Below are positions 1 through 64,000 of a stretch of 64,000 nucleotides of DNA, in pieces. How positions within the stretch are numbered: position 1 is the stretch's first letter; the number at the start of each line of letters is the position of its first letter. Both the position numbers and the translations under genes were made by a program. The notes beneath the pieces were generated by a model. The model was given only the letters and a program-made list of their open reading frames with translations, did no database searches and was not told the origin of the DNA. The DNA comes from Brachybacterium sacelli (GTDB lineage: Bacteria > Actinomycetota > Actinomycetes > Actinomycetales > Dermabacteraceae), in NCBI RefSeq assembly GCF_017876545.1, contig NZ_JAGIOD010000002.1:434001-498000 (forward strand), in the 5' to 3' direction.

Positions 1-207
1 GCGGTCGGAGCCGGTGCCGGACGCGGCGTCCCGCCGTCGGTGTCCTGCTCGGACGTGCTCTCGGTCATGGGCACCACTGTGGCACGACGGGCGGACACCT
101 CGCGCGTCCTCCCCGGATTGGGGACGGAGCCTTCCTGGGGAGGGCGGGTCCGTCCCGAGGTCGGCGGTGGGCCTGCGGGGGGCGGGGGATATCGGCATGA
201 TGGGCGC

Positions 208-2205
208 GTGAGCTCCCACACGCTGACCCGTCCACCGGTCGTCGCCTTCCTCGTGATCATGCTGGCGTCCCTCATCGCCCTCGCGCCCCTAGGGCTGCCG
301 CGGGCGCACGCCGAAGGGTTCAACACCGGTCGTACTGCTCCGTCGATGCTGGTCATGGACGGCTCCGGGTCGATGTCCGCCGAGGATGTGGGCGGGCGCA
401 GCCGGATGGAGGTCGCCAAGGAGGCGCTCACCACCCTCGTGCCGATGCTGCCCGAGGACGCGAACGTGGGACTGATGACCTACGGCAACTCGGATCCGGC
501 GACGGCCGCGGATCAGGAGGCCGCCTGCCAGGACGTGAAGACGCTGGTGGAGCCCGACGGGCTGGACCGTGACGGGCTGCTCGAGGCGATCAGCGGGGTG
601 AAGCCCTCGGGATACACCCCGATCGGGCTGTCCTTGCAGAAAGCCGCCGGCGCTCTCCCCGAGGCCGAGATGCGCTCCATCGTCCTGGTCTCCGACGGGA
701 TCGACGAGTGCGGCGGTCCGCCTCCGTGCGAGGTCGCCGCCGATCTGGCCGCGGCGCATCCCGAGCTGCGCATCCACACCATCGGCTTCAAGGCCGAACA
801 AGATGCCCGCGACCAGCTGGCCTGCATCGCCGAGGCCACGGGCGGCACTTTCGCCGACGCCACCGACGCGGAGACCCTGCGCGATGAGCTGCTGGTGAAG
901 ATGACCCGCGCGATCCAGGGGTACGCCTCGCAGGGAAGCCCCATCACCGGCGGCACGACGCCCGAAGAGGCCGTGGACCTCACCCCGGGCTCCTACCTGG
1001 ACGTGCTGGAGCACGGCAGCGCCGGCATCGACGACGGCGAGGGCTTCTCGCGCTACTACCGGCTGCAGATCGCACCCGGGGAGGTCGCGCACCTGTCGGC
1101 GACGATGATCCTGCCCGGCGGTGAGGGCGCCGACAACAAGCTCGCCCAGCTCCAGCTGCGCACGATGAGCCCTGACGGCGTGGACTGCCGCATCGGTGAG
1201 GTCAACGCCCGCGCCGAGGCCGATCTGGGCAAGGGGCCGATCACGGCGACGATCGCGACCCCGCGCATGGGGGCGACGGAGAACCTCTCCTGCTTCGGGG
1301 AGGACTCCGACGGCGCGGTGATCCTCGAGGTCGAGCGCACCGGAAGCCCCTCGCAGGAGGAGGCGGTGCCGGTCGAGGTGCAGTTCTTCGCCGAGGAGGC
1401 GGTGGACCTCGACGGAATGCCGCCGGCCATGCAACATGTGAGCCCGCTGGATCCGCTGCCGGCTCCGACCGATGGCGCGCAGATCCAGCCGGCGTTCTCC
1501 TTCGCCTCCGCGCTCCCGGCGACCGACGGACCGATGCGGGGCACGATCATTCCTGGTGAGGTGCAGTTCTTCCGCGTCCCCGTCCAATACGGCCAGCAGG
1601 TGCGCAGCGCCCTGACACTGGGGGACTTCGAGACCCCGGAGGGGATGGAGCTGACGCTGCAGGCCACGCTCCTCTCCCCGCTGCGGGACGGGGTCTACTC
1701 GACCCTCCCACCGCTGACCGATCCCGACCCGTCGGGGTTCTCCGAGCCCGCGACGCCCGGCGCGACCATGCAGCTGAACCAGGCCACCCCCGTCCAGTTC
1801 CGCAACCGGGACGAAGGCGGGACGGCGGCGAGAACGTCGTTCCTGGCCGGTGATTACTATCTGCAGCTCGCCGTGGTGCCCTCCAGCTACTCGGCCGACC
1901 GGCTGTTCGAGGTGCCCTATGTGATCGATCTCGAAGCGTCCGGCGAGGTCGGGAAGGGGCCGGAGCTGACCGGTCAGGGGGCCGCCTCGGCCGAGGACCG
2001 TACGGCGGAGGACCCAGGTGCGGCCTCGCCGTCGGACGGCGGTGGAGCGACGGTGCCCGAGCTGGAGGATCCGCCGAGCGAGGCGGATACCGCCGGATTC
2101 CACCTGCCGGCCGTCGCCTGGGTGGCGATCGGAGGAGCGGGCGGCGGCATCGCGCTCGGCGCCCTCACGATCGGGGCCGTGGAGCTGGTGCGCCGGCTGC
2201 GGTGA
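208..2205 (+). CDS. Secreted, C-terminally anchored von Willebrand factor A domain protein
   Basis: About 665 aa, probably exported and held at the cell surface. I start at GTG 208 because the next ~35 residues form a signal peptide (hydrophobic core around residues 11-30, ending AHA). The reading frame stays open upstream, but that part does not look like protein. Residues 46-56 read SMLVMDGSGSM, a MIDAS metal site (D51, S53, S55), followed by VSDGIDECGG typical of the VWA fold. The middle part is beta-rich and unassigned. A Gly/Ala-rich transmembrane segment and a basic RRLR tail end the protein. VWA domains bind partners through a divalent metal; the partner here is unknown. Stands alone, followed by convergent rmuC. 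Confidence 0.8.
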   Translation: MSSHTLTRPPVVAFLVIMLASLIALAPLGLPRAHAEGFNTGRTAPSMLVMDGSGSMSAEDVGGRSRMEVAKEALTTLVPMLPEDANVGLMTYGNSDPATAADQEAACQDVKTLVEPDGLDRDGLLEAISGVKPSGYTPIGLSLQKAAGALPEAEMRSIVLVSDGIDECGGPPPCEVAADLAAAHPELRIHTIGFKAEQDARDQLACIAEATGGTFADATDAETLRDELLVKMTRAIQGYASQGSPITGGTTPEEAVDLTPGSYLDVLEHGSAGIDDGEGFSRYYRLQIAPGEVAHLSATMILPGGEGADNKLAQLQLRTMSPDGVDCRIGEVNARAEADLGKGPITATIATPRMGATENLSCFGEDSDGAVILEVERTGSPSQEEAVPVEVQFFAEEAVDLDGMPPAMQHVSPLDPLPAPTDGAQIQPAFSFASALPATDGPMRGTIIPGEVQFFRVPVQYGQQVRSALTLGDFETPEGMELTLQATLLSPLRDGVYSTLPPLTDPDPSGFSEPATPGATMQLNQATPVQFRNRDEGGTAARTSFLAGDYYLQLAVVPSSYSADRLFEVPYVIDLEASGEVGKGPELTGQGAASAEDRTAEDPGAASPSDGGGATVPELEDPPSEADTAGFHLPAVAWVAIGGAGGGIALGALTIGAVELVRRLR

Positions 2206-2373
2206 TCTCGACCCGCGGCAGGGGCTCCGGGCCGGCGAAGCCCTGTCGGCTCCGGCTGTTCGATCTCGCGCCGCCGGCCCCGCTCGCGGAGCCGCCGAAT
2301 TGTTCGGACCGCCGAACTGACCGATCGGTGGCATCCGTGCCCGGAGCGTTCCCGCGGGAACGTCGTCGTGTTG

Positions 2374-3588
2374 TCAGACTGCGCGGTCCTCGAACCCCGT
2401 GTGTCGTCCCCGGTTCTCCGTCGACCCGGCGAGATCGGCGATCTCCGTCTCCTCCAGGGTGCGGGAACGCCGGGTGAGCTGGTCGACCTCGTCGACGGGC
2501 GTACCCGCCAGGCCGAGGTCCTCGAAGCGCCGTGCGGTCACCATCACCCGCGACTGCAGGGAGCCGACCGCCTCGTTGAAGGCGGCGACGGAGGAGTCCA
2601 GGGAACGCCCCACCTTGCCCAGGTGAGAGGTGAAGGTGCCCAGGCGGTGGTGCAGCTCGCGGCCCGCATCGAGGACTGCCCGGGCGTCACGGTTCAGAGC
2701 ATCGGTGCGCCAGGTGTGGGCGACGGTGCGCAGCAGCGCGACCAGGGTCGCGGGGGAGGCGATCACGACGTCCTTGCCGAAGGCGTCCTCCAGCAGCGCC
2801 GGGTCCGTCTCCAGCGCGGCGGCCAGCACGCCGTCACTGGGCACGAACAGCACGGTGAACTCGGGGGTGTCCCCGAGCGACTTCCAGTACGCCTTCGAGG
2901 AGACGACGCCGACGTGGTGGCGCAGTGCCTTCGCATGCGCGGTCCGTCGGGTCGCGGCGCGCGCCGCGTCGGTCTCCTCCGTGGCGTCGAGGTAGGCATC
3001 CATCGGGGCTTTCGCGTCGATGACCACGTGCCGGTCCCCGGCCAGGTGCACGACGAGATCCGGGCGCTGGCCGGCGTTCCCGTCGGCCCGGGTGCCGGGC
3101 AGCTGCTCGGTGAAGTCGACGTGCTCGAGCATGCCCGCGGCCTCGACGATCCGGCGCAGCTGCACCTCGCCCCAGCGCCCCCGGGCCGTGGGCGCGCGCA
3201 GCGCAGCGGTGAGCGCACTGGTGCCGGCCTCCAGGGACTGGGCACGCTGGGACAGTTGGGTGAGATGGGAGCGCAGCGCCCCCTCGGCCTCCCCGCGGGC
3301 AGCCTCGGAGCGGGCCAGGGATCGCTCGAGGTGGGAGAGGGTCGCGGTGATGGGCGCGAGCGTGCGCTGCAGCTCCGCCGCGCGCTCCTCCTCGGCAGCG
3401 TCCCGGCGCGACACGTCCCGCTCGTGCCGTTCGTCGGCCAGGCGCAACAGCCGGTCGGCGGCGACGGAGTCGGCACGATGACCCTGCTCGAGAGAGCGGG
3501 CCTGTTCACGGGTGAGCAGCCAGGTCACCACGGCGCCGAGGGCCGCCCCCAGCACGAGTCCCAGCAGAAGCATCGGTGTACCGCTCAT
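2374..3588 (-). CDS. rmuC: RmuC family DNA recombination protein
   Basis: 404 aa. In the RmuC family the protein limits recombination-associated rearrangements and has a nuclease-like core. Visible here: an N-terminal membrane segment (about residues 6-25), a long charged coiled coil (about 25-125), then the RmuC core with RGRWGEVQLRRIVEAAGML and VIDAKAPMDAYLDA, the conserved Asp-Ala-Lys stretch. The start at ATG 3588 (MSGTPMLLLG) places the membrane helix at the N-terminus as in the family; an upstream in-frame extension is rejected. Monocistronic and convergent with the VWA gene. Length is in the normal family range. Confidence 0.9.
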   Translation of the reverse strand: MSGTPMLLLGLVLGAALGAVVTWLLTREQARSLEQGHRADSVAADRLLRLADERHERDVSRRDAAEEERAAELQRTLAPITATLSHLERSLARSEAARGEAEGALRSHLTQLSQRAQSLEAGTSALTAALRAPTARGRWGEVQLRRIVEAAGMLEHVDFTEQLPGTRADGNAGQRPDLVVHLAGDRHVVIDAKAPMDAYLDATEETDAARAATRRTAHAKALRHHVGVVSSKAYWKSLGDTPEFTVLFVPSDGVLAAALETDPALLEDAFGKDVVIASPATLVALLRTVAHTWRTDALNRDARAVLDAGRELHHRLGTFTSHLGKVGRSLDSSVAAFNEAVGSLQSRVMVTARRFEDLGLAGTPVDEVDQLTRRSRTLEETEIADLAGSTENRGRHTGFEDRAV

Positions 3589-3759
3589 GGCTTCAGGACA
3601 CCACGGGGGTGTGACACGCGAGCGGCACCACGCCCGCCCGGCGTGGACCTTGACGCCACAGTCCCGCGGGTCATACATTATTCAATGTTCAAGCAGTTCA
3701 TCGGGTCGGCAGATCGAGCATCGGCCGACGGCGCCAGGGGGCGCGGGAAGGGAGCGGGC

Positions 3760-4410
3760 ATGGCACGCATCGTGGTTCTCGGGGGCACCGGATACGCCGG
3801 CGGCCACCTCGTCGCGACGGCCGTGACGCGAGGCCACGACGTCCTCGCCGTCAGCCGTACCGCTCCCGCGGAGCCTGTCGAAGGTGCTTCCTACCGCACC
3901 GCCGACGTCCGTGACGAGACCGCCCTGGCGGCCCTGCTGGAGGGGGCCGACGTCGCCGTCTCCGCCCTCTCTCCGCGCGGTGACATGGCAGATCCCGACC
4001 TCTTCCGCGGCATCGAGTCGACCCTGGCCCGCCTCGCCCGGTCGGAGGGCGTGCGCCTCGGCGTGATCGGCGGCGCCGGCTCGCTGCTGGTCGCCGAGGG
4101 TGGACCGAAGCTCGTCGACACCCCGGATTTCCCGTCGGAGTTCGCCCAGGAGCCGCGGATCCTCGATGCCGTGCTGGAGGACCTGCGGTCCTCGGACGAG
4201 GGCCTGGAGTGGTTCTTCGTCAGCCCCGCCGGCGGCTTCGGTGACTTCGCCCCCGGCGAGGCGACCGGCACCTACCGCCTCGGCGGGGACGTGCTACTGA
4301 CCGATGACGAGGGGAAGTCCTACATCTCCGGCCAGGATCTCGCCCTCGCGATCATCGACGAGGTCGAGGAGCCCGCGCATCGTCGTCGTCGCTTCACCGT
4401 CGCGTACTGA
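3760..4410 (+). CDS. NAD(P)-binding Rossmann protein (NmrA/epimerase-like)
   Basis: 216 aa, cytosolic. The N-terminus MARIVVLGGTGYAGG is a dinucleotide-binding Gly motif after the first beta strand. The rest resembles the short atypical SDR / NAD(P)H-binding group (YwnB/YesF-like): DVRDETALAALLEGADVAVSALSP in the middle and a C-terminal part that lacks the Tyr-x3-Lys pair of classical SDRs. The substrate is unknown; relatives are oxidoreductases or redox sensors. The start is ATG 3760 because the Gly motif must lie at the N-terminus. Stands alone between rmuC (divergent) and ychF. Confidence 0.75.
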   Translation: MARIVVLGGTGYAGGHLVATAVTRGHDVLAVSRTAPAEPVEGASYRTADVRDETALAALLEGADVAVSALSPRGDMADPDLFRGIESTLARLARSEGVRLGVIGGAGSLLVAEGGPKLVDTPDFPSEFAQEPRILDAVLEDLRSSDEGLEWFFVSPAGGFGDFAPGEATGTYRLGGDVLLTDDEGKSYISGQDLALAIIDEVEEPAHRRRRFTVAY

Positions 4411-4500
4411 TTCCTCTCAGCGGTACCGCGGAGATCTGAGACCAGCGGCTCACCCTCTGGATCCCCGGCGCCCCGGAACGGCCCCGTAGAATCTCCTCCC

Positions 4501-5604
4501 GTGGCTCTTACTATCGGAATCGTCGGGCTGCCCAACGTCGGCAAGTCCACCCTGTTCAACGCCCTCACCCGCGCCGAGGTCCTCGCCGCGAACTACCCGT
4601 TCGCGACCATCGACCCCAACGTCGGCGTGGTGCCGCTGCCCGACCCTCGGCTCGGTCAGCTCTCGGGCATCTTCGACAGCGAGAAGCTGGTCCCGGCGAC
4701 CGTCTCCTTCGTGGACATCGCCGGCATCGTCAAGGGCGCCAGCGAGGGAGAGGGACTGGGCAACAAGTTCCTCGCCAACATCCGCGAGGCCGAGGCCATC
4801 TGCCAGGTCACCCGTGCCTTCTCCGACCCCGACGTGACCCGTGTGGACGGATCGGTCGACGCGGCCGGGGACATGGAGACCATCACCACCGAGCTGATCC
4901 TCGCCGATCTCCAGACCATCGAGAACTCGATGCAGCGCCTGGAGAAGGAGACCAAGCGCGGACTGCTCGAGCCCTCCGTGCTGGAGAACGTCACCACGGC
5001 GAAGGCACTGCTCGAGACCGGAAAGACCCTGTACCAAGGGGCCGAGGCCGCGGGGATCGACGTCGCCGAACTGCGCGAGCTGCAGCTGATGACCGCCAAG
5101 CCCTTCATCTACGTCTTCAACACCGACGAGGACGGCCTCGCCGACACCGCGATGCAGGAGCGGATGCGAGCACTGGTCGCCCCCGCCGAGGCGATCTTCC
5201 TGGACGCCAAGTTCGAGGCCGAGCTCATCGAACTCGACGCCGAGGAGGCCGCGGAGATGCTCGAGTCCACCGGGCAGGAGGAGTCAGGTCTGGACCAGCT
5301 GGCCCGAGTCGGCTTCGACACGCTCGGCCTGCAGACCTATCTCACCGCCGGCCCCAAGGAGGCGCGCGCCTGGACCATCCCCAAGGGCGCGACCGCACCG
5401 CAGGCCGCCGGCGTCATCCATAGCGACTTCGAGCGCGGCTTCATCAAGGCCGAGATCGTCTCCTTTGACCAGCTGCTGGATGCCGGCTCGATGGCAGAGG
5501 CGAAGGCGCGGGGCAAGGTGCGCATGGAGGGCAAGGAGTACGTCATGCGCGATGGCGACGTGGTGGAGTTCAGGACGGGACTTACGTCTGGGGGTAAGAA
5601 ATGA
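4501..5604 (+). CDS. ychF: YchF family P-loop ATPase with an altered C-terminus
   Basis: 367 aa. YchF is a universal Obg-related, ribosome-associated ATPase. Visible: P-loop GLPNVGKST (residues 8-16), DIAGIVKGAS (switch II) and NTDE in place of the NKxD G4 motif, which in this family goes with ATP rather than GTP use, then the C-terminal TGS domain. Family members normally end VVEFRFNV; this one ends VVEFRTGLTSGGKK, so the last codons have been replaced at position about 5574 by integrated DNA. GTG start at 4501. The protein probably stays functional because only the last few residues differ. The gene end is the attachment site of the downstream island. Confidence 0.95.
   Translation: MALTIGIVGLPNVGKSTLFNALTRAEVLAANYPFATIDPNVGVVPLPDPRLGQLSGIFDSEKLVPATVSFVDIAGIVKGASEGEGLGNKFLANIREAEAICQVTRAFSDPDVTRVDGSVDAAGDMETITTELILADLQTIENSMQRLEKETKRGLLEPSVLENVTTAKALLETGKTLYQGAEAAGIDVAELRELQLMTAKPFIYVFNTDEDGLADTAMQERMRALVAPAEAIFLDAKFEAELIELDAEEAAEMLESTGQEESGLDQLARVGFDTLGLQTYLTAGPKEARAWTIPKGATAPQAAGVIHSDFERGFIKAEIVSFDQLLDAGSMAEAKARGKVRMEGKEYVMRDGDVVEFRTGLTSGGKK
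5555..5591 (+). repeat. Left attachment junction (attL-like) in ychF
   Basis: The ychF-derived part GACGTGGTGGAGTTCAGG (5557-5574) is followed by foreign sequence GGGACTTACGTCTGG instead of the expected last codons (Phe-Asn-Val-stop). The core is shared with the repeats downstream from 20282 on, but the right arm differs from them. This makes it the only attL-type copy in the window. Confidence 0.7.
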
Positions 5605-5698
5605 AGCCCTACGATCTAAAGCCGATTATGGGCCACGATTCAAATGCATTTGGTCATGGGAGCTACCGTCGTTCCGGCCAAGTGAGAGGAAAGGGTGA

Positions 5699-7528
5699 AT
5701 GATGACGTTCCTGCAAGAGCTGGAGGCTGTGCTCCATAATGATGAACGTTTCGTCTCGCAAGATGGCCAGTTACTTAAGCCCCGCATTCAAGATGCTATA
5801 ACTCGTCTAGACTCCGACCTCCTCCGTGCGTTGCTAGCGTCAACCTCCCTAAGATCCTATTTCTTCAAAGACGTCGATGGCATCACGGTCTTCGACCAGG
5901 AGAAGTTCATGTGGGTCGTCAACTCCAAAGAGTTCCTGCCCGACAGCTACACGAGCTACCGCAACAAGATAGGACTCTCCGCCAACGACCACGACCTCCT
6001 CACTTCGTCAAACGAAGTCTCCCTTGTCTGGCCATACAAGGATTGCGTACTCGAAGGCGGTCAAGACAAAGAAGACGAAAAGCGCGACGAAGTCTTCTAC
6101 AACGAGACGCTTGCACCCGACGAAGTAGGCAGACTCCTAGCGCCCAAGGTCTTCAGCAACGCCATCAGGTACACCGCAGAAGGAGAAGAACGCGTCACGG
6201 AGTTCGACGAGCACGACAATCTTCTCATCAAAGGCAACAACCTGCTCGCCCTGAGCTCACTGCTGGAACGATACGAAGGCCAGATCAAATGTATTTATAT
6301 TGACCCCCCATACAACACTGGAAGCGATGGGTTTAACTACAACGACCAGTTCAATCATTCAACATGGCTCGCATTTATAAAGAATCGCTTGTCGCTTGCT
6401 CGGCGACTGCTAGCTGACGATGGCGTAATTTTCCTTAGTCTTGATGACAAGGAAGCGCACTATTGCAAAGTTCTCATGGATGAGGTTTTTGGTCGGGAAA
6501 ACTTTGTGGCTGATATTTCCCATAAGGCGCGATCTTCCGTCTCCAACGACAAAGTTATTTCAGTGAGCCACAATCATCTGCTAATGTTCGCGCGGAACGA
6601 ACGGCGAATCTATACCCAGCGAGAGAAGTATGGAGTAGCGAAAGATACTTCCACCTTCACCCTGAAGGACGACCGTGGTTATTACAAGCTCGTGCCAGTT
6701 GATGGCCCCGGAGGTGCGCGAAAAGGTAACCCCTACTACGAATTCCTAGGGGTGGAGGGCTACTGGAGGTTCTCCAAGGAAACGATGCAAGAAATGTACG
6801 ACAATGGGCTGATCGTCAAACAAGGTAAATCGCTTCAGCAGAAGTACTACAAGTCAAAGGCAGAGGGGCAGCGGCAAACTATTACAACCTGGTGGGATGA
6901 AGGTTTGCTGACTTCAAGTGCTAGCTCGGAGTTGAAGAACAAGCTGGATCTGCAGTTTAGTAACCCAAAAAACGAAGCCCTGCTTGAGCTGGTTCTAGAA
7001 TTCGCCACCCAAAGTGGAGATCTGGTTCTCGACTTTTTCCTTGGTTCTGGGACTACTGCTGCGGTGGCTCATAAGATGGGGCGTCGCTATATCGGTGTCG
7101 AGCAGATGGATTATGTCTCGTCTGTGACGGTTCCGCGTTTGCAGAAAGTCATTGCTGGGGAGCAAGGCGGTGTCTCGAAGACTCAGGAATGGGAGGGTGG
7201 TGGCTCGTTCGTCTACGTCGAGCTTGCCGAGCAGGGCGAGAAGTTGATGCGCGAGCTGCAGGATGCGACAACTTCGGACGAGGTTCAGGTTGTGCTTGAT
7301 CGGGCAACCGAACGCGGACTGTTGCGGCCGTCTGTCCTACCTGAGCAGTTAGCGACTTCCTCATCGGAGTTTGAACAGCTGTCCCTCGATGACCAGAAGC
7401 GGACTGTTGCTGACCTGATTGACAAGAACCGGCTGTACATTAACGCTTCAGATGTTGAAGACACTGACCTTGGATTGTCGGAGGCTGACATCGCGTTCAC
7501 GAAGTCCTTCTACCAGAAGGGCGAATGA
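5699..7528 (+). CDS. Type III restriction-modification DNA methyltransferase (Mod)
   Basis: 609 aa. This is the recognition and methylation subunit of a type III R-M system, most likely an N6-adenine methyltransferase using SAM. The catalytic motif IV DPPYNTG starts at residue 202, and the SAM-binding motif DFFLGSGTT comes later, at residue 445. That order is the beta class typical of type III Mod, with the target-recognition region in between. A strong ribosome site (AGAGGAAAGGG) precedes ATG 5699; ATG 5702 is an equal alternative. The stop overlaps the start of res by 4 bases (translational coupling). GC content and codon use are lower than in the flanking chromosome, a sign of transfer. 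Confidence 0.92.
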   Translation: MMTFLQELEAVLHNDERFVSQDGQLLKPRIQDAITRLDSDLLRALLASTSLRSYFFKDVDGITVFDQEKFMWVVNSKEFLPDSYTSYRNKIGLSANDHDLLTSSNEVSLVWPYKDCVLEGGQDKEDEKRDEVFYNETLAPDEVGRLLAPKVFSNAIRYTAEGEERVTEFDEHDNLLIKGNNLLALSSLLERYEGQIKCIYIDPPYNTGSDGFNYNDQFNHSTWLAFIKNRLSLARRLLADDGVIFLSLDDKEAHYCKVLMDEVFGRENFVADISHKARSSVSNDKVISVSHNHLLMFARNERRIYTQREKYGVAKDTSTFTLKDDRGYYKLVPVDGPGGARKGNPYYEFLGVEGYWRFSKETMQEMYDNGLIVKQGKSLQQKYYKSKAEGQRQTITTWWDEGLLTSSASSELKNKLDLQFSNPKNEALLELVLEFATQSGDLVLDFFLGSGTTAAVAHKMGRRYIGVEQMDYVSSVTVPRLQKVIAGEQGGVSKTQEWEGGGSFVYVELAEQGEKLMRELQDATTSDEVQVVLDRATERGLLRPSVLPEQLATSSSEFEQLSLDDQKRTVADLIDKNRLYINASDVEDTDLGLSEADIAFTKSFYQKGE

Positions 7529-10164
7529 TGAGCACCCCATCTAACCAGGACATGTTCCTGTTCCAGCAGCTTGACCTGTTTTATGACTTTGGCACGCAAC
7601 ACGAGCTGCCGGCTCATATTGCGCAGAATCTCGCCCCGCACATCGAGCTGCGTGAATACCAGGAGCACGCGTTCTCGAACATGCTCGAATATCTGAGCAA
7701 TGAGAATTTCTCGAAGAACCGCCAGACGCATTTGCTGTATCACATGGCGACTGGTTCAGGTAAGACCGTGATGATGGCAAGCCTCATCCTGCACTACTAC
7801 TCGCTCGGCTACCGAAACTTCCTGTTCTTCGTGAACCAGACGAACATCATTGAGAAGACCAAAGTTAACTTTCTGGATACAGCCTCAGGTAAGTATCTGT
7901 TCGCCGAGTCAATCGAGATCGATGGCATGCGGGTTCCCATCAACGAGGTCGGCAACTTTGCTGCCGCCGACCCGAACGCAATCAACCTCTGCTTCTCGAC
8001 GACACAAAAGCTGCACATTGATTTCCTCGCCCCGAAGGAAAACTCCCTCACAAGCGATGACTTCGAGGATGCCCCAGTGGTGATGATTTCTGACGAGTCA
8101 CACCACGTGAATACACGAACCAAGAGGGCAACGAAGGCTGAGGACGAGGAAGACCGCTCCTGGGAATACACGGTCAGCTCAGCCTTCCTGGGCAACCGGG
8201 ATAATGTGCTACTGGAGTTCACGGCGACTGTCGATCTACGCGACCGCAACATCCTACAGAAGTACAAAGATAAGATCGTCTTCGACTACCCGCTGGCACG
8301 CTTCCGTGAGTCAGGGTTCACGAAGGACTTCCAAAACTTCCAGTCCGCCCTTGACCCGTGGGGAAGGACTCTTCAAGCACTGGTCTTGTCGGAGTATCGC
8401 CGCGCATCATTCGCTGACGGCGGCGTCTACTCGAAGCCCGTTGTGCTGTTGAAGTCGCAGCGGATCGACGATTCGGAAGCGTTTTACGACGAGTTCTTCC
8501 AGCGACTCCACCGGCTCACTGAGAACGAAATCTTGGACATGGCCACCGACGGTCTGATGAAACAAGCAATCGGCTACTTCCAGGAGAAGGACCCGAGCCT
8601 GCGCTCCCTGCGATCGAGCATCCAGCAGGGGTTCGCCGAAGAGAACGCCATCATCATGAACGGCTCGACCGACAACTCGACTGACAAGCAGCTGGCGGTG
8701 AACTCGCTCGAAGATCACTCCAACCCGTATCGGATTATCTTCACGGTGGACATGCTCAACGAAGGCTGGGACGTCCTCAACCTCTACGACATCGTCCGCC
8801 TCTACGAAACACGTCAGGGAGGCAAAGCAGGCAAGCCCGGTGCGTACACGATCAAGGAAGCGCAGCTGATTGGGCGCGGAGCCCGCTACTTCCCGTTCTT
8901 GCTCGACAACGAGTCCGTGGACCGCGATCAAGAAGACATGTTCGTCCGCAAGTACGATCACGACCTTGACAGCCCGAGTCGGCTCCTTGAAACCCTGCTC
9001 TACCACTCCAAGCAGGACTCGAAGTACATCACCGAGCTGCGCCTCGCACTGCGCGAAACCGGCTTGCTGCCCGATGAAGTCACCGAAGTCACCTACGAAC
9101 TCAAACCGTCGTTCAAACAGACGGACTTCTACCACAAAGCGATGGTGTTCAGTAACCGCCGCGAGGAAATCTCCCGCCACGAGGTCACTCAGCTGGATAA
9201 CCGGGTGAAGTCGGCGATCTACCAGCTTGATGTCCGCCACGCGCCCTCACGGCTCGTGAGCCTCTTTGAAACAGACACTGGGCAAACAGAAGCGTCCAAG
9301 AGTCCGAAGGTTCATACGATCCGCCGAAAGATCAACGAGATGCCGTTGAATGTGGTCTTGGGATCGTTGGCGTGTTACGACGCACTGCGCTTCGAGGCGC
9401 TCAAGCACTATTTCCCTCACCTGGAATCGACCCGCAGGTTCGTTACATGTAGCGACTATCTTGGTGAAACTGAGATCACCTTCGAAAGCGACACCGAAGA
9501 CCTCACTGCGGCCGACCTGCGGGCAGGCTTGGACAAGGTGTTCCGAGCCGTCGCCAGCTACCTGGCAGGCATCAAGGCCACCTACAGAGGTACGCACCAG
9601 TTCGAAGCCACACGGTTGAATGAGGTGCTCCGGAACAAGCGCCTACAGATCGCGAACCCGGTCGAAGGCGGGATCGGCACCAGCCAAACCAACGATCCCG
9701 AGTCCAGCCGCCGCATCGACCTCGAAAACGCAGACTGGTACGTCTACAACGACAACTACGGCACCAGCGAAGAGAAGTCCTTCGTCAAGTACTTCTCGAC
9801 CGTCGTCGACGACCTCAAGAAGCAGTATGACGAGGTCTTCCTCGTGCGCAACGAACGGCTGGCGCCGTTGGCCATCTACTCGTTCGCAACCGGAGAGAGA
9901 TTCGAGCCTGACTACCTACTCTTCCTGCGAGAAGGGGGGCAGCCCTATAAGCAGGAACAGATCTACGTGGAACCGAAGGGAACGCACCTACTCGAAACCG
10001 ACAAGTGGAAGGAAGAGTTCCTCCTCGCGCTCAGGGAGAACGCGGTCCCTCACACAAATTATGTGGACAATACGGAGTATCGGATAATTGGGCTTCCGTT
10101 CTATAACTCGGACATTCGTATGGGTGACTTTCGAATGGCTTTGGAAGCGGCAGTCGAGAACTAG
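7525..10164 (+). CDS. Type III restriction endonuclease subunit (Res)
   Basis: 879 aa. ATP-dependent translocase and nuclease that cuts DNA together with Mod. Walker A is ATGSGKT (residues 75-81); the DExH-type motif reads SDESHH in the next part of helicase domain 1. Helicase domain 2 follows, with IFTVDMLNEGWDVLNLYDIV and QLIGRGARYFPF. A C-terminal PD-(D/E)xK nuclease is visible as EPDY (D796) and EPK (E816, K818). All key residues are present, so the system looks active. Starts inside the mod stop codon. No regulator gene is linked, as is usual for type III systems. Confidence 0.92.
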   Translation: MMSTPSNQDMFLFQQLDLFYDFGTQHELPAHIAQNLAPHIELREYQEHAFSNMLEYLSNENFSKNRQTHLLYHMATGSGKTVMMASLILHYYSLGYRNFLFFVNQTNIIEKTKVNFLDTASGKYLFAESIEIDGMRVPINEVGNFAAADPNAINLCFSTTQKLHIDFLAPKENSLTSDDFEDAPVVMISDESHHVNTRTKRATKAEDEEDRSWEYTVSSAFLGNRDNVLLEFTATVDLRDRNILQKYKDKIVFDYPLARFRESGFTKDFQNFQSALDPWGRTLQALVLSEYRRASFADGGVYSKPVVLLKSQRIDDSEAFYDEFFQRLHRLTENEILDMATDGLMKQAIGYFQEKDPSLRSLRSSIQQGFAEENAIIMNGSTDNSTDKQLAVNSLEDHSNPYRIIFTVDMLNEGWDVLNLYDIVRLYETRQGGKAGKPGAYTIKEAQLIGRGARYFPFLLDNESVDRDQEDMFVRKYDHDLDSPSRLLETLLYHSKQDSKYITELRLALRETGLLPDEVTEVTYELKPSFKQTDFYHKAMVFSNRREEISRHEVTQLDNRVKSAIYQLDVRHAPSRLVSLFETDTGQTEASKSPKVHTIRRKINEMPLNVVLGSLACYDALRFEALKHYFPHLESTRRFVTCSDYLGETEITFESDTEDLTAADLRAGLDKVFRAVASYLAGIKATYRGTHQFEATRLNEVLRNKRLQIANPVEGGIGTSQTNDPESSRRIDLENADWYVYNDNYGTSEEKSFVKYFSTVVDDLKKQYDEVFLVRNERLAPLAIYSFATGERFEPDYLLFLREGGQPYKQEQIYVEPKGTHLLETDKWKEEFLLALRENAVPHTNYVDNTEYRIIGLPFYNSDIRMGDFRMALEAAVEN

Positions 10165-10191
10165 CCTTAATGTAGCAATGCGCGGAGTTGA

Positions 10192-10440
10192 GGGAGGGCC
10201 ACGAGCCCAGACTTCATGTACCTGCTTAAGCGCGACGATGGCGGGCTCCCGCGTAACCACATCATCGAAACCAAGGACGTCAAGAAGCGCTCCGACCTGC
10301 GAGAGAGCGAGAAACTCAAAACGACGGCAGAACGACGGTGCTTCAGGTCGATGAGCTCGGAGGGTATTGAAGTGACGTTCCGTGAGCAGGTTCAGCGGGA
10401 TGACATCGCGGCGTTGATCAAGCGGGTCTTGGCAGGCTGA
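10192..10440 (+). pseudogene. C-terminal fragment of a second type III Res subunit
   Basis: An open stretch of about 82 codons, cut off by a stop at 10189 on its left. It reads SPDFMYLLKR, then IIETKDVKKRSDL, and ends IAALIKRVLAG. The PD...ETK pattern is the PD-(D/E)xK nuclease core at the C-terminus of a different type III Res lineage; it is not a copy of the intact res just upstream. The N-terminal helicase domains are missing. It sits 27 bases after the intact res, so the two R-M systems may have recombined or one replaced the other. Confidence 0.65.
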
Positions 10441-10512
10441 TCGGTCGGCCTGGGAATGTTCGCGCGTAAAGCGAAGGTTGTCTCACGTGGCTTCTCAAGC
10501 CGTGGACCCTGT

Positions 10513-10938
10513 CTAGACAGTTGGGGCACTCGTGGCTTGGTCGGGGGTCCAGCTCGAGTTCGAGTTTTCTGCCGCGATCTCTTTCGCTCGGTGGTAGAGG
10601 GCGCTCGCGTATGTGTCGACCGTTGCCGTCCATGCATGCTGGATGATATCTCGGACATCCGTAGTCTCGCCGCCCTCCGGCGACGTAAACGTCAAGACAC
10701 GCTTGAAATCATTGTCGGCGTCGATGTTCGTATCGATGTTAGGCAGCCGGCCATCGAGTTGAAGAGCGTTGAGTAGTTTTTTGAATTCGGAGTCAATCCA
10801 CATTTCCCACAGTGACGCTGACTCTGTGAACCGGGCGCGGTCGGTCTCGACGAATTCTTGAACGAGCCTCTTAAGCTCGGGGTGGAGTCGGCTTGCGTGC
10901 TCGGCAAGGTCGGGGAAGCTGAGCGTCAGCTGCGGCAT
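10513..10938 (-). CDS. Hypothetical protein, R-M/recombinase interval
   Basis: 141 aa if started at the second Met (ATG 10938), which has AGGAGA at the right distance; an ATG 18 bases upstream has no ribosome site. Acidic, soluble, mostly helical by eye (LAEHASRLHPELKRLVQEFVETD). No membrane segment, signal peptide or known motif is recognised. Transcribed against the R-M genes and divergent from the serine recombinase. Its function is unknown. Confidence 0.5.
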   Translation of the reverse strand: MPQLTLSFPDLAEHASRLHPELKRLVQEFVETDRARFTESASLWEMWIDSEFKKLLNALQLDGRLPNIDTNIDADNDFKRVLTFTSPEGGETTDVRDIIQHAWTATVDTYASALYHRAKEIAAENSNSSWTPDQATSAPTV

Positions 10939-11056
10939 GGTTGTCTCCTGGGGCATCTTGTGCGTTTGGTCGGCTAATGCAACTCTACCATTATGCAGAG
11001 TGATGGGGACAGTATCAGTTGCGTACGGAGCTTACGGCATGAGGTAGTCTGGGTAC

Positions 11057-12613
11057 ATGAACGAGCGTTCCAGTGCACTACGCAAGGCAGCCATCTACCT
11101 CCGCATCTCGCAGGACCGCGAGATGGACGGTCTCGCCATCGACCGCCAGCGCGAGGACTGCGAGAATCTCGCCCGGTTCCGGCGCTGGGAGGTCGTCGAG
11201 ACCTACGTGGACCAGTCGAAGAGCGCCACCGACCGGACCGCGATCCGCCCGGACTATGACCGCATGGTCGCCGACTACCAGCTCGGGCGCTTTGACGCCA
11301 TCATCTGCTACGACCTCGACAGGCTCACCCGACAGCCCCGGCAGCTGGAGGACTGGATCGACGCCGCCGAGCTGCGAGGTCTCGCCCTCGTCACAGCCAA
11401 CGGCGACGCGGACCTCTCCACCGACGGCGGTCGCATGTACGCACGCATCAAAGCCGCAGTGGCGCGCGCCGAGATGGAGCGCAAGAGCGCCCGTCAGTCC
11501 GCGGCACAGCGGCAGCGCGCCATGCAGGGGCGTGCCCCGAAGGGCATGCGCCCTCTCGGCTATGCCGTCGACGGCGAGGTGATCCACGACGAAGCCGAGG
11601 CCGTGAAGGCGATCTACGACCTGTTCACCAGGATCGAACGTCCAGAGTCTCTGCGCTCGCTTGCCCGGGCGCTAAGTGGCACTGAGAAGATCGAAGGGCT
11701 CTCTCCTATTCCCAAGCACACGCACACGGTGAGCGTCGAGCGCGCCGCCGCCCGCGAGAACCAGGGCCTCCACCCTCGACCGATCGTCGAAGACGGTCCG
11801 TGGTCCCCTTCGACCGTGCTCGGCATCCTGCGCAACCCGCGTTATGCGGCGCTGAGCACTTACACGCCGAAGTTCGCCCAGGCCGACGGGAAGCGTCGCC
11901 GGATGTGGAAGGCGCAGATCCTCCGCGATGACGCTGGAGAGCCGATCCGGGGCCAGTGGGAGCCTATCGTCGATGATGAAACCTGGTGGAAGGTCCAGGA
12001 GATTCTCGACGACAAGAAGCGCGTGACCAACACCAGCGGTGCAACCAAACGCAAGCGCCTCGGGAGTGGACTGTACCGCTGTGGCGTTGTCGTCTCTGTG
12101 GCTGGAGAAGTCTGCGGCAAGAAAGTCACAGGCGCGCCACGCGGGTACACGTGCCCAGGACACTTGGTCCGCTCTGGTCCTGCCATAGACGAGTACGTCA
12201 CGGAGGCAATCAGCGCCCGTCTCGCCAAGGATGACGCGGCGAAGAAGATCCTCAAGCCCAAGGACAGCTCACAGACCGAGGCCCTCGACGCTGCGATCAG
12301 CGACCAGCGAGCCAGGATCAGTCGGGCGCAGCACGACTACGACGAGGAGATCATCGAGGGGCGCGACCTCAAGCGCGTGCGCGACGCCGCCGAGGAGCGC
12401 ATACAGGAGCTGGAGGCCCAAAAGGCACTTCGGGGACGGGCCGGTGTGCTGCGACCAATCCTCGGCACCGATGACCCGCCGGGAGCGTTCAGAGACGCAT
12501 CGCTTGAGATCCGACGTCAAGTCATCGACGCGCTGGTTGCTGTCACGGTGTTCCCGCAGCCGAGAGGACGCAAAGGGTTCGATCCTGCATCGGTCGAGAT
12601 CGTGTCGAAGTAG
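11057..12613 (+). CDS. Large serine recombinase (site-specific integrase)
   Basis: 518 aa. Catalyses integration or excision through a 5'-phosphoserine intermediate. Resolvase domain (about residues 10-155) with the nucleophile S18 in YLRISQDR and the basic motif YDLDRLTRQPRQ. The recombinase domain follows (WSPSTVLGILRNPRY), then a Cys-rich zinc ribbon (YRCG, EVCGKK, YTCPGH around 340-370) and a coiled-coil motif (about 400-450) as in phage-type integrases. It is the only intact site-specific integrase in the window, so it is the obvious candidate for the ychF junctions. Unusually, it lies about 5.5 kb from the nearest junction rather than next to it. Confidence 0.92.
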   Translation: MNERSSALRKAAIYLRISQDREMDGLAIDRQREDCENLARFRRWEVVETYVDQSKSATDRTAIRPDYDRMVADYQLGRFDAIICYDLDRLTRQPRQLEDWIDAAELRGLALVTANGDADLSTDGGRMYARIKAAVARAEMERKSARQSAAQRQRAMQGRAPKGMRPLGYAVDGEVIHDEAEAVKAIYDLFTRIERPESLRSLARALSGTEKIEGLSPIPKHTHTVSVERAAARENQGLHPRPIVEDGPWSPSTVLGILRNPRYAALSTYTPKFAQADGKRRRMWKAQILRDDAGEPIRGQWEPIVDDETWWKVQEILDDKKRVTNTSGATKRKRLGSGLYRCGVVVSVAGEVCGKKVTGAPRGYTCPGHLVRSGPAIDEYVTEAISARLAKDDAAKKILKPKDSSQTEALDAAISDQRARISRAQHDYDEEIIEGRDLKRVRDAAEERIQELEAQKALRGRAGVLRPILGTDDPPGAFRDASLEIRRQVIDALVAVTVFPQPRGRKGFDPASVEIVSK

Positions 12614-12714
12614 GCCGCGGTCCGCGAAGCGGACCCGGGAGGTCTCCCGAGAGCGGCTGACGCGGCGTAAGCGCGTCATTTCACTAGAGCCTGACTGCCC
12701 AGTCGCGCCACCGC

Positions 12715-12734
12715 TCTCCTCAACACAGAGGAGA
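12715..12734 (+). promoter_or_regulatory. Hairpin covering the ardA ribosome binding site
   Basis: TCTCCTC (12715-12721), loop AACACA, GAGGAGA (12728-12734). The right arm is the Shine-Dalgarno sequence of the gene starting at 12740. The 7-bp stem would hide it, which suggests translational control or control through an upstream ribosome. Confidence 0.5.
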
Positions 12735-12739
12735 CCGCC

Positions 12740-13279
12740 ATGACAGCGACCATCAATACCACACCCCGGGTTTGGATCGGATGCCTCCAGTGCTACAACG
12801 AAGGCAATCTCGTTGGTGACTGGTACAGCGCATCTGAAGCAGACAAGATCACGACCTCGAAAGTGCACGAACGCGTGATCAACCCCGGCACCCATGAAGA
12901 ACTCTGGTGCCTCGATCACGAGAACCTGCCAATTACAGGGGAGTGCTCACCCTATGAGGCCGCGGAGCTGGCCCGTGCCATCGAGCAAGTTCCTGAAGGC
13001 GAGCTCCCAGCTCTTAATGCCTGGGTGCTATCGGGTGACTACATCGAAGATGGGGACGGGTTGCCGAGCATCAGCGACTTTGAAGAGCGTTACTGCGGAG
13101 AATGGTCATCATTCCGCGAGTATGCCGAGCAGCTTGCTGAAGACACAGGATTGCTCACCAACGTGCCCGAGGCAGTGGGCCGCTATTTCCACTGGGAGGC
13201 ATGGTCACGCGACCTCGCGTTCGACTACGTGGTGTTGGACGCAAGCCCGCACTGCGTCCACGTCTTCAGGAATCTGTGA
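12740..13279 (+). CDS. ardA: ArdA family antirestriction protein
   Basis: 179 aa, acidic. ArdA proteins mimic B-form DNA and block type I restriction enzymes, protecting an incoming element. Family signatures: VWIGCLQCYNEGNLVGDWY near the N-terminus, FEERYCGEWSSFREYAEQLAEDTG in the middle, YFHWEAWSRDLAFDYV near the C-terminus. The ribosome site GAGGAG lies inside a hairpin. It heads a run of small genes (12740-13703) with overlapping or nearly touching ends. ArdA is normal cargo of mobilizable and conjugative elements, and here shares the element with a type III R-M system, which ArdA is not expected to inhibit strongly. Confidence 0.9.
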   Translation: MTATINTTPRVWIGCLQCYNEGNLVGDWYSASEADKITTSKVHERVINPGTHEELWCLDHENLPITGECSPYEAAELARAIEQVPEGELPALNAWVLSGDYIEDGDGLPSISDFEERYCGEWSSFREYAEQLAEDTGLLTNVPEAVGRYFHWEAWSRDLAFDYVVLDASPHCVHVFRNL

Positions 13280-13461
13280 TGGCGGGCAACGATCTGAAGC
13301 TCTGCCTGTGTTTCGATTGCTCGCCACCTGCGTTCGCCGACCGCGCCTATGTCTTCGTGCCTGACCGAGGTCTCTGGCGCGTCCACACCTGCCACATCCA
13401 CGGCCCTGTTTCGGTGGCAGAGGTCGCCGTCAAGTCGGACGGTACCTGCGAGGAGGAGTAA
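13279..13461 (+). CDS. Small Cys-rich hypothetical protein
   Basis: 60 aa. Its ATG overlaps the ardA stop (TGATG), so it is probably translationally coupled. It has CLCFDC near the N-terminus and a CHIH pair, a possible small metal-binding fold. The C-terminus is acidic (DGTCEEE). No known family recognised. Its position in the ardA operon suggests an accessory role in element transfer; this is inference. Confidence 0.55.
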   Translation: MAGNDLKLCLCFDCSPPAFADRAYVFVPDRGLWRVHTCHIHGPVSVAEVAVKSDGTCEEE

Positions 13462-13463
13462 AG

Positions 13464-13703
13464 ATGTCCGCTGAAAGCAATGCCCGCGTCCACATCCATG
13501 CATTCCGGTGGTGGGTGGGCAATCCGGAGATGACACGTGCCGAAGCTGAATTGCGGGACCTCGCCGCTCTGCGTGACGCCGTTGCATACGAGATCGGAAT
13601 TCACGCGCACGAGGTCGCCACCTACGAAGGCATCTCCTGGGCAACTGTCGCTGATGCGCTCAGCATCAGCCCCGCCGCTGCCCGCCGCCGCTATGAGCGT
13701 TGA
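13464..13703 (+). CDS. Small protein with a sigma-like C-terminal helix-turn-helix
   Basis: 79 aa, 2 bases after the previous stop, with the GAGGAGGAG of the preceding gene as ribosome site. The C-terminal part ISWATVADALSISPAAARRRYER looks like the recognition helix pair of sigma-70 region 4 or a homeodomain-like HTH, so DNA binding is likely. Its end overlaps the end of the convergent XRE gene by 13 bases. Target and role unknown. Confidence 0.55.
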   Translation: MSAESNARVHIHAFRWWVGNPEMTRAEAELRDLAALRDAVAYEIGIHAHEVATYEGISWATVADALSISPAAARRRYER

Positions 13704-13936
13704 GGCGTGTTCGGGTCGTCAACACCGGCCGTTAGCATTGCCAGGTTGTCCACGCGGAGGGCCTCGGCAAGAGCGTCGATCGAGTCGAGCGTTAAGTTGC
13801 GTTCGCCTCGCTCGATGCCTGCCAGATAGCGCGGTGTCACATCGAGGTATTCGGCCAGCTTCTCTTGGGTGAGCCCTCTCGACACGCGCAGGGCGCGGAG
13901 GTTCCGGCCCAGGCGGTGTTTGAGGGATTCCTTCAC
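13691..13936 (-). CDS. XRE-family transcriptional regulator
   Basis: 81 aa, a single XRE/Cro helix-turn-helix (RLGRNLRALRVSRGLTQEKLAEYLDVTPRYLAGIERGERNLTLDSI). GTG start at 13936. Proteins of this size on mobile elements usually repress excision or transfer genes. Convergent with the ardA operon and divergent from the lipoprotein gene, so it may control the lipoprotein promoter region (13937-14045). Confidence 0.8.
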   Translation of the reverse strand: MKESLKHRLGRNLRALRVSRGLTQEKLAEYLDVTPRYLAGIERGERNLTLDSIDALAEALRVDNLAMLTAGVDDPNTPQRS

Positions 13937-14045
13937 CCTTCAAGCCTCAAAGAAGGAAGCGAAGAGTACCAGGTACTCATCACTTCCACTAGGATCAGTA
14001 GCGAGACCAGGACATGTACACAGAGAGGAACGCGCTTACCCGCGC

Positions 14046-14999
14046 ATGCGAATGATGATGAGAACACTGCACCGACCAGCGGCGACGATCGCCGCAGCGA
14101 TCCTCGGCCTCTCCCTTGTGGGATGCGCCTCCGACCCGGCGGAGACCCCGGACGACGAGACCGGCGGTGACTCAACTGCCAGCGTCTACGAGTTCCAGAC
14201 CAACGGTGTTGAGCCGTCGAGTGAAGTGACGGTCCGTGTTCCTGACGACCTCCGCGAGGTTATGGGAGCGGACGCCGGCGGCTTGGTCATTGACCAGATC
14301 GTCGTGACGGCACATGAACTTGAAGATGCTCAGTACTGCGCCGCCGATCTCTCCATGAACTACCTCGGGAACCAGCCACTAGACATGATTGCGGCAAACG
14401 ATAATCCTACCGACCGGGAGAGCGCGGTGCAGACCTTCATCAACAGAATTCCGAACAGCGGAGTCGATGACGAAGCATCCGTTATCGAATGGCTTGACAG
14501 CGCCATCGAAGCCGACATTGCGAATGGTTACAGCGAGAGTGACATCGCCGATTCTTTTGAAAAATTGTTCGGCACGCCTGCCGATCTGGAGAACGATACA
14601 TATCTCAGTCCATACCAGGACGGCGACACCGGCCAGGACGTCTTCGACCGCTACGTCGGCAGCGCATCCGACGAGCAGGCTCCGGGAACCACCATCGTTG
14701 CGGAGAGCCTCGGACTCGATGACGCCCATCCGCAGACCGACCTCGACGAGTCCGCGCCCGAATCAGGCACCTATGTCAGCGAGGACTACACGACTATCAC
14801 CGTAGTAGGCGACTGCGCTGCATCCGCGACCGACCCGGACAACGCAATCGCGATCGAGCTTCCCTCCGTTGATGCCGACGGGAAGAGCAGCGCTGCTGCG
14901 ACGGTGGAGTTTTCGGTGATGACGGACGGCACCATCGGTGTTGCAGGTGAAGTCAAGGGCTACATGCGCGACGCAAACGACAATTGGATCACCAACTGA
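14046..14999 (+). CDS. Lipoprotein of unknown function
   Basis: About 317 aa. Signal peptide of type II with lipobox LSLVGC (lipidated Cys at about residue 27), then an acidic linker (DPAETPDDETGGDST). The mature part contains a helical acidic stretch (ADIANGYSESDIADSFEKLFG). Start chosen at the first of a cluster of ATGs (14046, 14052, 14055, 14058); the clearest ribosome site (GAGGAA, 14024-14030) is a little far. Probably surface-exposed; lipoproteins on mobile elements sometimes act in surface or entry exclusion, but nothing here proves that. Followed by a strong terminator. Confidence 0.7.
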   Translation: MRMMMRTLHRPAATIAAAILGLSLVGCASDPAETPDDETGGDSTASVYEFQTNGVEPSSEVTVRVPDDLREVMGADAGGLVIDQIVVTAHELEDAQYCAADLSMNYLGNQPLDMIAANDNPTDRESAVQTFINRIPNSGVDDEASVIEWLDSAIEADIANGYSESDIADSFEKLFGTPADLENDTYLSPYQDGDTGQDVFDRYVGSASDEQAPGTTIVAESLGLDDAHPQTDLDESAPESGTYVSEDYTTITVVGDCAASATDPDNAIAIELPSVDADGKSSAAATVEFSVMTDGTIGVAGEVKGYMRDANDNWITN

Positions 15000-15032
15000 G
15001 GAGTACCAGGACGATATTTCAACCACGACACT

Positions 15033-15070
15033 GAATGCCCCGGGCGGCTATTGCCCGGGGCATTCGTTTT
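15033..15070 (+). terminator. Intrinsic terminator after the lipoprotein gene
   Basis: A perfect 13-bp stem, GAATGCCCCGGGC (15033-15045) with its complement at 15053-15065, 7-nt loop, then GTTTTTC. It separates the rightward lipoprotein gene from the leftward mob genes. Confidence 0.9.
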
Positions 15071-15081
15071 TCTCGTGTGGC

Positions 15082-16026
15082 TCACCACCCGCGATAGTTC
15101 TCGTAGAGCTTCTTCCCGCACCACCACACGGACAAGCCGAACAGCCCGCATCCAGTGAGGGTGCCGACGGCGATCAGCACTTTGGCCCACCAAGTAGTCG
15201 CGGTCGCGAATGAGTCCCACGCCCACGAAAACAGCGGACCAGCACCGATCATCTGAGTGACGCCACCGACGAGACCCCCGAAGATGATGAAGACCGCTGC
15301 GAAGGGCAGCAGCGCCAGGCACACTCGGCCCACCGTGGTCCAGGTCATCGCGGTCGAGAGCCGGTCGATACGACGCTCTGCGGCGTCCGCCGCCCGCTCC
15401 AACTTCTCTGCCCGGGAGGTCACGTTGTCGAGCTTCTCGGTGCTGATGTTCGCGACGCGGCGCTCGAAGCCCTCGACCACCTGCTCCACGCCGCGCACAG
15501 GAGCCTCAACGGCATGAGCGAGCCTCGCGTCGAGCACCTTCACCGCATGCTTGGTCAGTTTGTCGGTGTCGATGGTTACCTGCCCGCGCTTGCGTACGGC
15601 TTCGGCAAGGTCAGCCGAAGCCGAGGTCGTCGTCTCCAGCTCCGTGCGGACCGTCTTCAATACCGACAGTGCTTCCAGGTCCGACTTCTTCATCGACGAT
15701 CCGTTGCGCAGCTTCACGAGTGCGCTCTCGCTGAGCTGCTGAGCGACTGCGGCGAGAGTGCTTTCGATCTCGCTCAGCCTTGTCTTCGTGTCGTCGTCGA
15801 GCGATACCGTCGAGGGCTGCTCGGGCTGCTGCGAGGTCGACAGCTGACCCAGGCGCTTCGTCTGCTCCTCGTCCATCAGCTTGATATACGCGTTCTGCTC
15901 CGCGACGGCATTCGTCAGCTTCTCGATCTGCTGCCTGTCGGCGTCGTGCTCGGAGGTCAAGGCCTCCAGCATCCGAGTAACGCGATGCAGCTCGTCCTCC
16001 TGTCCCATCCGTTCCAGTGCTTCCAT
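15082..16026 (-). CDS. Mobilization accessory protein, coiled coil with two membrane helices
   Basis: 314 aa. ATG 16026 has a good ribosome site (AAAGGAAAG). The N-terminal two thirds is charged coiled coil (LTSEHDADRQQIEKLTNAVAEQN; KLERAADAAERRIDRLS). The C-terminal third has two membrane segments (VCLALLPFAAVFIIFGGLVGG; VLIAVGTLTGCGLFGLSVWW). This architecture fits the MbeB/MbeD or MobB type partners that help a relaxase at the membrane. Its first ~415 bases lie inside the relaxase gene in another frame, an arrangement also known from ColE1-type mobilization regions. Last gene of the leftward mob operon. Confidence 0.7.
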   Translation of the reverse strand: MEALERMGQEDELHRVTRMLEALTSEHDADRQQIEKLTNAVAEQNAYIKLMDEEQTKRLGQLSTSQQPEQPSTVSLDDDTKTRLSEIESTLAAVAQQLSESALVKLRNGSSMKKSDLEALSVLKTVRTELETTTSASADLAEAVRKRGQVTIDTDKLTKHAVKVLDARLAHAVEAPVRGVEQVVEGFERRVANISTEKLDNVTSRAEKLERAADAAERRIDRLSTAMTWTTVGRVCLALLPFAAVFIIFGGLVGGVTQMIGAGPLFSWAWDSFATATTWWAKVLIAVGTLTGCGLFGLSVWWCGKKLYENYRGW

Positions 16027-16855
16027 GCTTCTTTCCTTTCTGTGCGTGGTAGTCGAAGATCTGCTGCGCCCCCTCCGCAGTGAATTCGGTGGTGAGCCCG
16101 GAGGCCTTCTTGCGGCCGAGCTTCCCGTTGTCGTCGCGGCGCATCTTGTAGCTCCACCCGTCGCGGTTCGTGACCGCGAGAGCGACGCCGTGCTCGGCGA
16201 GCACCTGCTCGAAGGCATCCTGGTTGGCCGAACGAGAGTCGATGAGCGCGGCGAGCACTTTGTCGCCGAGCACCTGCTCGAACCCACCAGGTTTGAACGC
16301 CTCCCGGCGCAACTCCCAGTCCGGCTTCGGCTCCTCAGGATCAGGCAGCACCTGCAAACCCTCGTCCCGCATCAGTTCATCGTTGAGCTGGCGCAGACCG
16401 TGCTTCCACGCCGTGTACCGCTGAAGACTCCCGCCGGTCAGATCGTCGTGGTTGGTGACGAGGACGTGTGCATGCCCGTGCTTACCAGCCGAGTCGGCGT
16501 GGACGACCACCATGAAATCGGCGGAGTGCATCCTCTCCGCGAGTTCAACGGCCACATCCCGGATTCGATCGAGGTCCTCCTGTTTCGTAACGTCGAACTC
16601 GTCAGGGCTGAACGCGAGGACGTAGCTCTGAAGCTGGTTCTTCCGGCCATGCGCACCCGCGAGAGCTTGAGCGCGCTCGACGAACGCCAGCGGCGTCGCC
16701 GTGTTGTCGCCCGCGACACGGATAGCGAACGACCCCGCCCGAGTCCGAGGTTCTCCGGAGAGCAGCTTCACGCGTCCCTTGTACCCATGGCCGTACAGCA
16801 CGTAGGCGGCCGATCCTGCAGCATCCCGCGACGGGCGAACATTGATGGTGCTCAT
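15611..16855 (-). CDS. Relaxase (MobA/VirD2-like)
   Basis: 414 aa as the frame stands. Nicks one strand at oriT and pilots it into the recipient. The histidine metal site is visible as HADSAGKHGHAHVLVTN (about residues 119-135), with an N-terminal Tyr in SAAYVLYGHGYKG as candidate nucleophile. Residues beyond about 276 are encoded in DNA shared with the accessory gene starting at 16026 and look less ordered, so the functional part may end earlier. Overlaps mobC by 4 bases upstream. With MobC and an oriT this would make the element mobilizable by a helper. Confidence 0.82.
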   Translation of the reverse strand: MSTINVRPSRDAAGSAAYVLYGHGYKGRVKLLSGEPRTRAGSFAIRVAGDNTATPLAFVERAQALAGAHGRKNQLQSYVLAFSPDEFDVTKQEDLDRIRDVAVELAERMHSADFMVVVHADSAGKHGHAHVLVTNHDDLTGGSLQRYTAWKHGLRQLNDELMRDEGLQVLPDPEEPKPDWELRREAFKPGGFEQVLGDKVLAALIDSRSANQDAFEQVLAEHGVALAVTNRDGWSYKMRRDDNGKLGRKKASGLTTEFTAEGAQQIFDYHAQKGKKHGSTGTDGTGGRAASRYSDAGGLDLRARRRQAADREADECRRGAERVYQADGRGADEAPGSAVDLAAARAALDGIARRRHEDKAERDRKHSRRSRSAAQRERTREAAQRIVDEEVGPGSTVGIEDGPHGAGDDDLGFG

Positions 16856-17541
16856 GACGCCGTCCGATCCCCAAGTGCGGCCCGCACCTCGTCGACAGCA
16901 TCGCGCAAGGCGACCACGCGGTCAGCGTCGAGCACCGTCGCCTTGCCGGAGTTGATCGCGCGCATGCACTGGTTGAGGTTCGAGCCGACCCGGCGAAGCT
17001 CGGTCACCGCACGTCCGAGTTCGGGGGCAATGGTCGGCACCGCCCCCGACGTGAGCGCTGCCCGTTCGATCTTCTCGATGTTCGAGGAGCGGGCGTCGAG
17101 GGCGTCGAGGATGACGGCCCGTGCCCACGAGCTCGGCCGCACACCGAGGACACGAGCCCGCCGGAGAACCGCTTCGCGATCCTCCGCGGACAGGCGAACG
17201 TCGAGCTTCGCCCGACGGTTCCGACGCGGTGCGTCGGCAGGCCCTGCCGCTTCCGTATCCCCACGACCGGTGTTCACCTGGGAGTCGTGGGGATGCTCCA
17301 GCGTCAGTGCCTGGTCTTCCGTCCACCCTTCCGAACGAACTCGACCAGCGTTGCTTCGGGTGTCGAGTTCGTCCTCCAGGGCGTACGGAAGACTGCCAGC
17401 AGGGTTCTTGTCCGACATCTCGCTGACGCTCATGTCGCCCAAGAACCGCTGGCCTCCGTCCTCGGTCGCTGCGCTCCCTGCGGGCGGAGGTGCACCGGGA
17501 CGCTGGCGCAGGTCCCGGATCGGAGTCGTCAACCGTTCCAC
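16852..17541 (-). CDS. MobC-like relaxosome accessory protein
   Basis: 229 aa. The second half (from about residue 105) carries the MobC pattern: RRAKLDVRLSAEDREAVLRRARVLG, a ribbon-helix-helix-like start, and ELRRVGSNLNQCMRAIN, the hallmark of the family that opens oriT for the relaxase. The first ~100 residues are low complexity and acidic/polar, and the true start may lie inside. Overlaps the relaxase start (ATGA type) and the preceding small gene by 13 bases, so the block is one operon. Confidence 0.75.
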   Translation of the reverse strand: MERLTTPIRDLRQRPGAPPPAGSAATEDGGQRFLGDMSVSEMSDKNPAGSLPYALEDELDTRSNAGRVRSEGWTEDQALTLEHPHDSQVNTGRGDTEAAGPADAPRRNRRAKLDVRLSAEDREAVLRRARVLGVRPSSWARAVILDALDARSSNIEKIERAALTSGAVPTIAPELGRAVTELRRVGSNLNQCMRAINSGKATVLDADRVVALRDAVDEVRAALGDRTAS

Positions 17542-17852
17542 GGGGTCTCCTCCTCAGGCTCAGGATCGACGGCCTGCTCGCTCGGTCCGTCGACCACACC
17601 CTTCGAACGCGATGCCGCCTTCTTTGCACGCTTCGCGCGCTTCGAACGCTGAGTCCTGAGGTGATCAGCCGACAGCTGAGTGAGCCGTTCGTAGAGATCG
17701 CTGTGCTCCTCGCGGAGCAGCTCGACGACCCTGGCATCGACACGGCGCTGCTCTGCGGCAGCGGCGTGCTTGAGCTTCGCGATGCGGTCAGCCGCACGGC
17801 GACGCTCCTGCGCGATCAGCTCGTCGATGTTGGTTGAGATCTGGTTAGTCAT
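17529..17852 (-). CDS. Small coiled-coil protein of the mob operon
   Basis: 107 aa, highly charged. One long helix by eye (IDELIAQERRRAADRIAKLKHAAAAEQRR), then a basic stretch (KRAKRAKKAASRSKG), then an acidic tail. Good ribosome site (AAAGGAAC) before ATG 17852. Lies between rep and mobC with overlaps, so co-transcribed. No family recognised; the basic stretch may bind DNA. Confidence 0.6.
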   Translation of the reverse strand: MTNQISTNIDELIAQERRRAADRIAKLKHAAAAEQRRVDARVVELLREEHSDLYERLTQLSADHLRTQRSKRAKRAKKAASRSKGVVDGPSEQAVDPEPEEETPWNG

Positions 17853-17868
17853 GGTCAGTTCCTTTCAG

Positions 17869-19389
17869 TTAGTACGGAAGCCGGTCGGCATCCGTAAGGT
17901 GGTTCGCAGTTGACGTTGCTTCCCCGGAGCGACCAGCGGGAAGTGCCAACGGCATGTCACGGCTGTGCTCGGCGAGCCCATCCAGCAACTCGTCGACAGC
18001 AGAGTCAGCGTCGCGAGTGCCACCGCCTGCCGGGGCATAACTCAGCGACAACCACTCAGTGTTGCCGTAGTAGCCGTTGCGGATGGCACGTCCATAGGTG
18101 GCGACCTTCCCAACGGGCTGCACGAGGTAGCGCAGGATGTCGTCTTCCCGATAAACCCGCACCACTGACTGCAAGCGGCGGATGAACTGGTCGAGTGCTT
18201 CGTCGACGTTGCCCTTCTGTCGGGCATAGAAGAAGAACTCGACCGGCTCGATGGTCGCAGTGATCACGATGAGCCGGGGAGCGACCTCCCCCTTGTTCTT
18301 GTACCGCGCCCGAGCAGGCGATGCATTGTGCGGATCGAGCAGAAGCAGCCAGTCGTTGGCATCCATAGCTGAGGCCCGCAGATCATCAAGTAGCATGATC
18401 TCCTCGCCCCGCCAGTCATCGAGCGGGTTCGTCGTCGCGGCACGGTAGACCTGCCACCGCTCCCCGTATTCCTTGGCACACGAGATCGCCTCCTGGATGA
18501 ATGCGTTCGCGAACCTGGTCTTGCCGACCCCTGCCTCGCCATGGATGAAAACGACCTGGGTCGAAAACTCCCCAGCACGTAACTTCGCCGCCGCGCGGTA
18601 AGCACGGCGCTGCCCATAGGCTGACAGGGCGTCGTCGATCTCCCGCTGATGTCGCGAGTAGATATCGAAGTACTCATCGGTGAGCATGATCTGGTCACGC
18701 GTGAGTTCGCCCTGGAGCACCATCTCCCGGAATGACTCGAACTCCAGCTTCGCCCGCTTCGCCTTGACGTGAGCGCGGCCCTTCCGCCACGCCAGATACC
18801 GCTCGAGGTACCCCTGCTGATAGTCCATGCCCCGTACCGAGGCAACGTGCTCCGGCGGGTACTGGAACTTATCGGAGTACTTCACGTGAGTGAGGTAGGC
18901 CAAGCCGTTATCGTGCTGCTGCGTGATTTTCTTACCGCAGGCCTCGACAGCTGCACCGCCGCGCGACTTGTCGAGTTCGACGTACTGCACCTCGACTCCC
19001 AGGAGCGCGGCCAGCTTCTCCACTGTTGCCGAAGTCTCACGGCTCTTGAACTTCAATAGCAGATGCAGGTGCAGGTACTTCAACACCTCGACCATCGCAG
19101 CGGTCGCATCATCCCAGCCAAGCTGAGTGTCGTCACCGTGCAGGATGCAGTGAGCCTCTTCGACCACGAGACCAAAAGATTCCAGCAGCGCGACCAAGTA
19201 CTCCGCGATTGCAGTGGCAGCCTCCCGTAGTGCATCGACACGCGTCGGATCATCCTTCGGGAGACCGTTCGCTGCATGTGCCTGCTCCAACAGACCGACG
19301 AACACCGGATCGGCCGAGTGCTGCCAGCACTCCGCCTTGATCTGCTGCACCAGCATGACCAAGGTCGGGTTCGCTGCCTTACGCGCCAT
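17869..19389 (-). CDS. Replication initiator with HUH and P-loop helicase domains
   Basis: About 506 aa. The N-terminal domain has LHLHLLLKF, an HUH (His-hydrophobic-His) site used by rolling-circle Rep proteins, and downstream YLTHVKYSDKFQY. A P-loop domain follows with Walker A HGEAGVGKT and Walker B IMLLDDLRA. This Rep-nuclease plus helicase combination occurs in small actinobacterial plasmids and in replicating integrative elements, so the excised circle may replicate. Start chosen at ATG 19389; an upstream in-frame ATG at 19416 is possible. It follows a short gene whose end overlaps this start. Confidence 0.75.
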   Translation of the reverse strand: MARKAANPTLVMLVQQIKAECWQHSADPVFVGLLEQAHAANGLPKDDPTRVDALREAATAIAEYLVALLESFGLVVEEAHCILHGDDTQLGWDDATAAMVEVLKYLHLHLLLKFKSRETSATVEKLAALLGVEVQYVELDKSRGGAAVEACGKKITQQHDNGLAYLTHVKYSDKFQYPPEHVASVRGMDYQQGYLERYLAWRKGRAHVKAKRAKLEFESFREMVLQGELTRDQIMLTDEYFDIYSRHQREIDDALSAYGQRRAYRAAAKLRAGEFSTQVVFIHGEAGVGKTRFANAFIQEAISCAKEYGERWQVYRAATTNPLDDWRGEEIMLLDDLRASAMDANDWLLLLDPHNASPARARYKNKGEVAPRLIVITATIEPVEFFFYARQKGNVDEALDQFIRRLQSVVRVYREDDILRYLVQPVGKVATYGRAIRNGYYGNTEWLSLSYAPAGGGTRDADSAVDELLDGLAEHSRDMPLALPAGRSGEATSTANHLTDADRLPY

Positions 19390-19672
19390 GACGACTACCC
19401 CCGAGACGGTGAACATCGAGGCGCATCGACTCGCCGATGTACCCCCGATGTACCCCAGGCGACGAGAGGTAGCGAATGGCGGAACGAAGCGGCAGGACCA
19501 GCGGAAACGCGCCGGTTTCCGGGTGGCGCGGCGAATCTACAAGCCCTTCGCCGCGCCCGTAGATGGCGTGTAACTGCTCAGGTTCCACAACACTCTTCGC
19601 AGCATGGATGCGCACTCGATAACGGGGCTCAGGGGGAATGCGTTCTTCAACGGTTGCAGGAGTAGCACTCAC
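19379..19672 (-). CDS. Small hypothetical protein between HTH gene and rep
   Basis: 97 aa with a GTG start that overlaps the stop of the upstream HTH gene (GTGA, 19669-19672), a typical coupling. Its end overlaps the rep start region by about 11 bases. It is Pro/Arg-rich (RIPPEPRYRVRIHAAK) with no recognised motif. The tight packing on both sides argues that it is a real gene. Confidence 0.55.
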   Translation of the reverse strand: MSATPATVEERIPPEPRYRVRIHAAKSVVEPEQLHAIYGRGEGLVDSPRHPETGAFPLVLPLRSAIRYLSSPGVHRGYIGESMRLDVHRLGGSRHGA

Positions 19673-19974
19673 TTGGCACCGCCAAGGAGAGCGCGCAGAC
19701 GCCTGATCTGCTCATCCGACAGCGGGGGAGAGGACGCGACGACCCGCTCGGCGGCGGACTCCATTGGCTCGAAGCTACTCGCAGGCTTCGGCACGGCCAA
19801 CGCGTCGAGATCGGCCCGCAGAACCTTGACGCGGCCACCGATCTTTACTGCCGGCAGCTTGCCCTGGGTGATGTATCGACGAAGCGTCTGATACGCACCG
19901 TATCCGAGCTGTACAGCTTCGGTCAGGTTGACGTAGTGGGACAGGTCGGACTTGGGCGGAGCGGTGTACCCCAT
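19669..19974 (-). CDS. Excisionase-like MerR/AlpA-type HTH protein
   Basis: 101 aa. Residues ~15-60 (VNLTEAVQLGYGAYQTLRRYITQGKLPAVKIGGRVKVLRADLDAL) form the winged helix typical of DNA-binding excisionase-family proteins, the kind that set the direction of integrase reactions. First gene of the leftward rep/mob operon and the gene closest to the right junction (20282). It may act as Xis, as an operon regulator, or both. The C-terminus DEQIRRLRALLGG is an extra helix. Confidence 0.8.
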   Translation of the reverse strand: MGYTAPPKSDLSHYVNLTEAVQLGYGAYQTLRRYITQGKLPAVKIGGRVKVLRADLDALAVPKPASSFEPMESAAERVVASSPPLSDEQIRRLRALLGGAK

Positions 19975-20281
19975 GAGAACTCCAGACAGAAGAATCTGTC
20001 CGGAGACGGGGGAATAGTTGTCCGGCTACTTTCCCGGTCGCCGTGCGCGATGCTCCACTGGGTCCTTACGGACCTCCGTGCCTTACGGGAGAAGTCACTC
20101 CCAGCCGGGTCGTCTGTCTCTCAATCTCGACGTGGTTCCCGGTGCTACCCGGTGCTGACTAGGCGCTGCTCAACACAGCCCACGTGGGGGTGACCCCCCT
20201 TCCTCAATCTTGCGTTCGCGATCTCAGAAGTCTTTTCGCGATCCTATCCGCCTTGTCAAGCAAGGTCAAGCCCGAGTGCTC
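19975..20281. other. Non-coding control region of the element (possible ori/oriT)
   Basis: No gene. It holds a tandem direct repeat CCCGGTGCT (20138-20146 and 20148-20156), a palindrome GGGGGT-G-ACCCCC (20186-20198) and an inverted repeat GGTCC-TTAC-GGACC near 20066. Short repeats next to a rep/mob operon are what a Rep-binding origin or an oriT would look like; neither role is shown. The operon promoter must lie here too. Confidence 0.35.
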
Positions 20282-20330
20282 TTTACGTTAGTGCTGTCCG
20301 GAACGTGGTGGAGTTTCGGTTTAACGTCTA
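20282..20330 (+). repeat. ychF-end repeat R1 (attR of the element)
   Basis: 49 bp. Left arm TTTACGTTAGTGCTGTCC, core GGAACGTGGTGGAGTTTC, right arm GGTTTAACGTCTA. The core and right arm copy the last codons of ychF. The left arm is the inverted partner of the foreign arm at 5573-5591. Confidence 0.75.
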
Positions 20331-20356
20331 GCGTTAATGACGGACTCCGTTATACT
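20321..20356 (+). promoter_or_regulatory. Promoter and operator of the first higBA-kinase unit
   Basis: An inverted repeat TTAACG-TCTAG-CGTTAA (20321-20337) is built partly from the right arm of R1. A -10 box TATACT (20351-20356) lies 8 bases before the GTG start of higB, so the message is probably leaderless. No convincing -35 box. The inverted repeat is the likely HigA operator. Confidence 0.5.
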
Positions 20357-20364
20357 CTGGTCCC

Positions 20365-20646
20365 GTGATCAGATCGTTCGGGAGTAGGGACACCGAACGC
20401 ATCTGGCATGAGCAGTACGTCAAGCGCGTTGATCGGACCGTGCAGCGAGCGACCCTGCGGAAGCTCGAACTGATCCATGCGGCGAAGGACGTCGAGGACC
20501 TGCGGATTCCCCCAAGGAACCGCCTGGAACGCCTCGTCGGGGATCGTCGTGGGCAGCACAGCATCCGAGTCAACGCGCAATGGCGTCTCTGCTTCGTCTG
20601 GAGAGATGGAGGTGCGGACAATGTCGAACTCGTCGACTACCACTGA
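20365..20646 (+). CDS. higB: HigB-type toxin (RelE/ParE superfamily), copy 1
   Basis: 93 aa. HigB toxins are ribosome-dependent mRNA endonucleases neutralised by the HigA antitoxin encoded downstream. Sequence features: WHEQYVKRVDRTVQRATLRKLELI (first helices), LRIPPRNRLERLVGDRRGQHSIRVNAQWRLCFVW (beta sheet with the conserved NxQWRxxF core), ending VELVDYH. Normal length for HigB with the toxin-first order. GTG start at 20365 very close to the -10 box. Overlaps higA. Differs from copy 2 (32366) at about 8 of 93 residues. Confidence 0.9.
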   Translation: MIRSFGSRDTERIWHEQYVKRVDRTVQRATLRKLELIHAAKDVEDLRIPPRNRLERLVGDRRGQHSIRVNAQWRLCFVWRDGGADNVELVDYH

Positions 20647-20941
20647 GACCGACCTGATCGAGCCGATCCATCCGGGAGAGATCCTGATGGAGGACTTCAT
20701 CGAGGGCTTCGGGATCACGCAGAACAAGCTGGCCGTGTCGATCGGTGTGCCGCCGCGTCGGATCAACGAGATCGTGCACGGCAAGCGGGGGATCACAGCG
20801 GACACGGCGATCCGTCTGGCGCGGTACTTCGGAACGTCCGAGGAGCTCTGGATGAACCTGCAGTCGAACTACGAGCTGCGGCTCGAGCGTCGGACGCTGC
20901 GCGACAAGGTCGCTGCGATCACGCCGCTGGCAGTCGCGTGA
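20621..20941 (+). CDS. higA: HigA antitoxin, copy 1
   Basis: 106 aa. XRE-type DNA-binding antitoxin that binds HigB and represses the operon. PIHPGEILMEDFIEGFGITQNKLAVSIGVPPRRINEIVHGKRGITADTAIRLARYFGTSEELWMNLQ is the classic HigA helix-turn-helix; only about 3 of 106 residues differ from copy 2. Start at ATG 20621 with GGAGG upstream; the same position is GTG in copy 2. Overlaps higB (26 bases) and the kinase gene (4 bases, GTGA), so all three are one transcript. Confidence 0.92.
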   Translation: MSNSSTTTETDLIEPIHPGEILMEDFIEGFGITQNKLAVSIGVPPRRINEIVHGKRGITADTAIRLARYFGTSEELWMNLQSNYELRLERRTLRDKVAAITPLAVA

Positions 20942-21459
20942 CCGGTCGCCTCGTCGTTGTCTCCGGTCTGCCCGGGGTCGGCAAGACGAGTGTCGCCGTG
21001 ATCGTCGCTGTGAACACGGGATCGGTCCACCTTTCCATCGACGCAGTCGAGGATTCGATTCTCGCCTGCGGACTGCCGCCAGGGTGGCAAGTCGGCGTCG
21101 CGGCGTACGAGACGGTGCGCGCGATGGCGGAGCAAAATCTGCGGCTCGGTCACGATGTCGTCGTCGATGCTGTCAACGACAGCGAAGAGGCTAGGCAAAC
21201 GTGGCGGACGGCGGCCGCGCGTACGGGCGCATCCATCGAGTTCGTGCACCTCATGATCTCCGATGCGCTGGAGCATCAGCGAAGGCTCAGCGGCAGGGAT
21301 CGCTGTCTCACCTACGTCGGCGAACCGACCTGGGCGGACGTGCAGCGCCGTCGCGCTGACTACGCCGCGTGGTCCGATGAGGTCTTGGAGTTCGATACGG
21401 CAACGTGGGCTGCGGACGAGGTCGCGGACGCGCTCACCGCGCGCCTCAGCACGAGATGA
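20938..21459 (+). CDS. P-loop kinase-like protein linked to HigBA, copy 1
   Basis: 173 aa. Walker A GLPGVGKTS (residues 10-18) directly at the N-terminus, then HLSIDAVEDSIL and DVVVDAVNDSEEARQTW, the layout of small nucleoside/polynucleotide kinase-like ATPases (AAA_33 / zeta-like group). GTG start overlaps the higA stop. A kinase-like third gene is not part of a standard HigBA pair. It is kept in both copies of the unit, so it is probably functional: perhaps a second toxin, a modifier of the toxin, or a linked repair/modification enzyme. About 27 of 173 residues differ from copy 2, making it the fastest-changing gene of the three. Confidence 0.75.
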   Translation: MTGRLVVVSGLPGVGKTSVAVIVAVNTGSVHLSIDAVEDSILACGLPPGWQVGVAAYETVRAMAEQNLRLGHDVVVDAVNDSEEARQTWRTAAARTGASIEFVHLMISDALEHQRRLSGRDRCLTYVGEPTWADVQRRRADYAAWSDEVLEFDTATWAADEVADALTARLSTR

Positions 21460-21473
21460 GGCAAGGTCATCGC

Positions 21474-21522
21474 TGATGGTTCTCCGTGCCGTAACCCTGT
21501 GAGAGTTCCGATTCAACGTGTA
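21474..21522 (+). repeat. ychF-end repeat R2 (degenerate)
   Basis: 49 bp: TGATGGTT at the left, then GAGAGTTCCGATTCAACGTG and TA at the right. Follows the higBA-kinase unit. The same left arm (CTGATGGTTCTCCGTGC) follows the second higBA-kinase unit at 33475, so the arm travels with the unit. Confidence 0.6.
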
Positions 21523-21577
21523 GAGGGAAGCTTGTTTCGCGTTATTCATGCGTTCGTCATGTCGCGCCTGTCGGGCG

Positions 21578-22102
21578 CTATCGCAGCCTACGGCTCATGT
21601 AGAGCGCTGTGTCGTTGCTGGGGCAATCTCCATACAGCGTTTGATCAAGGCCCACGATGCGGAACCCCATGCTCTCGTAGGCGCGGATCGCCGGTACGTT
21701 ATCCACCTGTGTCTCAAGCCAGACATGTTGCGCGTCCGCAGATTCGGGCGCGTTGAACAACGTGTTGAGGAGTGCTCGTCCGATGCCCTGCCCACGCATC
21801 TGTGAGTCCACGTACATGTGAAGGAGGCAGAGCCGTCGGTTCCAGGATCTGAGGGTACCCGCAGCGAATCCGCAGACCCGATCGTTGTGCGTCGCCAGAT
21901 ATGCACAGTCCCACCCCGGAGGATCTTCCGCCAAGTACTGAGCCAGATCGTGTCGCTTGACGGTGGGGAAGGCCAGCGTCATCTCTTGCCAGGTGAACGA
22001 ACCGTTGTGGAATTCAACGTCTGCGTACGTCGTGAGTGGCGTTGCTGTATCAAGGTCGATGACCGCTTCACGGTCGGTGCTGTCGTACGTCCTCACCTTC
22101 AC
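21578..22102 (-). CDS. GNAT family N-acetyltransferase
   Basis: About 174 aa from GTG 22102 (VKVRTYDSTDREAV). An ATG at 22177 would add 25 residues of unlikely sequence. Motif A of the GNAT fold is MYVDSQMRGQGIGRALLNTLF (acetyl-CoA pyrophosphate binding), followed by VWLETQVDNVPAIRAYESMGFRIVG (motif B), as in aminoglycoside-type and RimI-like transferases. The substrate is unknown. It is the only gene of its cassette (between repeats at 21474 and 22273) and runs opposite to the array direction. Confidence 0.82.
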   Translation of the reverse strand: MKVRTYDSTDREAVIDLDTATPLTTYADVEFHNGSFTWQEMTLAFPTVKRHDLAQYLAEDPPGWDCAYLATHNDRVCGFAAGTLRSWNRRLCLLHMYVDSQMRGQGIGRALLNTLFNAPESADAQHVWLETQVDNVPAIRAYESMGFRIVGLDQTLYGDCPSNDTALYMSRRLR

Positions 22103-22272
22103 ATTGAAGAGTCTAGCAGACAGTCGGCGGGCCGAACCGGGAGGCACAGGGTCTGGCGTCGTTGGACGAGAACCCATTCGCGGAACAGTGTCCCTCAGGT
22201 CGTGATGTTCTCGGTGCACAACCTGTCCGTTGTTCCTGCCGGTGCTGCCGTGAGCTAACCCAGCGTGGATTA

Positions 22273-22321
22273 CAGATGGCTCTAGGTGCTGGAACTCGGT
22301 GGAGTTCCGGTTTAACGTCTG
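22273..22321 (+). repeat. ychF-end repeat R3
   Basis: 49 bp: CAGATGGC at the left, core GGAACTCGGTGGAGTTC, right arm CGGTTTAACGTCTG. Clear copy. Confidence 0.7.
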
Positions 22322-22349
22322 ATCATTGTGCACGACGAATAGGTTGGAA

Positions 22350-23021
22350 CTATCGGATCATCCGGTAGAAACCGGGAAGAGCGCGCATTCCGCTTCGCTT
22401 GAGCGTTCCGCGCACGACGCGGTGGAAGCTCGGGCGGAGCAACTGATTCACCAGGAAAGCCGGAGGGCTGCTTGGCAGGCGCACGTAGTTGACGAGAGGG
22501 AACTTCGAGGCGCTATCGCCGCGGAGCGCAGTTGAGTTGTCGACGCCGATCGCCGTTGTGTACCAATCGGTCAGCCCCAGCCAGGCGTCGATCGGGTCGA
22601 GGTCGCCGTCCGTGGTGAAGTGGTTCAGTAGGAAGTCCCCCTTGCCGCTGGACTCGGTCTCGCCGATCTTCGCCGCGTTCGAGCCCGCGAGGAGCGTCGT
22701 CGTGTCGAAGCCCGTGAGCGTGTCGCTCTCGCGCACGGCGGCCACGTCTGCGGGAGATGTTGTGCGAATGAGAAGTGTCAGATCGTGCCTCGGCATGCCG
22801 TGCAGCGGGGGCAAGATGCGTGAACGGAACACGCGGACGTAGGCCACATCCTCTCGGCTCTCGAGCGATCCGGCTGCCGCGACGACCTGTGCGGCGAGCT
22901 GGCGGCGGCGACGGTTCCAACGGACGAGCGGCAACTTCGGCGGCGATGAGGAGTTTACGCCGACGAGCAGGAAGCCCGAGGTCTCTGGGGCGACCAAGGG
23001 GAGCGGTGTGTTTGATGGCAT
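22350..23021 (-). CDS. Unknown protein divergent from a TetR regulator
   Basis: 223 aa, soluble. ATG 23021 with AAAGGA at good spacing. Sequence includes RNRRRRQLAAQVVAAAGSLESREDVAYVRVFRSR, DLTLLIRTTSPADVAAVRES and GKGDFLLNHFTTDGDLDPIDAWLGLTDWYTTAIGVDNSTAL. I see no catalytic motif or membrane helix; the middle reads like an alpha+beta barrel related to monooxygenase-like (EthD/Dabb) folds, but that is a guess. The divergent TetR gene and the two operators between them imply that it is repressed until a small molecule appears. Confidence 0.6.
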   Translation of the reverse strand: MPSNTPLPLVAPETSGFLLVGVNSSSPPKLPLVRWNRRRRQLAAQVVAAAGSLESREDVAYVRVFRSRILPPLHGMPRHDLTLLIRTTSPADVAAVRESDTLTGFDTTTLLAGSNAAKIGETESSGKGDFLLNHFTTDGDLDPIDAWLGLTDWYTTAIGVDNSTALRGDSASKFPLVNYVRLPSSPPAFLVNQLLRPSFHRVVRGTLKRSGMRALPGFYRMIR

Positions 23022-23043
23022 GATGATCCTTTCTGAACTGAGT

Positions 23044-23078
23044 GAGTGCCCACTCAGCCTAGCATTGAGTGTGCACTC
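23044..23078. promoter_or_regulatory. Two TetR operators
   Basis: GAGTG-CC-CACTC (23044-23055) and GAGTG-TG-CACTC (23067-23078), centres 23 bp apart, between the divergent starts at 23021 and 23098. The identical arms and central position mark them as binding sites of the adjacent TetR protein. Confidence 0.75.
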
Positions 23079-23097
23079 ACTCAGGTACCATGAAGAC

Positions 23098-23730
23098 ATG
23101 GATGCTCTGCCCCTCATGCGCGAACGAATCCTCGATGCTGCGCTGGCCTGCATGCGCGAGACCGGTGTGCGCGGTGCAACGACAAAGGCCATCGCGCGAC
23201 ATGCCGGGGTCGCTGAGGGCAGTATCTACAATCATTTCGCGAATCGCTCCGAGCTGATCGTCGCCGCGTTCAGACGAGCCACGCAGGGGGTCCGTGAACA
23301 TGCGGTCGGGCTCCGAGAGCGGGTGGGCGAGGAAACTGTGGAGGCGAATCTCGTTCGACTCATGGATGAGGCGATCGAGTTTCTCGGGGAGATCCTCCCT
23401 ATCGCCGGCTCCGTCATGGGCGATCCCTCGCTACGCGAATGGTTCAGTGCTCAGGAGTCGACGGGTGACGGCGACGCAGTGACCCCGCTCCTCGGTGTCG
23501 TGGAGATCGCACGGTATCTGGAGGCCGAGGCTCAGCGAGGGCGTATCCCCGTGCGGGAGTCGTGGGTTCCGGCCGCGGCAATGCTCAGCGGGGCGTGCCT
23601 GCAGTATGCCTATGCGGGCCACCTGTCGCCCTCGGGAATCGGTGGCATGCTGCCGGGCGATGCGAGCTCCCCCCGGGATTATGCTCGCGCCGTCGTAGGA
23701 TCACTGTTCGAGTTTCCGGCAAGTTCTTGA
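23098..23730 (+). CDS. TetR family regulator
   Basis: 210 aa. N-terminal HTH: RERILDAALACMRETGVRGATTKAIARHAGVAEGSIYNHFANRSELIVAAF (residues ~7-57), standard TetR. The C-terminal ligand domain is divergent and the ligand unknown. ATG 23098 lies just after two GAGTG/CACTC operators that it shares with the divergent gene at 23021. The last codons (EFPASS-stop) run directly into an inverted fragment of higB. Confidence 0.88.
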   Translation: MDALPLMRERILDAALACMRETGVRGATTKAIARHAGVAEGSIYNHFANRSELIVAAFRRATQGVREHAVGLRERVGEETVEANLVRLMDEAIEFLGEILPIAGSVMGDPSLREWFSAQESTGDGDAVTPLLGVVEIARYLEAEAQRGRIPVRESWVPAAAMLSGACLQYAYAGHLSPSGIGGMLPGDASSPRDYARAVVGSLFEFPASS

Positions 23731-23787
23731 GTGCGGTCCGCTGCGCGGTCCGGTCGACGCGCTTGACGTACTGCTCATGCCAGATAC
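23725..23787 (-). pseudogene. Inverted fragment of a higB toxin gene
   Basis: Read on the minus strand it encodes IWHEQYVKRVDRTAQRTALK, matching residues ~13-32 of the two intact HigB proteins (IWHEQYVKRVDRTVQRATLR). It lies opposite to the intact copies and overlaps the tetR stop by a few bases. A remnant of a lost toxin-antitoxin unit. Confidence 0.7.
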
Positions 23788-24042
23788 CGGCTGGCAGCGG
23801 CGATCGCGGCTGCGATCCAGCCATAGCGGGATACGCGTTCGCTGCTCACCTTGGATGATGTTGCGGCTAGGGAGTACGCCGAGGTGTTCGTCGCGCATGA
23901 GCGTGCCTGGTTGCCGATCACCATGGCTGATGCCCAAATCGTCGCGATTTGTCGCGTTCGCCATGCCACGTGTGCGACTCGGAACATCAAGGACTTCGCT
24001 CATAACGGCGTAGAGTTGGTCGATCCCTGGTCAGGGTCGTGA
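23788..24042 (+). pseudogene. 3' fragment of a VapC-type PIN domain toxin gene
   Basis: The frame ending at 24042 reads VAAREYAEVFVAHERAWLPITMADAQIVAICRVRHATCATRNIKDFAHNGVELVDPW. This is the C-terminal half of a PIN ribonuclease: MADAQIVAIC has the third acidic residue and TRNIKDF the fourth. The N-terminal half with the first Asp is missing, and no VapB antitoxin is present, so it is dead debris. Confidence 0.65.
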
Positions 24043-24054
24043 GTGGCCTGTTTG

Positions 24055-24252
24055 CGGCTCGCTGGCAGGGGCGGGTACGCGAATCAGGCCGTCCGACTAC
24101 TGGTCGCCGAGCTCGTGGACCGGGGTGTGCAGCAGGTCGCGCACATTCATCCGGTCACCTGGCGTTGCAGCAAGTCGCCGGATCCATCGGATTCTCTGCG
24201 ACCGATGAGGTGATCGACGGCAAAGGTCGCTGGGCCGATGCTATCGGCTAAG
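24055..24252 (+). pseudogene. Frameshifted 3' fragment of a GNAT acetyltransferase
   Basis: One frame reads GYANQAVRLLVAELVDRGVQQ followed by HIHPV. After a shift near 24150 another frame reads LQQVAGSIGFSATDEVIDGKGRW. Together they resemble the last third of a GNAT protein (Gly-Tyr-x4-Ala acetyl-CoA motif, then the final helix and strand). Broken and truncated. Confidence 0.5.
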
Positions 24253-24272
24253 CGCTCCGGCCCCGTGCCTGC

Positions 24273-24321
24273 CAGAGGTTGCCAAGTACCAGAACTAGGT
24301 GGAATTCAGGTTTGCGCTCTA
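24273..24321 (+). repeat. ychF-end repeat R4
   Basis: 49 bp: CAGAGGTT at the left, AGAACTAGGTGGAATTC core, right arm AGGTTTGCGCTCTA. Somewhat decayed at the right end. Confidence 0.65.
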
Positions 24322-24357
24322 GCCTCTGGAGCTCTCTCACGGGTCAGCCTCCTCCTA

Positions 24358-24396
24358 TTGCCCCGTAGATCCTGTAAGGTCTACACTGGTGACATG
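24358..24396 (+). promoter_or_regulatory. Promoter of relE-like copy 1 and its broken leaderless start
   Basis: TTGCCC (24358-24363), 18-bp spacer, TACACT (24382-24387), then ATG at 24394, 7 bases after the -10 box. That ATG is immediately followed by TGA. In copy 2 the same place reads ATG TGG. Confidence 0.6.
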
Positions 24397-24402
24397 TGAA
24401 GC

Positions 24403-24744
24403 GTGGACATCGAGCTGATTGCTGGGTGGCTCGTTTCGCTGGATGACGGTTCGCGTGAGCAGGTGGTCGCCGCGATCGAGTTGTTGGAGGACAGAGGTCC
24501 TCGGCTCGGGCGGCCCATCGTTGACACCGTGAGCGCATCCCGGCACAAGAACATGAAAGAACTCAGGCCAGGTTCGTCCGGCCGGTCCGAGCTGCGCGTT
24601 CTGTTCGCATTCGATCCAGAGCGATCGGCGATCATGCTGATCGCCGGAGACAAGGCCGGCGACTGGAAACGCTGGTACAAGAAGAACATCCCGTTGGCCG
24701 ATGACCTGTTCGAGGACCATTTGAGCAGACTGAGGGGAGAATGA
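24403..24744 (+). CDS. RelE/HigB-like toxin (phage Gp49-like), copy 1, start impaired
   Basis: 113 aa from GTG 24403. Family: Gp49-like / HigB-type toxins paired with XRE antitoxins. Features: DIELIAGWLVSLDDGSREQVVAAIELLEDRG, MKELRPGSSGRSELRVLFAFDPERSAIMLIAGDKAGDWKRWYKKNIPLADDLF, with the typical K-x-R-W-Y segment. In copy 2 translation starts at an ATG three codons upstream; here that ATG is followed by TGA (Trp to stop), so expression must begin at the GTG or is lost. About 21 of 113 residues differ from copy 2. Overlaps the antitoxin by 4 bases. Confidence 0.8.
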   Translation: MDIELIAGWLVSLDDGSREQVVAAIELLEDRGPRLGRPIVDTVSASRHKNMKELRPGSSGRSELRVLFAFDPERSAIMLIAGDKAGDWKRWYKKNIPLADDLFEDHLSRLRGE

Positions 24745-25055
24745 CTGCAATGGCAAAGACTTTGAAGGGCTTCGTTGCGGAGCACCCTGTCGACCGTGGG
24801 CGTGTCGAGGCGCACAAGGAGCGGATGCTGGCTGAGGTTCGCGCCTACCGCCTGCGCGAGCTGCGGGAGCAGGCCGGACTCACGCAAGCGCAACTGGCAG
24901 AGCGTATCGGTGTCGGGCAGCGACAGGTTTCGAAGATCGAGCATGGCGACCTCGACAGCGCGAAGGTCGGCACCATCCGCAACTACCTCGAGGCCGTCGG
25001 TGGTGAACTCGCTCTCGAGTACGTGATGGGTGACCAGCGCGTACAGGTCGCCTGA
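24741..25055 (+). CDS. XRE-family antitoxin, copy 1
   Basis: 104 aa. Helix-turn-helix LRELREQAGLTQAQLAERIGVGQRQVSKIEHGDLDSAKVGTIRNYLEAVGG, then a short C-terminal strand (LALEYVMGDQRVQVA) that probably contacts the toxin. ATG 24741 overlaps the toxin stop (ATGA); ATG 24750 is possible. About 14 of 104 residues differ from copy 2 at 31964. It would bind the operon promoter and neutralise the toxin. Confidence 0.88.
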   Translation: MTAMAKTLKGFVAEHPVDRGRVEAHKERMLAEVRAYRLRELREQAGLTQAQLAERIGVGQRQVSKIEHGDLDSAKVGTIRNYLEAVGGELALEYVMGDQRVQVA

Positions 25056-25058
25056 TTT

Positions 25059-25107
25059 CAGACGTTACTCGGCTACGGAACGTGGTGGAGTTCAGGTTCA
25101 ACGTCTA
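25059..25107 (+). repeat. ychF-end repeat R5 (best preserved)
   Basis: 49 bp: CAGACGTT at the left, GGAACGTGGTGGAGTTC core, right arm AGGTTCAACGTCTA. The stretch ACGTGGTGGAGTTCAGG is identical to ychF at 5558-5574, and the rest restores the codons Phe-Asn-Val missing from ychF here. Confidence 0.8.
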
Positions 25108-25408
25108 AAAAGCGCCTCTGACCAGGGGTTTTATCTTCTCGACTTCCTGTTGGGCTCGACGGAAGAGTTTCGATCTACCATCAGCTGCTTAGCGTTTATC
25201 CCGCTGACCTGCGCTTTTAGTCGGCCCCTTCGGAACCTCCGCAGGGGGCCGACTCTTGTTTCTGCGGTGCGGGAGCGTCTCTGGGACGCAGCCTCGGCTG
25301 GCCAGTGCTGTGGCGGGTTCACATCGTTCGGCGCGCGATCTCTCGGGCGGTGCGCTGACTCAAAAATCAGTTTGACTCAAAAGTCGGGTGTCCCAACAGC
25401 GCCGCGGT
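25108..25408. other. Non-coding stretch with a terminator-like hairpin
   Basis: No gene seen. AGTCGGCCCC (25219-25228) pairs with GGGGCCGACT (25245-25254) across a 16-base loop and is followed by CTTGTTTC, a probable rightward terminator. A short direct repeat TGACTCAAAA occurs twice near 25360 and 25375. Confidence 0.5.
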
Positions 25409-25777
25409 TCACTGGGGCAGGTCTCGTTCTGCCAGAGTGCGAGTGATCTCGTCCCATTGGGAGCTCGCGACCAATTGGCGGTGCCGGCGCAAGGCGGTCT
25501 GCCATGACCCGAACTCCGCTGGCAGCTCGCGCCACGTGATGGCGGTGCGGGTCTTGTAGAGAGCCGCGTCGACGATCGTGCGTATGTCAGTGCGTGGACG
25601 CCCGCGGCGAGGGCCCTCTTCTGAGCCTGGATGCGCCGGCCGGATTCTGAGTGCGTTTCGCGGGAGGTTCGGGAGGGAATCCACGGGCGGTTCTGGTGAA
25701 TGGCGTGGGGTAGCTGCCGGTCTGCCCGGCCTTTCCACTGTCGATTCCTTCTCGTCGGGGCAGGGGCTGCAGGTCAC
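25409..25777 (-). pseudogene. Partial IS5-type transposase (N-terminal domain only)
   Basis: 122 codons. From about residue 57 on it reads RRGRPRTDIRTIVDAALYKTRTAITWRELPAEFGSWQTALRRHRQL, the N-terminal DUF4096-like domain of IS5 family transposases (compare the intact IS5 at 36146). The DDE domain is absent, so it cannot transpose. The first ~40 residues look non-coding. Confidence 0.5.
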
Positions 25778-27145
25778 GCTGTCATAGGGAGCTTCTCGGT
25801 GGCCTCGAACAGTGCTTCCCAGCCTGATTGCCAGGGCCAGTTCCGCGGTAGGTGCAGTCGCCAGGAGCGGGCCCGGTTGGCGATCCGGGCTGGCACCGCG
25901 ATCAGCTGGGCAAGGATCGTGGCCGTCCGCGCTTTTGCGTGGAGCTTCGAGGCGAGCACGCCGGCGGCGCGGGTGAGGTTGAAGGCGATGGCTGCCAGGA
26001 CGGTCCAGGCGCTGTTGGCGGTGAAGACCCCGGAGGGCAGGTGTGCCAGCGGCCCGTTCTTGAGGTCGGCGATGATCTGCTCGACGATCGCGTGATCACG
26101 GTGGGAGGCCTCCGCGTCCAGCATCGAGAGCGGGAAGTCGGTGAACACCGCGTGGTGACGGTAGGCGGCCAGTAACTCGTCCTGCCCACCACCGGTGGGG
26201 TCCAGGCGTTTGACGCGCCGCACGATCAATCGGGCGGTGACGTGCTGGTCCTGTCTGCGGGAGGTGAAGGCGGTGTAGGGAATCTCGGCGACCTCGGCAT
26301 CAGAGACCCAGCGCTGCTCACGCTCGTCCCAGATCGCCTGTGGGTACTTGATCCCCACCCACGCGTCCTCGGGGATCCGGGAGATCGCCGCGACCACGCC
26401 CGGGTTCATCCGGGCCGTGAGCGAGAAATGCGCTCCGCCGCGGCGGGCGGCGGCCACCACGCTCTGTTGGTAGTAGGCGCTGTCGGCCCGCACCGTCACA
26501 AGACCGCCGGCCCCGGCACGTCTCGCGGTGGCCAGGGACTCGGAGATCAGCTTGGCGGCCCCGTGAGCGGAAGCGGACGAGCCCTTGCGCAGCCGGATTC
26601 CGGTGATCGCCGGCGCCGCCAGCGGGGTCGAGAGCGTGGCGACCTGGGCGTTGAGTCCTTTGACGCCGCTGTAGCCGTAGCCGGCGCCCTGCTTGGCATA
26701 CCCGTGGGTGGCGCGGATCGTGTCATCGACATCCAGGTAGGCCACCTGTCCGGCGCCGGCCAGCAGGCCCGGCACCCGGCCGGCCAGGCCGGCCAGGAGC
26801 CGGGAGGCGACCGCGTCGAGCTGTCGCACGTGCCCGAAGGTGTAGCTGCGGACATGGGTGCCCAGCGTGGTCGGGGCCCGCCGCTCGGTGAAAGCGCGGC
26901 CCATCCCGCCATGGCGCAGCAGGTCCATGTCGGAGATGCTGTCCGCCCCAGCGACCATCCCCGCGACCAACGAGGAGACCTTCACCGTCGCGTTCGCCCC
27001 GGGGGGTGCCGGCGACGCTCACATGCTCGGCCACCAGGTCGCTCAGCCCGGCGGACTCGGCCAGGGCCATCACCGGGACCGGGCCCGCCCTCGCGATCAG
27101 ATTGCCGTCATCGAACTCGGCGGAGAAGTCATGGGATACTCGCAC
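25774..27145 (-). pseudogene. IS1380 family transposase, frameshifted
   Basis: Two frames together give a full-length IS1380-type transposase. The N-terminal part begins at GTG 27145 (VRVSHDFSAEFDDGNLIARAGPVPVMALAESAGLSDLV), with GGAG upstream. The rest starts around 26985 (VKVSSLVAGMVAGADSISDMDLLRHGGM, then YLDVDDTIRATHGYAKQGAGYGYSGVKGLN, DSAYYQQSVV, IVEQIIADLKNG). The shift is at a run of six C on the coding strand near 27002; five would restore the frame. It may be a real mutation, programmed slippage or a sequencing error. IS ends were not identified with confidence. Confidence 0.75.
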
Positions 27146-27263
27146 TACCGGTGCTCCTGTTGCTCGGCGATCTGGAACCCTTATCAAGTCCCATTATCGC
27201 AGGCCACAGGAGCATTCGGCTGTCACGACCCACCCACCCCGCCGGCGGATCCAGGATGAGTAC

Positions 27264-27319
27264 TAGAGGTTGGTATGTGCGGGAACGTGGTGGAGTTCCG
27301 CTTTTCAAACTAACGTCTG
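27264..27319 (+). repeat. ychF-end repeat R6 (with 7-base insertion)
   Basis: TAGAGGTT at the left, GGAACGTGGTGGAGTTC core, then CGCTTTTCAAACTAACGTCTG. The same unit with 7 extra bases just before the right end. Confidence 0.65.
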
Positions 27320-27539
27320 GTGAGGTCTGACGGGCAACGGCTGCACATCGCCACACTCCACGTCCCCGTCGATCGGGACGTCGAGCCGTCCGAGCGCATC
27401 TACGACGGCCTAGTGTTGAGTTAGGCACTCTGTACGCGCGGCGCGAATCCTGCCCGCTGGCACGGCGTTGGTTTGATCGAAGAAGGTCTCTTGTCTACCT
27501 CCTGAACCGCTGTGCCTCTCCGAAGCTCGTGGCACTCGC
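27320..27539. other. Short non-coding stretch after R6
   Basis: No gene supported. One plus-strand frame (LHIATLHVPVDRDVEPSERIYDG, about 27333-27412) reads like protein but has no start and ends at once; it may be a remnant. Confidence 0.3.
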
Positions 27540-28229
27540 CTACTGCAGCTTCTCAACCCTGCTCAACCGGCCGAGCCATTCGATGAGGAGCTGGGTCTCC
27601 GCCCTGCCGAGGACATCTGGTTGTGCTGCAGCGAGCTCGATGGCAGTGGTGAGCGAGTCGTTGGCTCGTGTTCCCTTGCCGGTGATCGCCGAGATAGCGC
27701 CTTCACGGACAGTTTGAGACAGGGCAGGATCCGGCGCTGCCAGGATGATCTGGCGCAGGGTGACGCCGATGTTGGTCACTAGGATGTGCGCGGCAGCCTG
27801 CTCAGAGGGCACCAGAAGCCTGCCCTGTTCGGCGGCCCGCGCCGTGAGCGCGCGCAGGATCTCGCTGGGACGGGACTGCGCCTCGGGGGAGTGCCCAGGG
27901 CGGACCTTCCCGTACATCAGAGTGTAGAACCCGGGGTTGGCCAGACCGAAGGCGACGTGGGCATCCCAGCCGGCACGGATGTCCTGGATGGGATCGCCCG
28001 AGGACTCCATCGACGACTTCTCGTTCAGGTAGAGGTCGAACCCGTGCTCGATGACAGCGTCGATCAGCCCTTGCTTGGAGCCGAAGAAGTGGTAGAGCGT
28101 CGGCATCTTCACCCCGACTGCGTCGCACACCGCGCGCAGGGAGAACTCCTCGCCGGGGGCGGCGGCGATGAGGTCGGCGGCTGCCGCTATCAGTCGCTCC
28201 CGTGTATCGCTTGTCGGTGCTCCTGTCAT
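27540..28229 (-). CDS. TetR/AcrR family regulator
   Basis: 229 aa. HTH at residues ~9-55 (RERLIAAAADLIAAAPGEEFSLRAVCDAVGVKMPTLYHFFGSKQGLIDAV). The C-terminal domain of this subgroup (WDAHVAFGLANPGFYTLMYG) is common in regulators placed beside short-chain dehydrogenases. ATG 28229, divergent from the SDR gene at 28293 with a palindromic operator between them. Likely represses the SDR-SnoaL pair and itself. Confidence 0.88.
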   Translation of the reverse strand: MTGAPTSDTRERLIAAAADLIAAAPGEEFSLRAVCDAVGVKMPTLYHFFGSKQGLIDAVIEHGFDLYLNEKSSMESSGDPIQDIRAGWDAHVAFGLANPGFYTLMYGKVRPGHSPEAQSRPSEILRALTARAAEQGRLLVPSEQAAAHILVTNIGVTLRQIILAAPDPALSQTVREGAISAITGKGTRANDSLTTAIELAAAQPDVLGRAETQLLIEWLGRLSRVEKLQ

Positions 28230-28231
28230 AG

Positions 28232-28253
28232 TGCTACGTTAGCGTATGTAGCA
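28232..28253. promoter_or_regulatory. TetR operator between regulator and SDR gene
   Basis: TGCTAC (28232-28237) and GTAGCA (28248-28253), a 22-bp inverted repeat placed between the two divergent starts. Confidence 0.65.
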
Positions 28254-28292
28254 GAGTAATACTGTTGCATACCAACGATATGGAGGGCTGTC

Positions 28293-29048
28293 ATGGCCGA
28301 TCACACGCTCAACGGCAAGAACGTCCTGATCGCGGGCGGCGCGAAGAACCTCGGCGGGCTGGTCGCTCGTCACGCAGCCGAGGCCGGCGCGAACGTCGCG
28401 ATCCACTACAACTCCGACTCCAGTCGCGCGGACGCGGAGCAGACGCTGGCCGCCGTCGAAGCGGCTGGAGGCAAGGGCGCGGTGTTTCAGGGGGACCTCA
28501 CGGTTCCGGCGAACGTGGCCGAACTGTTCGCCGACGCTGAGGCGGCTCTGGGGACGATCGATGTCGCGGTGAACACGGCGGGCAAGGTGCTGCGCAAGCC
28601 GATCGTGGAGACCACCGAGGACGAGTACGACTCGATGTTCGACATCAACTCCAAGGCCGCTTACTTCTTCATCCAGGAGGCCGGCAAGAACCTCGCCGAC
28701 GGCGGCAAGATCATCACCATCGTCACCGCGCTGCTGGCCGCGTTCACCGACGGCTACTCCACCTACGCCGGAGGCAAGTCGCCGGTGGAGCACTTCACTC
28801 GCGCCGCGGCCAAGGAGTTCGCCGGCCGAGGCATCTCCGTCACCGCGATCGCGCCCGGTCCGATGGACACGCCGTTCTTCTACGGCCAGGAGACCCCGGA
28901 GCGGGTCGAGTTCCACAAGTCGCAGGGTATGGGCGGTCAGCTCACGAAGATCGAGGACATCGCCCCGATCGTCCGCTTCCTCGCCTCCGAGGGCTGGTGG
29001 ATCACCGGCCAGACGATCTTCGCCAACGGCGGCTACACCACCCGCTGA
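28293..29048 (+). CDS. Short-chain dehydrogenase/reductase
   Basis: 251 aa. Cytosolic NAD(P)-dependent oxidoreductase. The cofactor motif is GGAKNLGG (residues ~10-17), the NxAG-type motif is VNTAGK, the catalytic Tyr-x3-Lys is YAGGK, and GQTIFANGGY is near the C-terminus, all typical. Ribosome site GGAGGG before ATG 28293. Followed after 29 bases by a SnoaL-like gene. The substrate is unknown. Part of a cassette with TetR, SnoaL and LtrA genes. Confidence 0.88.
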   Translation: MADHTLNGKNVLIAGGAKNLGGLVARHAAEAGANVAIHYNSDSSRADAEQTLAAVEAAGGKGAVFQGDLTVPANVAELFADAEAALGTIDVAVNTAGKVLRKPIVETTEDEYDSMFDINSKAAYFFIQEAGKNLADGGKIITIVTALLAAFTDGYSTYAGGKSPVEHFTRAAAKEFAGRGISVTAIAPGPMDTPFFYGQETPERVEFHKSQGMGGQLTKIEDIAPIVRFLASEGWWITGQTIFANGGYTTR

Positions 29049-29077
29049 GCTCGACCCTACGAAATAAGGAGCGCCCC

Positions 29078-29407
29078 ATGGCAGCACCCACCATCCCCGA
29101 ACCCGTGGCCTCGTTCATCACCGCGGTCAACGACCACGACGAACAAGCCTTCCTCGACGCCTTCGCTCCTGACGGGACCGTCGACGACTGGGGCCGCGAC
29201 TTCACTGGGCGCGAGCAGATCAAAACCTGGAGCGACAAGGAGTTCATCGGTTCGCGCGGCACCCTCGCGGTCGAGGAGGTCGACATCGCCGCTAGCACGA
29301 TCACCGTCATCGGCGACTGGCGCTCCAACCACGCGAACGGCCGCTCGAAGTTCGTCTTCGACGTCGACGGCGACAAGCTCGCGAAGATGACGATCCGCGA
29401 AGGCTGA
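29078..29407 (+). CDS. SnoaL/NTF2-like protein
   Basis: 109 aa. A small cone-shaped NTF2 fold: VASFITAVNDHDEQAFLDAFAPDGTVDDWGRDFTGREQIKTWSDKEF, then VIGDWRSNHANGRSKFVFDVDGDKLAKMTIREG. Such proteins are small isomerases/hydrolases or ligand-binding partners. Ribosome site AAGGAG before ATG 29078. Co-transcribed with the SDR upstream and ended by a strong hairpin at 29427. Confidence 0.82.
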   Translation: MAAPTIPEPVASFITAVNDHDEQAFLDAFAPDGTVDDWGRDFTGREQIKTWSDKEFIGSRGTLAVEEVDIAASTITVIGDWRSNHANGRSKFVFDVDGDKLAKMTIREG

Positions 29408-29426
29408 GAGCCGGCACGAGCGTCTC

Positions 29427-29458
29427 GAGCGGGCGTCCAGCCAGTTGGACGCCCGCTC
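29427..29458 (+). terminator. Hairpin terminator after SDR-SnoaL
   Basis: A perfect 13-bp stem, GAGCGGGCGTCCA (29427-29439) with its complement at 29446-29458 and a 6-base loop. No T run follows, so termination may be partial. Confidence 0.6.
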
Positions 29459-29509
29459 GTCGCTGTCGTCTTCGAGGCCCCCGCACCACACATACGAGGT
29501 TCACCAACC

Positions 29510-30676
29510 ATGACTACCGTCCCGCTCGCCCGCATCGGGCACCGTCGATCCGAGGTCGGCCCCGTCGAGCTCTTCTTCGACCTGGTCTACGTCTTCGCCA
29601 TCATCCAACTCTCGCACCTGCTCATCGAGCACCTCTCCTGGGAGGGCGCTGCCCAGACCATCGTGGTGTTCGCCGCGGTGTGGTGGGGCTGGAACTACAC
29701 CGCCTGGGCGATGAACTGGCTGGATCCGAGCCGCACCCCAGTGCAGCTGCTCTCCGGGGTGCTCATGCTCGCCGCACTGGGCATGTCGATCGCTATACCC
29801 AGCGCCTTCGGCGACGGAGCCTGGCTCTTCGTCGGGTGCTACCTGTTCATGGGCCTCCTCCGTCCTATGTTCATGATGATCACCTACCGCGGCCACCAGC
29901 TCGCAGCCAACTACCGCATGCTGCTGCTGTGGACCCTGCTGGCCGGCATGTTCTGGGTCCTCGGTGCGGCACTGCCCCTCGAGTGGCGGCTGGGTCTCTG
30001 GTTGATCGCGGTGCTCATCGACTACGCGGCCCCGCTCGCCCACTACCGGATCCCCGGTATCGGCGCAGCCCCCATGCACCAGTGGGACACCGACGCCGAG
30101 CACCTGGCCGAGCGCAACCGACTCGTCTTCATCATCGCCCTGGGCGAGTCCATCCTGCTCATGGGCGGCAGCATCGTCTCCCACGGGCAGCTCACCCCCG
30201 GCCTCGCTCTGAGCTTGATCGTCGGCTTCGCGTCCCTGTTCGTGCTCTGGTGGAACTACTTCGCCCTCGCTGGCCCTGATACCCACGGCGGGGACTCGTC
30301 AACTGGGGCTCTCCGATCGGCCTACGCCTATGCGCATGCTTTTATGGTCTTGGGCGCGATCCTCGTCGCCGTCTCCATCGAGCTGCGGCTCTCCCACGAC
30401 CACCTCACGCCCGCAATCGTTCTCGTGACGGCCGCAGGTCCGCTCGTATACCTGGCAGGGAACCTGCTGTTCCTCCGGTCCCGATTCGGACGCCTCGCAC
30501 GGTCACGATTCATCGCAGCAGCCGTGCTGGTGGGGATCATGATCGCCGCGATGCTGCTGATCGATCACCTGCCGGTGATTGCGTTGAGCGTCGCTGTACT
30601 CTCCGTGACGGCTATTCTCGCCGCCCACACCGCGTACACGACATCGAAACAGTCGGCGCTCGATAACCGGCGATGA
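29510..30676 (+). CDS. Low temperature requirement protein A (LtrA) family membrane protein
   Basis: 388 aa, about ten membrane helices. The N-terminal signature VELFFDLVYVFAIIQLSHLL is characteristic of LtrA. Further helices include TIVVFAAVWWGWNYTAWAMNWLD, RLVFIIALGESILLMGGSI and the C-terminal LPVIALSVAVLSVTAILAAHTAY. The family is named for a Listeria gene needed for growth in the cold; its biochemical role is not established. It follows the SDR-SnoaL pair after a hairpin and ends its cassette. Confidence 0.85.
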   Translation: MTTVPLARIGHRRSEVGPVELFFDLVYVFAIIQLSHLLIEHLSWEGAAQTIVVFAAVWWGWNYTAWAMNWLDPSRTPVQLLSGVLMLAALGMSIAIPSAFGDGAWLFVGCYLFMGLLRPMFMMITYRGHQLAANYRMLLLWTLLAGMFWVLGAALPLEWRLGLWLIAVLIDYAAPLAHYRIPGIGAAPMHQWDTDAEHLAERNRLVFIIALGESILLMGGSIVSHGQLTPGLALSLIVGFASLFVLWWNYFALAGPDTHGGDSSTGALRSAYAYAHAFMVLGAILVAVSIELRLSHDHLTPAIVLVTAAGPLVYLAGNLLFLRSRFGRLARSRFIAAAVLVGIMIAAMLLIDHLPVIALSVAVLSVTAILAAHTAYTTSKQSALDNRR

Positions 30677-30916
30677 CCTGGCAACCTCTATCTGAGATCC
30701 TTCTGCGCCCGATCGCGGTGCTCAGGAGCGAGCGACGCGCTTTGCTTTTCAACTGCGATCCTCGGTCATAGCTGGCCGACCGCATCGCGGTGAGAATGCT
30801 CCTTTGCGTCGCCGGTGGCTATGCGCACCTGGTCTCGGCCGTGCACTGTACGAACGGATCAGAGCAACGCTCTGACCCGCGGGATGATTAGCGCTGGCAA
30901 CTTGACTACTCATCGT
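30677..30916. other. Non-coding stretch before repeat R7
   Basis: No gene seen. A small hairpin TCAGAGC-AAC-GCTCTGA lies at 30859-30875. It may act as a weak terminator for the LtrA gene. Confidence 0.35.
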
Positions 30917-30965
30917 CAGAGGTTGGTTTGTAGCGAAACTCGGTCGAATTCCGCTTCAACGTCTG
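30917..30965 (+). repeat. ychF-end repeat R7
   Basis: 49 bp: CAGAGGTT at the left, CGAAACTCGGTCGAATTC core, right arm CGCTTCAACGTCTG. The right arm keeps the ychF codons Arg-Phe-Asn-Val. Confidence 0.7.
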
Positions 30966-30985
30966 ACTTGTCCCGGCCGGGGCGA

Positions 30986-31435
30986 TCAGGCTGATCCAGT
31001 CTGCTTCGCGTCGGCACGTCGCGAAGCACGCGACGTGAAGGATCCCGCAGTGAGCATCGCCAGGGCTGCGGATCCTGCGCCTATTCCGCTCCAGACCGGT
31101 AGACCGGAGATGCCGCTCAAGGAGAATCCGAAGACGATCCAGAAAACGAGAGCTCCAGTGCCTGCCGACAATGCTCCCAGCCATGCGCGCGAGGTGATCG
31201 AGCGGTTTCGTTCTCGCGTCCACAGGATCATACAGATGGCATAGAGCGCGCTGGCTGCGGCTGCGGTAAGCGCGCCGAAGAACGCCCCGTAGAACGGCAT
31301 TAACACCAGGGCAGACTCTTCGCCCCGATCAAGCGGGACGAGCCTCGTGAAGACAACGAAGAGGAACACCCCTGCGGTTACGATGCCCACGACGAATAGC
31401 CAGCCGATCACGAGCCCGTACGACTTCCAGAACAC
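30986..31435 (-). CDS. Small four-helix membrane protein
   Basis: 149 aa with GTG start at 31435. Four hydrophobic stretches: GLVIGWLFVVGIVTAGVFLF, FYGAFFGALTAAAASALYAI, LGALSAGTGALVFWIVFG and WSGIGAGSAALAMLTAG. The C-terminus is basic (RASRRADAKQ). No family recognised. Only gene of its cassette (30917 to 31513), on the minus strand. Confidence 0.6.
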   Translation of the reverse strand: MFWKSYGLVIGWLFVVGIVTAGVFLFVVFTRLVPLDRGEESALVLMPFYGAFFGALTAAAASALYAICMILWTRERNRSITSRAWLGALSAGTGALVFWIVFGFSLSGISGLPVWSGIGAGSAALAMLTAGSFTSRASRRADAKQTGSA

Positions 31436-31512
31436 CTAATGACGATATCGCTTCGCGACGTGACGCATCGCTATCTCGGTGCGTTACTGGCCTTGGCTTG
31501 TAACGAGTGCTG

Positions 31513-31561
31513 CTAACGAAACCGCTCATGGCGACCCGGTCGAGTTCCGCTGCAACGTTGC
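31513..31561 (+). repeat. ychF-end repeat R8 (degenerate)
   Basis: The core CGACCCGGTCGAGTTCCGC and CAACGTT at the right match R7 and the consensus; the left arm is not recognisable. It stands at the expected place before a toxin unit. Confidence 0.5.
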
Positions 31562-31581
31562 ACGGCTCGATCGCGGGCTCA

Positions 31582-31619
31582 TTGCGAGTAGACCATGCGG
31601 GGTCTATACTGGAGGTATG
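31582..31619 (+). promoter_or_regulatory. Promoter of relE-like copy 2, leaderless start
   Basis: TTGCGA (31582-31587), 17-bp spacer, TATACT (31605-31610), then ATG at 31617, 7 bases after the -10 box. A transcript from this promoter would begin at or next to the start codon. Confidence 0.7.
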
Positions 31620-31967
31620 TGGAGCGTGGACATCGAGCTGATCGTTGGGTGGCTCGCTTCGCTGGACGATGAATCTCGTGCGCAGGTGGTCGCTGCAATC
31701 GAGCTACTTGAATACCGCGGTCCTCAACTTGGGCGGCCTATCGTCGACACGGTGGCATCGTCGAAACATCGCAATATGAAGGAGCTCAGGCCGGGGTCGT
31801 CCGGTCGGTCAGAACTGCGTATCCTGTTCGCTTTCGGTCCAGAGCGCTCGGCGATCATGCTGATCGCCGGTGACAAGTCCGGCAATTGGAAGCGCTGGTA
31901 CACGAGAAATATCCCGAGGGCCGACGACCTGTTTGACGTTCATTTGCGCAGATTGAAAGGAGAGTGA
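31617..31967 (+). CDS. RelE/HigB-like toxin (phage Gp49-like), copy 2
   Basis: 116 aa, intact. Same family as the copy at 24403: VDIELIVGWLASLDDESRAQVVAAIELLEYRG, MKELRPGSSGRSELRILFAFGPERSAIMLIAGDKSGNWKRWYTRNIPRADDLF. Predicted translation-dependent mRNA interferase. The start codon sits at the predicted transcription start, so the message is probably leaderless. Overlaps the antitoxin gene by 4 bases. Confidence 0.85.
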   Translation: MWSVDIELIVGWLASLDDESRAQVVAAIELLEYRGPQLGRPIVDTVASSKHRNMKELRPGSSGRSELRILFAFGPERSAIMLIAGDKSGNWKRWYTRNIPRADDLFDVHLRRLKGE

Positions 31968-32278
31968 TCGAGATGGCCATGTCGCTGAAGGACTTCGTCG
32001 CCGAGCACCCTGTGGACAGGGAGCGTGTCGATGCGTACAAGGAGCGGATGCTCGCCGAGGTGCGCGCTTACCGTCTCCGCGAATTGCGCGAAGAAGCGGG
32101 CCTGACCCAAGCGCAGCTCGCGGAACGTATCGGCGTGGGGCAGCGTCAGGTCTCCAAGATCGAGCGCGGGGACCTCGACAGCGCGAAGATCGGCACGATT
32201 CGCAGCTACCTCGAAGCGGTCGGCGGGGGCTTGGCGATCGAGTATGTGTTGGGTGACCAGCGCGTGCAGGTTGCTTGA
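31964..32278 (+). CDS. XRE-family antitoxin, copy 2
   Basis: 104 aa with GTG start overlapping the toxin stop (GTGA); ATG 31973 is possible. HTH: LRELREEAGLTQAQLAERIGVGQRQVSKIERGDLDSAKIGTIRSYLEAVGG. Partner and repressor of the toxin encoded at 31617. Directly followed by repeat R9 and then the second higBA-kinase unit. Confidence 0.88.
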   Translation: MIEMAMSLKDFVAEHPVDRERVDAYKERMLAEVRAYRLRELREEAGLTQAQLAERIGVGQRQVSKIERGDLDSAKIGTIRSYLEAVGGGLAIEYVLGDQRVQVA

Positions 32279-32281
32279 CTC

Positions 32282-32331
32282 CAGATGTTCCGCAAGTGAC
32301 GAAACGCGGTGGAGTTCCGGTTTAACGTCTA
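32282..32331 (+). repeat. ychF-end repeat R9
   Basis: 50 bp: CAGATGTT at the left, CGAAACGCGGTGGAGTTC core, right arm CGGTTTAACGTCTA. The right arm is nearly the same as in R1, which also precedes a higBA-kinase unit. Confidence 0.7.
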
Positions 32332-32357
32332 GCGTTAATAGCGACGGTCGTTATACA
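32322..32357 (+). promoter_or_regulatory. Promoter and operator of the second higBA-kinase unit
   Basis: TTAACG-TCTAG-CGTTAA (32322-32338) overlaps the right end of R9. The -10 box TATACA (32352-32357) is 8 bases before GTG 32366. Same layout as at 20321. Confidence 0.5.
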
Positions 32358-32365
32358 CTGGTCTC

Positions 32366-32647
32366 GTGATCAGATCGTTCGGCAGCAAGGACACCGAACG
32401 CATCTGGCATGAGCAGTACGTCAAGCGCGTCGACCGGACGGTGCAGCGGGCGACCTTGCGGAAGCTCGAGCTGATCCATGCGGCGACGGATGTCGAGGAC
32501 CTCCGGGTCCCGCCGGGGAACCGCCTGGAGCGGCTGGTCGGCGACCGTTGCGGGCAGCACAGCATCGGCGTGAACGCGCAATGGCGTCTCTGCTTCGTCT
32601 GGAGAGAGGGAGGTGCGGACGGTGTCGAACTCGTCGACTACCACTGA
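32366..32647 (+). CDS. higB: HigB-type toxin, copy 2
   Basis: 93 aa, about 91 percent identical to the toxin at 20365 (8 differences, among them R to C at residue 62 and R to G at 51 and 68). WHEQYVKRVDRTVQRATLRKLELI and NAQWRLCFVW are unchanged. The lost Arg residues are in the region that contacts RNA in HigB relatives, so activity may differ; this is inference. GTG start, probably leaderless. Overlaps higA. Confidence 0.88.
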   Translation: MIRSFGSKDTERIWHEQYVKRVDRTVQRATLRKLELIHAATDVEDLRVPPGNRLERLVGDRCGQHSIGVNAQWRLCFVWREGGADGVELVDYH

Positions 32648-32942
32648 GTCCGATCTGATCGAGCCGATCCACCCGGGAGAGATCCTGATGGAGGATTTCA
32701 TCGAGGGATTCGGGATCACGCAGAACAAGCTGGCGGTGTCCATCGGTGTGCCGCCGCGTCGGATCAACGAGATCGTGCACGGCAAGCGAGGGATTACGGC
32801 TGACACGGCGATCCGTCTGGCGCGGTACTTCGGGACGTCCGAGGAGCTCTGGATGAACCTGCAGTCGAACTACGAGCTTCGGCTCGAGCGGCGGGCGCTG
32901 CGCGACAAGGTCGCTGCGATCACGCCGCTGGTAGTCGCGTGA
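32622..32942 (+). CDS. higA: HigA antitoxin, copy 2
   Basis: 106 aa from GTG 32622, with GGAGG upstream. About 3 of 106 residues differ from copy 1, far fewer than in the toxin or kinase. The two antitoxins can probably neutralise either toxin and repress either promoter. HTH and flanks as described for copy 1. Overlaps the kinase gene by 4 bases. Confidence 0.9.
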   Translation: MSNSSTTTESDLIEPIHPGEILMEDFIEGFGITQNKLAVSIGVPPRRINEIVHGKRGITADTAIRLARYFGTSEELWMNLQSNYELRLERRALRDKVAAITPLVVA

Positions 32943-33460
32943 CCGTTCGCCTCGTCGTGGTCTCCGGTCTGCCCGGGGCCGGGAAGACGAGCGTCGCCGA
33001 GATCATCGCTGCGCGCACGGGGTCGGTCCATCTTTCCATCGACGCAGTCGAGGAGTCGATCCTCGCCTGCGGTCTGCCGTCAGGGTGGCAAGTCGGCGTC
33101 GCGGCGTACGAGGCGGTGCGTGCCATGGCGGAGCAGAATCTGCGGCTCGATCACGATGTCGTCGTCGATGCTGTCAACGACAGTGAAGAGGCTCGGCAGA
33201 CCTGGCGGACGGCGGCCTCGCGAACGGATGCATGCATCGAGTTCGTGTACCTCATGATCTCCGATGCGCGGGAGCATGAGCGAAGGCTCAGCGGCAGGAA
33301 TCGCGGTCTCGTTTTCGTCGGTGAGCCGACCTGGACGGACGTTAAGCGCCGGCGCGCTGACTACGCCGCGTGGTCCGATGAGGTCCTGGAGTTTGACACG
33401 GCAGCGCGGACTGCGGACGAGATCGCAGACGCACTCACCGCGCGCCTCAGCACGAAATGA
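32939..33460 (+). CDS. P-loop kinase-like protein linked to HigBA, copy 2
   Basis: 173 aa. Walker A GLPGAGKTS at residues 10-18, HLSIDAVEESIL and DVVVDAVNDSEEARQTW kept, C-terminus DALTARLSTK. Third gene of the higB-higA-kinase operon, GTG start on the higA stop. About 16 percent of residues differ from copy 1, but all motifs are intact, which points to selection for function. Confidence 0.75.
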   Translation: MTVRLVVVSGLPGAGKTSVAEIIAARTGSVHLSIDAVEESILACGLPSGWQVGVAAYEAVRAMAEQNLRLDHDVVVDAVNDSEEARQTWRTAASRTDACIEFVYLMISDAREHERRLSGRNRGLVFVGEPTWTDVKRRRADYAAWSDEVLEFDTAARTADEIADALTARLSTK

Positions 33461-33474
33461 GGCAACGTCATCGC

Positions 33475-33522
33475 TGATGGTTCTCCGTGCTGGCATGCGG
33501 TGGAATTCAGATTCAACGTGTA
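33475..33522 (+). repeat. ychF-end repeat R10
   Basis: 48 bp: TGATGGTT at the left, GCATGCGGTGGAATTC core, right arm AGATTCAACGTGTA. Left arm shared with R2, both following a higBA-kinase unit. Confidence 0.65.
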
Positions 33523-33566
33523 GAACCGCCACTGACCAGGCGTTCTAGGCGCGCAGTTCGAGGCTC

Positions 33567-34196
33567 TCACCCCACGAATGCGATTCCGTTGCCGTCCGGA
33601 TCTCGAACGATGAAGTCGGTGCCGCCCCACGCCTGCTTGGTCAGCTTCTGCACGATCTCGACGCCCGTTGCCCGGTACTCGGAGTACAGTTCCCGAACAC
33701 TGGGCGCGTCGATGTACGCCATGATCAGTCCCTCCCTCCGCGCGGCATTAACGTCGAATACCGACTCATGCACGAGCTTCAGGTGCAGCCGTGCGCCGTC
33801 CCGTGAGGCCGCTCCGTAGAACGGTGGGCTCCCGTGGAGGAAGTCGATCCGAAATCCGAGCTGGTCCCGATAGAACGTAGCTGAGATGTCGACATCGGCG
33901 ACGTGCAGCACCGGCGTGCTGAATAGCGTCGCGGATTCTCCCTGTTCCGGCCGTTCGCCGACAGGAGGGGCGGTGTCGGCGCTCGTCTTCAAGTCGGCCC
34001 AACTGGTGTACCCCGCTTCGAGGGCGATGATCTCCTGGGCCTCGTGGAGGGGGAATGGCAAAGCGAGCGCTTCACGGTCGGACAGCGCCCGATAGCGTGC
34101 GAGCTGCCGGATGCGACCGCCGATCGAATGGTTGCCCTCGCGATGCCAGCGGACCAGCAGTTTTGCCTGCTTCTTGTAGGTGTCGATCGTGGGCAT
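33567..34196 (-). CDS. Glyoxalase/bleomycin-resistance superfamily protein with N-terminal helical domain
   Basis: 209 aa. Residues ~90-209 form a VOC domain: TPVLHVADVDISATFYRDQLGFRIDFLHG, ARLHLKLVHESVFD, VRELYSEYRATGVEIVQKLTKQAWGGTDFIVRDPDGNGIAFVG (terminal D-P-x-G-N motif). The first ~75 residues (YKKQAKLLVRWHREGN, DREALALPFPLHEAQEIIALEAGYTSWADLK) are a helical extension seen in some glyoxalase-superfamily proteins. Metal-dependent enzyme or drug-binding protein; substrate unknown. ATG 34196. First gene of the last clear cassette. Confidence 0.8.
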   Translation of the reverse strand: MPTIDTYKKQAKLLVRWHREGNHSIGGRIRQLARYRALSDREALALPFPLHEAQEIIALEAGYTSWADLKTSADTAPPVGERPEQGESATLFSTPVLHVADVDISATFYRDQLGFRIDFLHGSPPFYGAASRDGARLHLKLVHESVFDVNAARREGLIMAYIDAPSVRELYSEYRATGVEIVQKLTKQAWGGTDFIVRDPDGNGIAFVG

Positions 34197-34370
34197 GACT
34201 CCTTCTTCCGAAGTGACGTAGGTGGGCCTAGCCCTTTCGGCTCTTGTGCCGTTGCGCCCTACGACCGGGAGTGTCCCGCGCCTGCGTCGTAGAAGCTACC
34301 ACGGGGTGTCTGTCGCGAAGACGTGAGCAGCCTGAACCGCCCTGGGTTTCGTTCCGTTCTTCATGCAAGG

Positions 34371-34505
34371 ATGGAACCGAACCAGAGATGCTCTCCCGAG
34401 ATGCGCGAGCGCGCCCTCCGGATGCTCGATGAAGCGCGCGCGAGCGGCGGTCGACCGAACCTGATGTCCGCGGTGCGGCATGCCGCCTCGGCCTGCTCGG
34501 TATGA
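34371..34505 (+). pseudogene. Possible IS3-type OrfA N-terminal fragment
   Basis: 44 codons, EMRERALRMLDEARASGGRPNLMSAVRHAASAC, resembling the HTH start of IS3 OrfA proteins (Glu-Met-Arg-Glu-Arg-Ala pattern). No rest of an IS3 element is present. The surrounding 34197-34624 holds nothing else I can support. Confidence 0.35.
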
Positions 34506-34624
34506 GCGCCGCGACCGAATCAGCCCAGCGAACGCTCGCTGGATAGGGAACCCGATAGGGACGAAACTCAGAGCGATTCAGTTCGCGTCGTGACTGAACA
34601 TGTTCGAAGGCTGGTTCTCGGTTC

Positions 34625-35059
34625 TCACCGCAAGGCGAGCTCATCGAGTGCCGCGCTGAGCGCATGAGCCAACGCCTGGCGGGTCGCCGGCGACAGTGCG
34701 GTCATCTCAGCCTCGGCATCGTTGTAACGCGCGCGCGCGAGCCGCTCCAACAGGGCTCTGGTCTTCGCAGTGACAGTGATCGTCTTGCTCCGCCGGTCGA
34801 CGGGACTCTTAGTACGGCGTAGGTAGCCCGCAGTTTCCAGACGATCGATCATCTGCGTCGCAGAAGGTTGTGACAGCCCGAGCGAGAAAGCGATCGTCGA
34901 GGGAGTCGATGCCGCGCCGCGCGCCACTCGATCAAGCAGGATCGCCTGGGTTGCCGTCACCGACGCTGCGTCGAGGACCGCCAGATCACCGCGGCGAACG
35001 CTGCGCACCCGGTCCGAGACTTGCACGAACAGCGCAGCGAGATTTGCGTCGTCGGTCAT
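34625..35059 (-). CDS. MarR family regulator
   Basis: 144 aa. Winged helix: LDAASVTATQAILLDRVARGAASTPSTIAFSLGLSQPSATQMIDRLETAGYLRRTKSPVDRRSKTITVTAKTRALLERL (residues ~25-105), with the D-R-R-S wing motif. ATG 35059 overlaps the stop of the upstream SnoaL-like gene by 4 bases, so both are one operon. Probably represses this operon; ligand unknown. Confidence 0.88.
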   Translation of the reverse strand: MTDDANLAALFVQVSDRVRSVRRGDLAVLDAASVTATQAILLDRVARGAASTPSTIAFSLGLSQPSATQMIDRLETAGYLRRTKSPVDRRSKTITVTAKTRALLERLARARYNDAEAEMTALSPATRQALAHALSAALDELALR

Positions 35060-35454
35060 AGGTGCGGAGCGTTGAACATTACCTTTGCCGACTCATCCAT
35101 CTTGGTGTTCTGGTAGGCGGTACAGAACCACCGCTGTCCACGACGTACGAACGTGAACGTCTGAAACTTGTCGTGAGGCGTATCCTCGGCACCTAAGCCG
35201 CCGACGGTGGTGAACACTGCCGAGGTCTCCGAAAGCTGCACCTTCCGGATCGGCGTCACCCGCATCTTCTTTCCATCGAGCCACTTCGAGAAGATCTCCG
35301 CGTGGCCCTCGACGATTCGCTGGCGGCCGTGCTGCAGCTCGCCGGACCAGGCCACGTAAGTCGCATCCTCTTCGAACTCGGCACCGTACGCCTCGGCATC
35401 TGCGTTGTTCCATGCATCGCGGATGCGGTCCAAGCATGCTTCAGGTGTATCCAT
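35056..35454 (-). CDS. SnoaL-like/NTF2-fold protein (SgcJ/EcaC type)
   Basis: 132 aa from ATG 35454, which has GGGAGG at 9 bases; an ATG at 35463 would put that site too close. ACLDRIRDAWNNADAEAYGAEFEEDATYVAWSGELQHGRQRIVEGHAEIFSKWL and FQTFTFVRRGQRWFCTAYQNTKM are typical of the family. Likely ligand-binding or small-molecule enzyme. Coupled to the MarR gene. Confidence 0.82.
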   Translation of the reverse strand: MDTPEACLDRIRDAWNNADAEAYGAEFEEDATYVAWSGELQHGRQRIVEGHAEIFSKWLDGKKMRVTPIRKVQLSETSAVFTTVGGLGAEDTPHDKFQTFTFVRRGQRWFCTAYQNTKMDESAKVMFNAPHL

Positions 35455-35643
35455 TTCCGTCATCCTCCCGAGTAGTTGTCTCCATAGTAGTTCACGCGCA
35501 TGAAGCATTCAAGTGGTGTGATGCATCGCTGGGGGTGGCTCGTGCTCGTGTGATCTTGATCATGATGTCCTCGACGGTCTCAGTCCACATGAACGGTTGG
35601 GGGTCGTCGTTCCAATGTGAAGCTCAGTGGTCGATCGCGCTCT

Positions 35644-36215
35644 CTAGGACATGGCTTGTAAGCATCGCTGGGTCCAGGCGATCACCGCGTTGAGCACCAC
35701 GGCGGCGCGGAACACGATCGCGAGCTTGTCGTAGCGCGTCGCGAGCCCACGCCACTGCTTCACATCACTGAAGCGCCGCTCCACGACGTTGCGCCCCTTG
35801 TATTCGACTGCGTCGAAGCCAAGAGGGCGCCCGCCGCGCGACCCGCGTCGTTTGCGGTGAGCCTGCTGATCGCGCGGTTGCGGGATCACGGCGCGGATCC
35901 CGCGATCGCGCAGGTGGGCGCGGATTGCGCGGGCGGAGTACGCCTTGTCTCCACGGACCGCGTCGGGACGCGTGCGGGGACGCCCGAGTGGGCGCGCGAC
36001 ACGGAGCCTGGATAGCAGTGGCAGTAACGCGGGCGCATCGCCGGACTGGCCGGGCGCAACGGCGACCACCATCGGGAGCCGATGGTCGTCGACAAGCTGG
36101 TGGATCTTCGTCGACAGCCCGCCGCGGGAGCGTCCGACCGCGTGATCAGGCTGCTCGACGGCCGGATCCGTGTAATTCAATCCAGCCCCCTGTGGGGCGC
36201 GTGACATTGGTCGCG
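35644..36215 (-). CDS. IS5 transposase, C-terminal ORF B
   Basis: Catalytic part read after the frameshift: second Asp in VRGDKAYSA and the Glu region in RNVVERRFSDVKQWRGLATRYDKLA. The open frame extends further right (to 36399), but that part is antisense-like to ORF A and not real. Ends at the IS border. Confidence 0.75.
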
Positions 36216-36541
36216 TGCTGATGCGCACGGGCAATCGACGAGTCCACCGACACCGTCCAGCCGATCTTCCCGTCCCGATCAGCGGCGGCCAGCAGCCTCT
36301 GATGGATCTGGTCCCAGGTGCCGTCGCCGGCGAGGTTGCGGTGCCACCGCCACACGGTCTGCCATGGGCCGAACTCTCGCGGCAGGTCGCGCCACGCAAT
36401 CCCGCACCGGTATCGGTAGATGATGCCCTCCACGATCGCCCGCGCGTCCGAGAACGGGCGGCCCTGGCGGCCCGTTCGGGACGGAAGGAACGGCGCGATC
36501 AACGCCCACTGATCATCGGAGAGGAGCTGGAAGCGCGACAC
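36146..36541 (-). CDS. IS5 transposase, N-terminal ORF A
   Basis: 131 aa. DUF4096-type DNA-binding part plus the first catalytic Asp in SVDSSIARAHQHA (near residue 98). The protein is completed only if ribosomes shift into the frame of ORF B (35644-36215), which carries the remaining catalytic residues. Confidence 0.8.
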   Translation of the reverse strand: MSRFQLLSDDQWALIAPFLPSRTGRQGRPFSDARAIVEGIIYRYRCGIAWRDLPREFGPWQTVWRWHRNLAGDGTWDQIHQRLLAAADRDGKIGWTVSVDSSIARAHQHATNVTRPTGGWIELHGSGRRAA

Positions 36542-36592
36542 CCCTCCAGAGTCTCAGCCAGACCGCTCAACCTTTATAAGACACGCCCTAGC

Positions 36593-37708
36593 TGTTGCGG
36601 GTCATGACGTTGTGGTCACGGCGTATGGGATGAAGGAACGGGCCCCTGGACTGCACGATGGGTGGTGTCTAAGCAACCGTCTCGCAGGAAGAGGCCCGTT
36701 CCATGCACCACCGTAATGCGCCGCTGACCGTCGTTGGAAGGCAGCGAGCTGTCGCGCAGGTCATCGACTCCGGTCGCCCGATCGCCCACGTCGCGGCCGA
36801 GTTTCACATCGCTCGCACCACGCTCTCGAAATGGGTCGGCCGCTACCGCGAGCACGGCGACCCAGGCCTGCAAGACCACTCCAGCGCGCCGGCGAACCGC
36901 CCCACCCGCCTCCCGATCTGGGTGCTCGAGCTGATCGAGTCCTGGCGGCGGAAGAGGAAGTGGTCCGCGCGCCGGATCGCCCGCGAGCTCGCCGACGGCC
37001 ACGGGTTCGCGTGCTGCGTGAGGACGGTGACGAGGTGGCTGGACCGCCTCGGCTTGAACCGGATCCGCGATATCACCCCAGACGGTGAGAACCTGCGTTC
37101 ACCAGGGAAGATCACCGCCCGCTACCCCGGCCACATAGTCCACATGGACGTCAAGAAGGTCGGTCAGATTCCCGACGGCGGCGGCTGGCGGGCCCATGGT
37201 CGTGGCAGCGAACTGGCCCTCGCCGGCAAGCGCGCCCACAAGCAAAAGGTCGGCTACACCTACCTCCACTCCATGGAGGACGGCTTCTCCCGCCTGTCCT
37301 ACACCGAGTCGCTCGAGGACGAGAAAGCGATCACGACCATCGGGTTCTTCCATCGCGCCCGCGTGTTCTTCGCCGCGCACGGCATCACCTGGATCACGCG
37401 GCTGGTCACCGACAACGGCAGCAACTACACCGCCTCAGCGTTTCGGCGATCGACCTGCGCTTTCATCTCCCGGCACCAGCGTACGAGGATCTACACACCT
37501 CGCCACAACGGCAAGATCGAGCGCTACCAGCGGATCCTGGCCGAGGAGTGCCTCTACGCCCGCCCCTACGGCTCCGAGACCGAGCGGCGCGAAGCGATCG
37601 CGATCTGGGTCCATCACTACAATTTCCACCGACCCCACACCGCCTGCGGCGACCAGCCCCCGGCCTCACGACTTCACACCGGCGTCGACAACGTCATGAC
37701 CAACTACA
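36593..37708 (+). mobile_element. IS481 family element with 6-bp target duplication
   Basis: Left end TGTTGCGGGTCATGACG (from 36593), right end as inverted TGTAGTTGGTCATGACG (to 37708), 3 mismatches in 21. Flanked by CCTAGC at 36587-36592 and 37709-37714. The target is the outer edge of the IS5 element, so IS481 arrived after IS5. Confidence 0.88.
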
Positions 37709-37713
37709 CCTAG
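36703..37713 (+). CDS. IS481 family transposase
   Basis: 336 aa. N-terminal HTH (AHVAAEFHIARTTLSKWVGRYREHGDPGLQDHSS), then the rve/DDE integrase core: HMDVKKVGQIPDGGG (first Asp), VTDNGSNYT (second Asp), HNGKIERYQRILAEE (Glu), and NFHRPHTACGDQPPASR at the end. Intact. The stop codon TAG is inside the target-site duplication, so the gene runs through the right terminal repeat. Confidence 0.93.
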   Translation: MHHRNAPLTVVGRQRAVAQVIDSGRPIAHVAAEFHIARTTLSKWVGRYREHGDPGLQDHSSAPANRPTRLPIWVLELIESWRRKRKWSARRIARELADGHGFACCVRTVTRWLDRLGLNRIRDITPDGENLRSPGKITARYPGHIVHMDVKKVGQIPDGGGWRAHGRGSELALAGKRAHKQKVGYTYLHSMEDGFSRLSYTESLEDEKAITTIGFFHRARVFFAAHGITWITRLVTDNGSNYTASAFRRSTCAFISRHQRTRIYTPRHNGKIERYQRILAEECLYARPYGSETERREAIAIWVHHYNFHRPHTACGDQPPASRLHTGVDNVMTNYT

Positions 37714-37759
37714 CCGCGGGCCCTCTGGATCGCTGGACTCGGTGAGGCGGAGGATCGTC

Positions 37760-37808
37760 CAGAGGTTGGTCTGTGCCGGAACGCGGTGGAGTTCAGATTC
37801 AACGTGTG
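37760..37808 (+). repeat. ychF-end repeat R11
   Basis: 49 bp: CAGAGGTT at the left, GGAACGCGGTGGAGTTC core, right arm AGATTCAACGTGTG. Last clear copy of the array. Confidence 0.7.
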
Positions 37809-37993
37809 AACCCCAGATGAGAGGCTCAGTTGATGCTGCAGGGAGGCGTGCCTGACTCCGGCCTGTAGCATGCTCGCAGGGCCCGCATCGCGCGGCAGAT
37901 GAGCCGCGGGCGCAGTCTCTTGGGGTCGCCGTGGATGCCGTGCGGGGCGGCAATGACGATGGTCCGCTGAGCGACCGTCACGGTGCATCGAGG
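37809..37993. other. Non-coding stretch after the last clear repeat
   Basis: No gene supported. Open frames here give low-complexity proteins only. Confidence 0.4.
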
Positions 37994-38608
37994 TCAGTGC
38001 AGGAACAGGGCCGTGACGGCTTCGACGAATGCGATGCCGAGAAGCACGATGATGATCGCCGGATAGAGGCGGATGTTGTCCTTGATGCCGGCGAGGTACC
38101 CTTCCCAAGCCGACGAGAGATTGCGTCGCCGGTACCCGAGGGCCGACCGCCACAGGATGATGGAGCCCAGCATCGCCAGGACGTAAGCCTGGAACTCGAG
38201 CAGCAGTACCGGTGACGTGACGATGAGCGCGATGAACCCTTCCAATGATGTCGGAGCGAACGGCATGCCGATGAAGACTGCGCGCCCGATAGTCGCGACC
38301 ACACCGAAGAAGGGAATGATGAGTGAGGGTAGCGTCGTCGTCGCCAAGGCCGCGAACAGGAGGTTGCCGAGAAGCGTCATCAGCGCTGCTCTCACGATGC
38401 TGCCACTGGCATAGGCCTCGACAACCCAGAGCGACCCGGGCGAGCCCAGGAAGGCTTCAGTGTTCCTGAGGCCCACGCCATGGAGCCCGGGAATGTAGAC
38501 GGTCGCGATCATCGTCATGACGAGAGTGCCGTAGACCACGAGGTTCGATACCAGGTACGTATACCAGTTGTCCCGCAGCACTGTTCGAAGGTTCTCAAGA
38601 ATTCGCAT
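37994..38608 (-). CDS. SpoIIM-like (DUF95) integral membrane protein
   Basis: 204 aa, five or six membrane helices. MRILENLRTVLRDNWYTYLVSNLVVYGTLVM at the start, then ASGSIVRAALMTLLGNLLFAALATTTLPSLIIPFFGVVATIGRAVFIGMPFAP and EFQAYVLAMLGSIILWRSALGY. The last two resemble stage II sporulation protein M relatives (long hydrophobic loop plus E-x-x-A-Y helix). Such proteins occur in non-sporulating bacteria and in some peptide-export loci. ATG 38608 has GGGAG at 8 bases. Overlaps the end of the small ORF upstream (38595-38834). Confidence 0.65.
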   Translation of the reverse strand: MRILENLRTVLRDNWYTYLVSNLVVYGTLVMTMIATVYIPGLHGVGLRNTEAFLGSPGSLWVVEAYASGSIVRAALMTLLGNLLFAALATTTLPSLIIPFFGVVATIGRAVFIGMPFAPTSLEGFIALIVTSPVLLLEFQAYVLAMLGSIILWRSALGYRRRNLSSAWEGYLAGIKDNIRLYPAIIIVLLGIAFVEAVTALFLH

Positions 38609-38834
38609 GGAGATGCTCCCTTGTCGTGGTGAGTAGGTGAACCGCGCATATCGAGGTCGCGGCGTCGTGGAGCCGCAGTTCGGGCTGGTCCAGCAATGAC
38701 GTGACATCACGACCGGCTACGAGAAGCTGGCGACCACCTATCAGGTCACGGCGTGCGGAAATTGATGATCGGGCCTGTGCCTGCGCCGCGAGCTGATCGA
38801 GCCCGCCGTCGGTGGCGGTCTCGTCGATGGTCAT
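38595..38834 (-). CDS. Small hypothetical protein upstream of the SpoIIM-like gene
   Basis: 79 aa, MTIDETATDGGLDQLAAQAQARSSISARRDLIGGRQLLVAGRDVTSLLDQPELRLHDAATS and so on. No clear ribosome site; its end overlaps the next start by 14 bases, which fits translational coupling. Polar, not obviously secreted. It could be a small peptide substrate or partner of the membrane protein, or not a gene at all. Confidence 0.35.
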   Translation of the reverse strand: MTIDETATDGGLDQLAAQAQARSSISARRDLIGGRQLLVAGRDVTSLLDQPELRLHDAATSICAVHLLTTTREHLHANS

Positions 38835-38932
38835 GCGGCAAGTTCAAACTATGACGTCGCGTCACGGTCAAGCTCGTGCGGAGCACGTCGCGGAGAATCC
38901 CCATCACGTCGCGGTGGCGCTTCTGCGTGAGC

Positions 38933-38981
38933 CAGAGGGCCCTATCCGCGGCGACGCGGTGGAGCTCCGCGTCGACGGGAC
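38933..38981 (+). repeat. Possible decayed ychF-end repeat (right end of the array?)
   Basis: CAGAGGGC at the left, GCGACGCGGTGGAGCTCCG in the middle at exactly the usual offset, GTCGACGGGAC at the right. Several mismatches; it may be chance. Confidence 0.3.
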
Positions 38982-39021
38982 GTCGGGTCCCGGCGCACCA
39001 CCGGGTCGCGGGTTCCGCTCG

Positions 39022-39855
39022 TCATGGGCAGATCCGCCAGGTGCTCACATCGCACTGCAGGTCGGTGCCGTCTCCCGTCGCCACCACGGTCCCGTCGGCG
39101 AGAAGTCCCAGCGAGTGCTTCGATCCGGCCGCGATCGCCGTGACGTCGCGCCACCTCTGCACGTCGCACTGCCCGGACTGATTGTCTCCGACGGCGCGGA
39201 CCGTCCCGTCAGCACAGAGCGCGAGGCTGTGATGGCTGCCTGCCGCCACCGCTGTGGCGCCTCTCCACGGAGCGACATCGCACTGACCTGAGCTGTTCCC
39301 ACCGGTCGCCACGACGGTTCCATCCACGCGCCATCCGATCGTGTGGAGATGACCGGCGGAGATGCCGACCAGCTTTGTCCACTCGCCGACCTCGCATTGT
39401 CCGTACCGGTTGTTGCCGGTGGCGAGTGCTCTGCCCTCGTGACGAACAGCGACGGTGTGCCAGTCCCCACCGGCGATCGAGACGACGTCTTCCCAGGCAC
39501 CTACGTCGCATTGGCCCTCCGCCCGGCGTCCGGTGGCGATCACAGTGCCGTCCCTCCGGAGTCCGAGAGTCGTTCTCCATCCGGCGGCGACGGCGGTGAT
39601 CTCGCTCCACGTGGAGACGTCGGTCTGTCCTTCGCGATTCCAACCGGTCGCGAGAACGGTGCCGTCGGCGCGCAGTCCGATCGTGTGTGATCGACCGGTG
39701 TTGCGCGCAGTGTGCACGTTCCCGGCCGCGACGGCGGTGACGGCCGACCAGGAGGCGACGTCGCACTCACCGGCACGACCATTGCCGACGGCGATGACGG
39801 ACCCGTCGTCGCGGCATGCCACGGAGTGTCGTCGGCCGGCGGCGAGGACTGCCAT
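39022..39855 (-). CDS. RCC1-repeat beta-propeller protein
   Basis: 277 aa made of about six or seven repeats of ~38-40 residues, each with the pattern W-x2-(V/I)-x-A-(V/I)-A-A-G-x-x-H-(S/T)-x-x-L-x-x-D-G-T-V-x-A-(T/V)-G and a linker GQCDV. These are RCC1/BLIP-II type blades that form a propeller used for protein binding. No signal peptide, so probably cytosolic. Binding partner unknown. The DNA between 39040 and 39840 shows the same periodic repeats. Confidence 0.85.
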   Translation of the reverse strand: MAVLAAGRRHSVACRDDGSVIAVGNGRAGECDVASWSAVTAVAAGNVHTARNTGRSHTIGLRADGTVLATGWNREGQTDVSTWSEITAVAAGWRTTLGLRRDGTVIATGRRAEGQCDVGAWEDVVSIAGGDWHTVAVRHEGRALATGNNRYGQCEVGEWTKLVGISAGHLHTIGWRVDGTVVATGGNSSGQCDVAPWRGATAVAAGSHHSLALCADGTVRAVGDNQSGQCDVQRWRDVTAIAAGSKHSLGLLADGTVVATGDGTDLQCDVSTWRICP

Positions 39856-39946
39856 GTGTTCTCCCGGTGTTGCTCTCGGGCACTCACACTAGGTCCCGGG
39901 ACTGCCGCTGCCTCGAGACTTCCGCGATGCTCGGGACGGGGTGACG

Positions 39947-41584
39947 TCAGCCCTCCGGCGTCAACGTCCTGGTGTACTGCACGTCGCCGTTGGCGTCGAT
40001 CAGTTCGACGGTGAACTCCTCGCCGTGCGGGGCGACCTGGACCCGGCCGAAGAACTGGCCCGTGCCGTCACGCGGGGATCCCATCTCGGGGCCGGCCTTC
40101 TGGAAGTCCACCCTGGGCCCGAAGGTCCCGTCCATCTCGTTGGGCCCGAACGAACCGGAATTGATGGGGCCGGCCACGAACTCCCAGAAGGGATCGAAAT
40201 CCGTGAACGCGGCCCGCTCCGGGGAATAGTGATGGGCTGCGCAGTAGTGGACGTCGCCGGTGAGGAACACGACGTTCCGCGTGCCCTGATGCTTGATCCC
40301 CGAGAGCAGTCGGGCGAGCTCGAGTTCGCGCCCCAGCGGCGCACCGTTCTCGGCGTTGGAGATCGACTCCTGGCCCTCCCCGTCGGGGACGATGATGCCC
40401 AACGGGAGATCGGCGAGGATCACCTTCCAGGTCGCCTTCGACCGTCGCAGGCCGTGCAGCAGCCACTGCAGCTGTTCCTCGCCGAAGATCGAGGTGGCGT
40501 GCTGCTCCAGACCGTCCGTGTTCTCGCCCTTGTGCGTGCGCATATCGAGCACGAACACGTCCAGGTCCGGACCGCGTTCGATCTGTCGGTAGATGCGCGT
40601 CGGCTCGAAACCGGAGCCCTGGGACAGGGCGCGCACGTCGGCGATCGGCTGGTACTCCTGCCAGGCGCGTCGGCCGCGGGCAGCAAGGGTGTCCACGTCA
40701 CGGACCGTGTACTGCTCGTCCGTGAGCACCTCGCCGGACCACCAGTTGTTGGTGGTCTCGTGGTCGTCCCAGGTGGCGATGACGGGAACCTCGGCGTACA
40801 TCGCGCGGATGTTCTCGTCCATCAGGTTGTAGCTGTGGCGACCGCGGAACTCCCGCAGCGTCTCCGCCACCTTCGCCACCTCGTCGGTCACCACGTTGCG
40901 CCACACGGCGCCGTCCGGCTCCTCCAGGGTCTCGGCGATCGGGCCGTCCGCGTAGATGGTGTCGCCGGCGTGCAGGAAGAAGTCGGGGCTGCACGAACGC
41001 ATGGTCTCGTAGCCGAACATGCCGCCGACGTCGGGGTTGATGCCATAGCCCTGACCTGCGGTATCGGCGGTCCAGACAAAGGTCTGTGCGCCGTCGGACC
41101 GCTTGCCCGGAGCCGTGCTGAAACGCCCGGCGCCGACCTCGCTGCGCTGCCCGTTCTCGTCCTCGAAGAACAGCTCGGTCTCGAAGGTCGTACCGGAGGG
41201 CAGACCCTCCGCGCTGATCCGCGCGGTGAAGTCGGTGTCAGCGGTGGCCCATGGGCCGCGCAGGGTGATCGGTCGCCCGTCGTGGCCGCGGCCCTTCCCC
41301 CGCCTGCGGCCGTTGCCGGTGAGGCGTTCGCCCTGGGAGTCGAGTGCGTGCAGCACGGCGTGGAGCCGTCCCGCGCCCGATGCGCGGGACCAGAGCACCG
41401 CAGAGCGCGAGGTGACGTCGCCGGTCTGGAGACCGGAGGGGAGCGTCAACCGGGACCCCACCGGACCGGGAGGCGTGGCCGGCGCGGCGGACGCGGATCC
41501 GGCGACGGGCAGGGACGTGGCGAGGGCCGCGGCGGCGGCACCTTTGAGCAGGGTGCGGCGGTTCGGCGACGTGAGGCTGTCCAT
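39947..41584 (-). CDS. phoD: PhoD-like alkaline phosphatase/phosphodiesterase
   Basis: 545 aa, exported. Tat signal peptide MDSLTSPNRRTLLKGAAAAALA (twin Arg at residues 9-10) ending GSASA. A PhoD N-terminal beta domain, then the metallophosphatase core: HAGDTIYADGP, WDDHETTNNWW and FLTGDVHYCAAHHYSPE, which supply Fe/Ca ligands in PhoD. Releases phosphate from organic phosphate esters outside the cell. Start ATG 41584 defines the Tat peptide; the longer frame is rejected. Divergent from the GNAT gene at 41669. Confidence 0.92.
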   Translation of the reverse strand: MDSLTSPNRRTLLKGAAAAALATSLPVAGSASAAPATPPGPVGSRLTLPSGLQTGDVTSRSAVLWSRASGAGRLHAVLHALDSQGERLTGNGRRRGKGRGHDGRPITLRGPWATADTDFTARISAEGLPSGTTFETELFFEDENGQRSEVGAGRFSTAPGKRSDGAQTFVWTADTAGQGYGINPDVGGMFGYETMRSCSPDFFLHAGDTIYADGPIAETLEEPDGAVWRNVVTDEVAKVAETLREFRGRHSYNLMDENIRAMYAEVPVIATWDDHETTNNWWSGEVLTDEQYTVRDVDTLAARGRRAWQEYQPIADVRALSQGSGFEPTRIYRQIERGPDLDVFVLDMRTHKGENTDGLEQHATSIFGEEQLQWLLHGLRRSKATWKVILADLPLGIIVPDGEGQESISNAENGAPLGRELELARLLSGIKHQGTRNVVFLTGDVHYCAAHHYSPERAAFTDFDPFWEFVAGPINSGSFGPNEMDGTFGPRVDFQKAGPEMGSPRDGTGQFFGRVQVAPHGEEFTVELIDANGDVQYTRTLTPEG

Positions 41585-41668
41585 GGAGCCAGTGAACTCG
41601 GCCGCCGTGACCAACTCGTGGCGGCGGGATGAATGGAAAGAGACCGGGCCTCCCGTAGGGTCGAGCAT

Positions 41669-42196
41669 GTGAGCGACGACCTGCAGATCCGGGCCCTCCA
41701 TGACGAGGGGGAGTATCCGCAACTGATGCGCGTGTGGCGCAGCGCGGTCGACGCCACTCATGACTTCCTCACGGAGCAGCACCGTGCGGAGATCGAACAG
41801 AATCTCTCGGACGTGTACCTGCCGGCGGTGAAGGTGGTCGTCGCGGAGCGCCGAGGGAGGCTCATCGGTTTCGCGGGCACGGACTCGAAGAAACTGGAGA
41901 TGCTGTTCGTCGATGCCGAGTACCGCGGCGGCGGGATCGGGAGCACGCTGCTGGATCATGTGATGGCGGCCCATGGAGTGACCTCCGTCGACGTCAACGC
42001 ACACAACGAGCAGGCGGTCGGCTTCTACAGGCGCGCGGGGTTCACAGTGACCGGCCGGAGCGCGACGGATGACGACGGCCGCCCGTACCCCCTGCTGCAC
42101 ATGACCGTGGAGAAGCAGTCGCGGCCGCCGACGGACCCGTCGAATCGCGGATCAGACCTGGACCGACCCGCAGGCGCATCGCAGGAGACACGGTGA
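41669..42196 (+). CDS. GNAT family N-acetyltransferase
   Basis: About 175 aa from GTG 41669 (VSDDLQIRALHDEGEYPQLMRVW). LEMLFVDAEYRGGGIGSTLLDHVM is the acetyl-CoA motif, followed by VDVNAHNEQAVGFYRRAGFTVTGRS, as in the YjaB/PA4866-like group. Ends in a polar tail. The stop overlaps the following hydrolase start (GTGA), so both are co-transcribed. Substrate unknown. Confidence 0.85.
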   Translation: MSDDLQIRALHDEGEYPQLMRVWRSAVDATHDFLTEQHRAEIEQNLSDVYLPAVKVVVAERRGRLIGFAGTDSKKLEMLFVDAEYRGGGIGSTLLDHVMAAHGVTSVDVNAHNEQAVGFYRRAGFTVTGRSATDDDGRPYPLLHMTVEKQSRPPTDPSNRGSDLDRPAGASQETR

Positions 42197-42741
42197 GTGA
42201 GTACACGGACTGGTCGACGCGCACCGCCACGGCGGGCCTGGCGGTGATGCTCCCCGGCCGTGGCTACACCTGCCAGATGCCGCTGCTCAACTTCGCCGCT
42301 CAGGTGGCCGACAGCCACGGCTGGCTCGTGCGTGAGGTCGGGTGGGAGCCGTCGGAGGAGTGGGGGACCCAGGAGGTCGGGTGCGAGCTGGCCGAGGCGA
42401 TCGGCGATCACGAGGGACCGGTGCGGGTGATCGGCAAGTCCTTGGGGACGCTCGCGGCCCCGTACGCCGCGGAGTGCCGACTCGACGCCGTCTGGTTGAC
42501 TCCTCTGCTGACTCTGCCTCCGGTGGCCGAGGCGATCGATGCGCACCCGGGGAGGCAGCTGCTCGTCGGGGGCACCGGGGATGTCGGGTTCTGGGATTCC
42601 GGGATCGCCGCAGCGCTCTCGGCCGAGGTGCTCGAGATTCCTGGGGCGGACCACGGTCTGCGGGTCAAGGACCCTGTGCGCACGGCCGAGATCCACATCG
42701 AGGTGGTTCGCGCGCTGGACCGGTGGTTCGCCGAGGGGTGA
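42193..42741 (+). CDS. Alpha/beta hydrolase family protein
   Basis: 182 aa. Nucleophile elbow GKSLG (Ser around residue 83) in VRVIGKSLGTLAAPYAAE; LLVGGTGDVGFWDSG probably holds the acid and ADHGLRVKDP the catalytic His. Oxyanion region MLPGRGYTCQMP near the N-terminus. Small cytosolic esterase-like protein. Coupled to the upstream acetyltransferase. Confidence 0.75.
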   Translation: MSEYTDWSTRTATAGLAVMLPGRGYTCQMPLLNFAAQVADSHGWLVREVGWEPSEEWGTQEVGCELAEAIGDHEGPVRVIGKSLGTLAAPYAAECRLDAVWLTPLLTLPPVAEAIDAHPGRQLLVGGTGDVGFWDSGIAAALSAEVLEIPGADHGLRVKDPVRTAEIHIEVVRALDRWFAEG

Positions 42742-42750
42742 GGCGGGGCG

Positions 42751-43611
42751 TCAGGCGACTCGGAAGACGTCAGCGTGCTCGACGGCGAAGCGGCGGAAGT
42801 CGCGGGCGGGTCGACCCAGGAGATCGGGCACGGCCGAGGTGACCTCCGTGGCCTCGCCTCTGGCGTAGTGAGCGTAATCCTCGAGGAGCCCTTCGATCTG
42901 CCAGGTGGGGAGGACCGGCGCCAGGACCTCCGCGAACTGTCGCGGGTCGACGTCCTCGAACCGGATCCTCCGTCCGGTGACGGTGCTGAGGTGGTCGGCC
43001 AGCTCCGCGTGCGTGAGGGACTCGGGTCCGGTGAGCGTGCGGACGCCGAGAGGTGTGGGAGCGATCAGGGCATTCGCGGCGACCTCCCCGATGTCGCGTA
43101 CGTCGATCACGCTCACCGGGGCGGAGCCGATCGGTGCGGGAAGAGTTCCCGTACGACGGACCGTCTCCGCCAGCGCGAGCAGTCCCTGCATGAACAGGTT
43201 CGGGCGCAGTGCGCTGATGCCGATTCCGAGTCCTTCGGCATGGTTCTCCACGGCGGCGTGATACCGCAGGAAGCGCACCGGTGAGTCGATGTCAGCTCCC
43301 AGCTGGGACAGCAGGACGACGTGCTCGACGCCGGCGGCGACGGCCTCGTCGAGGAAACGCCTCTGCTGCGTCTCCGCCGCCTCGGTGGAGGGTGTCACGA
43401 GGTACGCCGCACGGACGCCATTCAGTGCCTCACGGACGCCCTGCGCATCGTCGAGGTCGCCGCGGACCGGCGTGGCGAGCTCGCCCGTCACGCGGGTCGT
43501 GTCCCGCGACATCGCCCGATGGGCAATCCCTTCTGTGGCGAGCGCGCCGCTGACGGCCCGTCCGGTGGAGCCCGTCGCTCCGACGATGAGGATCTCAGGC
43601 GCTGTCGTCAT
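42751..43611 (-). CDS. NmrA-like NAD(P)H-binding protein
   Basis: 286 aa. N-terminal ILIVGATGSTGRAV dinucleotide motif, VRGDLDDAQGVREALNGVRAAYLVTPST and VVLLSQLGADIDSPVRFLRYHAAVENHAE, typical of the NmrA / quinone-sensing (QOR2-like) group. ATG 43611 with AGGAG. The TetR gene upstream overlaps its 5' end by 17 bases, so it is the second gene of a TetR-NmrA operon. Probable oxidoreductase or redox sensor. Confidence 0.85.
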   Translation of the reverse strand: MTTAPEILIVGATGSTGRAVSGALATEGIAHRAMSRDTTRVTGELATPVRGDLDDAQGVREALNGVRAAYLVTPSTEAAETQQRRFLDEAVAAGVEHVVLLSQLGADIDSPVRFLRYHAAVENHAEGLGIGISALRPNLFMQGLLALAETVRRTGTLPAPIGSAPVSVIDVRDIGEVAANALIAPTPLGVRTLTGPESLTHAELADHLSTVTGRRIRFEDVDPRQFAEVLAPVLPTWQIEGLLEDYAHYARGEATEVTSAVPDLLGRPARDFRRFAVEHADVFRVA

Positions 43612-44182
43612 GGGTTTCTCCTGGGGGATCGAGATGTCGGATGCCGTTCGAGAGGGTCCTGGCCCATTCGGCGTCGACCTCGGCGATGTCGGCGGTCGCG
43701 ATGAGATGGCAGAGCTGCCCGTAGGCGATGAATCGCTGCACCGCAGCGTCGTCGGCGCCGGATCGTTCCTTCGCGACGCGAGTGATGCGGGCGAGCCCGC
43801 CTCTGAGCGCATCGCCGATCGCGGGGACGGAGGCGACGGACTGGGCGTGGACCTGGATCAGCAACAACGTGCGATCGGTGATGAGCTCGGCGTAGGCATC
43901 GCCCATCGCGTCGAGGATCTCGGACGGTGTGGACCGGCGGGACTCGGCGGCCGCTTGGTCGAGGGTGGCCTCGATCTGCTCGAAGCAGGCGTCGACGGCC
44001 GCCACGAAGAGTCGCTCCTTGCCGGGGAAGAGTTTGAAGACATAGGCGCTCGAGATGCCCGCATCGCGGGCGATGTCCGCCACCGTCGTGCCCCCGTACC
44101 CGCCACGGGAGAACGCGCGCAGTGCAGCGCTGGTGATGACCGGGCGTCGGGATTCTGCGGTGGAGAGCGTGCCGGATGCCAT
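43595..44182 (-). CDS. TetR family regulator
   Basis: 195 aa. HTH RRPVITSAALRAFSRGGYGGTTVADIARDAGISSAYVFKLFPGKERLFVAAV (residues ~12-62). ATG 44182 lies right beside an inverted repeat (44183-44202) that must be its own operator. Co-transcribed with the NmrA-like gene downstream, which it probably represses together with itself. Confidence 0.88.
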   Translation of the reverse strand: MASGTLSTAESRRPVITSAALRAFSRGGYGGTTVADIARDAGISSAYVFKLFPGKERLFVAAVDACFEQIEATLDQAAAESRRSTPSEILDAMGDAYAELITDRTLLLIQVHAQSVASVPAIGDALRGGLARITRVAKERSGADDAAVQRFIAYGQLCHLIATADIAEVDAEWARTLSNGIRHLDPPGETHDDSA

Positions 44183-44202
44183 GTGAGTGACTGTACACTC
44201 AC
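44183..44202. promoter_or_regulatory. TetR operator next to its own start codon
   Basis: GTGAGTG (44183-44189), ACTGTA, CACTCAC (44196-44202). Its half-site GAGTG/CACTC is the same as in the operator pair at 23044-23078, with a wider spacer. Confidence 0.7.
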
Positions 44203-44352
44203 TCTTCGGGGCGGGCAAGGCCTCGGGTGGCACCGACCCTCCGGATACGTGGAAGCGGACCGCGGTCCATGGGCCCGTGCCAGACTCCGATCGGCCACGA
44301 AGCGTTGATCGACCGTGCTCGTGCCCGGATCGTCGCCACGTAGGATCGAGGC

Positions 44353-45024
44353 ATGGTGGCGACCGATGTGCGCGCATATCGCGAGGAGGATCGAGCAGAG
44401 CTCCTCGCGCTGTTCGAGAGCGCCGGTGAGGGAGCCCCTACGGAGACGCTCTGGGGTGACCCTGCCTCCGAGGCCGACGTCTACCTGACCCCGTACCTCG
44501 ATCACGAACCCGAATCCGTGCTGGTGGCCGTGAACGAGGAGGAGCTGGTCGGCTACCTCGTGGGGAGCACGGGCCGCGGCGATCTGCCCAGCGAGGACGA
44601 ACTCCTGGTCCGGGCGGTGCGGAGTCATCGCCTCCTTCTACGGCGGCGGGCGCTGACCTTCTTCTCCCGGAGCATGCTCGATGCCGTGGGGGACACCCTG
44701 AGGCGACGGCCGCGAGCCGGTGCGCTGGACGATCCCCGGTGGCCCGCCCACCTGCACATTAACGTGCAGCGACGAGCTCGTGGCACCGGTGCTGCCCAGA
44801 ACCTCATCGCCGCCTTCGTGCACCATCTGCGCCGGGAAGGGGTCCCTGGAGTCCACCTGCAGACCCTCGTCGAGAACCCGCTCGCAGTGCGCTTTTTCTC
44901 CGCACAGGGCTTCACGCAGCACGGTCCGACGCCGCGGGTGCCGGGGCTCCGCCATGAGGGCCGGTCGACTCACCAGCTGACGATGGTCCGGAGCCTCGGG
45001 ACGGGGGAGGACGTCACTCACTGA
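44353..45024 (+). CDS. GNAT family acetyltransferase
   Basis: 223 aa. Acetyl-CoA motif region LHINVQRRARGTGAAQNLIAAFVHHLRREGVPGVHLQTLVENPLAVRFFSAQGF (residues ~135-190). The N-terminal part (VRAYREEDRAELLALFESAGEG, VAVNEEELVGYLVGS) matches the GNAT fold with a longer middle insert. Stands alone. Substrate unknown. Confidence 0.8.
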   Translation: MVATDVRAYREEDRAELLALFESAGEGAPTETLWGDPASEADVYLTPYLDHEPESVLVAVNEEELVGYLVGSTGRGDLPSEDELLVRAVRSHRLLLRRRALTFFSRSMLDAVGDTLRRRPRAGALDDPRWPAHLHINVQRRARGTGAAQNLIAAFVHHLRREGVPGVHLQTLVENPLAVRFFSAQGFTQHGPTPRVPGLRHEGRSTHQLTMVRSLGTGEDVTH

Positions 45025-45166
45025 GCATCTTCGAGTGCGATCCGCCGAGGACGGTGGCGTCAGCTCCGCGGCGCTCTGGCGACGGGAACCTCGATCGAGC
45101 GGTGGTGCTCAGTGTGTCCCAGTGCGATTCCACTCAGCGCGACGTCGTGCGGTGCTCGCTGCACGA

Positions 45167-45415
45167 TCAGCCGCGTCGGCCTCCGAGGACCCGCTCCGCC
45201 GGGATGCTTCCGTCCTGCCAGGGAGCCAGGATCCAGGCCGCCAGGTACGCCCCGACGCCCAGTACCGGAAGCGCGAAGGAGGCGAGGACAAGCACGCGGA
45301 CCAGCCAGACGTTGAGTCCGAGTTTCTCGGCCAGGCCTCCGCCGATACCCGCGACCACACGTCGAGGTCCGCGCCGGAAGCCGATGCTGCGGAGGGAGTC
45401 GAAGAATCTGCTCAT
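45167..45415 (-). CDS. PspC domain membrane protein
   Basis: 82 aa. RRGPRRVVAGIGGGLAEKLGLNVWLVRVLVLASFALPVLGVGAYLAAWILAP is a PspC domain: cytosolic start, one re-entrant helix and one membrane helix. In actinobacteria such proteins belong to envelope-stress systems. ATG 45415. Followed only by intergenic DNA; 281 bases downstream (leftward sense) of the UvrA-like gene. Confidence 0.85.
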   Translation of the reverse strand: MSRFFDSLRSIGFRRGPRRVVAGIGGGLAEKLGLNVWLVRVLVLASFALPVLGVGAYLAAWILAPWQDGSIPAERVLGGRRG

Positions 45416-45695
45416 GCCCTCCACGGTACGCAAGCGCGGTGGGAGCCGCAGGGGAGATGACCCTCGAACAGGGTGGGGGACATCCGGAAACCTCGTCCTG
45501 TCGCTTCGGGTCCTGTGCGCTCCGGGGAACCTGCTGACGGGACTCGACCAGGTCATGATGGCCGGTCGGAACTCCTGGTGTTCCTGTAGGGATCCCGGCG
45601 GGCGGCGTACGCCGGGGCAGCGTGCTCGCGGGCGTCGTCGCCGATCGGCACCCGCGGCGGGAAACGACGCTCGTCCCCGTCCGCGGCCGCACCTC

Positions 45696-47927
45696 TCACG
45701 ATTCCCGCAGAGCCTCACCCGTCGCGCTGTCGGTGAGGCCATCGACCGGTCCGCTGTACAGCACCCTTCCACCGTGGCGACCTGGCCCAGGGCCCAGGTC
45801 GACGACCCAGTCGGCGCGGCGGATGACGTCGAGGTCGTGCTCGATGACGACGACGCTGTGCCCATGGTCGATGAGGTCGTCGAGCACGGTCAGCAGTCCG
45901 TCGATGTCCCGCAGGTGGAGCCCGGTGGTGGGCTCGTCGAGCACGTAGAGGGACGGCTCATCGGCATCGCGCAGCTCCTTGGCGATCTTCACCCGCTGGG
46001 CCTCGCCGCCGGAGAGGGTGTTCAAGGACTGCCCGAGACGCAGGTAGCCGAGGCCGACCCGGTCCAGCTGATGCAGGCGGGCACGGATTCTCGGCTCGTC
46101 GAGTCGCTCCAGGGCTTCGGCGATGCTCAGGTGCTCGACATCGGCGATCGTGAGGCCGTCGAGCGTGTGGGAGAGGGCCTCGGCCGTGAACTTCCTTCCC
46201 TGGCAGGTGGGGCAGACGGTCTCCTGACCCTCCATAAAGGCGAGATCGGTGTACAGGATGCCGAGGCCCTTGCACTGCGGGCATCCGCCCGTGGAGTTCG
46301 CGCTGAACAGGCCCTCGGGCGCCCCGGTGCGGCGGGCGAACAGGGCGCGCAGCGGTCCGGCGATGTTCGTCGAGGTGATCGGGGTGGAGCGTCGGTTCAC
46401 GGAGACCGGACGCTGGTCGATCACCAGGGCCGGGTGCTGCGTCGTGAGCTCCGCGGCCAGACTGGACTTGCCCGATCCCGCGACTCCGGTCAGCACCGTC
46501 AACACGCCGAGCGGGAGGTCGACGGTCACGTCCTGCAGCGTGTTCCGTCGGGCGTCACGGACCGTGATCCAGCCCCGGGGAGAGCGGGGCGCGACGACCT
46601 CGGGATGTCGCGCCGCGAGGGCGCGGCTGGTGGGGGTATCGGCGGCGCCGAGCTCCGAGAAGCTGCCCTGGAAGACCAGTCGTCCGCCGCCGCTGCCGGC
46701 CTCCGGGCCGATCTCGATGATCTCGTCGGCCACGGCCATCACCGCCGGGTCGTGCTCGACGACCAGGACGGAGTTGCCGCGGTCGCGCAGCTGGGACAGC
46801 AGCGTGACCATCGAGTCGATGTCGTGCGGATGCAGGCCGACGGTGGGTTCGTCGAACACGTACAGCATCTCGATGAGGCTGGAGCCGAGGTGCTTGACCG
46901 CCTTGATGCGCTGGGACTCCCCGCCGGAGAGTGTGGTGGTGGCCCGGGCCAGGTGCAGGTAACCCAATCCGATCGTGATCATCGCGTCGAGCCGTTCGAC
47001 CAGCGCCTGGACCACGGAGGACACCTCCGGACGCTCCACTCTGCGGACCGCCTCGCGCAGCTCGGGGATCTCCATCCGGCTCAGTTCGCCGATGGTGCGG
47101 CCCTCGATCACGGCTGTGCGGGCCGCCTCGTGGAGACGGTCGCCCCGGCAGTCCGGGCACGGCGACGTCTCGGTGAACTCCTCGATCGTCGTCCGCTTGC
47201 GATCCGAGAGGCTGTCGGAGGTGCGCAGGTGGATCCGCTCGAAGCGCGCGACGACCCCCTCGTAGTCCGATGGCGGGCGGGTGCCGAGGGCGGCCGCGTG
47301 CTTTCCGCCGTACAGAAGGGCCTCGCGCTCGCCGGGCGTCCAGTCGCGCAGGGGAGTGTCGGTGTCGAAGGAGCCGATGTCCGCGTACTTGGTGTACCAG
47401 TAGCCGCCGTTGCCGAACCCGGGAAGCCGGATGGCGCCGCCGGAGAGGCTGCGGTCCAGGTCCAGGAACCGTTCGACGGCGGAGGTCACGACCTCGCCGA
47501 GACCGGAGCAGGTGGGGCACATCCCGGCCTGGTCGTTGAAGGAGAAGCTGGTGGACTCGCCGACGTGCGGTTCGCTCACGCGCGAGAACAGCAGGCGCAG
47601 GTAGGTCCATGTGTCGGTGATGGTGCCGACGGTGGAGCGCGCGTTGCCGCCGAGGCGCCGTTGGTCCACCACGATCACGGGGGAGAGGCCCTCGAGGGAG
47701 CCGACCTGTGGGCGGGTCCAGGTCGGCAGCCGGTTGCGGGTGAACGGCGGGAACGTCTCGTTGAGTTCGTGCCCGGCCTCCGCGGCGATGGTGTCGAAGA
47801 CCAGGGAGGACTTCCCGGAGCCGGAGACGCCGGCGACGACGATCAGCCGGTTGCGGCGGATGTCCAGGTCGAGATGATCGAGGTTGTGCGTGTGGGCGTC
47901 GCGGATTCGGATGCTCTGCTCGGGCAT
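45696..47927 (-). CDS. UvrA-like ABC ATPase (resistance/repair paralogue)
   Basis: 743 aa, shorter than housekeeping UvrA (about 940-1000). Two ABC modules: Walker A GVSGSGKSS near residue 34 and GVAGSGKSS in the second half; signatures LSGGESQRIK and LSGGEAQRVK; CxxC zinc sites in MCPTCSGLGE, CPQCKGLG and CPTCQGRK. The region used for UvrB binding is shortened. This fits the DrrC/UvrA2 group linked to drug tolerance rather than standard excision repair. ATG 47927. Divergent from the WYL regulator. Confidence 0.85.
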   Translation of the reverse strand: MPEQSIRIRDAHTHNLDHLDLDIRRNRLIVVAGVSGSGKSSLVFDTIAAEAGHELNETFPPFTRNRLPTWTRPQVGSLEGLSPVIVVDQRRLGGNARSTVGTITDTWTYLRLLFSRVSEPHVGESTSFSFNDQAGMCPTCSGLGEVVTSAVERFLDLDRSLSGGAIRLPGFGNGGYWYTKYADIGSFDTDTPLRDWTPGEREALLYGGKHAAALGTRPPSDYEGVVARFERIHLRTSDSLSDRKRTTIEEFTETSPCPDCRGDRLHEAARTAVIEGRTIGELSRMEIPELREAVRRVERPEVSSVVQALVERLDAMITIGLGYLHLARATTTLSGGESQRIKAVKHLGSSLIEMLYVFDEPTVGLHPHDIDSMVTLLSQLRDRGNSVLVVEHDPAVMAVADEIIEIGPEAGSGGGRLVFQGSFSELGAADTPTSRALAARHPEVVAPRSPRGWITVRDARRNTLQDVTVDLPLGVLTVLTGVAGSGKSSLAAELTTQHPALVIDQRPVSVNRRSTPITSTNIAGPLRALFARRTGAPEGLFSANSTGGCPQCKGLGILYTDLAFMEGQETVCPTCQGRKFTAEALSHTLDGLTIADVEHLSIAEALERLDEPRIRARLHQLDRVGLGYLRLGQSLNTLSGGEAQRVKIAKELRDADEPSLYVLDEPTTGLHLRDIDGLLTVLDDLIDHGHSVVVIEHDLDVIRRADWVVDLGPGPGRHGGRVLYSGPVDGLTDSATGEALRES

Positions 47928-47970
47928 GGGATCGACGCTACGGGCAGATGCGGCCGTATCTTGTCCGCGA

Positions 47971-47986
47971 TCGATGGGACCATCGA
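47971..47986. promoter_or_regulatory. Inverted repeat between uvrA-like and WYL genes
   Basis: TCGATGG-GA-CCATCGA (47971-47986), placed 3 bases before the WYL regulator start at 47989 and 44 bases from the divergent start. Likely operator. Confidence 0.6.
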
Positions 47987-47988
47987 CC

Positions 47989-48954
47989 ATGGCCGATGTG
48001 ACCCGACGGATGCTGGATCTGCTGACCCTCCTGCAGACCGGCCGGCAGCTCCCGAGCGCGGAGCTGGCCCGTCGGCTGGGCGTGAGTCCGCGCACCGTGC
48101 GGCGCGACGTGGACCGTCTGCGCGGCTACGGCTACCCCGTCCGGACCCGTCCCGGCCCCGGCGGCCACTACCGTCTGACCGCTGGTCGAGCCGTTCCGCC
48201 GCTGATGCTCGAGGATGACGAAGCGGTGGCCGTGCTGCTCGCCCTCGCTTCGACCTCCGCCACCGATCCCGGTGAGCCGGGCAGTGTCGGCGGGGCGGCG
48301 GCCCGGGCCTACGGGAAGCTGGACCAGTTCCTCCCTGCCCGCTTGGCCGCGACGGTCTCGACGCTGCGTGCAGGCCTCGAGGCCGACGCCCCCACCGCTC
48401 CTCCGACCGACATCGGCGCCCTGTCCGTGCTGTCGACGGCGATCAGGGATCGGCGGGTCGTCGAGTTCGTCTACCGCGGCCGCGAGACCGAGACCACCCG
48501 TCGGGTGGAGCCGCACCGGCAGGTTCATCACCTGCTGCGCTGGTACCTGCTGGGGTGGGATCTGGACAAGCAGGACTGGAGGATCTTCCGCAGCGACCGG
48601 CTCCGCGATCTCCAGGTGCGGACACGTGTGTTCGAGCCACGGGACCTGCCGGCAGGGACTGCCCTGGAGTACCTGCTCGAGGGGATCAACCGGAGCGCCC
48701 GCAGGGTGGAGCTGACGGTCCGCCTGCCTGCGGCGGAGGTCGCCTCGGCGCTGCTGTACCAGTCGATGGACCTCACCGACGTGGGGGAGGGGTGCACCCG
48801 GATCGTGCTGCACTGCGAGGACCGGCACTGGCTGCTGCTGCACCTGAGCCGTCTGGACGCCGAGGTCGAGATCCATGAGCCGCAGGAGTGGGCCCGGGAG
48901 ATCCGTCGCGTCGCCACCCGGCTGCTCGAGGGCTCACCCGAGGACGAGGTGTGA
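47989..48954 (+). CDS. WYL-domain transcriptional regulator (YafY type)
   Basis: 321 aa. N-terminal HTH_11 (RRMLDLLTLLQTGRQLPSAELARRLGVSPRTVRRDVDRLRGYGYPV), then the WYL domain (VVEFVYRGRETETTRRVEPHRQVHHLLRWYLLGWDLDKQDWRIFRSDRL), with WYLLG as the name-giving motif, and a WCX C-terminus. WYL proteins sense nucleic-acid or damage signals. Divergent from the UvrA-like gene with an inverted repeat between, which makes DNA-damage control plausible. Confidence 0.9.
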   Translation: MADVTRRMLDLLTLLQTGRQLPSAELARRLGVSPRTVRRDVDRLRGYGYPVRTRPGPGGHYRLTAGRAVPPLMLEDDEAVAVLLALASTSATDPGEPGSVGGAAARAYGKLDQFLPARLAATVSTLRAGLEADAPTAPPTDIGALSVLSTAIRDRRVVEFVYRGRETETTRRVEPHRQVHHLLRWYLLGWDLDKQDWRIFRSDRLRDLQVRTRVFEPRDLPAGTALEYLLEGINRSARRVELTVRLPAAEVASALLYQSMDLTDVGEGCTRIVLHCEDRHWLLLHLSRLDAEVEIHEPQEWAREIRRVATRLLEGSPEDEV

Positions 48955-49008
48955 CCTCGCCGAGGCCCAGTCCTCGGGCGGGTCCTGACCGCGGCCTGAG
49001 TCGCCGCC

Positions 49009-49863
49009 TCAGCGGGCGAGCTGGTCCGCCAGCTGATCGGTGATGCTGCGCGGCTCCCGTCCCAGCAGCCGGTTGAGCACGGGGTCGCCGTGGGCGAAGA
49101 ATCCCGTCCGGGTCGCCTGGAACATCGTGAGGATGAAGCGGGCGGCTTCTTCCGGGACGCCCTTCGCCACCTCGTCGCTGACCCATTGCTCGTCGTCGAC
49201 CACCACGCGCTCGATGGTGCGGCCGGTCAGCTCGGAGGCCGCGGCGGCGAAGTCCTCGAAGGTCACCGGCGCGTTCGGGACCACGTCGACGGGGCCGTCG
49301 AAGGTCGCCTCGCCCGCGAGGATCGACGCGGCGGCCTCCCCGGCATCACGCCGGTCGACCCAGGGGAACGGGCCGGCGGCAGGCCTGGTGATCCTCCCGG
49401 ATTCCTGCCAGGGGCCGACCATCTGCTCGAGGTCGCCGAAGAATCCGTTGCGCAGCGCGGTCCACGCGACCCCGGAGGCGGCGAGGTGTGCTTCCGAGGC
49501 GGCGTGGATCGCGTGCGGAGGATAGGGCGTGTCGAAACCGGCTCCCTGCGCGCTCGTGTACAGGATGCGCTGGGCGCCGGCGTCGACGGCGGCGTCGATC
49601 GCCGTGCGGTGCTGCGCGAGGACGTCGGCGGCGAGATCGCTCGAGGAGACCAGGAGGATCTGCTCCGCGTCGGCGAAGGAGTGGCGCAGCGCCGCGGGAT
49701 CGTCGTAGGTCCCCTGGCGCACGCGGACGCCGCGCTCGGCCAGATGCTTCGCGCGGCCGGGATCGCGCACGCTCACGCCGACGTCCGCGGCGGGAACGCG
49801 CTGGAGGAGATGCTCGACGGTGGCGCCGTTCAGAGTGCCGGTCGCTCCGGTGACGATGATCAT
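49009..49863 (-). CDS. NmrA-type NAD(P)-binding oxidoreductase
   Basis: 284 aa. MIIVTGATGTLNGATVEHLLQRVP is the dinucleotide motif at the very start, so ATG 49863 (with AGGA upstream) is right. Later HRTAIDAAVDAGAQRILYTSAQGAGFD and GVAWTALRNGFFGDL are typical of quinone oxidoreductase 2-like proteins. Divergent from the TetR gene at 50054; two operators lie between. Confidence 0.85.
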   Translation of the reverse strand: MIIVTGATGTLNGATVEHLLQRVPAADVGVSVRDPGRAKHLAERGVRVRQGTYDDPAALRHSFADAEQILLVSSSDLAADVLAQHRTAIDAAVDAGAQRILYTSAQGAGFDTPYPPHAIHAASEAHLAASGVAWTALRNGFFGDLEQMVGPWQESGRITRPAAGPFPWVDRRDAGEAAASILAGEATFDGPVDVVPNAPVTFEDFAAAASELTGRTIERVVVDDEQWVSDEVAKGVPEEAARFILTMFQATRTGFFAHGDPVLNRLLGREPRSITDQLADQLAR

Positions 49864-49945
49864 GGCGGTGTCCTTCCGTGGAGGCCCGGTCACGGACCTG
49901 GTGTGGTGAGGTGGCGGGGGGGGGGTGTCCTCCTCGGCCCGACAG

Positions 49946-50013
49946 AAGTTGACTCGGTGAGTCAACTTGTCGTGCGGCCTACGCTAGGTAAACTTGACTG
50001 CATAGGTCAAGTT
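49946..50013. promoter_or_regulatory. Two palindromic TetR operators
   Basis: AAGTTGACTC-GGT-GAGTCAACTT (49946-49968) and AACTTGAC-TGCATAG-GTCAAGTT (49991-50013). The first has perfect 10-base arms. Both contain the half-site TTGAC or its inverse and lie between the divergent NmrA-type and TetR genes. Confidence 0.8.
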
Positions 50014-50053
50014 CTCTGTCGGTGAAGACCCTCATGGGTAGAAGAGAGGGGGA

Positions 50054-50668
50054 ATGGTGGTCGAGTCCCGCAGGGCGCCTGCGCTGCGCACCGATGCCCG
50101 TCGCAACGCGGACCGGATCCGGGTCGCTGCACTCGACGTGTTCCGGGAGTGCGGGCTCTCCGTGCCGCTCGAGGACGTCGCGGCGGCGGCGCACGTGAGC
50201 AAGGCGACCATCTTCAACCGGTTCGGGGGGCGGGTCGGACTGATCGAAGCGGTCATCGACGAGGTGGTCGCGAAAGAACTGCACCGCATCATCGAGGCCA
50301 CGCGATCGATCGACGACGCGGCGGAGCGGATCGCCCACTATCTCGGCGCGATCCGGGACCTGCAGTACCGCCGGCCCGCGGTCAATGACGTCCTCCTGCA
50401 GGAGTTCCCCCACTCCGAGCAGCTCATGGCCATCTGCCACGCCGCAGGCGAGATCTACGACGAGCTGATCGAGGCGGGCCGCACGGCCGACGTGCTCGCC
50501 GCGGGATTCGGCCGGGACGACCTGCATGCCCTCATCGTGGACAACGGCCTCGCCCTCAAGCACGGGACCCATCCGTCACGGGAGGACTACGACCGTCGGA
50601 CCGGGTTCGTCCTCGGTGGGGTGCTCGGCCCGACCGCTGCCCCGGGCGCGGCGCCCCGGAGCGGGTAG
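50054..50668 (+). CDS. TetR family regulator
   Basis: 204 aa. [60 protein letters not shown] (residues ~15-72). GAGAGGGGG ribosome site before ATG 50054. Divergent from the oxidoreductase gene with two clear operators between, so it controls both. Ligand unknown; quinones or electrophiles are plausible from the target gene. Confidence 0.88.
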
Positions 50669-50831
50669 GGCGCGAAGGGTCGGCATACCCCTCACCGATG
50701 TCGACGGACTCGAGCGCGGCGCCGGGGCCTCGCTCCCTCGTGGCGCCCGGATCGCTCCGGGCAGGCAACGATTTGATCAAGGGTCCTGCGACCACGATGA
50801 ACAGTCGTGCAGAACCTATAGTCTCGCCGCT

Positions 50832-51626
50832 ATGACGCAGAGCACACCGTGTCCCGAAGGCGCCCCGTCCGGCACCGCCGCCGAGAAGCGCGCCCTCGTG
50901 GAACTGACGAACGTCACCAAGCACTTCGGGTCCTTTCAGGCCCTCAGCGACATCAACCTGACCATCCCGGAAGGTCAGGTGGCGATCGTGATCGGGCCGT
51001 CCGGCTCCGGCAAGTCGACCCTGTGCCGCACCATCAACCGGCTGGAGACCATCGACGACGGCGGCAGCATCCGTATCGACGGCAAGGAGCTCCCGGAGGA
51101 GGGCAAGGCCCTCGCGCAGCTGCGCGCCGACGTCGGAATGGTGTTCCAGTCCTTCAACCTGTTCGCCCACAAGTCGATCCTGGAGAACGTCACGGTGGGC
51201 CCGATCAAGGTCAAGGGCCTGAAGAAGGCCCAGGCCACCGAGGAGGCCATGGCGCTGCTGGAACGCGTCGGGGTCGCTCAGCAGGCCAAGAAGATGCCCG
51301 CCGAGCTCTCCGGCGGTCAGCAGCAGCGGGTGGCCATCGCCCGGGCCCTGGCGATGACGCCGAAGGTCATGCTCTTCGACGAGCCGACCTCCGCCCTGGA
51401 CCCCGAGATGGTCCAGGAGGTCCTGGACGTCATGGTGCAGCTGGCCCAGGAGGGCATGACCATGGTCGTCGTCACCCACGAGATGGGCTTCGCACGCCAG
51501 GCCGGAGACCGCGTGATCTTCATGGACGAAGGGTTCGTCCTGGAGGACACCGACCCCGAATCGTTCTTCACCCGGCCGCAGCACGAACGCGCCAAGAACT
51601 TCCTGGGGAAGATCCTGGCGCACTGA
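50832..51626 (+). CDS. gluA: Amino-acid ABC transporter ATP-binding protein (GluA-like)
   Basis: 264 aa. Walker [10 protein letters not shown], signature [15 protein letters not shown], Walker [15 protein letters not shown] and H-loop VVTHEMGF: a complete polar amino-acid ABC ATPase. First gene of the operon with the binding protein and two permeases. A possible -10 box TATAGT at 50817 is only 10 bases from ATG 50832, so the leader is very short. Substrate most likely glutamate, judged from gene order and family. Confidence 0.92.
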
Positions 51627-51674
51627 TCGCAGCACTCTGCCTCATCCGGCTCTCCCCTCACACCTGGAGGAATC

Positions 51675-52547
51675 ATGCGCACCAAGCTCATCTCCGCAGC
51701 GGCACTGGCCGCATCGGCCGTTCTCGTCATGACCGCTTGCTCGCCGTCCCAGTCCGGCGGCGGCGGCGGTGGCGGCGACGGTTCCGACGGCGGTGGCGGT
51801 GACGGCGTTCGAATCGGGATCAAGTACGACCAGCCGGGCCTGGGCTTCCGCGAGGGCGACGGCGACCCGACCGGCTTCGACGTCGAAGTGGCCAAGTACG
51901 TCGCCGGTGAACTGGGCTACTCCGAGGACCAGATCGAGTGGGTCCAGACCCCGTCGGCCAACCGTGAGAACGCGCTGGAGGGCGGCGAGGTCGACATGAT
52001 CCTCGCGAGCTACTCCATCACCCCCGAACGGGACGAGCGCGTGGACTTCGCCGGCCCCTACTTCGTGGCCGGCCAGGACCTGCTGGTCCGCGCCGACGAG
52101 GAGGAGATCACGGGCCCCGAGACCCTCGACGGCAAGAACCTGTGCTCGGTCACCGGCTCGACCTCGGCACAGAAGATCAAGGACGAGTACTCCCAGGGCG
52201 TGGAGCTGGTCGAGCAGGGAGGCTACGCCGAGTGCGTGACCTACCTCGAGTCCGGTCAGGTCGATGCCGTCACCACCGATGACATCATCCTCGCCGGTCT
52301 CGCCGCCACCCCGGAGAACGCCGAGAAGTTCAAGATCGTCGGCAATCCCTTCAGCGTGGAGCGCTACGGCGTCGGCATCCCCACCGGCTCCGAGCAGTGC
52401 GAGGCGATCAACGAGGCCATCACGACGATGAAGGACGACGGTGCGTGGCAGGAAGCTCTGGACGCCGCCACCGAGGGCACCGGCTACACCCCGGACGAGG
52501 AGCTGAACACGGGCCCCGAGTCCGAGCTCGAATCCTGCGACGACTGA
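51675..52547 (+). CDS. gluB: Glutamate-type ABC transporter substrate-binding lipoprotein (GluB-like)
   Basis: 290 aa. Lipoprotein signal with lipidated C22 (VLVMTAC), a Gly/Asp linker, then a periplasmic-type binding fold: VRIGIKYDQPGLGFREGDGDPTGFDVEVAKYVAGEL, VDMILASYSITPERDERVDFAGPYF, DAVTTDDIILAGL. Catches the amino acid outside the membrane. GGAGGA before ATG 51675. Between it and gluC is a stable hairpin that may allow more of this protein to be made than of the permeases. Confidence 0.9.
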   Translation: MRTKLISAAALAASAVLVMTACSPSQSGGGGGGGDGSDGGGGDGVRIGIKYDQPGLGFREGDGDPTGFDVEVAKYVAGELGYSEDQIEWVQTPSANRENALEGGEVDMILASYSITPERDERVDFAGPYFVAGQDLLVRADEEEITGPETLDGKNLCSVTGSTSAQKIKDEYSQGVELVEQGGYAECVTYLESGQVDAVTTDDIILAGLAATPENAEKFKIVGNPFSVERYGVGIPTGSEQCEAINEAITTMKDDGAWQEALDAATEGTGYTPDEELNTGPESELESCDD

Positions 52548-52562
52548 CCCGGACCCCGGATC

Positions 52563-52596
52563 GGCGGCGGGTCGGGCACCTGTCCGACTCGCCGCC
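52563..52596 (+). terminator. Hairpin between gluB and gluC
   Basis: GGCGGCGGGTCGG (52563-52575) pairs with CCGACTCGCCGCC (52584-52596), 13 pairs with one G-T, loop of 8. No T run. Probably a processing or partial-termination element within the operon. Confidence 0.65.
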
Positions 52597-52664
52597 TCCG
52601 TCGTCGTCCTCCGGCGTTCGCCCGCGGTGCACCCCCGGCCGCAGGCCACCGAGACAGGAAGCGC

Positions 52665-53339
52665 ATGAACGGATTCTTTGAACTCTTCGCCGAATACGAT
52701 GTGCTCGGCGCCTTCTGGATGAACATCAAGCTGATGCTCCTGGCCGCGGCCGGCTCCTTCGTCCTGGGCACGATCCTGGCCCTGTTCCGGATCTCCCCGG
52801 TCGCGTCCTTCCGCACCCTCGGCACCGCCTACATCAACGTCGTGCGCAACACCCCGCTGACGATCATCATGGTGCTCGGCGTGCTCGCCGTGTGGGGGCA
52901 GCTGAAGATCGAGTTCTTCGACGACTTCGACCTGAACTTCTTCACCTACGCCGTGATCGCCCTGACGCTCTATCACGCGTCGTTCGTCTGCGAGGCGATC
53001 CGCTCCGGCGTCAACACGGTGCCGCTGGGCCAGGTGGAGGCGGCCCGGGCCATCGGGCTGACGTTCCTCCCGGCCGCGCGGATCGTGGTGCTCCCGCAGG
53101 CGCTGCGCGGCGCCATCACCCCGCTGGGCAACACCCTGATCGCCCTGACCAAGAACACCACGGTGGCCGCCGCGGCCTCCGTGGCGGAGGCCTCCGGCCT
53201 GATGAGCACGATGATCGAGTTCAACCCGGATCTGATGATCTACATCTTCCTCACCATCGCGATCGGCTTCTGCCTCCTCGTCATCCCGATGGGGATCGCG
53301 ACCACCTGGCTCTCCGACAAGCTGGCGGTGGCACGATGA
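52665..53339 (+). CDS. gluC: Amino-acid ABC transporter permease (GluC-like)
   Basis: 224 aa, five membrane helices, HisM/GlnP type. EAA loop region VPLGQVEAARAIGLTFLPAARIVVLPQALRGAITPLGN. N-terminal NIKLMLLAAAGSFVLGTILALFRIS and VVRNTPLTIIMVLGVL. Forms the channel with GluD. Overlaps gluD by 4 bases. Confidence 0.92.
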   Translation: MNGFFELFAEYDVLGAFWMNIKLMLLAAAGSFVLGTILALFRISPVASFRTLGTAYINVVRNTPLTIIMVLGVLAVWGQLKIEFFDDFDLNFFTYAVIALTLYHASFVCEAIRSGVNTVPLGQVEAARAIGLTFLPAARIVVLPQALRGAITPLGNTLIALTKNTTVAAAASVAEASGLMSTMIEFNPDLMIYIFLTIAIGFCLLVIPMGIATTWLSDKLAVAR

Positions 53340-54229
53340 GCGCCCAGCCCGGCATCCTGTTCGATGCGCCCGGTCCCCGCGCCCGGCGCACTGTTCTCCT
53401 CGCCAACCTGCTGGCGCTCGCCGGCGTCCTCGTCGTGGTCGCCGTGGTGCTGATGCAACTGGACAGCCAGGGCCAGCTGGCTCCGCAGCACTGGGTGAAC
53501 GCCCTGAACGGCAACGCGTGGGCGAACTACTACCTCCCGGGCCTGCAGTTCACCGTGCAGTCCTCCGGCATCGCCGTGGTGACGGCGATGATCTTCGGTC
53601 TGATCTTCGGATTCCTGCGCCTGGCCCCGTTCGCCATCGTCCGTGGGGCCTCCGCCGTCGTCGTCGAGTTCTTCCGCGCCGTGCCCGTGCTCGTGATGAT
53701 GTTCTTCCTGTATTTCTTCCTCTCGCGCCAGATCGCCCCCACGGGAATGATCGCGTCGGAGGATTCCGCCTACTTCGCGGTCATCCTGGGCCTGACGGTC
53801 TACAACGGGGCGGTGATCGCCGAACTCATCCGCTCGGGCGTGAAGTCACTTCCCAAGGGCCAACGGGAAGCCGCAGCCGCCGTCGGCATGACACGCAACC
53901 AGTCGCTGCGGATCGTGGAGGTCCCTCAGGCGCTCACTGCCATGCTGCCCTCGCTGCTGAGCCAGTTCGTGGTCATCCTGAAGGACTCTGCCCTGGGCTT
54001 CCTCATCGGCTTCTACGAGCTGCTGCAGTACTCCCGCCAGCTCGGCTCCGGGTACTCGAACATCCTGCAGACCCTCGTGGTCGCGGCGTTGATCTTCATC
54101 GTCATCAACTACCTCCTGACCCGCCTGGCCACGTGGCTCGCCGGCACCCTGTCCTCCCGGACCGGCGGAGCCACGGCCCCGACCACCTCCACCACCATGG
54201 TCTCCACCATGGGTCAGGACGTGAAGTAG
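53336..54229 (+). CDS. gluD: Amino-acid ABC transporter permease (GluD-like)
   Basis: 297 aa. An extra N-terminal helix (VLLANLLALAGVLVVVAVVLMQL) before the permease core, as is common in GluD. EAA loop LPKGQREAAAAVGMTRNQSLRIVEVPQALTAMLPSLLSQ. ATG 53336 sits on the gluC stop. Last gene of the operon. Confidence 0.92.
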   Translation: MSAQPGILFDAPGPRARRTVLLANLLALAGVLVVVAVVLMQLDSQGQLAPQHWVNALNGNAWANYYLPGLQFTVQSSGIAVVTAMIFGLIFGFLRLAPFAIVRGASAVVVEFFRAVPVLVMMFFLYFFLSRQIAPTGMIASEDSAYFAVILGLTVYNGAVIAELIRSGVKSLPKGQREAAAAVGMTRNQSLRIVEVPQALTAMLPSLLSQFVVILKDSALGFLIGFYELLQYSRQLGSGYSNILQTLVVAALIFIVINYLLTRLATWLAGTLSSRTGGATAPTTSTTMVSTMGQDVK

Positions 54230-54362
54230 CGGCACCGCGCTCCCGACGGGAGGAGGGGTGGCTGTCGGGGATTGCGCTCCCGATGCCGGTGTGACACGTT
54301 GGCGCGAGGAGACGGCCACGACGTGAGGCCGTCGACTCCCGACGGACCGCCAGCAGGTCGCA

Positions 54363-54494
54363 TTGCTGAACTGGCTGCTGAGAGCGCGCCGGGCGCGCGG
54401 GGACGTGCGCGCCGCGCAGCGCGGACCCGAAGCCGTGGGCAAGCGCGTCGGCCGACGGACGGCGCACCGGCTGTTCCGCCGACTGATGCGCTAG
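54363..54494 (+). CDS. Short basic protein (43 aa)
   Basis: TTG start with AGCAGG 6 bases upstream. MLNWLLRARRARGDVRAAQRG, then PEAVGKRVGRRTAHRLFRRLMR. Strongly basic, helical by eye, ends 24 bases before the end of the convergent SDR gene. Similar short basic proteins occur in actinobacteria, but I cannot name a family. Confidence 0.4.
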   Translation: MLNWLLRARRARGDVRAAQRGPEAVGKRVGRRTAHRLFRRLMR

Positions 54495-54517
54495 TTCTCG
54501 GAGATCCCGCGCTTCGC

Positions 54518-55261
54518 TCAGTACAGCTTGTTCGCGCCGCCGTCGGCCATGAGCGTCTGGCCGGTCATGTACGCCGCGTCGTCGGAGAGCAGGAACGCCA
54601 CGATCGGGGCCACGTCGGCCTCCGGATCGCCGAATCGCCCCAGCGGCACCTTCGCGAGCGAGGCCTGGTAGAGCTCCGGCGAGGATCTGCTCCATGCCTC
54701 GACGCCCTCGGTCATCGCCATCGGGCACACCACGTTGACGCGGATGTCGTCTCCCGCCCACTCGTTGGCGACCACCCGCGAAAGTCCGCGGATCGATTCC
54801 TTCGCCGCGGCGTAGGCGGCCTGCGTCGGCTGACCGACGAGCGCAGCGCCTGAGCCGAAGTTCACGATCGAACCGCCGGAGCGCGCCAGCTGCGGATGGG
54901 CCGCGAGCATGAAAGTGCGGGTCGCGGTGAAACCGGTCGCGAACGAGAGGTCCCACATGTCCTCGGTGAGATCGACGAAGGGCGCCTGACGGGAGGCGTG
55001 GGCGTTGTTGACCAGCCCCGTCAGCCCACCGAATCGCTCGACGGCCGTGCGGACGGCGAGGTCGGCGGTCCCCTTCCGCGCCACGTCGCCCTCCAGGAAG
55101 GTGACCTCGTCACCGAACTCGCTCGTCAGCCGCGCGCCGGCCTCCGCGTCGAGGTCGACCGCGACCACCTTCGCGCCGCGCCGGGCGAGGACCCGAGTGA
55201 TGGCCCCGCCGATGCCGGAGGCCCCTCCGGTGACTATCACGATCTTGTGCTGCAGCTGCAT
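54518..55261 (-). CDS. Short-chain dehydrogenase/reductase
   Basis: 247 aa. TGGASGIGGAI cofactor motif (residues ~11-21), LVNNAHA, YAAAKESI (catalytic Tyr and Lys), GGANKLY at the C-terminus. Cytosolic NAD(P)-dependent oxidoreductase; substrate unknown. Stands alone between convergent and divergent neighbours. Confidence 0.9.
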   Translation of the reverse strand: MQLQHKIVIVTGGASGIGGAITRVLARRGAKVVAVDLDAEAGARLTSEFGDEVTFLEGDVARKGTADLAVRTAVERFGGLTGLVNNAHASRQAPFVDLTEDMWDLSFATGFTATRTFMLAAHPQLARSGGSIVNFGSGAALVGQPTQAAYAAAKESIRGLSRVVANEWAGDDIRVNVVCPMAMTEGVEAWSRSSPELYQASLAKVPLGRFGDPEADVAPIVAFLLSDDAAYMTGQTLMADGGANKLY

Positions 55262-55431
55262 GTCTGCGTCCTTCCTCTGCGGAGTGCGGTGCTCCCATCA
55301 TCCTGCGTCGAGGAGAGCATCGCGCCGGGGGCGACGAACTGCCCGTTTCGTCCTGTTGACCCAGCAGTTGAGCGTGAAGTAGGCCTCTGCGCGCTGGTTG
55401 GTCAGGAGAAGCCGTCTAGACTCTCACAGCG

Positions 55432-56247
55432 ATGGTCGCCGATTCTCAGAGGTCCCCCGACGCCCCGATCGACTCACCGCTCGACCGCGGCCTGTTCCAG
55501 GCTCGGGGCGGGAGCTGGATCGGCCGTTTGACCTCCCCGTGGACGCTCGGGATAAGTCTGCTCGCGGTGATCCTCATCGCCGGAGGCCCCCTGCAGCAGC
55601 TGGACCTGTTCCTGGCCAAGATGTGGCTCTACCGTCTCGAGCCCGACCTGATCTGGTTCGCGCAGAACGTCCTGGACCGCATCGCCAGCAACGCGGTCTG
55701 CCTGCCCATCCTGTCCGTCATCGCGATCGTGCTCGCGCGGCGTCGGCGCACCTGGCGTCCTATCGTGTTCACCCTCCTGACCGAGGCCGCCTTCCTCATC
55801 GGGGTCGGCGGGATGAAGATCCTGCTGGCGCGCGGAGTGACCTACGATCGCGACCCGCGGTTCTTCCAGGCCGGCTACTTCGAGATGGGGTCCGAAGGGA
55901 TCAGCTTCCCCTCCGGGCACGCCGCGGAGGCCGTGCTCATCTACGGCGCAGCCGTGTATCTGATCGCCTGCTACAGCAGCGCCTCCCCGCGGGTGGTGCG
56001 GCTGCTGTGCTGGGGTGTCGGCGTGATCACGGTCAACTCCGTGACGGTCTCCTTCATGCTGGGCTGGCATTGGGCCAGTGACCTCGTCGGCGGCGTGCTC
56101 GCCGGCGGACTGTTCCTGCGCCTCCTGATCGACTGGGACCGACGCGGCCGAGCACGGCTCGCCACCGCGGACGACCCCGGCTCGACTCCTGTCGCAGACC
56201 CCACGAGCACGGCCGGCGCGGCGCGCGCCACGGACCGCCCCGACTGA
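55432..56247 (+). CDS. PAP2-family membrane phosphatase
   Basis: 271 aa with about six membrane helices. The three PAP2 motifs are KILLARGVTYDRDP (residues ~127-140), FPSGHAAEAV and WHWASDLVGGVLAG. The family removes phosphate from lipid phosphates or undecaprenyl pyrophosphate on the outer side of the membrane. N- and C-terminal tails are polar. Confidence 0.88.
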   Translation: MVADSQRSPDAPIDSPLDRGLFQARGGSWIGRLTSPWTLGISLLAVILIAGGPLQQLDLFLAKMWLYRLEPDLIWFAQNVLDRIASNAVCLPILSVIAIVLARRRRTWRPIVFTLLTEAAFLIGVGGMKILLARGVTYDRDPRFFQAGYFEMGSEGISFPSGHAAEAVLIYGAAVYLIACYSSASPRVVRLLCWGVGVITVNSVTVSFMLGWHWASDLVGGVLAGGLFLRLLIDWDRRGRARLATADDPGSTPVADPTSTAGAARATDRPD

Positions 56248-56300
56248 CGCGGACGGAGCGGGACGGCGCCGGTGGTCGTCGAGTCCTTCGTGGTGACGCC

Positions 56301-56741
56301 TCAGCCGACCGATTCTGCCAGAGCGACGATGATCCCCTCCGGCCCGCGCAGGTAGCACAGGCGATACGCCTGCTCGTACTGCACGATCTCCCCGATCAGC
56401 TCTCCTCCGTGCTGCTGCAGGTGCGCGACCGTCGCGTCGACGTCGTCGACCTCGAACATCACGGAGCGGTAGCCCAGGCCATGGGGTTCGTCCTTCGGCC
56501 GGTCACCGCCGACGGCGGCGGGGGAGGAGAACCGGGAGAGCTCGATCCGGCCGCTTCCGTCCGGGGTGCGGAGCATGGCGATCTCGGTGTGCATGCCCGC
56601 CAGTCCCGTGACCCTCTCGGACCAGTCACCGCTGACCTCTGCCCGTCCCTCGATCTCCAGTCCGAGCTCGGAGAAGAAGCGGATCGTGGCGTCGAGGTCC
56701 TCGACGATGAGACCGATGTGATCCATCCGCAGAGTGCTCAT
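56301..56741 (-). CDS. VOC (glyoxalase-like) protein
   Basis: 146 aa, single VOC domain: MDHIGLIVEDLDATIRFFSELGLEIEGRAEVSG, HTEIAMLRTPDGSGRIELSRF, YRSVMFEVDDVDATVAHLQQHGGELIGEIVQYEQAYRLCYLRGPEGIIVALAE. Metal ligands His, Glu and Glu are at the expected places. Substrate unknown. Confidence 0.88.
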   Translation of the reverse strand: MSTLRMDHIGLIVEDLDATIRFFSELGLEIEGRAEVSGDWSERVTGLAGMHTEIAMLRTPDGSGRIELSRFSSPAAVGGDRPKDEPHGLGYRSVMFEVDDVDATVAHLQQHGGELIGEIVQYEQAYRLCYLRGPEGIIVALAESVG

Positions 56742-56847
56742 GTCCCGTCACGGTAGACCCTTCGTCGCGACGTGGCCATGATGCGCGGGCACGCGATCGG
56801 AGCGCCGCACCGCCTCCGCCGAGACTGGACGGGCCAGGGTCGAACCC

Positions 56848-57351
56848 ATGCGCACCGACATCGTCGTCCGGCAGGCCCGCGCGGAAGAGGCCGAGGAGAT
56901 CTCTGCTCTGGCCCTGCGTTCCAAGAGCCACTGGGGATACGACGAGGAGTTCCTCCGGGCGTGCCGGGACGAGCTGACGGTGACCCCCGAGATGTGCACT
57001 TCGGGCACGGTGCGGGTTGCGGTGCAGGACACCCGGATCCTGGGCTACCACCGCCTCGCGGGTTCTCCTGCGCACGGGGAGCTCTCCGCGCTCTTCGTCG
57101 ATCTCGAGGTGATCGGGCACGGTATCGGCGGCGTGCTGCTCGAGGACGCCCTCGCCCTCGCGACGGCGCGAGGATTCCGGAGCCTCGTGCTCGATGCCGA
57201 CCCCGGGGCCGAGCTGTTCTACCGCCGATTCGGAGCGGTCCGTCTCGGCGAATCCCCCAGCGGCTCGATCCCGGGCCGCACTCTGCCGAGGTTGCGGTTC
57301 GACCTCACGACCGGGACGACACCTTCGCAGCGCCGAGCCGAGGACGGTTGA
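56848..57351 (+). CDS. GNAT family N-acetyltransferase
   Basis: 167 aa. IVVRQARAEEAEEISALALRSKSHWGY at the start, LSALFVDLEVIGHGIGGVLLEDALALA (acetyl-CoA motif) and LVLDADPGAELFYRRFGAVRLGE. Typical of the group with an N-terminal S-K-x-x-W-G-Y pattern. Substrate unknown. Confidence 0.86.
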   Translation: MRTDIVVRQARAEEAEEISALALRSKSHWGYDEEFLRACRDELTVTPEMCTSGTVRVAVQDTRILGYHRLAGSPAHGELSALFVDLEVIGHGIGGVLLEDALALATARGFRSLVLDADPGAELFYRRFGAVRLGESPSGSIPGRTLPRLRFDLTTGTTPSQRRAEDG

Positions 57352-57406
57352 GCACAGGGACCGATCGTGAGTGCCGGGCCGATGGGCCGCGACCGCTCGC
57401 GACGCC

Positions 57407-57991
57407 TCACCCCTCCCGCTCCTCCTCGCGCAGTCGCGGCTCGACCCGCTTGTGCGGGTGGACGCCACCCTTGTCGGCGTAGAACGCACGGATCCGATCC
57501 ATGTCCGCAGTGACATCCCCGGTGAGAGTAAAGGTCGGGCCGAGCCCGGTGGTCCGCGTCGGCCGATCGACATACCCGAGAGTCAGCGGCATCCCGGTGG
57601 CTCGCGCGATCCGGTAGAAGCCGGACTTCCAGTGGGTGTTGCCGCTGCGGGTGCCGTCCGGGGTGACGACCAGGCAGAACTCCTCACCCGCGTGCACCCT
57701 GGCCACGACGTCGTCGACGACACGGCTCGGATCCGAGCGGTCGACGGGGATTCCTCCGAGGGCGCGCATCAGCGGGCCGCGCCAGCCGACGAACAGGCTG
57801 TGCTTGCCCAGCCAGCGCACGTGGATCCCCAGCCGCCAGGCGATCGCGAGCATGAGCACGAAATCCCAGTTGGAGGTGTGCGGGGCGCCGACCAGCACGG
57901 TGGACCGGTCCGGGCCCGGCTGCGTGGAGAGTCTCCAGCGGCTCAGTGACCAGAACGCACGAGAGAGAAGGCGTCGCAGCACACGGGCCAC
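57407..57991 (-). CDS. PlsC-type 1-acylglycerol-3-phosphate acyltransferase-like protein
   Basis: 194 aa. HTSNWD (His-x4-Asp catalytic motif, residues ~38-43), LGGIPVDRSDP, and TPDGTRSG in place of EGTRS. Acyl-CoA-dependent acyltransferase at the inner face of the membrane in phospholipid synthesis. The short length and variant motif match the subgroup often annotated as PlsC-like without a proven substrate. Confidence 0.85.
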   Translation of the reverse strand: MARVLRRLLSRAFWSLSRWRLSTQPGPDRSTVLVGAPHTSNWDFVLMLAIAWRLGIHVRWLGKHSLFVGWRGPLMRALGGIPVDRSDPSRVVDDVVARVHAGEEFCLVVTPDGTRSGNTHWKSGFYRIARATGMPLTLGYVDRPTRTTGLGPTFTLTGDVTADMDRIRAFYADKGGVHPHKRVEPRLREEEREG

Positions 57992-58106
57992 TGTAGAGCA
58001 GTCCGCGGTGGTCGATGCCCGGCGGCGTCGGGCTGAGACGACGGCGCCGGGCTGTGCTCTCGGCGCCGTGCTGAGCCAGCAGCGCCGGGTCGAGACAGGT
58101 GGGCGC

Positions 58107-59021
58107 TCATCTCCCGCCGTCGGTCAGCGGCCAGGAGTTCGGCTCGCACCCCTGAAGGCTCATCGACTGCTGCAGCATCACGGGCGCGGGCTGTCCCTCG
58201 CCGCCGCACGAGGCGTGGTCATGACCCAGGAAGTGGCCCACTTCGTGGTTGACCATGTAGGCGCGGTACGCCGGGAGGTCCTCATAGGTGGGTGTCATGG
58301 TCTTCCACCGGTCCGAGTTCAGCACCACGTCCTCGCCGACCCGGCAGTTCCACAGTCCCTGGGTCCGGGCCGGCAGGCAGAGCTCATCGGCGGTGGGCGG
58401 GGACGCGAGGGAGATCGTGAAATCCGCCTGCTCGGCGGAGGCGACCCGCTGGAAGGCGACGTCCTCGAGCGAGGTCCACCCGCGTTCGTCGGCCAGGATG
58501 CCCTCGATCTCGCCGGCCACCTCCTCGGCATCGAGGTCGATGCCGCTCTCCACGCGCACCGCGTAGGTGTGGACGGTGCCCGCCTCGGGCTCCGACCCGT
58601 CGTCGGCCTCCGCCAGGGTCCAGGTCCCGTCGCCCGTGTCGCCGGTGCGCTCGATCTCCTCCGTCGTCGATGTCGCGGCCGCCTTCGCGTCGGAGGCGGG
58701 GGTCTCGGCCTCCGGCGTCGCGGACGCGGCCTCGGCCGGCTCCGCCCCGCCCGCGTCCGACGCCCCTCCGCTGTCCGACGCACCAGGGTCATCGGATGCA
58801 CCTCCGGCGTCGGATGCGTCGCGGGAACCCGCGTCCTCGGCCGTCGCGCTGGTCGCGGACGCGGCCGCGGAGGGCGCGTCCCCGTCGCCCGCGAGCGCGC
58901 GCACCACGGCGGTCACGGCGAGGACGAGGAGGATCAGCACCACCAGGACCAGTCCTGTGCGCAGGAGCCGGCCTCGGCGCGTGAGCTCGAGGGGTGGGTG
59001 GTCGTCCGGCGGGGGAGTCAC
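58107..59021 (-). CDS. DUF3152 membrane-anchored metalloprotease-like protein
   Basis: 304 aa with GTG start 59021. One membrane helix (LLRTGLVLVVLILLVLAVTAVVRAL, residues ~20-44), a long Ser/Ala/Asp-rich linker, then the DUF3152 domain with NHEVGHFLGHDH, an HExxH zinc site with a third His. Cys residues in LCLPARTQGLWNCR and ASCGGEGQ probably form disulfides outside the cell. Family is actinobacterial; substrate unknown. Confidence 0.85.
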   Translation of the reverse strand: MTPPPDDHPPLELTRRGRLLRTGLVLVVLILLVLAVTAVVRALAGDGDAPSAAASATSATAEDAGSRDASDAGGASDDPGASDSGGASDAGGAEPAEAASATPEAETPASDAKAAATSTTEEIERTGDTGDGTWTLAEADDGSEPEAGTVHTYAVRVESGIDLDAEEVAGEIEGILADERGWTSLEDVAFQRVASAEQADFTISLASPPTADELCLPARTQGLWNCRVGEDVVLNSDRWKTMTPTYEDLPAYRAYMVNHEVGHFLGHDHASCGGEGQPAPVMLQQSMSLQGCEPNSWPLTDGGR

Positions 59022-59196
59022 GCCGTCAGGGTAGGCGACCTCGTGCGCCTCGGACGGCGGCGCGCGGACATCCCCCGGGGGTATTCTCCGCCGCCGATTC
59101 CGGCTAAGGTGCCCGACACACGCGTGGCCGTGGCCTCAGCGAGGGGCGCCGCGCCATGAAGGAACTCTCGGCCCACGACGACGTGCGGAGGACCTG

Positions 59197-61566
59197 ATGA
59201 CACCCGAAACGATAGAGCTGTCCGCGGCGAGTCTCTCCATCGTCGGCGTGATCGTGGTGATCGCCCTGGTGGCGATCGCGATGGCGCTGCGCTTCCGGAC
59301 CGAGGTGCTCCGGGCCGATGTCGGCACGACGACCATGAACACGGTCGCCGCAGCGGTGCAGGAAGGTGCCGCGGCCTATCTGCGCCGGCAGTTCCGCACC
59401 CTGGGCGTGTTCGCGGTGATCGCCTTCGTGCTGCTGCTCCTGCTGCCGACGCACGGTGCGACGGGGGCGGAGGGGGTGCTGCTGCGCGGGGCGCGCTCGG
59501 TGGCCTTCGTCGGGGGCGCTGCGTTCTCCGGTCTGATCGGCTACCTGGGCATGTGGCTGGCCGTGCGTGCGAACGTGCGGGTGGCCGCCGCCGCGCGGGT
59601 CGCGGGACGGGACCCGGCGATGCAGATCGCCGTCCGCACCGGTGCCTGCGTGGGGATGGCGACGATCGGCTTCGGCCTGCTGGGCGCCGGGGCGGTGGTG
59701 CTGCTGTTCCGCAGCGACGCACCGCTGGTCCTGGAGGGCTTCGGATTCGGTGCGGCGACGGTGGCGATGTTCATGCGCGTCGGCGGCGGCATCTTCACCA
59801 AGGCCGCCGACGTCGGCGCCGACCTGGTGGGGAAGGTGGAGCAGAACATCCCCGAGGACGACCCCCGCAACGCCGCGACCATCGCCGACAACGTCGGCGA
59901 CAACGTGGGCGACTGCGCGGGCATGGCCGCGGACCTCTTCGAGTCCTACGCGGTCACGCTGGTCGCGGCGCTGATTCTGGGCAAAGCCGCCTTCGGGGAG
60001 GCCGGGATGGTCTTCCCCCTGCTGGTCCCCGCGATCGGGGTGATCACGGCCCTGATCGGCATCTACCTGACCGTGGCGCGCTCCGGGGAGAGCGCCCTGC
60101 GCGCGATCCGCCGCGCGTTCCTGCTCTCCGCCGTGGTCTCTGCACTGCTGTGCACGGTGGCGGCATTCGTCTACCTGCCGGGGAGCTTCGCCGAGCTCGG
60201 CATCGAGGAGGTGACCGCGGCCGTCGACGACCCGCGCGCGGTCGCCTCCGTCTCCGTGGTGATCGGCATCGTGCTCGGAGTGCTGATCCTGTTCCTGACC
60301 GGGTACTACACCAGCACGGAGGACAGGCCCGTCCGCCAGGTCGCCGGGACCTCGCGCACCGGCGCGGCGACGGTGATCCTCGCCGGCTTCTCCCTGGGGC
60401 TGGAGTCCGCGGTGTTCACCGCCCTGGTGATCGCCGCAGCGGTCTTCGCGACCTTCCTGATCGGCGGTGCCGGCATCGCGGGGCTCTTCGCGGTCGCCCT
60501 GGCCGGCTGCGGGCTGCTCACCACCGTCGGCGTCATCGTCGCGATGGACACCTTCGGACCGGTGACCGACAACGCCCAGGGCATCGCCGAGATGTCGGGG
60601 GACGTCGACGACGAGGGCGCCCAGGTGCTGACCGAGCTCGACGCCGTGGGCAACACGACCAAGGCGATCACCAAGGGGATCGCGATCGCCACCGCGGTGC
60701 TCGCCGCGACCGCGCTGTTCGGTTCCTACACCGACGCCATCCGCGGCGTGCTCGGGGACCGCTACCAGGACTTCTTGGACCAGTCCGTCGTGTTCGCCCC
60801 GCAGACCCTGGTCGGGGTGATCACCGGCGCCGCGGTGGTGTTCCTGTTCTCCGGCCTCGCGATCAGCGCGGTCGGACGGGCCGCCGGGGCCGTGGTCCTC
60901 GAGGTCCGACGCCAGTTCCGTGAGATCACCGGGATCATGGACGGCAGCGCGAAGCCCGAGTACGGCCGGGTCGTCGACATCGTCACCAGGGACTCCCTGC
61001 GCGAGCTGGCCACTCCGGGACTGCTCGCGGTCGCCGCCCCGATCGCCGTCGGCTTCGGGCTCGGGGCCCCCGCGCTGGCGGGCTATCTGGGCGGCGCCAT
61101 CGCCACCGGTGTGCTGATGGCGATCCTGCTCGCCAATTCCGGCGGCGCGTGGGACAACGCGAAGAAGATCGTCGAGGACGGATATCACGGCGGCAAGGGC
61201 TCCCCGGCCCACGAGGCCACCATCATCGGCGACACCGTCGGCGACCCGTTCAAGGATACCGCCGGGCCGTCGATCAACCCTCTGATCAAGGTGATGAACC
61301 TGGTCGCCGTGCTGATCGCCCCGGCGGTGGTCGGGATGTCCGCGCTCAGCGGGGACCAGAACCCGCTGCGGTTCGCGATCGCCGCCGCGGCCGTGGCCGC
61401 GATCGCCGTGGCCGTGGGGATCTCCATCCGGCGCGGCGTCGTGCTGGATGCCCCGACGGACGACGAGTCGGAGCCGGGAACCGCCGAGGAGCCTCTCGCC
61501 GCGGAGACGGCCGCCGAGGGGACCCCCGGACGCCGCCACGCAGAGCCTGCCGACGAGGAGCGCTGA
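59197..61566 (+). CDS. hppA: Membrane proton-translocating pyrophosphatase
   Basis: 789 aa, about 16 membrane helices. Uses pyrophosphate to pump protons. The substrate site is seen in DVGADLVGKVEQNIPEDDPRNAATIADNVGDNVGDCAG and, near the C-terminus, NSGGAWDNAKKIVEDG plus GDTVGDPFKDTAGPS. GNTTKAITKG has Lys (K489) where K+-dependent enzymes have Ala, so this is the K+-independent type. GGAGG at 7 bases before ATG 59197. C-terminal tail acidic and disordered. Confidence 0.95.
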   Translation: MTPETIELSAASLSIVGVIVVIALVAIAMALRFRTEVLRADVGTTTMNTVAAAVQEGAAAYLRRQFRTLGVFAVIAFVLLLLLPTHGATGAEGVLLRGARSVAFVGGAAFSGLIGYLGMWLAVRANVRVAAAARVAGRDPAMQIAVRTGACVGMATIGFGLLGAGAVVLLFRSDAPLVLEGFGFGAATVAMFMRVGGGIFTKAADVGADLVGKVEQNIPEDDPRNAATIADNVGDNVGDCAGMAADLFESYAVTLVAALILGKAAFGEAGMVFPLLVPAIGVITALIGIYLTVARSGESALRAIRRAFLLSAVVSALLCTVAAFVYLPGSFAELGIEEVTAAVDDPRAVASVSVVIGIVLGVLILFLTGYYTSTEDRPVRQVAGTSRTGAATVILAGFSLGLESAVFTALVIAAAVFATFLIGGAGIAGLFAVALAGCGLLTTVGVIVAMDTFGPVTDNAQGIAEMSGDVDDEGAQVLTELDAVGNTTKAITKGIAIATAVLAATALFGSYTDAIRGVLGDRYQDFLDQSVVFAPQTLVGVITGAAVVFLFSGLAISAVGRAAGAVVLEVRRQFREITGIMDGSAKPEYGRVVDIVTRDSLRELATPGLLAVAAPIAVGFGLGAPALAGYLGGAIATGVLMAILLANSGGAWDNAKKIVEDGYHGGKGSPAHEATIIGDTVGDPFKDTAGPSINPLIKVMNLVAVLIAPAVVGMSALSGDQNPLRFAIAAAAVAAIAVAVGISIRRGVVLDAPTDDESEPGTAEEPLAAETAAEGTPGRRHAEPADEER

Positions 61567-61741
61567 CGGGGTCGCCGCGCCCGCGTGCCGCACGGAACCT
61601 GTCGGCGCGGTGCGCTGACTCGACCTGCGGTTCGTGAACCCGACGCTGCTGGTCGCGCGGGTCGGCGACACGGACGACTGAGCGCACCGTCGGACTGCTC
61701 GCGCCTGCTGAGGGCCGCGGACCGTTCAACGAATTCTTCGC

Positions 61742-62524
61742 TCAGCGATCGCCGGCTGCTCGTCTCCGCTCCCGTCCCCGCGGTCCGGAGGGTGGCGCGG
61801 GGTCCTGGTCGGGCTGCTGGGCGAGCAGCTCGTCCAGGCGTCCCAGCACCTGCAGCTGCGCGGGGTTGTACAGCTCCACCAGGGCGTGAGCCATCGCTTC
61901 GCGGGCCGCATGCCCGCCGTCCGGTGCGCTCGGCGTGGGGTCCACCAGCCCGGGGTGCTCGCGGCGTGTCCTCCGTGTCCCCGGCACCATCCGTCGTGCG
62001 AGGTCGTCGATGACGTCCGCGTCGGCATCCGCGGGCAGCTCCTCGAACTCGCGGTCGGTCTCCTGGGGGTCGGCCAGAGCCTCGCGGAACTCCTCCACCG
62101 CCGAGGCGTCGAAGACGGTCGCGTACACGGCGAGCAGGGACTGCTGCGCGTCGGTGAGCCCGGGGGCGAGCTCGGCGAAACCGGCCGGGGTCACCGCCGG
62201 CGCGCGGTGCTCGAGGACCTGGGCCAGATCGGCTCGTGCCCGCGTCAGCCGCGCGATCGACTCCTCGAGCTCGGCGTCGACCCGACGGAGCTGGTCGCGA
62301 GCGTCGGGATCGTCGCGATCCACCGCGGCGATCTGCGCCAGGGGGATCCCGAGCTCGCTCAGCCGGGTGATCTGCAGCAACCGGATCAGGTGGGCGGCCC
62401 GGTAGAGCTTGTAGCCGTTGGCGGCGCGCTCGGGCTCGGGGAGCAGGCCCACCTTGTGATAGTGCCGCACCGTGTTCACGCTGGTGCGCGCGAGCTCGGC
62501 GAGCTGTCGGGTGCTCCAGGTCAT
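61742..62524 (-). CDS. MerR family regulator
   Basis: 260 aa. N-terminal MerR HTH: STRQLAELARTSVNTVRHYHKVGLLPEPERAANGYKLYRAAHLIRLLQITRLSELGIPLAQIAAV (residues ~4-70), then a coiled coil (LRRVDAELEESIARLTRARADLAQVLEH) and a larger C-terminal domain of unknown ligand. ATG 62524 gives the HTH at the N-terminus. Ends in a basic tail. Confidence 0.88.
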   Translation of the reverse strand: MTWSTRQLAELARTSVNTVRHYHKVGLLPEPERAANGYKLYRAAHLIRLLQITRLSELGIPLAQIAAVDRDDPDARDQLRRVDAELEESIARLTRARADLAQVLEHRAPAVTPAGFAELAPGLTDAQQSLLAVYATVFDASAVEEFREALADPQETDREFEELPADADADVIDDLARRMVPGTRRTRREHPGLVDPTPSAPDGGHAAREAMAHALVELYNPAQLQVLGRLDELLAQQPDQDPAPPSGPRGRERRRAAGDR

Positions 62525-62618
62525 GCATCGTCTCCGTCCTGGGGGCGCCGGCGGGGCCGCGGCGTCGGTCTGCATTCATCATCGCGCAGCCCGCCCGTCC
62601 GGCGACCCCGGCGCGTCC

Positions 62619-63416
62619 TCAGGCCTCGCCGACCGCCTCGCTCATCGCGCTGATCTGGAACGTGGAACCGGAGGGATCGGCGATCGTGGCGATGCGACCG
62701 AAGGGTGAGTCGACCGGGCCGTCCAGGATCTTCCCGCCCAGTTCGGTGACTCTCGCCAGCGCCGGCTCGGAGGCCTCGACGGCGAAGTAGATGCGCCACC
62801 CGGTGGCCTCTGCGGGCATCACGCCCGTCGCATCGCACATGCCCCAGCTCGCACTGTCGCTGGAACCGTTGGTCGCGTAGCGGAAGGAATCCTCCTCCAT
62901 GGGCTCGCCCATCGCCACCAGGTGCGCGTCGAAGACCGCGGTGTAGAAGGCGGAGGCCGCATCGAACTGGTGGGTCATCAGCTCGAACCAGACGGGGCAG
63001 CCGGGGCTGCCGGTGAACTCGAAGCCTTCGAGGTCTCCGGCCTGCCACAGGCCGATCGTCGCCCCGGTGGCATCGAGGGCGATGGCCATGCGGCCGGAGT
63101 CGCCGATGGCATCGGGTGGGACGACGACGGTGCCCCCGTTCTCGGTGACCTTCGCGGCGCGTGCGTCGACGTCGTCGACCGCGAGGTACACCCCCCACTC
63201 GGCGACCAGAGGGTCGCCCGCCGGACAGGTCATCCCCGTGACATCCATCAGCCCGCCCACGAGAGCGCCGTCGTTGCGGATCAGGTGATAGTGGTTGAAG
63301 GTCTCGCCGAGATCCTCGAACTCCCAGCCGAACAGTCCGGAGTAGAAGGTCTTCGCTGCCGCGAGGTCGGTGACACTGGCGTCGAGCCAGGTGCTGGTGC
63401 CGGTCGTGGTGGTCAT
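62619..63416 (-). CDS. Two-domain VOC family protein
   Basis: 265 aa with two VOC modules: DASVTDLAAAKTFYSGLFGWEFEDLGETFNHYHLI and, in the second half, FELMTHQFDAASAFYTAVFDAHLVAMGE, ending PFGRIATIADPSGSTFQISAM. Related to the CFP30B/hydroxylase-like group of actinobacterial VOC proteins. ATG 63416 with GGAGGAGA upstream. Followed by the MerR gene in the same direction, about 95 bases away. Confidence 0.86.
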   Translation of the reverse strand: MTTTTGTSTWLDASVTDLAAAKTFYSGLFGWEFEDLGETFNHYHLIRNDGALVGGLMDVTGMTCPAGDPLVAEWGVYLAVDDVDARAAKVTENGGTVVVPPDAIGDSGRMAIALDATGATIGLWQAGDLEGFEFTGSPGCPVWFELMTHQFDAASAFYTAVFDAHLVAMGEPMEEDSFRYATNGSSDSASWGMCDATGVMPAEATGWRIYFAVEASEPALARVTELGGKILDGPVDSPFGRIATIADPSGSTFQISAMSEAVGEA

Positions 63417-63513
63417 GTCTCCTCCTGGAGTGGGCGGGCTCGCGGGCCCGAGATGGTGACTCCACGCTAGGCGCGCGGCGAGCGGGTTCTTTGTCCGATC
63501 CTGCGCATCGCGA

Positions 63514-64000
63514 TCATCGGGTGCAGAGACTGGGCAGGGCCGTCAGCAGCGGTGGGCGCGGGGTCGTGGGGGCGGCGAAACGCAGCGTGACCTGCCCGGA
63601 CCGGGTGATCGGAACGGGATGGACAGCGACCACCGGGGCCGTCGGCGCCAATTGGTCGAGGGGATCGGCGTGCAGGGGCACCGCGAATCCCAGCAGGAAC
63701 GGGGCACCCGGGCACAGCGGGAGCCGGACCGACTCGGTCCCCGAGACCAGCACGCCTGAGAGGGGCAGACCGATCGGGGCCGGATGCGGGTACCAGCCCA
63801 CCCAGATCGAGGGGTCGCCGCGCGGGCTGAACCCCTCCGACAGCTCGAGGCGTGCGCTGACGGCTCCCGGCCCGGGGGACAGCAGGGAGAAGGGCAGCGG
63901 GGGCTTGTCGCTGAGATGATCGGCGAGATGGCGCAGCCGTCCCGGTGGCACGCCGACCGTGGCGCGGAAGCGGCGGGTGAAGCTGGAGAGGGAGTCGAAG
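63514..64000 (-). CDS. AraC family regulator (partial, cut by the window end)
   Basis: The last ~161 codons. It enters the window with FDSLSSFTRRFRATVGVPPGRLRHLADHLSD, the second HTH of an AraC-type DNA-binding domain. After that come about 120 residues (GDPSIWVGWYPHPAPIGLPLSGVLVSG and so on) that form an additional C-terminal domain. The first HTH and the start lie outside the window. Confidence 0.75.
   Translation of the reverse strand, partial: FDSLSSFTRRFRATVGVPPGRLRHLADHLSDKPPLPFSLLSPGPGAVSARLELSEGFSPRGDPSIWVGWYPHPAPIGLPLSGVLVSGTESVRLPLCPGAPFLLGFAVPLHADPLDQLAPTAPVVAVHPVPITRSGQVTLRFAAPTTPRPPLLTALPSLCTR

Follow-up and report, generated by a model that had tools for sequence, protein, structure and literature searches.

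Integron gene cassettes are defined by attC sites and the IntI integrase, an attC running from an R box AAC to a GTT R box on a folded single strand. In the SCC/ECC elements, large serine recombinases (LSRs; CcrAB) act on inverted-repeat att sites of 50 bp that lie in the rlmH 3′ region, and the accessible text of the relevant study records several attR sites per locus in 16 of 32 ECCs (PMC6222049). The ssrA islands of Dehalococcoides carry a CcrB-like serine integrase, DsiB; according to the text available, 28 direct repeats of the gene 3′ end were aligned, 15 islands are without an integration module and content varies by strain (PMC3146451).

The locus described here, a chain of small gene units at ychF in Brachybacterium sacelli, is on our best reading closest to SCC and the Dehalococcoides ssrA islands, yet at the scale of integron cassettes. 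With the latter it shares an array of small units, each with one site, genes for toxin–antitoxin systems and acetyltransferases, and arms that travel with the unit; it differs in having no IntI in the window, another site geometry with a GT-centred dyad, and genes on both strands that probably have their own promoters. With SCC/ECC, as portrayed in the sections available, it shares an LSR, ~50-bp inverted-repeat att sites, a conserved-gene 3′ region and several sites per locus, although the site is the 3′ end of ychF and not that of rlmH; ECCs are ccrAB-bearing elements of 21–78 kb, whereas in this case the element has one LSR gene, the gene and core are others, and most units lack a recombinase, the sizes going down to about 0.6 kb. 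Like the Dehalococcoides islands it has serine-recombinase units stacked downstream of one essential gene, but those islands, as far as the available text describes them, use a tmRNA gene and a 20-bp repeat in one genus with dehalogenase-centred cargo, in contrast to a protein gene, a median interval of 1.5 kb and many actinobacterial genera here. CIMEs of the ICESt1 type, in the portion of PMC5704250 available, likewise keep att sites without an integrase, stack at one site and are mobilizable by a resident element; they are decayed islands, however, whereas small one- to few-gene units recur intact across genera here.

Results

The window, the whole stretch of 64,000 nucleotides that was analysed, had been said in a preliminary description to contain an eleven-copy repeat chain. 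This chain is real: repeat search and alignment found a direct copy of a ~50-bp site at every listed position from 20282 to 37760, and such a chain also occurs beyond the B. sacelli genome. One 51-nt repeat family from the repeat search of the window covers 9 of the 11 copies; those at 21474 and 31513 are more divergent and can be aligned by eye. The site ends, also judged by eye, read inward GTT...AAC. The sites are as follows.

20282..20331, + strand: site R1, P arm of the LSR element joined to the right half of the first cassette
21474..21523, + strand: site R2, divergent copy
22273..22322, + strand: site R3
24273..24325, + strand: site R4, long right arm
25059..25108, + strand: site R5, right side is terminator-like DNA found directly after ychF in several relatives
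27264..27320, + strand: site R6, long right arm, the 56-bp copy
30917..30966, + strand: site R7
31513..31562, + strand: site R8, divergent copy
32282..32332, + strand: site R9
33475..33524, + strand: site R10
37760..37809, + strand: site R11, last clear copy

A pattern for the right half of the site, which misses the long-armed copies at 24273 and 27264, matched the window 9 times with up to 3 mismatches, always on the + strand (0.05 expected; 0 of 100 shuffles reached 9). Repeats scattered over the genome away from ychF would, by the preliminary description's own account, have spoken against cassettes; all 9 whole-genome matches with up to 2 mismatches are within this array, and the 7 matches with exactly 3 mismatches, scattered over both strands of contig C1, compare with 6 for a reversed-pattern control. 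A scattered genomic repeat is ruled out by this whole-genome search, and a chance origin by the shuffles, the genome-wide pattern counts and the site-matrix controls described below. Insertion-sequence end repeats are also ruled out, as the copies flank unrelated units and match ychF, and so is a tRNA-associated site, the window being without a tRNA.

The units bounded by the sites hold the following genes.

20307..21499, + strand: cassette 1, HigB toxin, HigA antitoxin and AAA_33 kinase-like protein
21499..22298, − strand: cassette 2, GNAT acetyltransferase (21578–22096)
22298..24298, both strands: cassette 3, protein without a Pfam match (22350–23018, −) and TetR regulator (23098–23730, +)
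24298..25084, + strand: cassette 4, Gp49-like protein of toxin type with an HTH protein of antitoxin type
25084..27289, unstranded: unit 5, native-looking ychF downstream DNA and IS transposase (25774–26985, −)
27289..30942, unstranded: cassette 6, TetR-type regulator (27540–28229, −, named by eye), short-chain dehydrogenase, small ORF (29078–29407) and LtrA
30942..31538, − strand: cassette 7, 149-aa protein without a Pfam match
31538..32308, + strand: cassette 8, second Gp49-like/HTH pair
32308..33499, + strand: cassette 9, second HigB–HigA–kinase unit
33499..37785, unstranded: unit 10, glyoxalase-like, MarR and DUF4440/SnoaL-like proteins and two IS transposases

Among the subset of ORFs scanned against Pfam in cassettes 1–4 and 6–9, no integration or transfer genes were found; what the cassettes offer is a ready catalogue of toxin–antitoxin, acetyltransferase and defence-type genes.

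ychF itself lies in the window, about 15 kb left of the first repeat copy, and is followed by a mobilizable element.

4501..5604, + strand: ychF (GTPase; Pfam YchF-GTPase_C and MMR_HSR1), sole ychF match in the genome
5562..20309, + strand: mobilizable LSR element, 14.7 kb, bounded by the ychF core and the R1 core, inserted between ychF and the cassette array
5699..10164, + strand: type III restriction-modification pair, Mod (5699–7528) and Res (7525–10164) (Pfam, PADLOC)
11057..12613, + strand: LSR, 518 aa, with PF00239 Resolvase and PF07508 Recombinase domains
12740..13279, + strand: ArdA antirestriction protein (Pfam)
15611..17541, − strand: relaxase (15611–16855) and NikA/MobC-like protein (16852–17541) (Pfam)
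17869..19416, − strand: replication-initiator-like protein with an RNA_helicase domain, Rep_OBD just under its cut-off (Pfam)
19669..19974, − strand: HTH_17 protein near the right end of the element (Pfam)

The 3′ end of this ychF is a recombined attachment site, with its GGT core at 5562 and a new C-terminus, RTGLTSGGKK. In sequence searches the LSR matches solved serine integrases, for example those of TP901-1 and phiC31. As in other serine integrase elements, the enzyme is a two-domain protein of ~500 aa, and the element ends rebuild a dyad attP of roughly 50 bp with a central dinucleotide: joining its right and left halves gives 16 complementary positions of 22, centred on GG|TG, a score reached by 0 of 100000 permutations, with at most 9 complementary positions at centres within 6 bp. 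We propose that the LSR would be the enzyme of the site; position and family make it possible that the HTH_17 protein is an excisionase. The preliminary description had postulated a site-specific recombinase behind the array, and a recombinase gene is indeed there, outside the interval that the description covered and about 8 kb left of the array. Its statement that no IntI-type integrase is present also holds, since none of the genome's 21 PF00589 matches falls in the window, and an attC/integron system is disfavoured by the lack of IntI in the window and by a site geometry that differs by eye.

Each repeat copy is a hybrid attachment site, in which half-sites have been exchanged at the core: the left half resembles the attP arm of an LSR, and the right half mostly copies the ychF 3′ end (VEFRFNV-stop). 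The right arm comes in two forms, a short one that copies the ychF end (B′) and a long one (P′) with a TAACGTCTG-type box further out, the latter seen in the window at 24273, at 27264 and at the ychF end itself. The earlier assertion that the right arm encodes the ychF C-terminus is therefore correct for short arms and wrong for the long-armed copies at 24273 and 27264. The ends of the cassettes are retained, and B′ rather than P′ right arms are found at 72 of 101 cassette sites, 11 having P′; decay is nevertheless common, because the other 18 have neither clear type.

The arrangement recurs in the genus, more than one site in ychF orientation being present at 27 of 34 Brachybacterium ychF loci. 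A site matrix at score 13 gave 111 forward matches at these 34 loci against 0 reverse and 0 reversed-control matches, a count that includes ychF ends and is not independent of the pattern, the matrix having been trained on the same loci; it missed the divergent R2 and at least one site found by the pattern (position 6245 in genome G027). Intervals at ychF loci are small (median 1488 bp, range 137–12205; 85 intervals, 24 loci). In the order, 52 of 396 genomes have three or more same-strand sites, a tally made by eye that outside the genus implies neither clustering nor placement at ychF, many listed positions being clustered on one contig. In one genome (G274) the sites are spread over two contigs.

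Whole units differ between genomes. The preliminary description had reasoned that its cassette idea would fail if strains never differed by whole repeat-bounded units; genomes do differ in this way in two comparisons, which are of species rather than strains. In the closely related pair G034 (empty site) and G013 (filled site), ychF is 98.8% identical and the right flank has 24 mismatches in 3000 bp, and homology stops at GGT; the window and G010 share cassette 6 core to core (3688 bp, 99.5% identity). Further cassettes are shared core to core by G004 and G036 (1192 bp, 99.2%), G004 and G010, and G010 and G036. Sharing also crosses orders: a cassette in Brachybacterium G014 and Nocardia farcinica aligns without gaps over 1336 bp at 99.1%, the alignment ending at both cores, compared with 79.0% over 500 bp for ychF DNA (the G014 assembly has 5% contamination, yet the contig that carries its array is 464 kb long and encodes a YchF of 92% identity). 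The Nocardia array was reached through one match of a plasmid search.

That the arms travel with the unit, as first suggested, is borne out by shared units that stop at the core although genome and neighbourhood differ. Around the higBA cassette, DNA is conserved right of the core and unrelated left of it, the left side being ychF coding sequence in G005, G009 and G037. Among 304 shared stretches, drawn from 163 genome pairs, dominated by the higBA family and not independent, 157 have their start no more than 30 bp from a core in each of the two genomes (random mean 0.23, maximum 4 in 1000); a core bounds both ends in only 10 stretches, and neither end in 130. Of the two cassettes queried, neither is covered to 80% by any plasmid record, and viral contigs gave 0 exact P-core matches.

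LSRs of this family sit at ychF ends. Of 80 loci with relatives of the LSR, 67 contain ychF or a site and 13 neither; ychF is present in 48, and in 21 of those 48 the LSR match lies within 60 bp of the ychF end. A site on the opposite strand is found next to the LSR start in 20 of the 80, and the site matrix, which also fits LSR element ends, yields 50 matches at these loci against 0 in two controls. Plasmid and phage relatives (134 and 445 records) are all below 60% identity. In 38 Brachybacterium genomes the one close LSR is that of the window itself, and 10 further genomes have matches of 31–45% identity elsewhere; at the other Brachybacterium ychF loci there is no LSR domain match and no intact LSR, and LSR N-terminal remnants adjoin a site in G007 and G012.

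Discussion

Quite probably, the chain consists of mobile but non-autonomous gene cassettes arrayed at one docking site, the ychF 3′ end, and moved by ychF-specific LSRs; it resembles an integron-like system for collecting genes that uses another enzyme. The docking site would be the attB of an LSR family carried by mobilizable elements. Most cassettes would have as their left end the ychF-3′-end half-site B′, restoring ...VEFRFNV-stop, and as their right end an attP-like half-site P (CAGANGTT...CGGAAC). Strands would be exchanged within the GGT core, its central GT being the most likely point. By bringing a new B′ half, a cassette of this type would on insertion restore the coding end of ychF as well as the docking site, and further units could therefore be stacked. 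LSR-bearing elements enter the same site ahead of the array. They could take neighbouring cassettes along to new hosts, whether in composite circles, by accretion and cis-mobilization, or cassette by cassette, the latter perhaps by way of single-cassette circles. The successive insertion of units at ychF by a site-specific recombinase, put forward in the preliminary description, is supported by the core-bounded units shared across genomes, and the likely enzyme is the ychF-end LSR family. Against an LSR that moves cassettes, a circle of the common cassette type would carry P.B′, a product-type site, and not attP. Also against this reading are the single close LSR among the 38 Brachybacterium genomes, with no LSR domain match at the other ychF loci, the 13 of 80 LSR loci with neither ychF nor a site, the negative plasmid and viral searches above, the 18 of 101 cassette sites with an unclear right arm, and the 130 shared stretches that a core bounds at neither end.

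We give somewhat less than an even chance to the alternative of ordinary tandem accretion and decay, in which the units are eroded CIME-like remnants of complete LSR islands and move only when a functional LSR element excises with its neighbours. Such a mechanism is known, from the text available, for SCC/ECC, ssrA islands and CIMEs (PMC6222049, PMC3146451, PMC5704250), and it agrees with the LSR remnants in G007 and G012, the IS debris inside units and the existence of long-armed P′...P units (11 of 101 cassette sites); but the units are small (median 1488 bp), B′...P types outnumber the P′...P type that simple decay would leave by 72 to 11, and single units recur core to core at about 99% in different neighbourhoods, once across orders.

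A tyrosine recombinase acting in trans, integron-like or XerC/D-like, is very unlikely to move the cassettes: tyrosine recombinases are present in 38 of 38 genomes, and the inner inverted repeat, GGAAC...GTTCC, is similar to the core site of a tyrosine recombinase, yet the window holds 0 of the 21 PF00589 matches of its genome, none lies near ychF among the genus matches listed, the site matrix fits LSR element ends and the dyad centre fits the 2-bp core of an LSR. Homologous recombination between arrays after ordinary horizontal transfer, with repeats, ychF and flanks as homology, is already disfavoured and we regard it as very improbable, even though ychF and its downstream DNA are sufficiently conserved within close species and ~50-bp repeats are at hand; the Nocardia/Brachybacterium cassette is 99.1% identical and its alignment halts at both cores although ychF has diverged, the start of 157 of the 304 shared stretches falls no more than 30 bp from a core, and the arms left of the core differ.

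Beyond LSR-moved cassettes at ychF, we raise tentatively, and with some doubt, a third kind of gene-cassette system, analogous to integrons. In it, mobilizable elements would provide an LSR from time to time, and this enzyme would capture and shuffle single-gene cassettes, one after another, at the ychF 3′ end throughout the Actinomycetes, the hybrid P.B′ site of each cassette restoring the docking site upon insertion. If an LSR moves single cassettes, integron-like gene capture arose with the other recombinase superfamily, and serine integrases would need the ability to recombine a hybrid P.B′ site, a point with direct bearing on the control of reaction direction. The array would be a platform on which a large class of bacteria shares genes, of which we found no description in the literature searched, and one cassette has crossed orders almost unchanged. 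Among the matches listed from open-licence PMC, no paper connects ychF to an actinobacterial serine integrase, and a description elsewhere is possible; the available text of two actinobacterial ICE papers (PMC3218068, PMC9513070) does not contain 'ychF'. In the sections available, ychF is mentioned once each in PMC10383233 and PMC12811286, a serine-recombinase IME is reported from R. equi (PMC10669575), and a pneumococcal phage has its attB, of different sequence, beside ychF (PMC8637289).

Repeat copies and ychF in the window

The preliminary description held that ~49-bp repeats cut 17 kb into small gene cassettes, and suggested that these were stacked at ychF by a site-specific recombinase or arose by repeated accretion of related elements at one attB. 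All eleven copies that it listed (R1 to R11, 20282..37809) are real. The pattern of the right half matches nine times in the window (0.05 expected; nine reached in 0/100 shuffles), and a search of the whole genome at up to two mismatches found matches confined to the window. The leftmost features are:

4501-5604: ychF, matched nowhere else in the genome
between ychF and R1: 14.7-kb element (5562..20309) encoding type III R-M, a 518-aa large serine recombinase (LSR, 11057-12613), ArdA, a relaxase, NikA/MobC-like and Rep-like proteins and an HTH_17 protein

The window ychF ends in GACGTGGTGGAGTTCAGGACGGGACTTACGTCTG, not in RFNV-stop; it is ychF as far as the GGT core, with other DNA after it.

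Architecture of the sites

Joining the two halves of the LSR element (left of R1, right of ychF) yields a dyad with 16/22 positions complementary, centred between GG and TG; no alternative centre within 6 bp exceeds 9, and 16 was reached in 0/100000 permutations. We term these attP-like halves P and P', and the halves of the ychF end B and B', the latter restoring VEFRFNV-stop. Half-sites have been exchanged at the core. Cassette left arms read CAGANGTT...CGGAAC, the same type as the LSR-element arm, and the right arms at cassette sites (34 ychF loci, n=101) comprise 72 B' copies of the ychF end, 11 long P' arms and 18 unclear ones. At ychF itself (n=34), 23 are B', 10 P' and 1 unclear. In six of these ten long-arm loci (G000, the window's own genome, and G006, G013, G022, G027 and G032 among the other Brachybacterium genomes) the C-terminal tail resembles RTGLTSGGKK or RSGLTSGGKK. 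An altered ychF C-terminus is seen in the window (5562-5604) and likewise in five loci with LSR relatives (L045, L052, L059, L064, L067).

Arrays at ychF in the genus, and sites beyond it

Units are stacked at ychF in most Brachybacterium loci examined. The right-half pattern occurs in 30/38 genomes, and a reversed control pattern matches in none of the 38. ychF was found in 35 genomes (no match in G016, G030 and G031), and 34 loci were examined, excluding G015, where the gene is cut. More than one site is present in 27/34; among the seven single-site loci, the contig ends soon after ychF in three (G026, G029, G032). Sites lie downstream of ychF, in its orientation: over the 34 loci a 40-bp matrix gave 111 forward and 0 reverse matches at score 13, and 127 and 3 at score 9, with 0 for the reversed control at both scores. 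Three contigs without ychF also carry sites (G001:C23, G018:C76, G036:C47). The median of 85 intervals in 24 loci is 1488 bp, and the few very short ones possibly reflect miscalled sites.

At least three same-strand matches occur in 52/396 genomes of the order (tallied by eye, with clustering judged on the matches listed), of which 41, in 12 genera, lie outside Brachybacterium; the maximum is 10 per genome, and the reversed control gave 1 match in total over the 396. Arrays are also found in Propioniferax innocua (L103, 6 sites), Brevibacterium sp. S111 (L128, 3), Gordonia hydrophobica (L127, 2) and a Nocardia farcinica genome.

Units shared between hosts

Whole units are common to different hosts. 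The higBA cassette adjoins ychF coding DNA in G005, G009 and G037 and other arms elsewhere, with conserved DNA to the right of the core and unrelated DNA to the left. Among 304 stretches common to genome pairs, a core in both genomes lies within 30 bp of the start in 157 and of the end in 27 (both ends in 10, neither in 130), where random expectation for one core-bounded end is 0.23 (maximum 4 in 1000 trials). Nine stretches have at least 97% identity over at least 500 bp, and four of them run from core to core within 20 bp: G000/G010 (3688 bp), G004/G036 (1192), G004/G010 (1185) and G010/G036 (1197), pairs whose ychF DNA is 87-90% identical. G027/G036 (1289 bp) is a fifth if the G027 pattern site at 6245 is counted; of the rest, three have a core at their right end alone and G006/G017 is unbounded. 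G014 and Nocardia farcinica share 1336 bp at 99.1% without gaps, starting at a core and ending 21 bp beyond the next, versus 79.0% identity over 500 bp of ychF DNA. Finally, G034 has a native ychF end and an empty site, whereas in G013, whose ychF is 98.8% identical, units totalling ~5 kb separate the gene from the right flank common to both (24 mismatches in 3000 bp), the homology breaking at GGT.

The LSR family and a possible mechanism

Relatives of the window LSR occur in Brevibacterium, Corynebacterium, Glutamicibacter and others (best 120 of 1617). In the LSR loci analysed (best 80 of 92), ychF lies within 48/80, and the LSR match starts at most 60 bp from the ychF end in 21 of these 48; an opposite-strand site stands beside the LSR start in 20/80, and 14 of these 20 loci lack ychF. 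Many ychF ends of these loci bear P' arms of the window's type, and the Brachybacterium-trained matrix finds 28 forward and 22 reverse matches in their 1.46 Mb (reversed and complemented controls, 0 each). An N-terminal LSR fragment is retained beside a site in G007 and G012. We infer that the LSR family is the agent of half-site exchange, stacking and unit sharing, and consider it probable that these are non-autonomous gene cassettes at the ychF 3' end, moved by ychF-specific LSRs. Against an LSR, a domain search found no LSR domain in the other Brachybacterium ychF loci; nor is there a tyrosine recombinase there among the matches listed. ychF or a site occurs anywhere in 67/80 LSR loci, and we are slightly less confident in the LSR reading because 13/80 have neither.

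Normal LSR chemistry, attL x attR, would let the LSR element exit, rejoining ychF to the B' half of the first cassette, and could also remove the element together with cassettes. Capture of a single cassette would require P.B' (the hybrid site) x B.B', to our knowledge no standard LSR reaction.

Islands stacked at a gene end by serine recombinases are known from SCC/ECC (PMC6222049) and Dehalococcoides ssrA (PMC3146451), as is CIME accretion (PMC5704250). As far as our searches of open-access papers show, four features are new: ychF as the site, units as small as cassettes, so broad a distribution, and one unit shared across orders.

Cargo and further observations

The top families among 135 cassette ORFs are GNAT acetyltransferase (7), HTH_3 (7), HigB (4, partly from frames added by hand), aminoglycoside adenylyltransferase-like (4) and TetR (4); AriA- and GajA/OLD-like defence proteins number 2-3. 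In the last part of cassette 3 a short frame (23850-24042) looks, by eye, like the C-terminal part of a PIN-domain (VapC-like) toxin. The Corynebacterium LSR element L079 encodes a type III Res 95% identical, and HigBA 83-86% identical, to the window's; related elements therefore travel between families. In L059 (oriented ~1860) and L103 (~12205) the ychF end recurs within the elements as a short copy starting with ATG, which resembles a spare docking site.

Another sequence resembling the core (GG.CGAGTTCCGATCTACCAT), at 25161-25181 in the window, is conserved ~77 bp past the native ychF end in nine genomes (G001, G002, G013, G014, G023, G028, G033, G034, G036), and may be a fossil site, the ychF terminator itself then being a minimal unit. 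Close to each end of the two G000 contigs (C1:959, C1:3139163, C2:10550, C2:1717870) there are integrase fragments, in inverted order, whose scores are identical; they represent either terminal inverted repeats or an assembly-breaking repeat.
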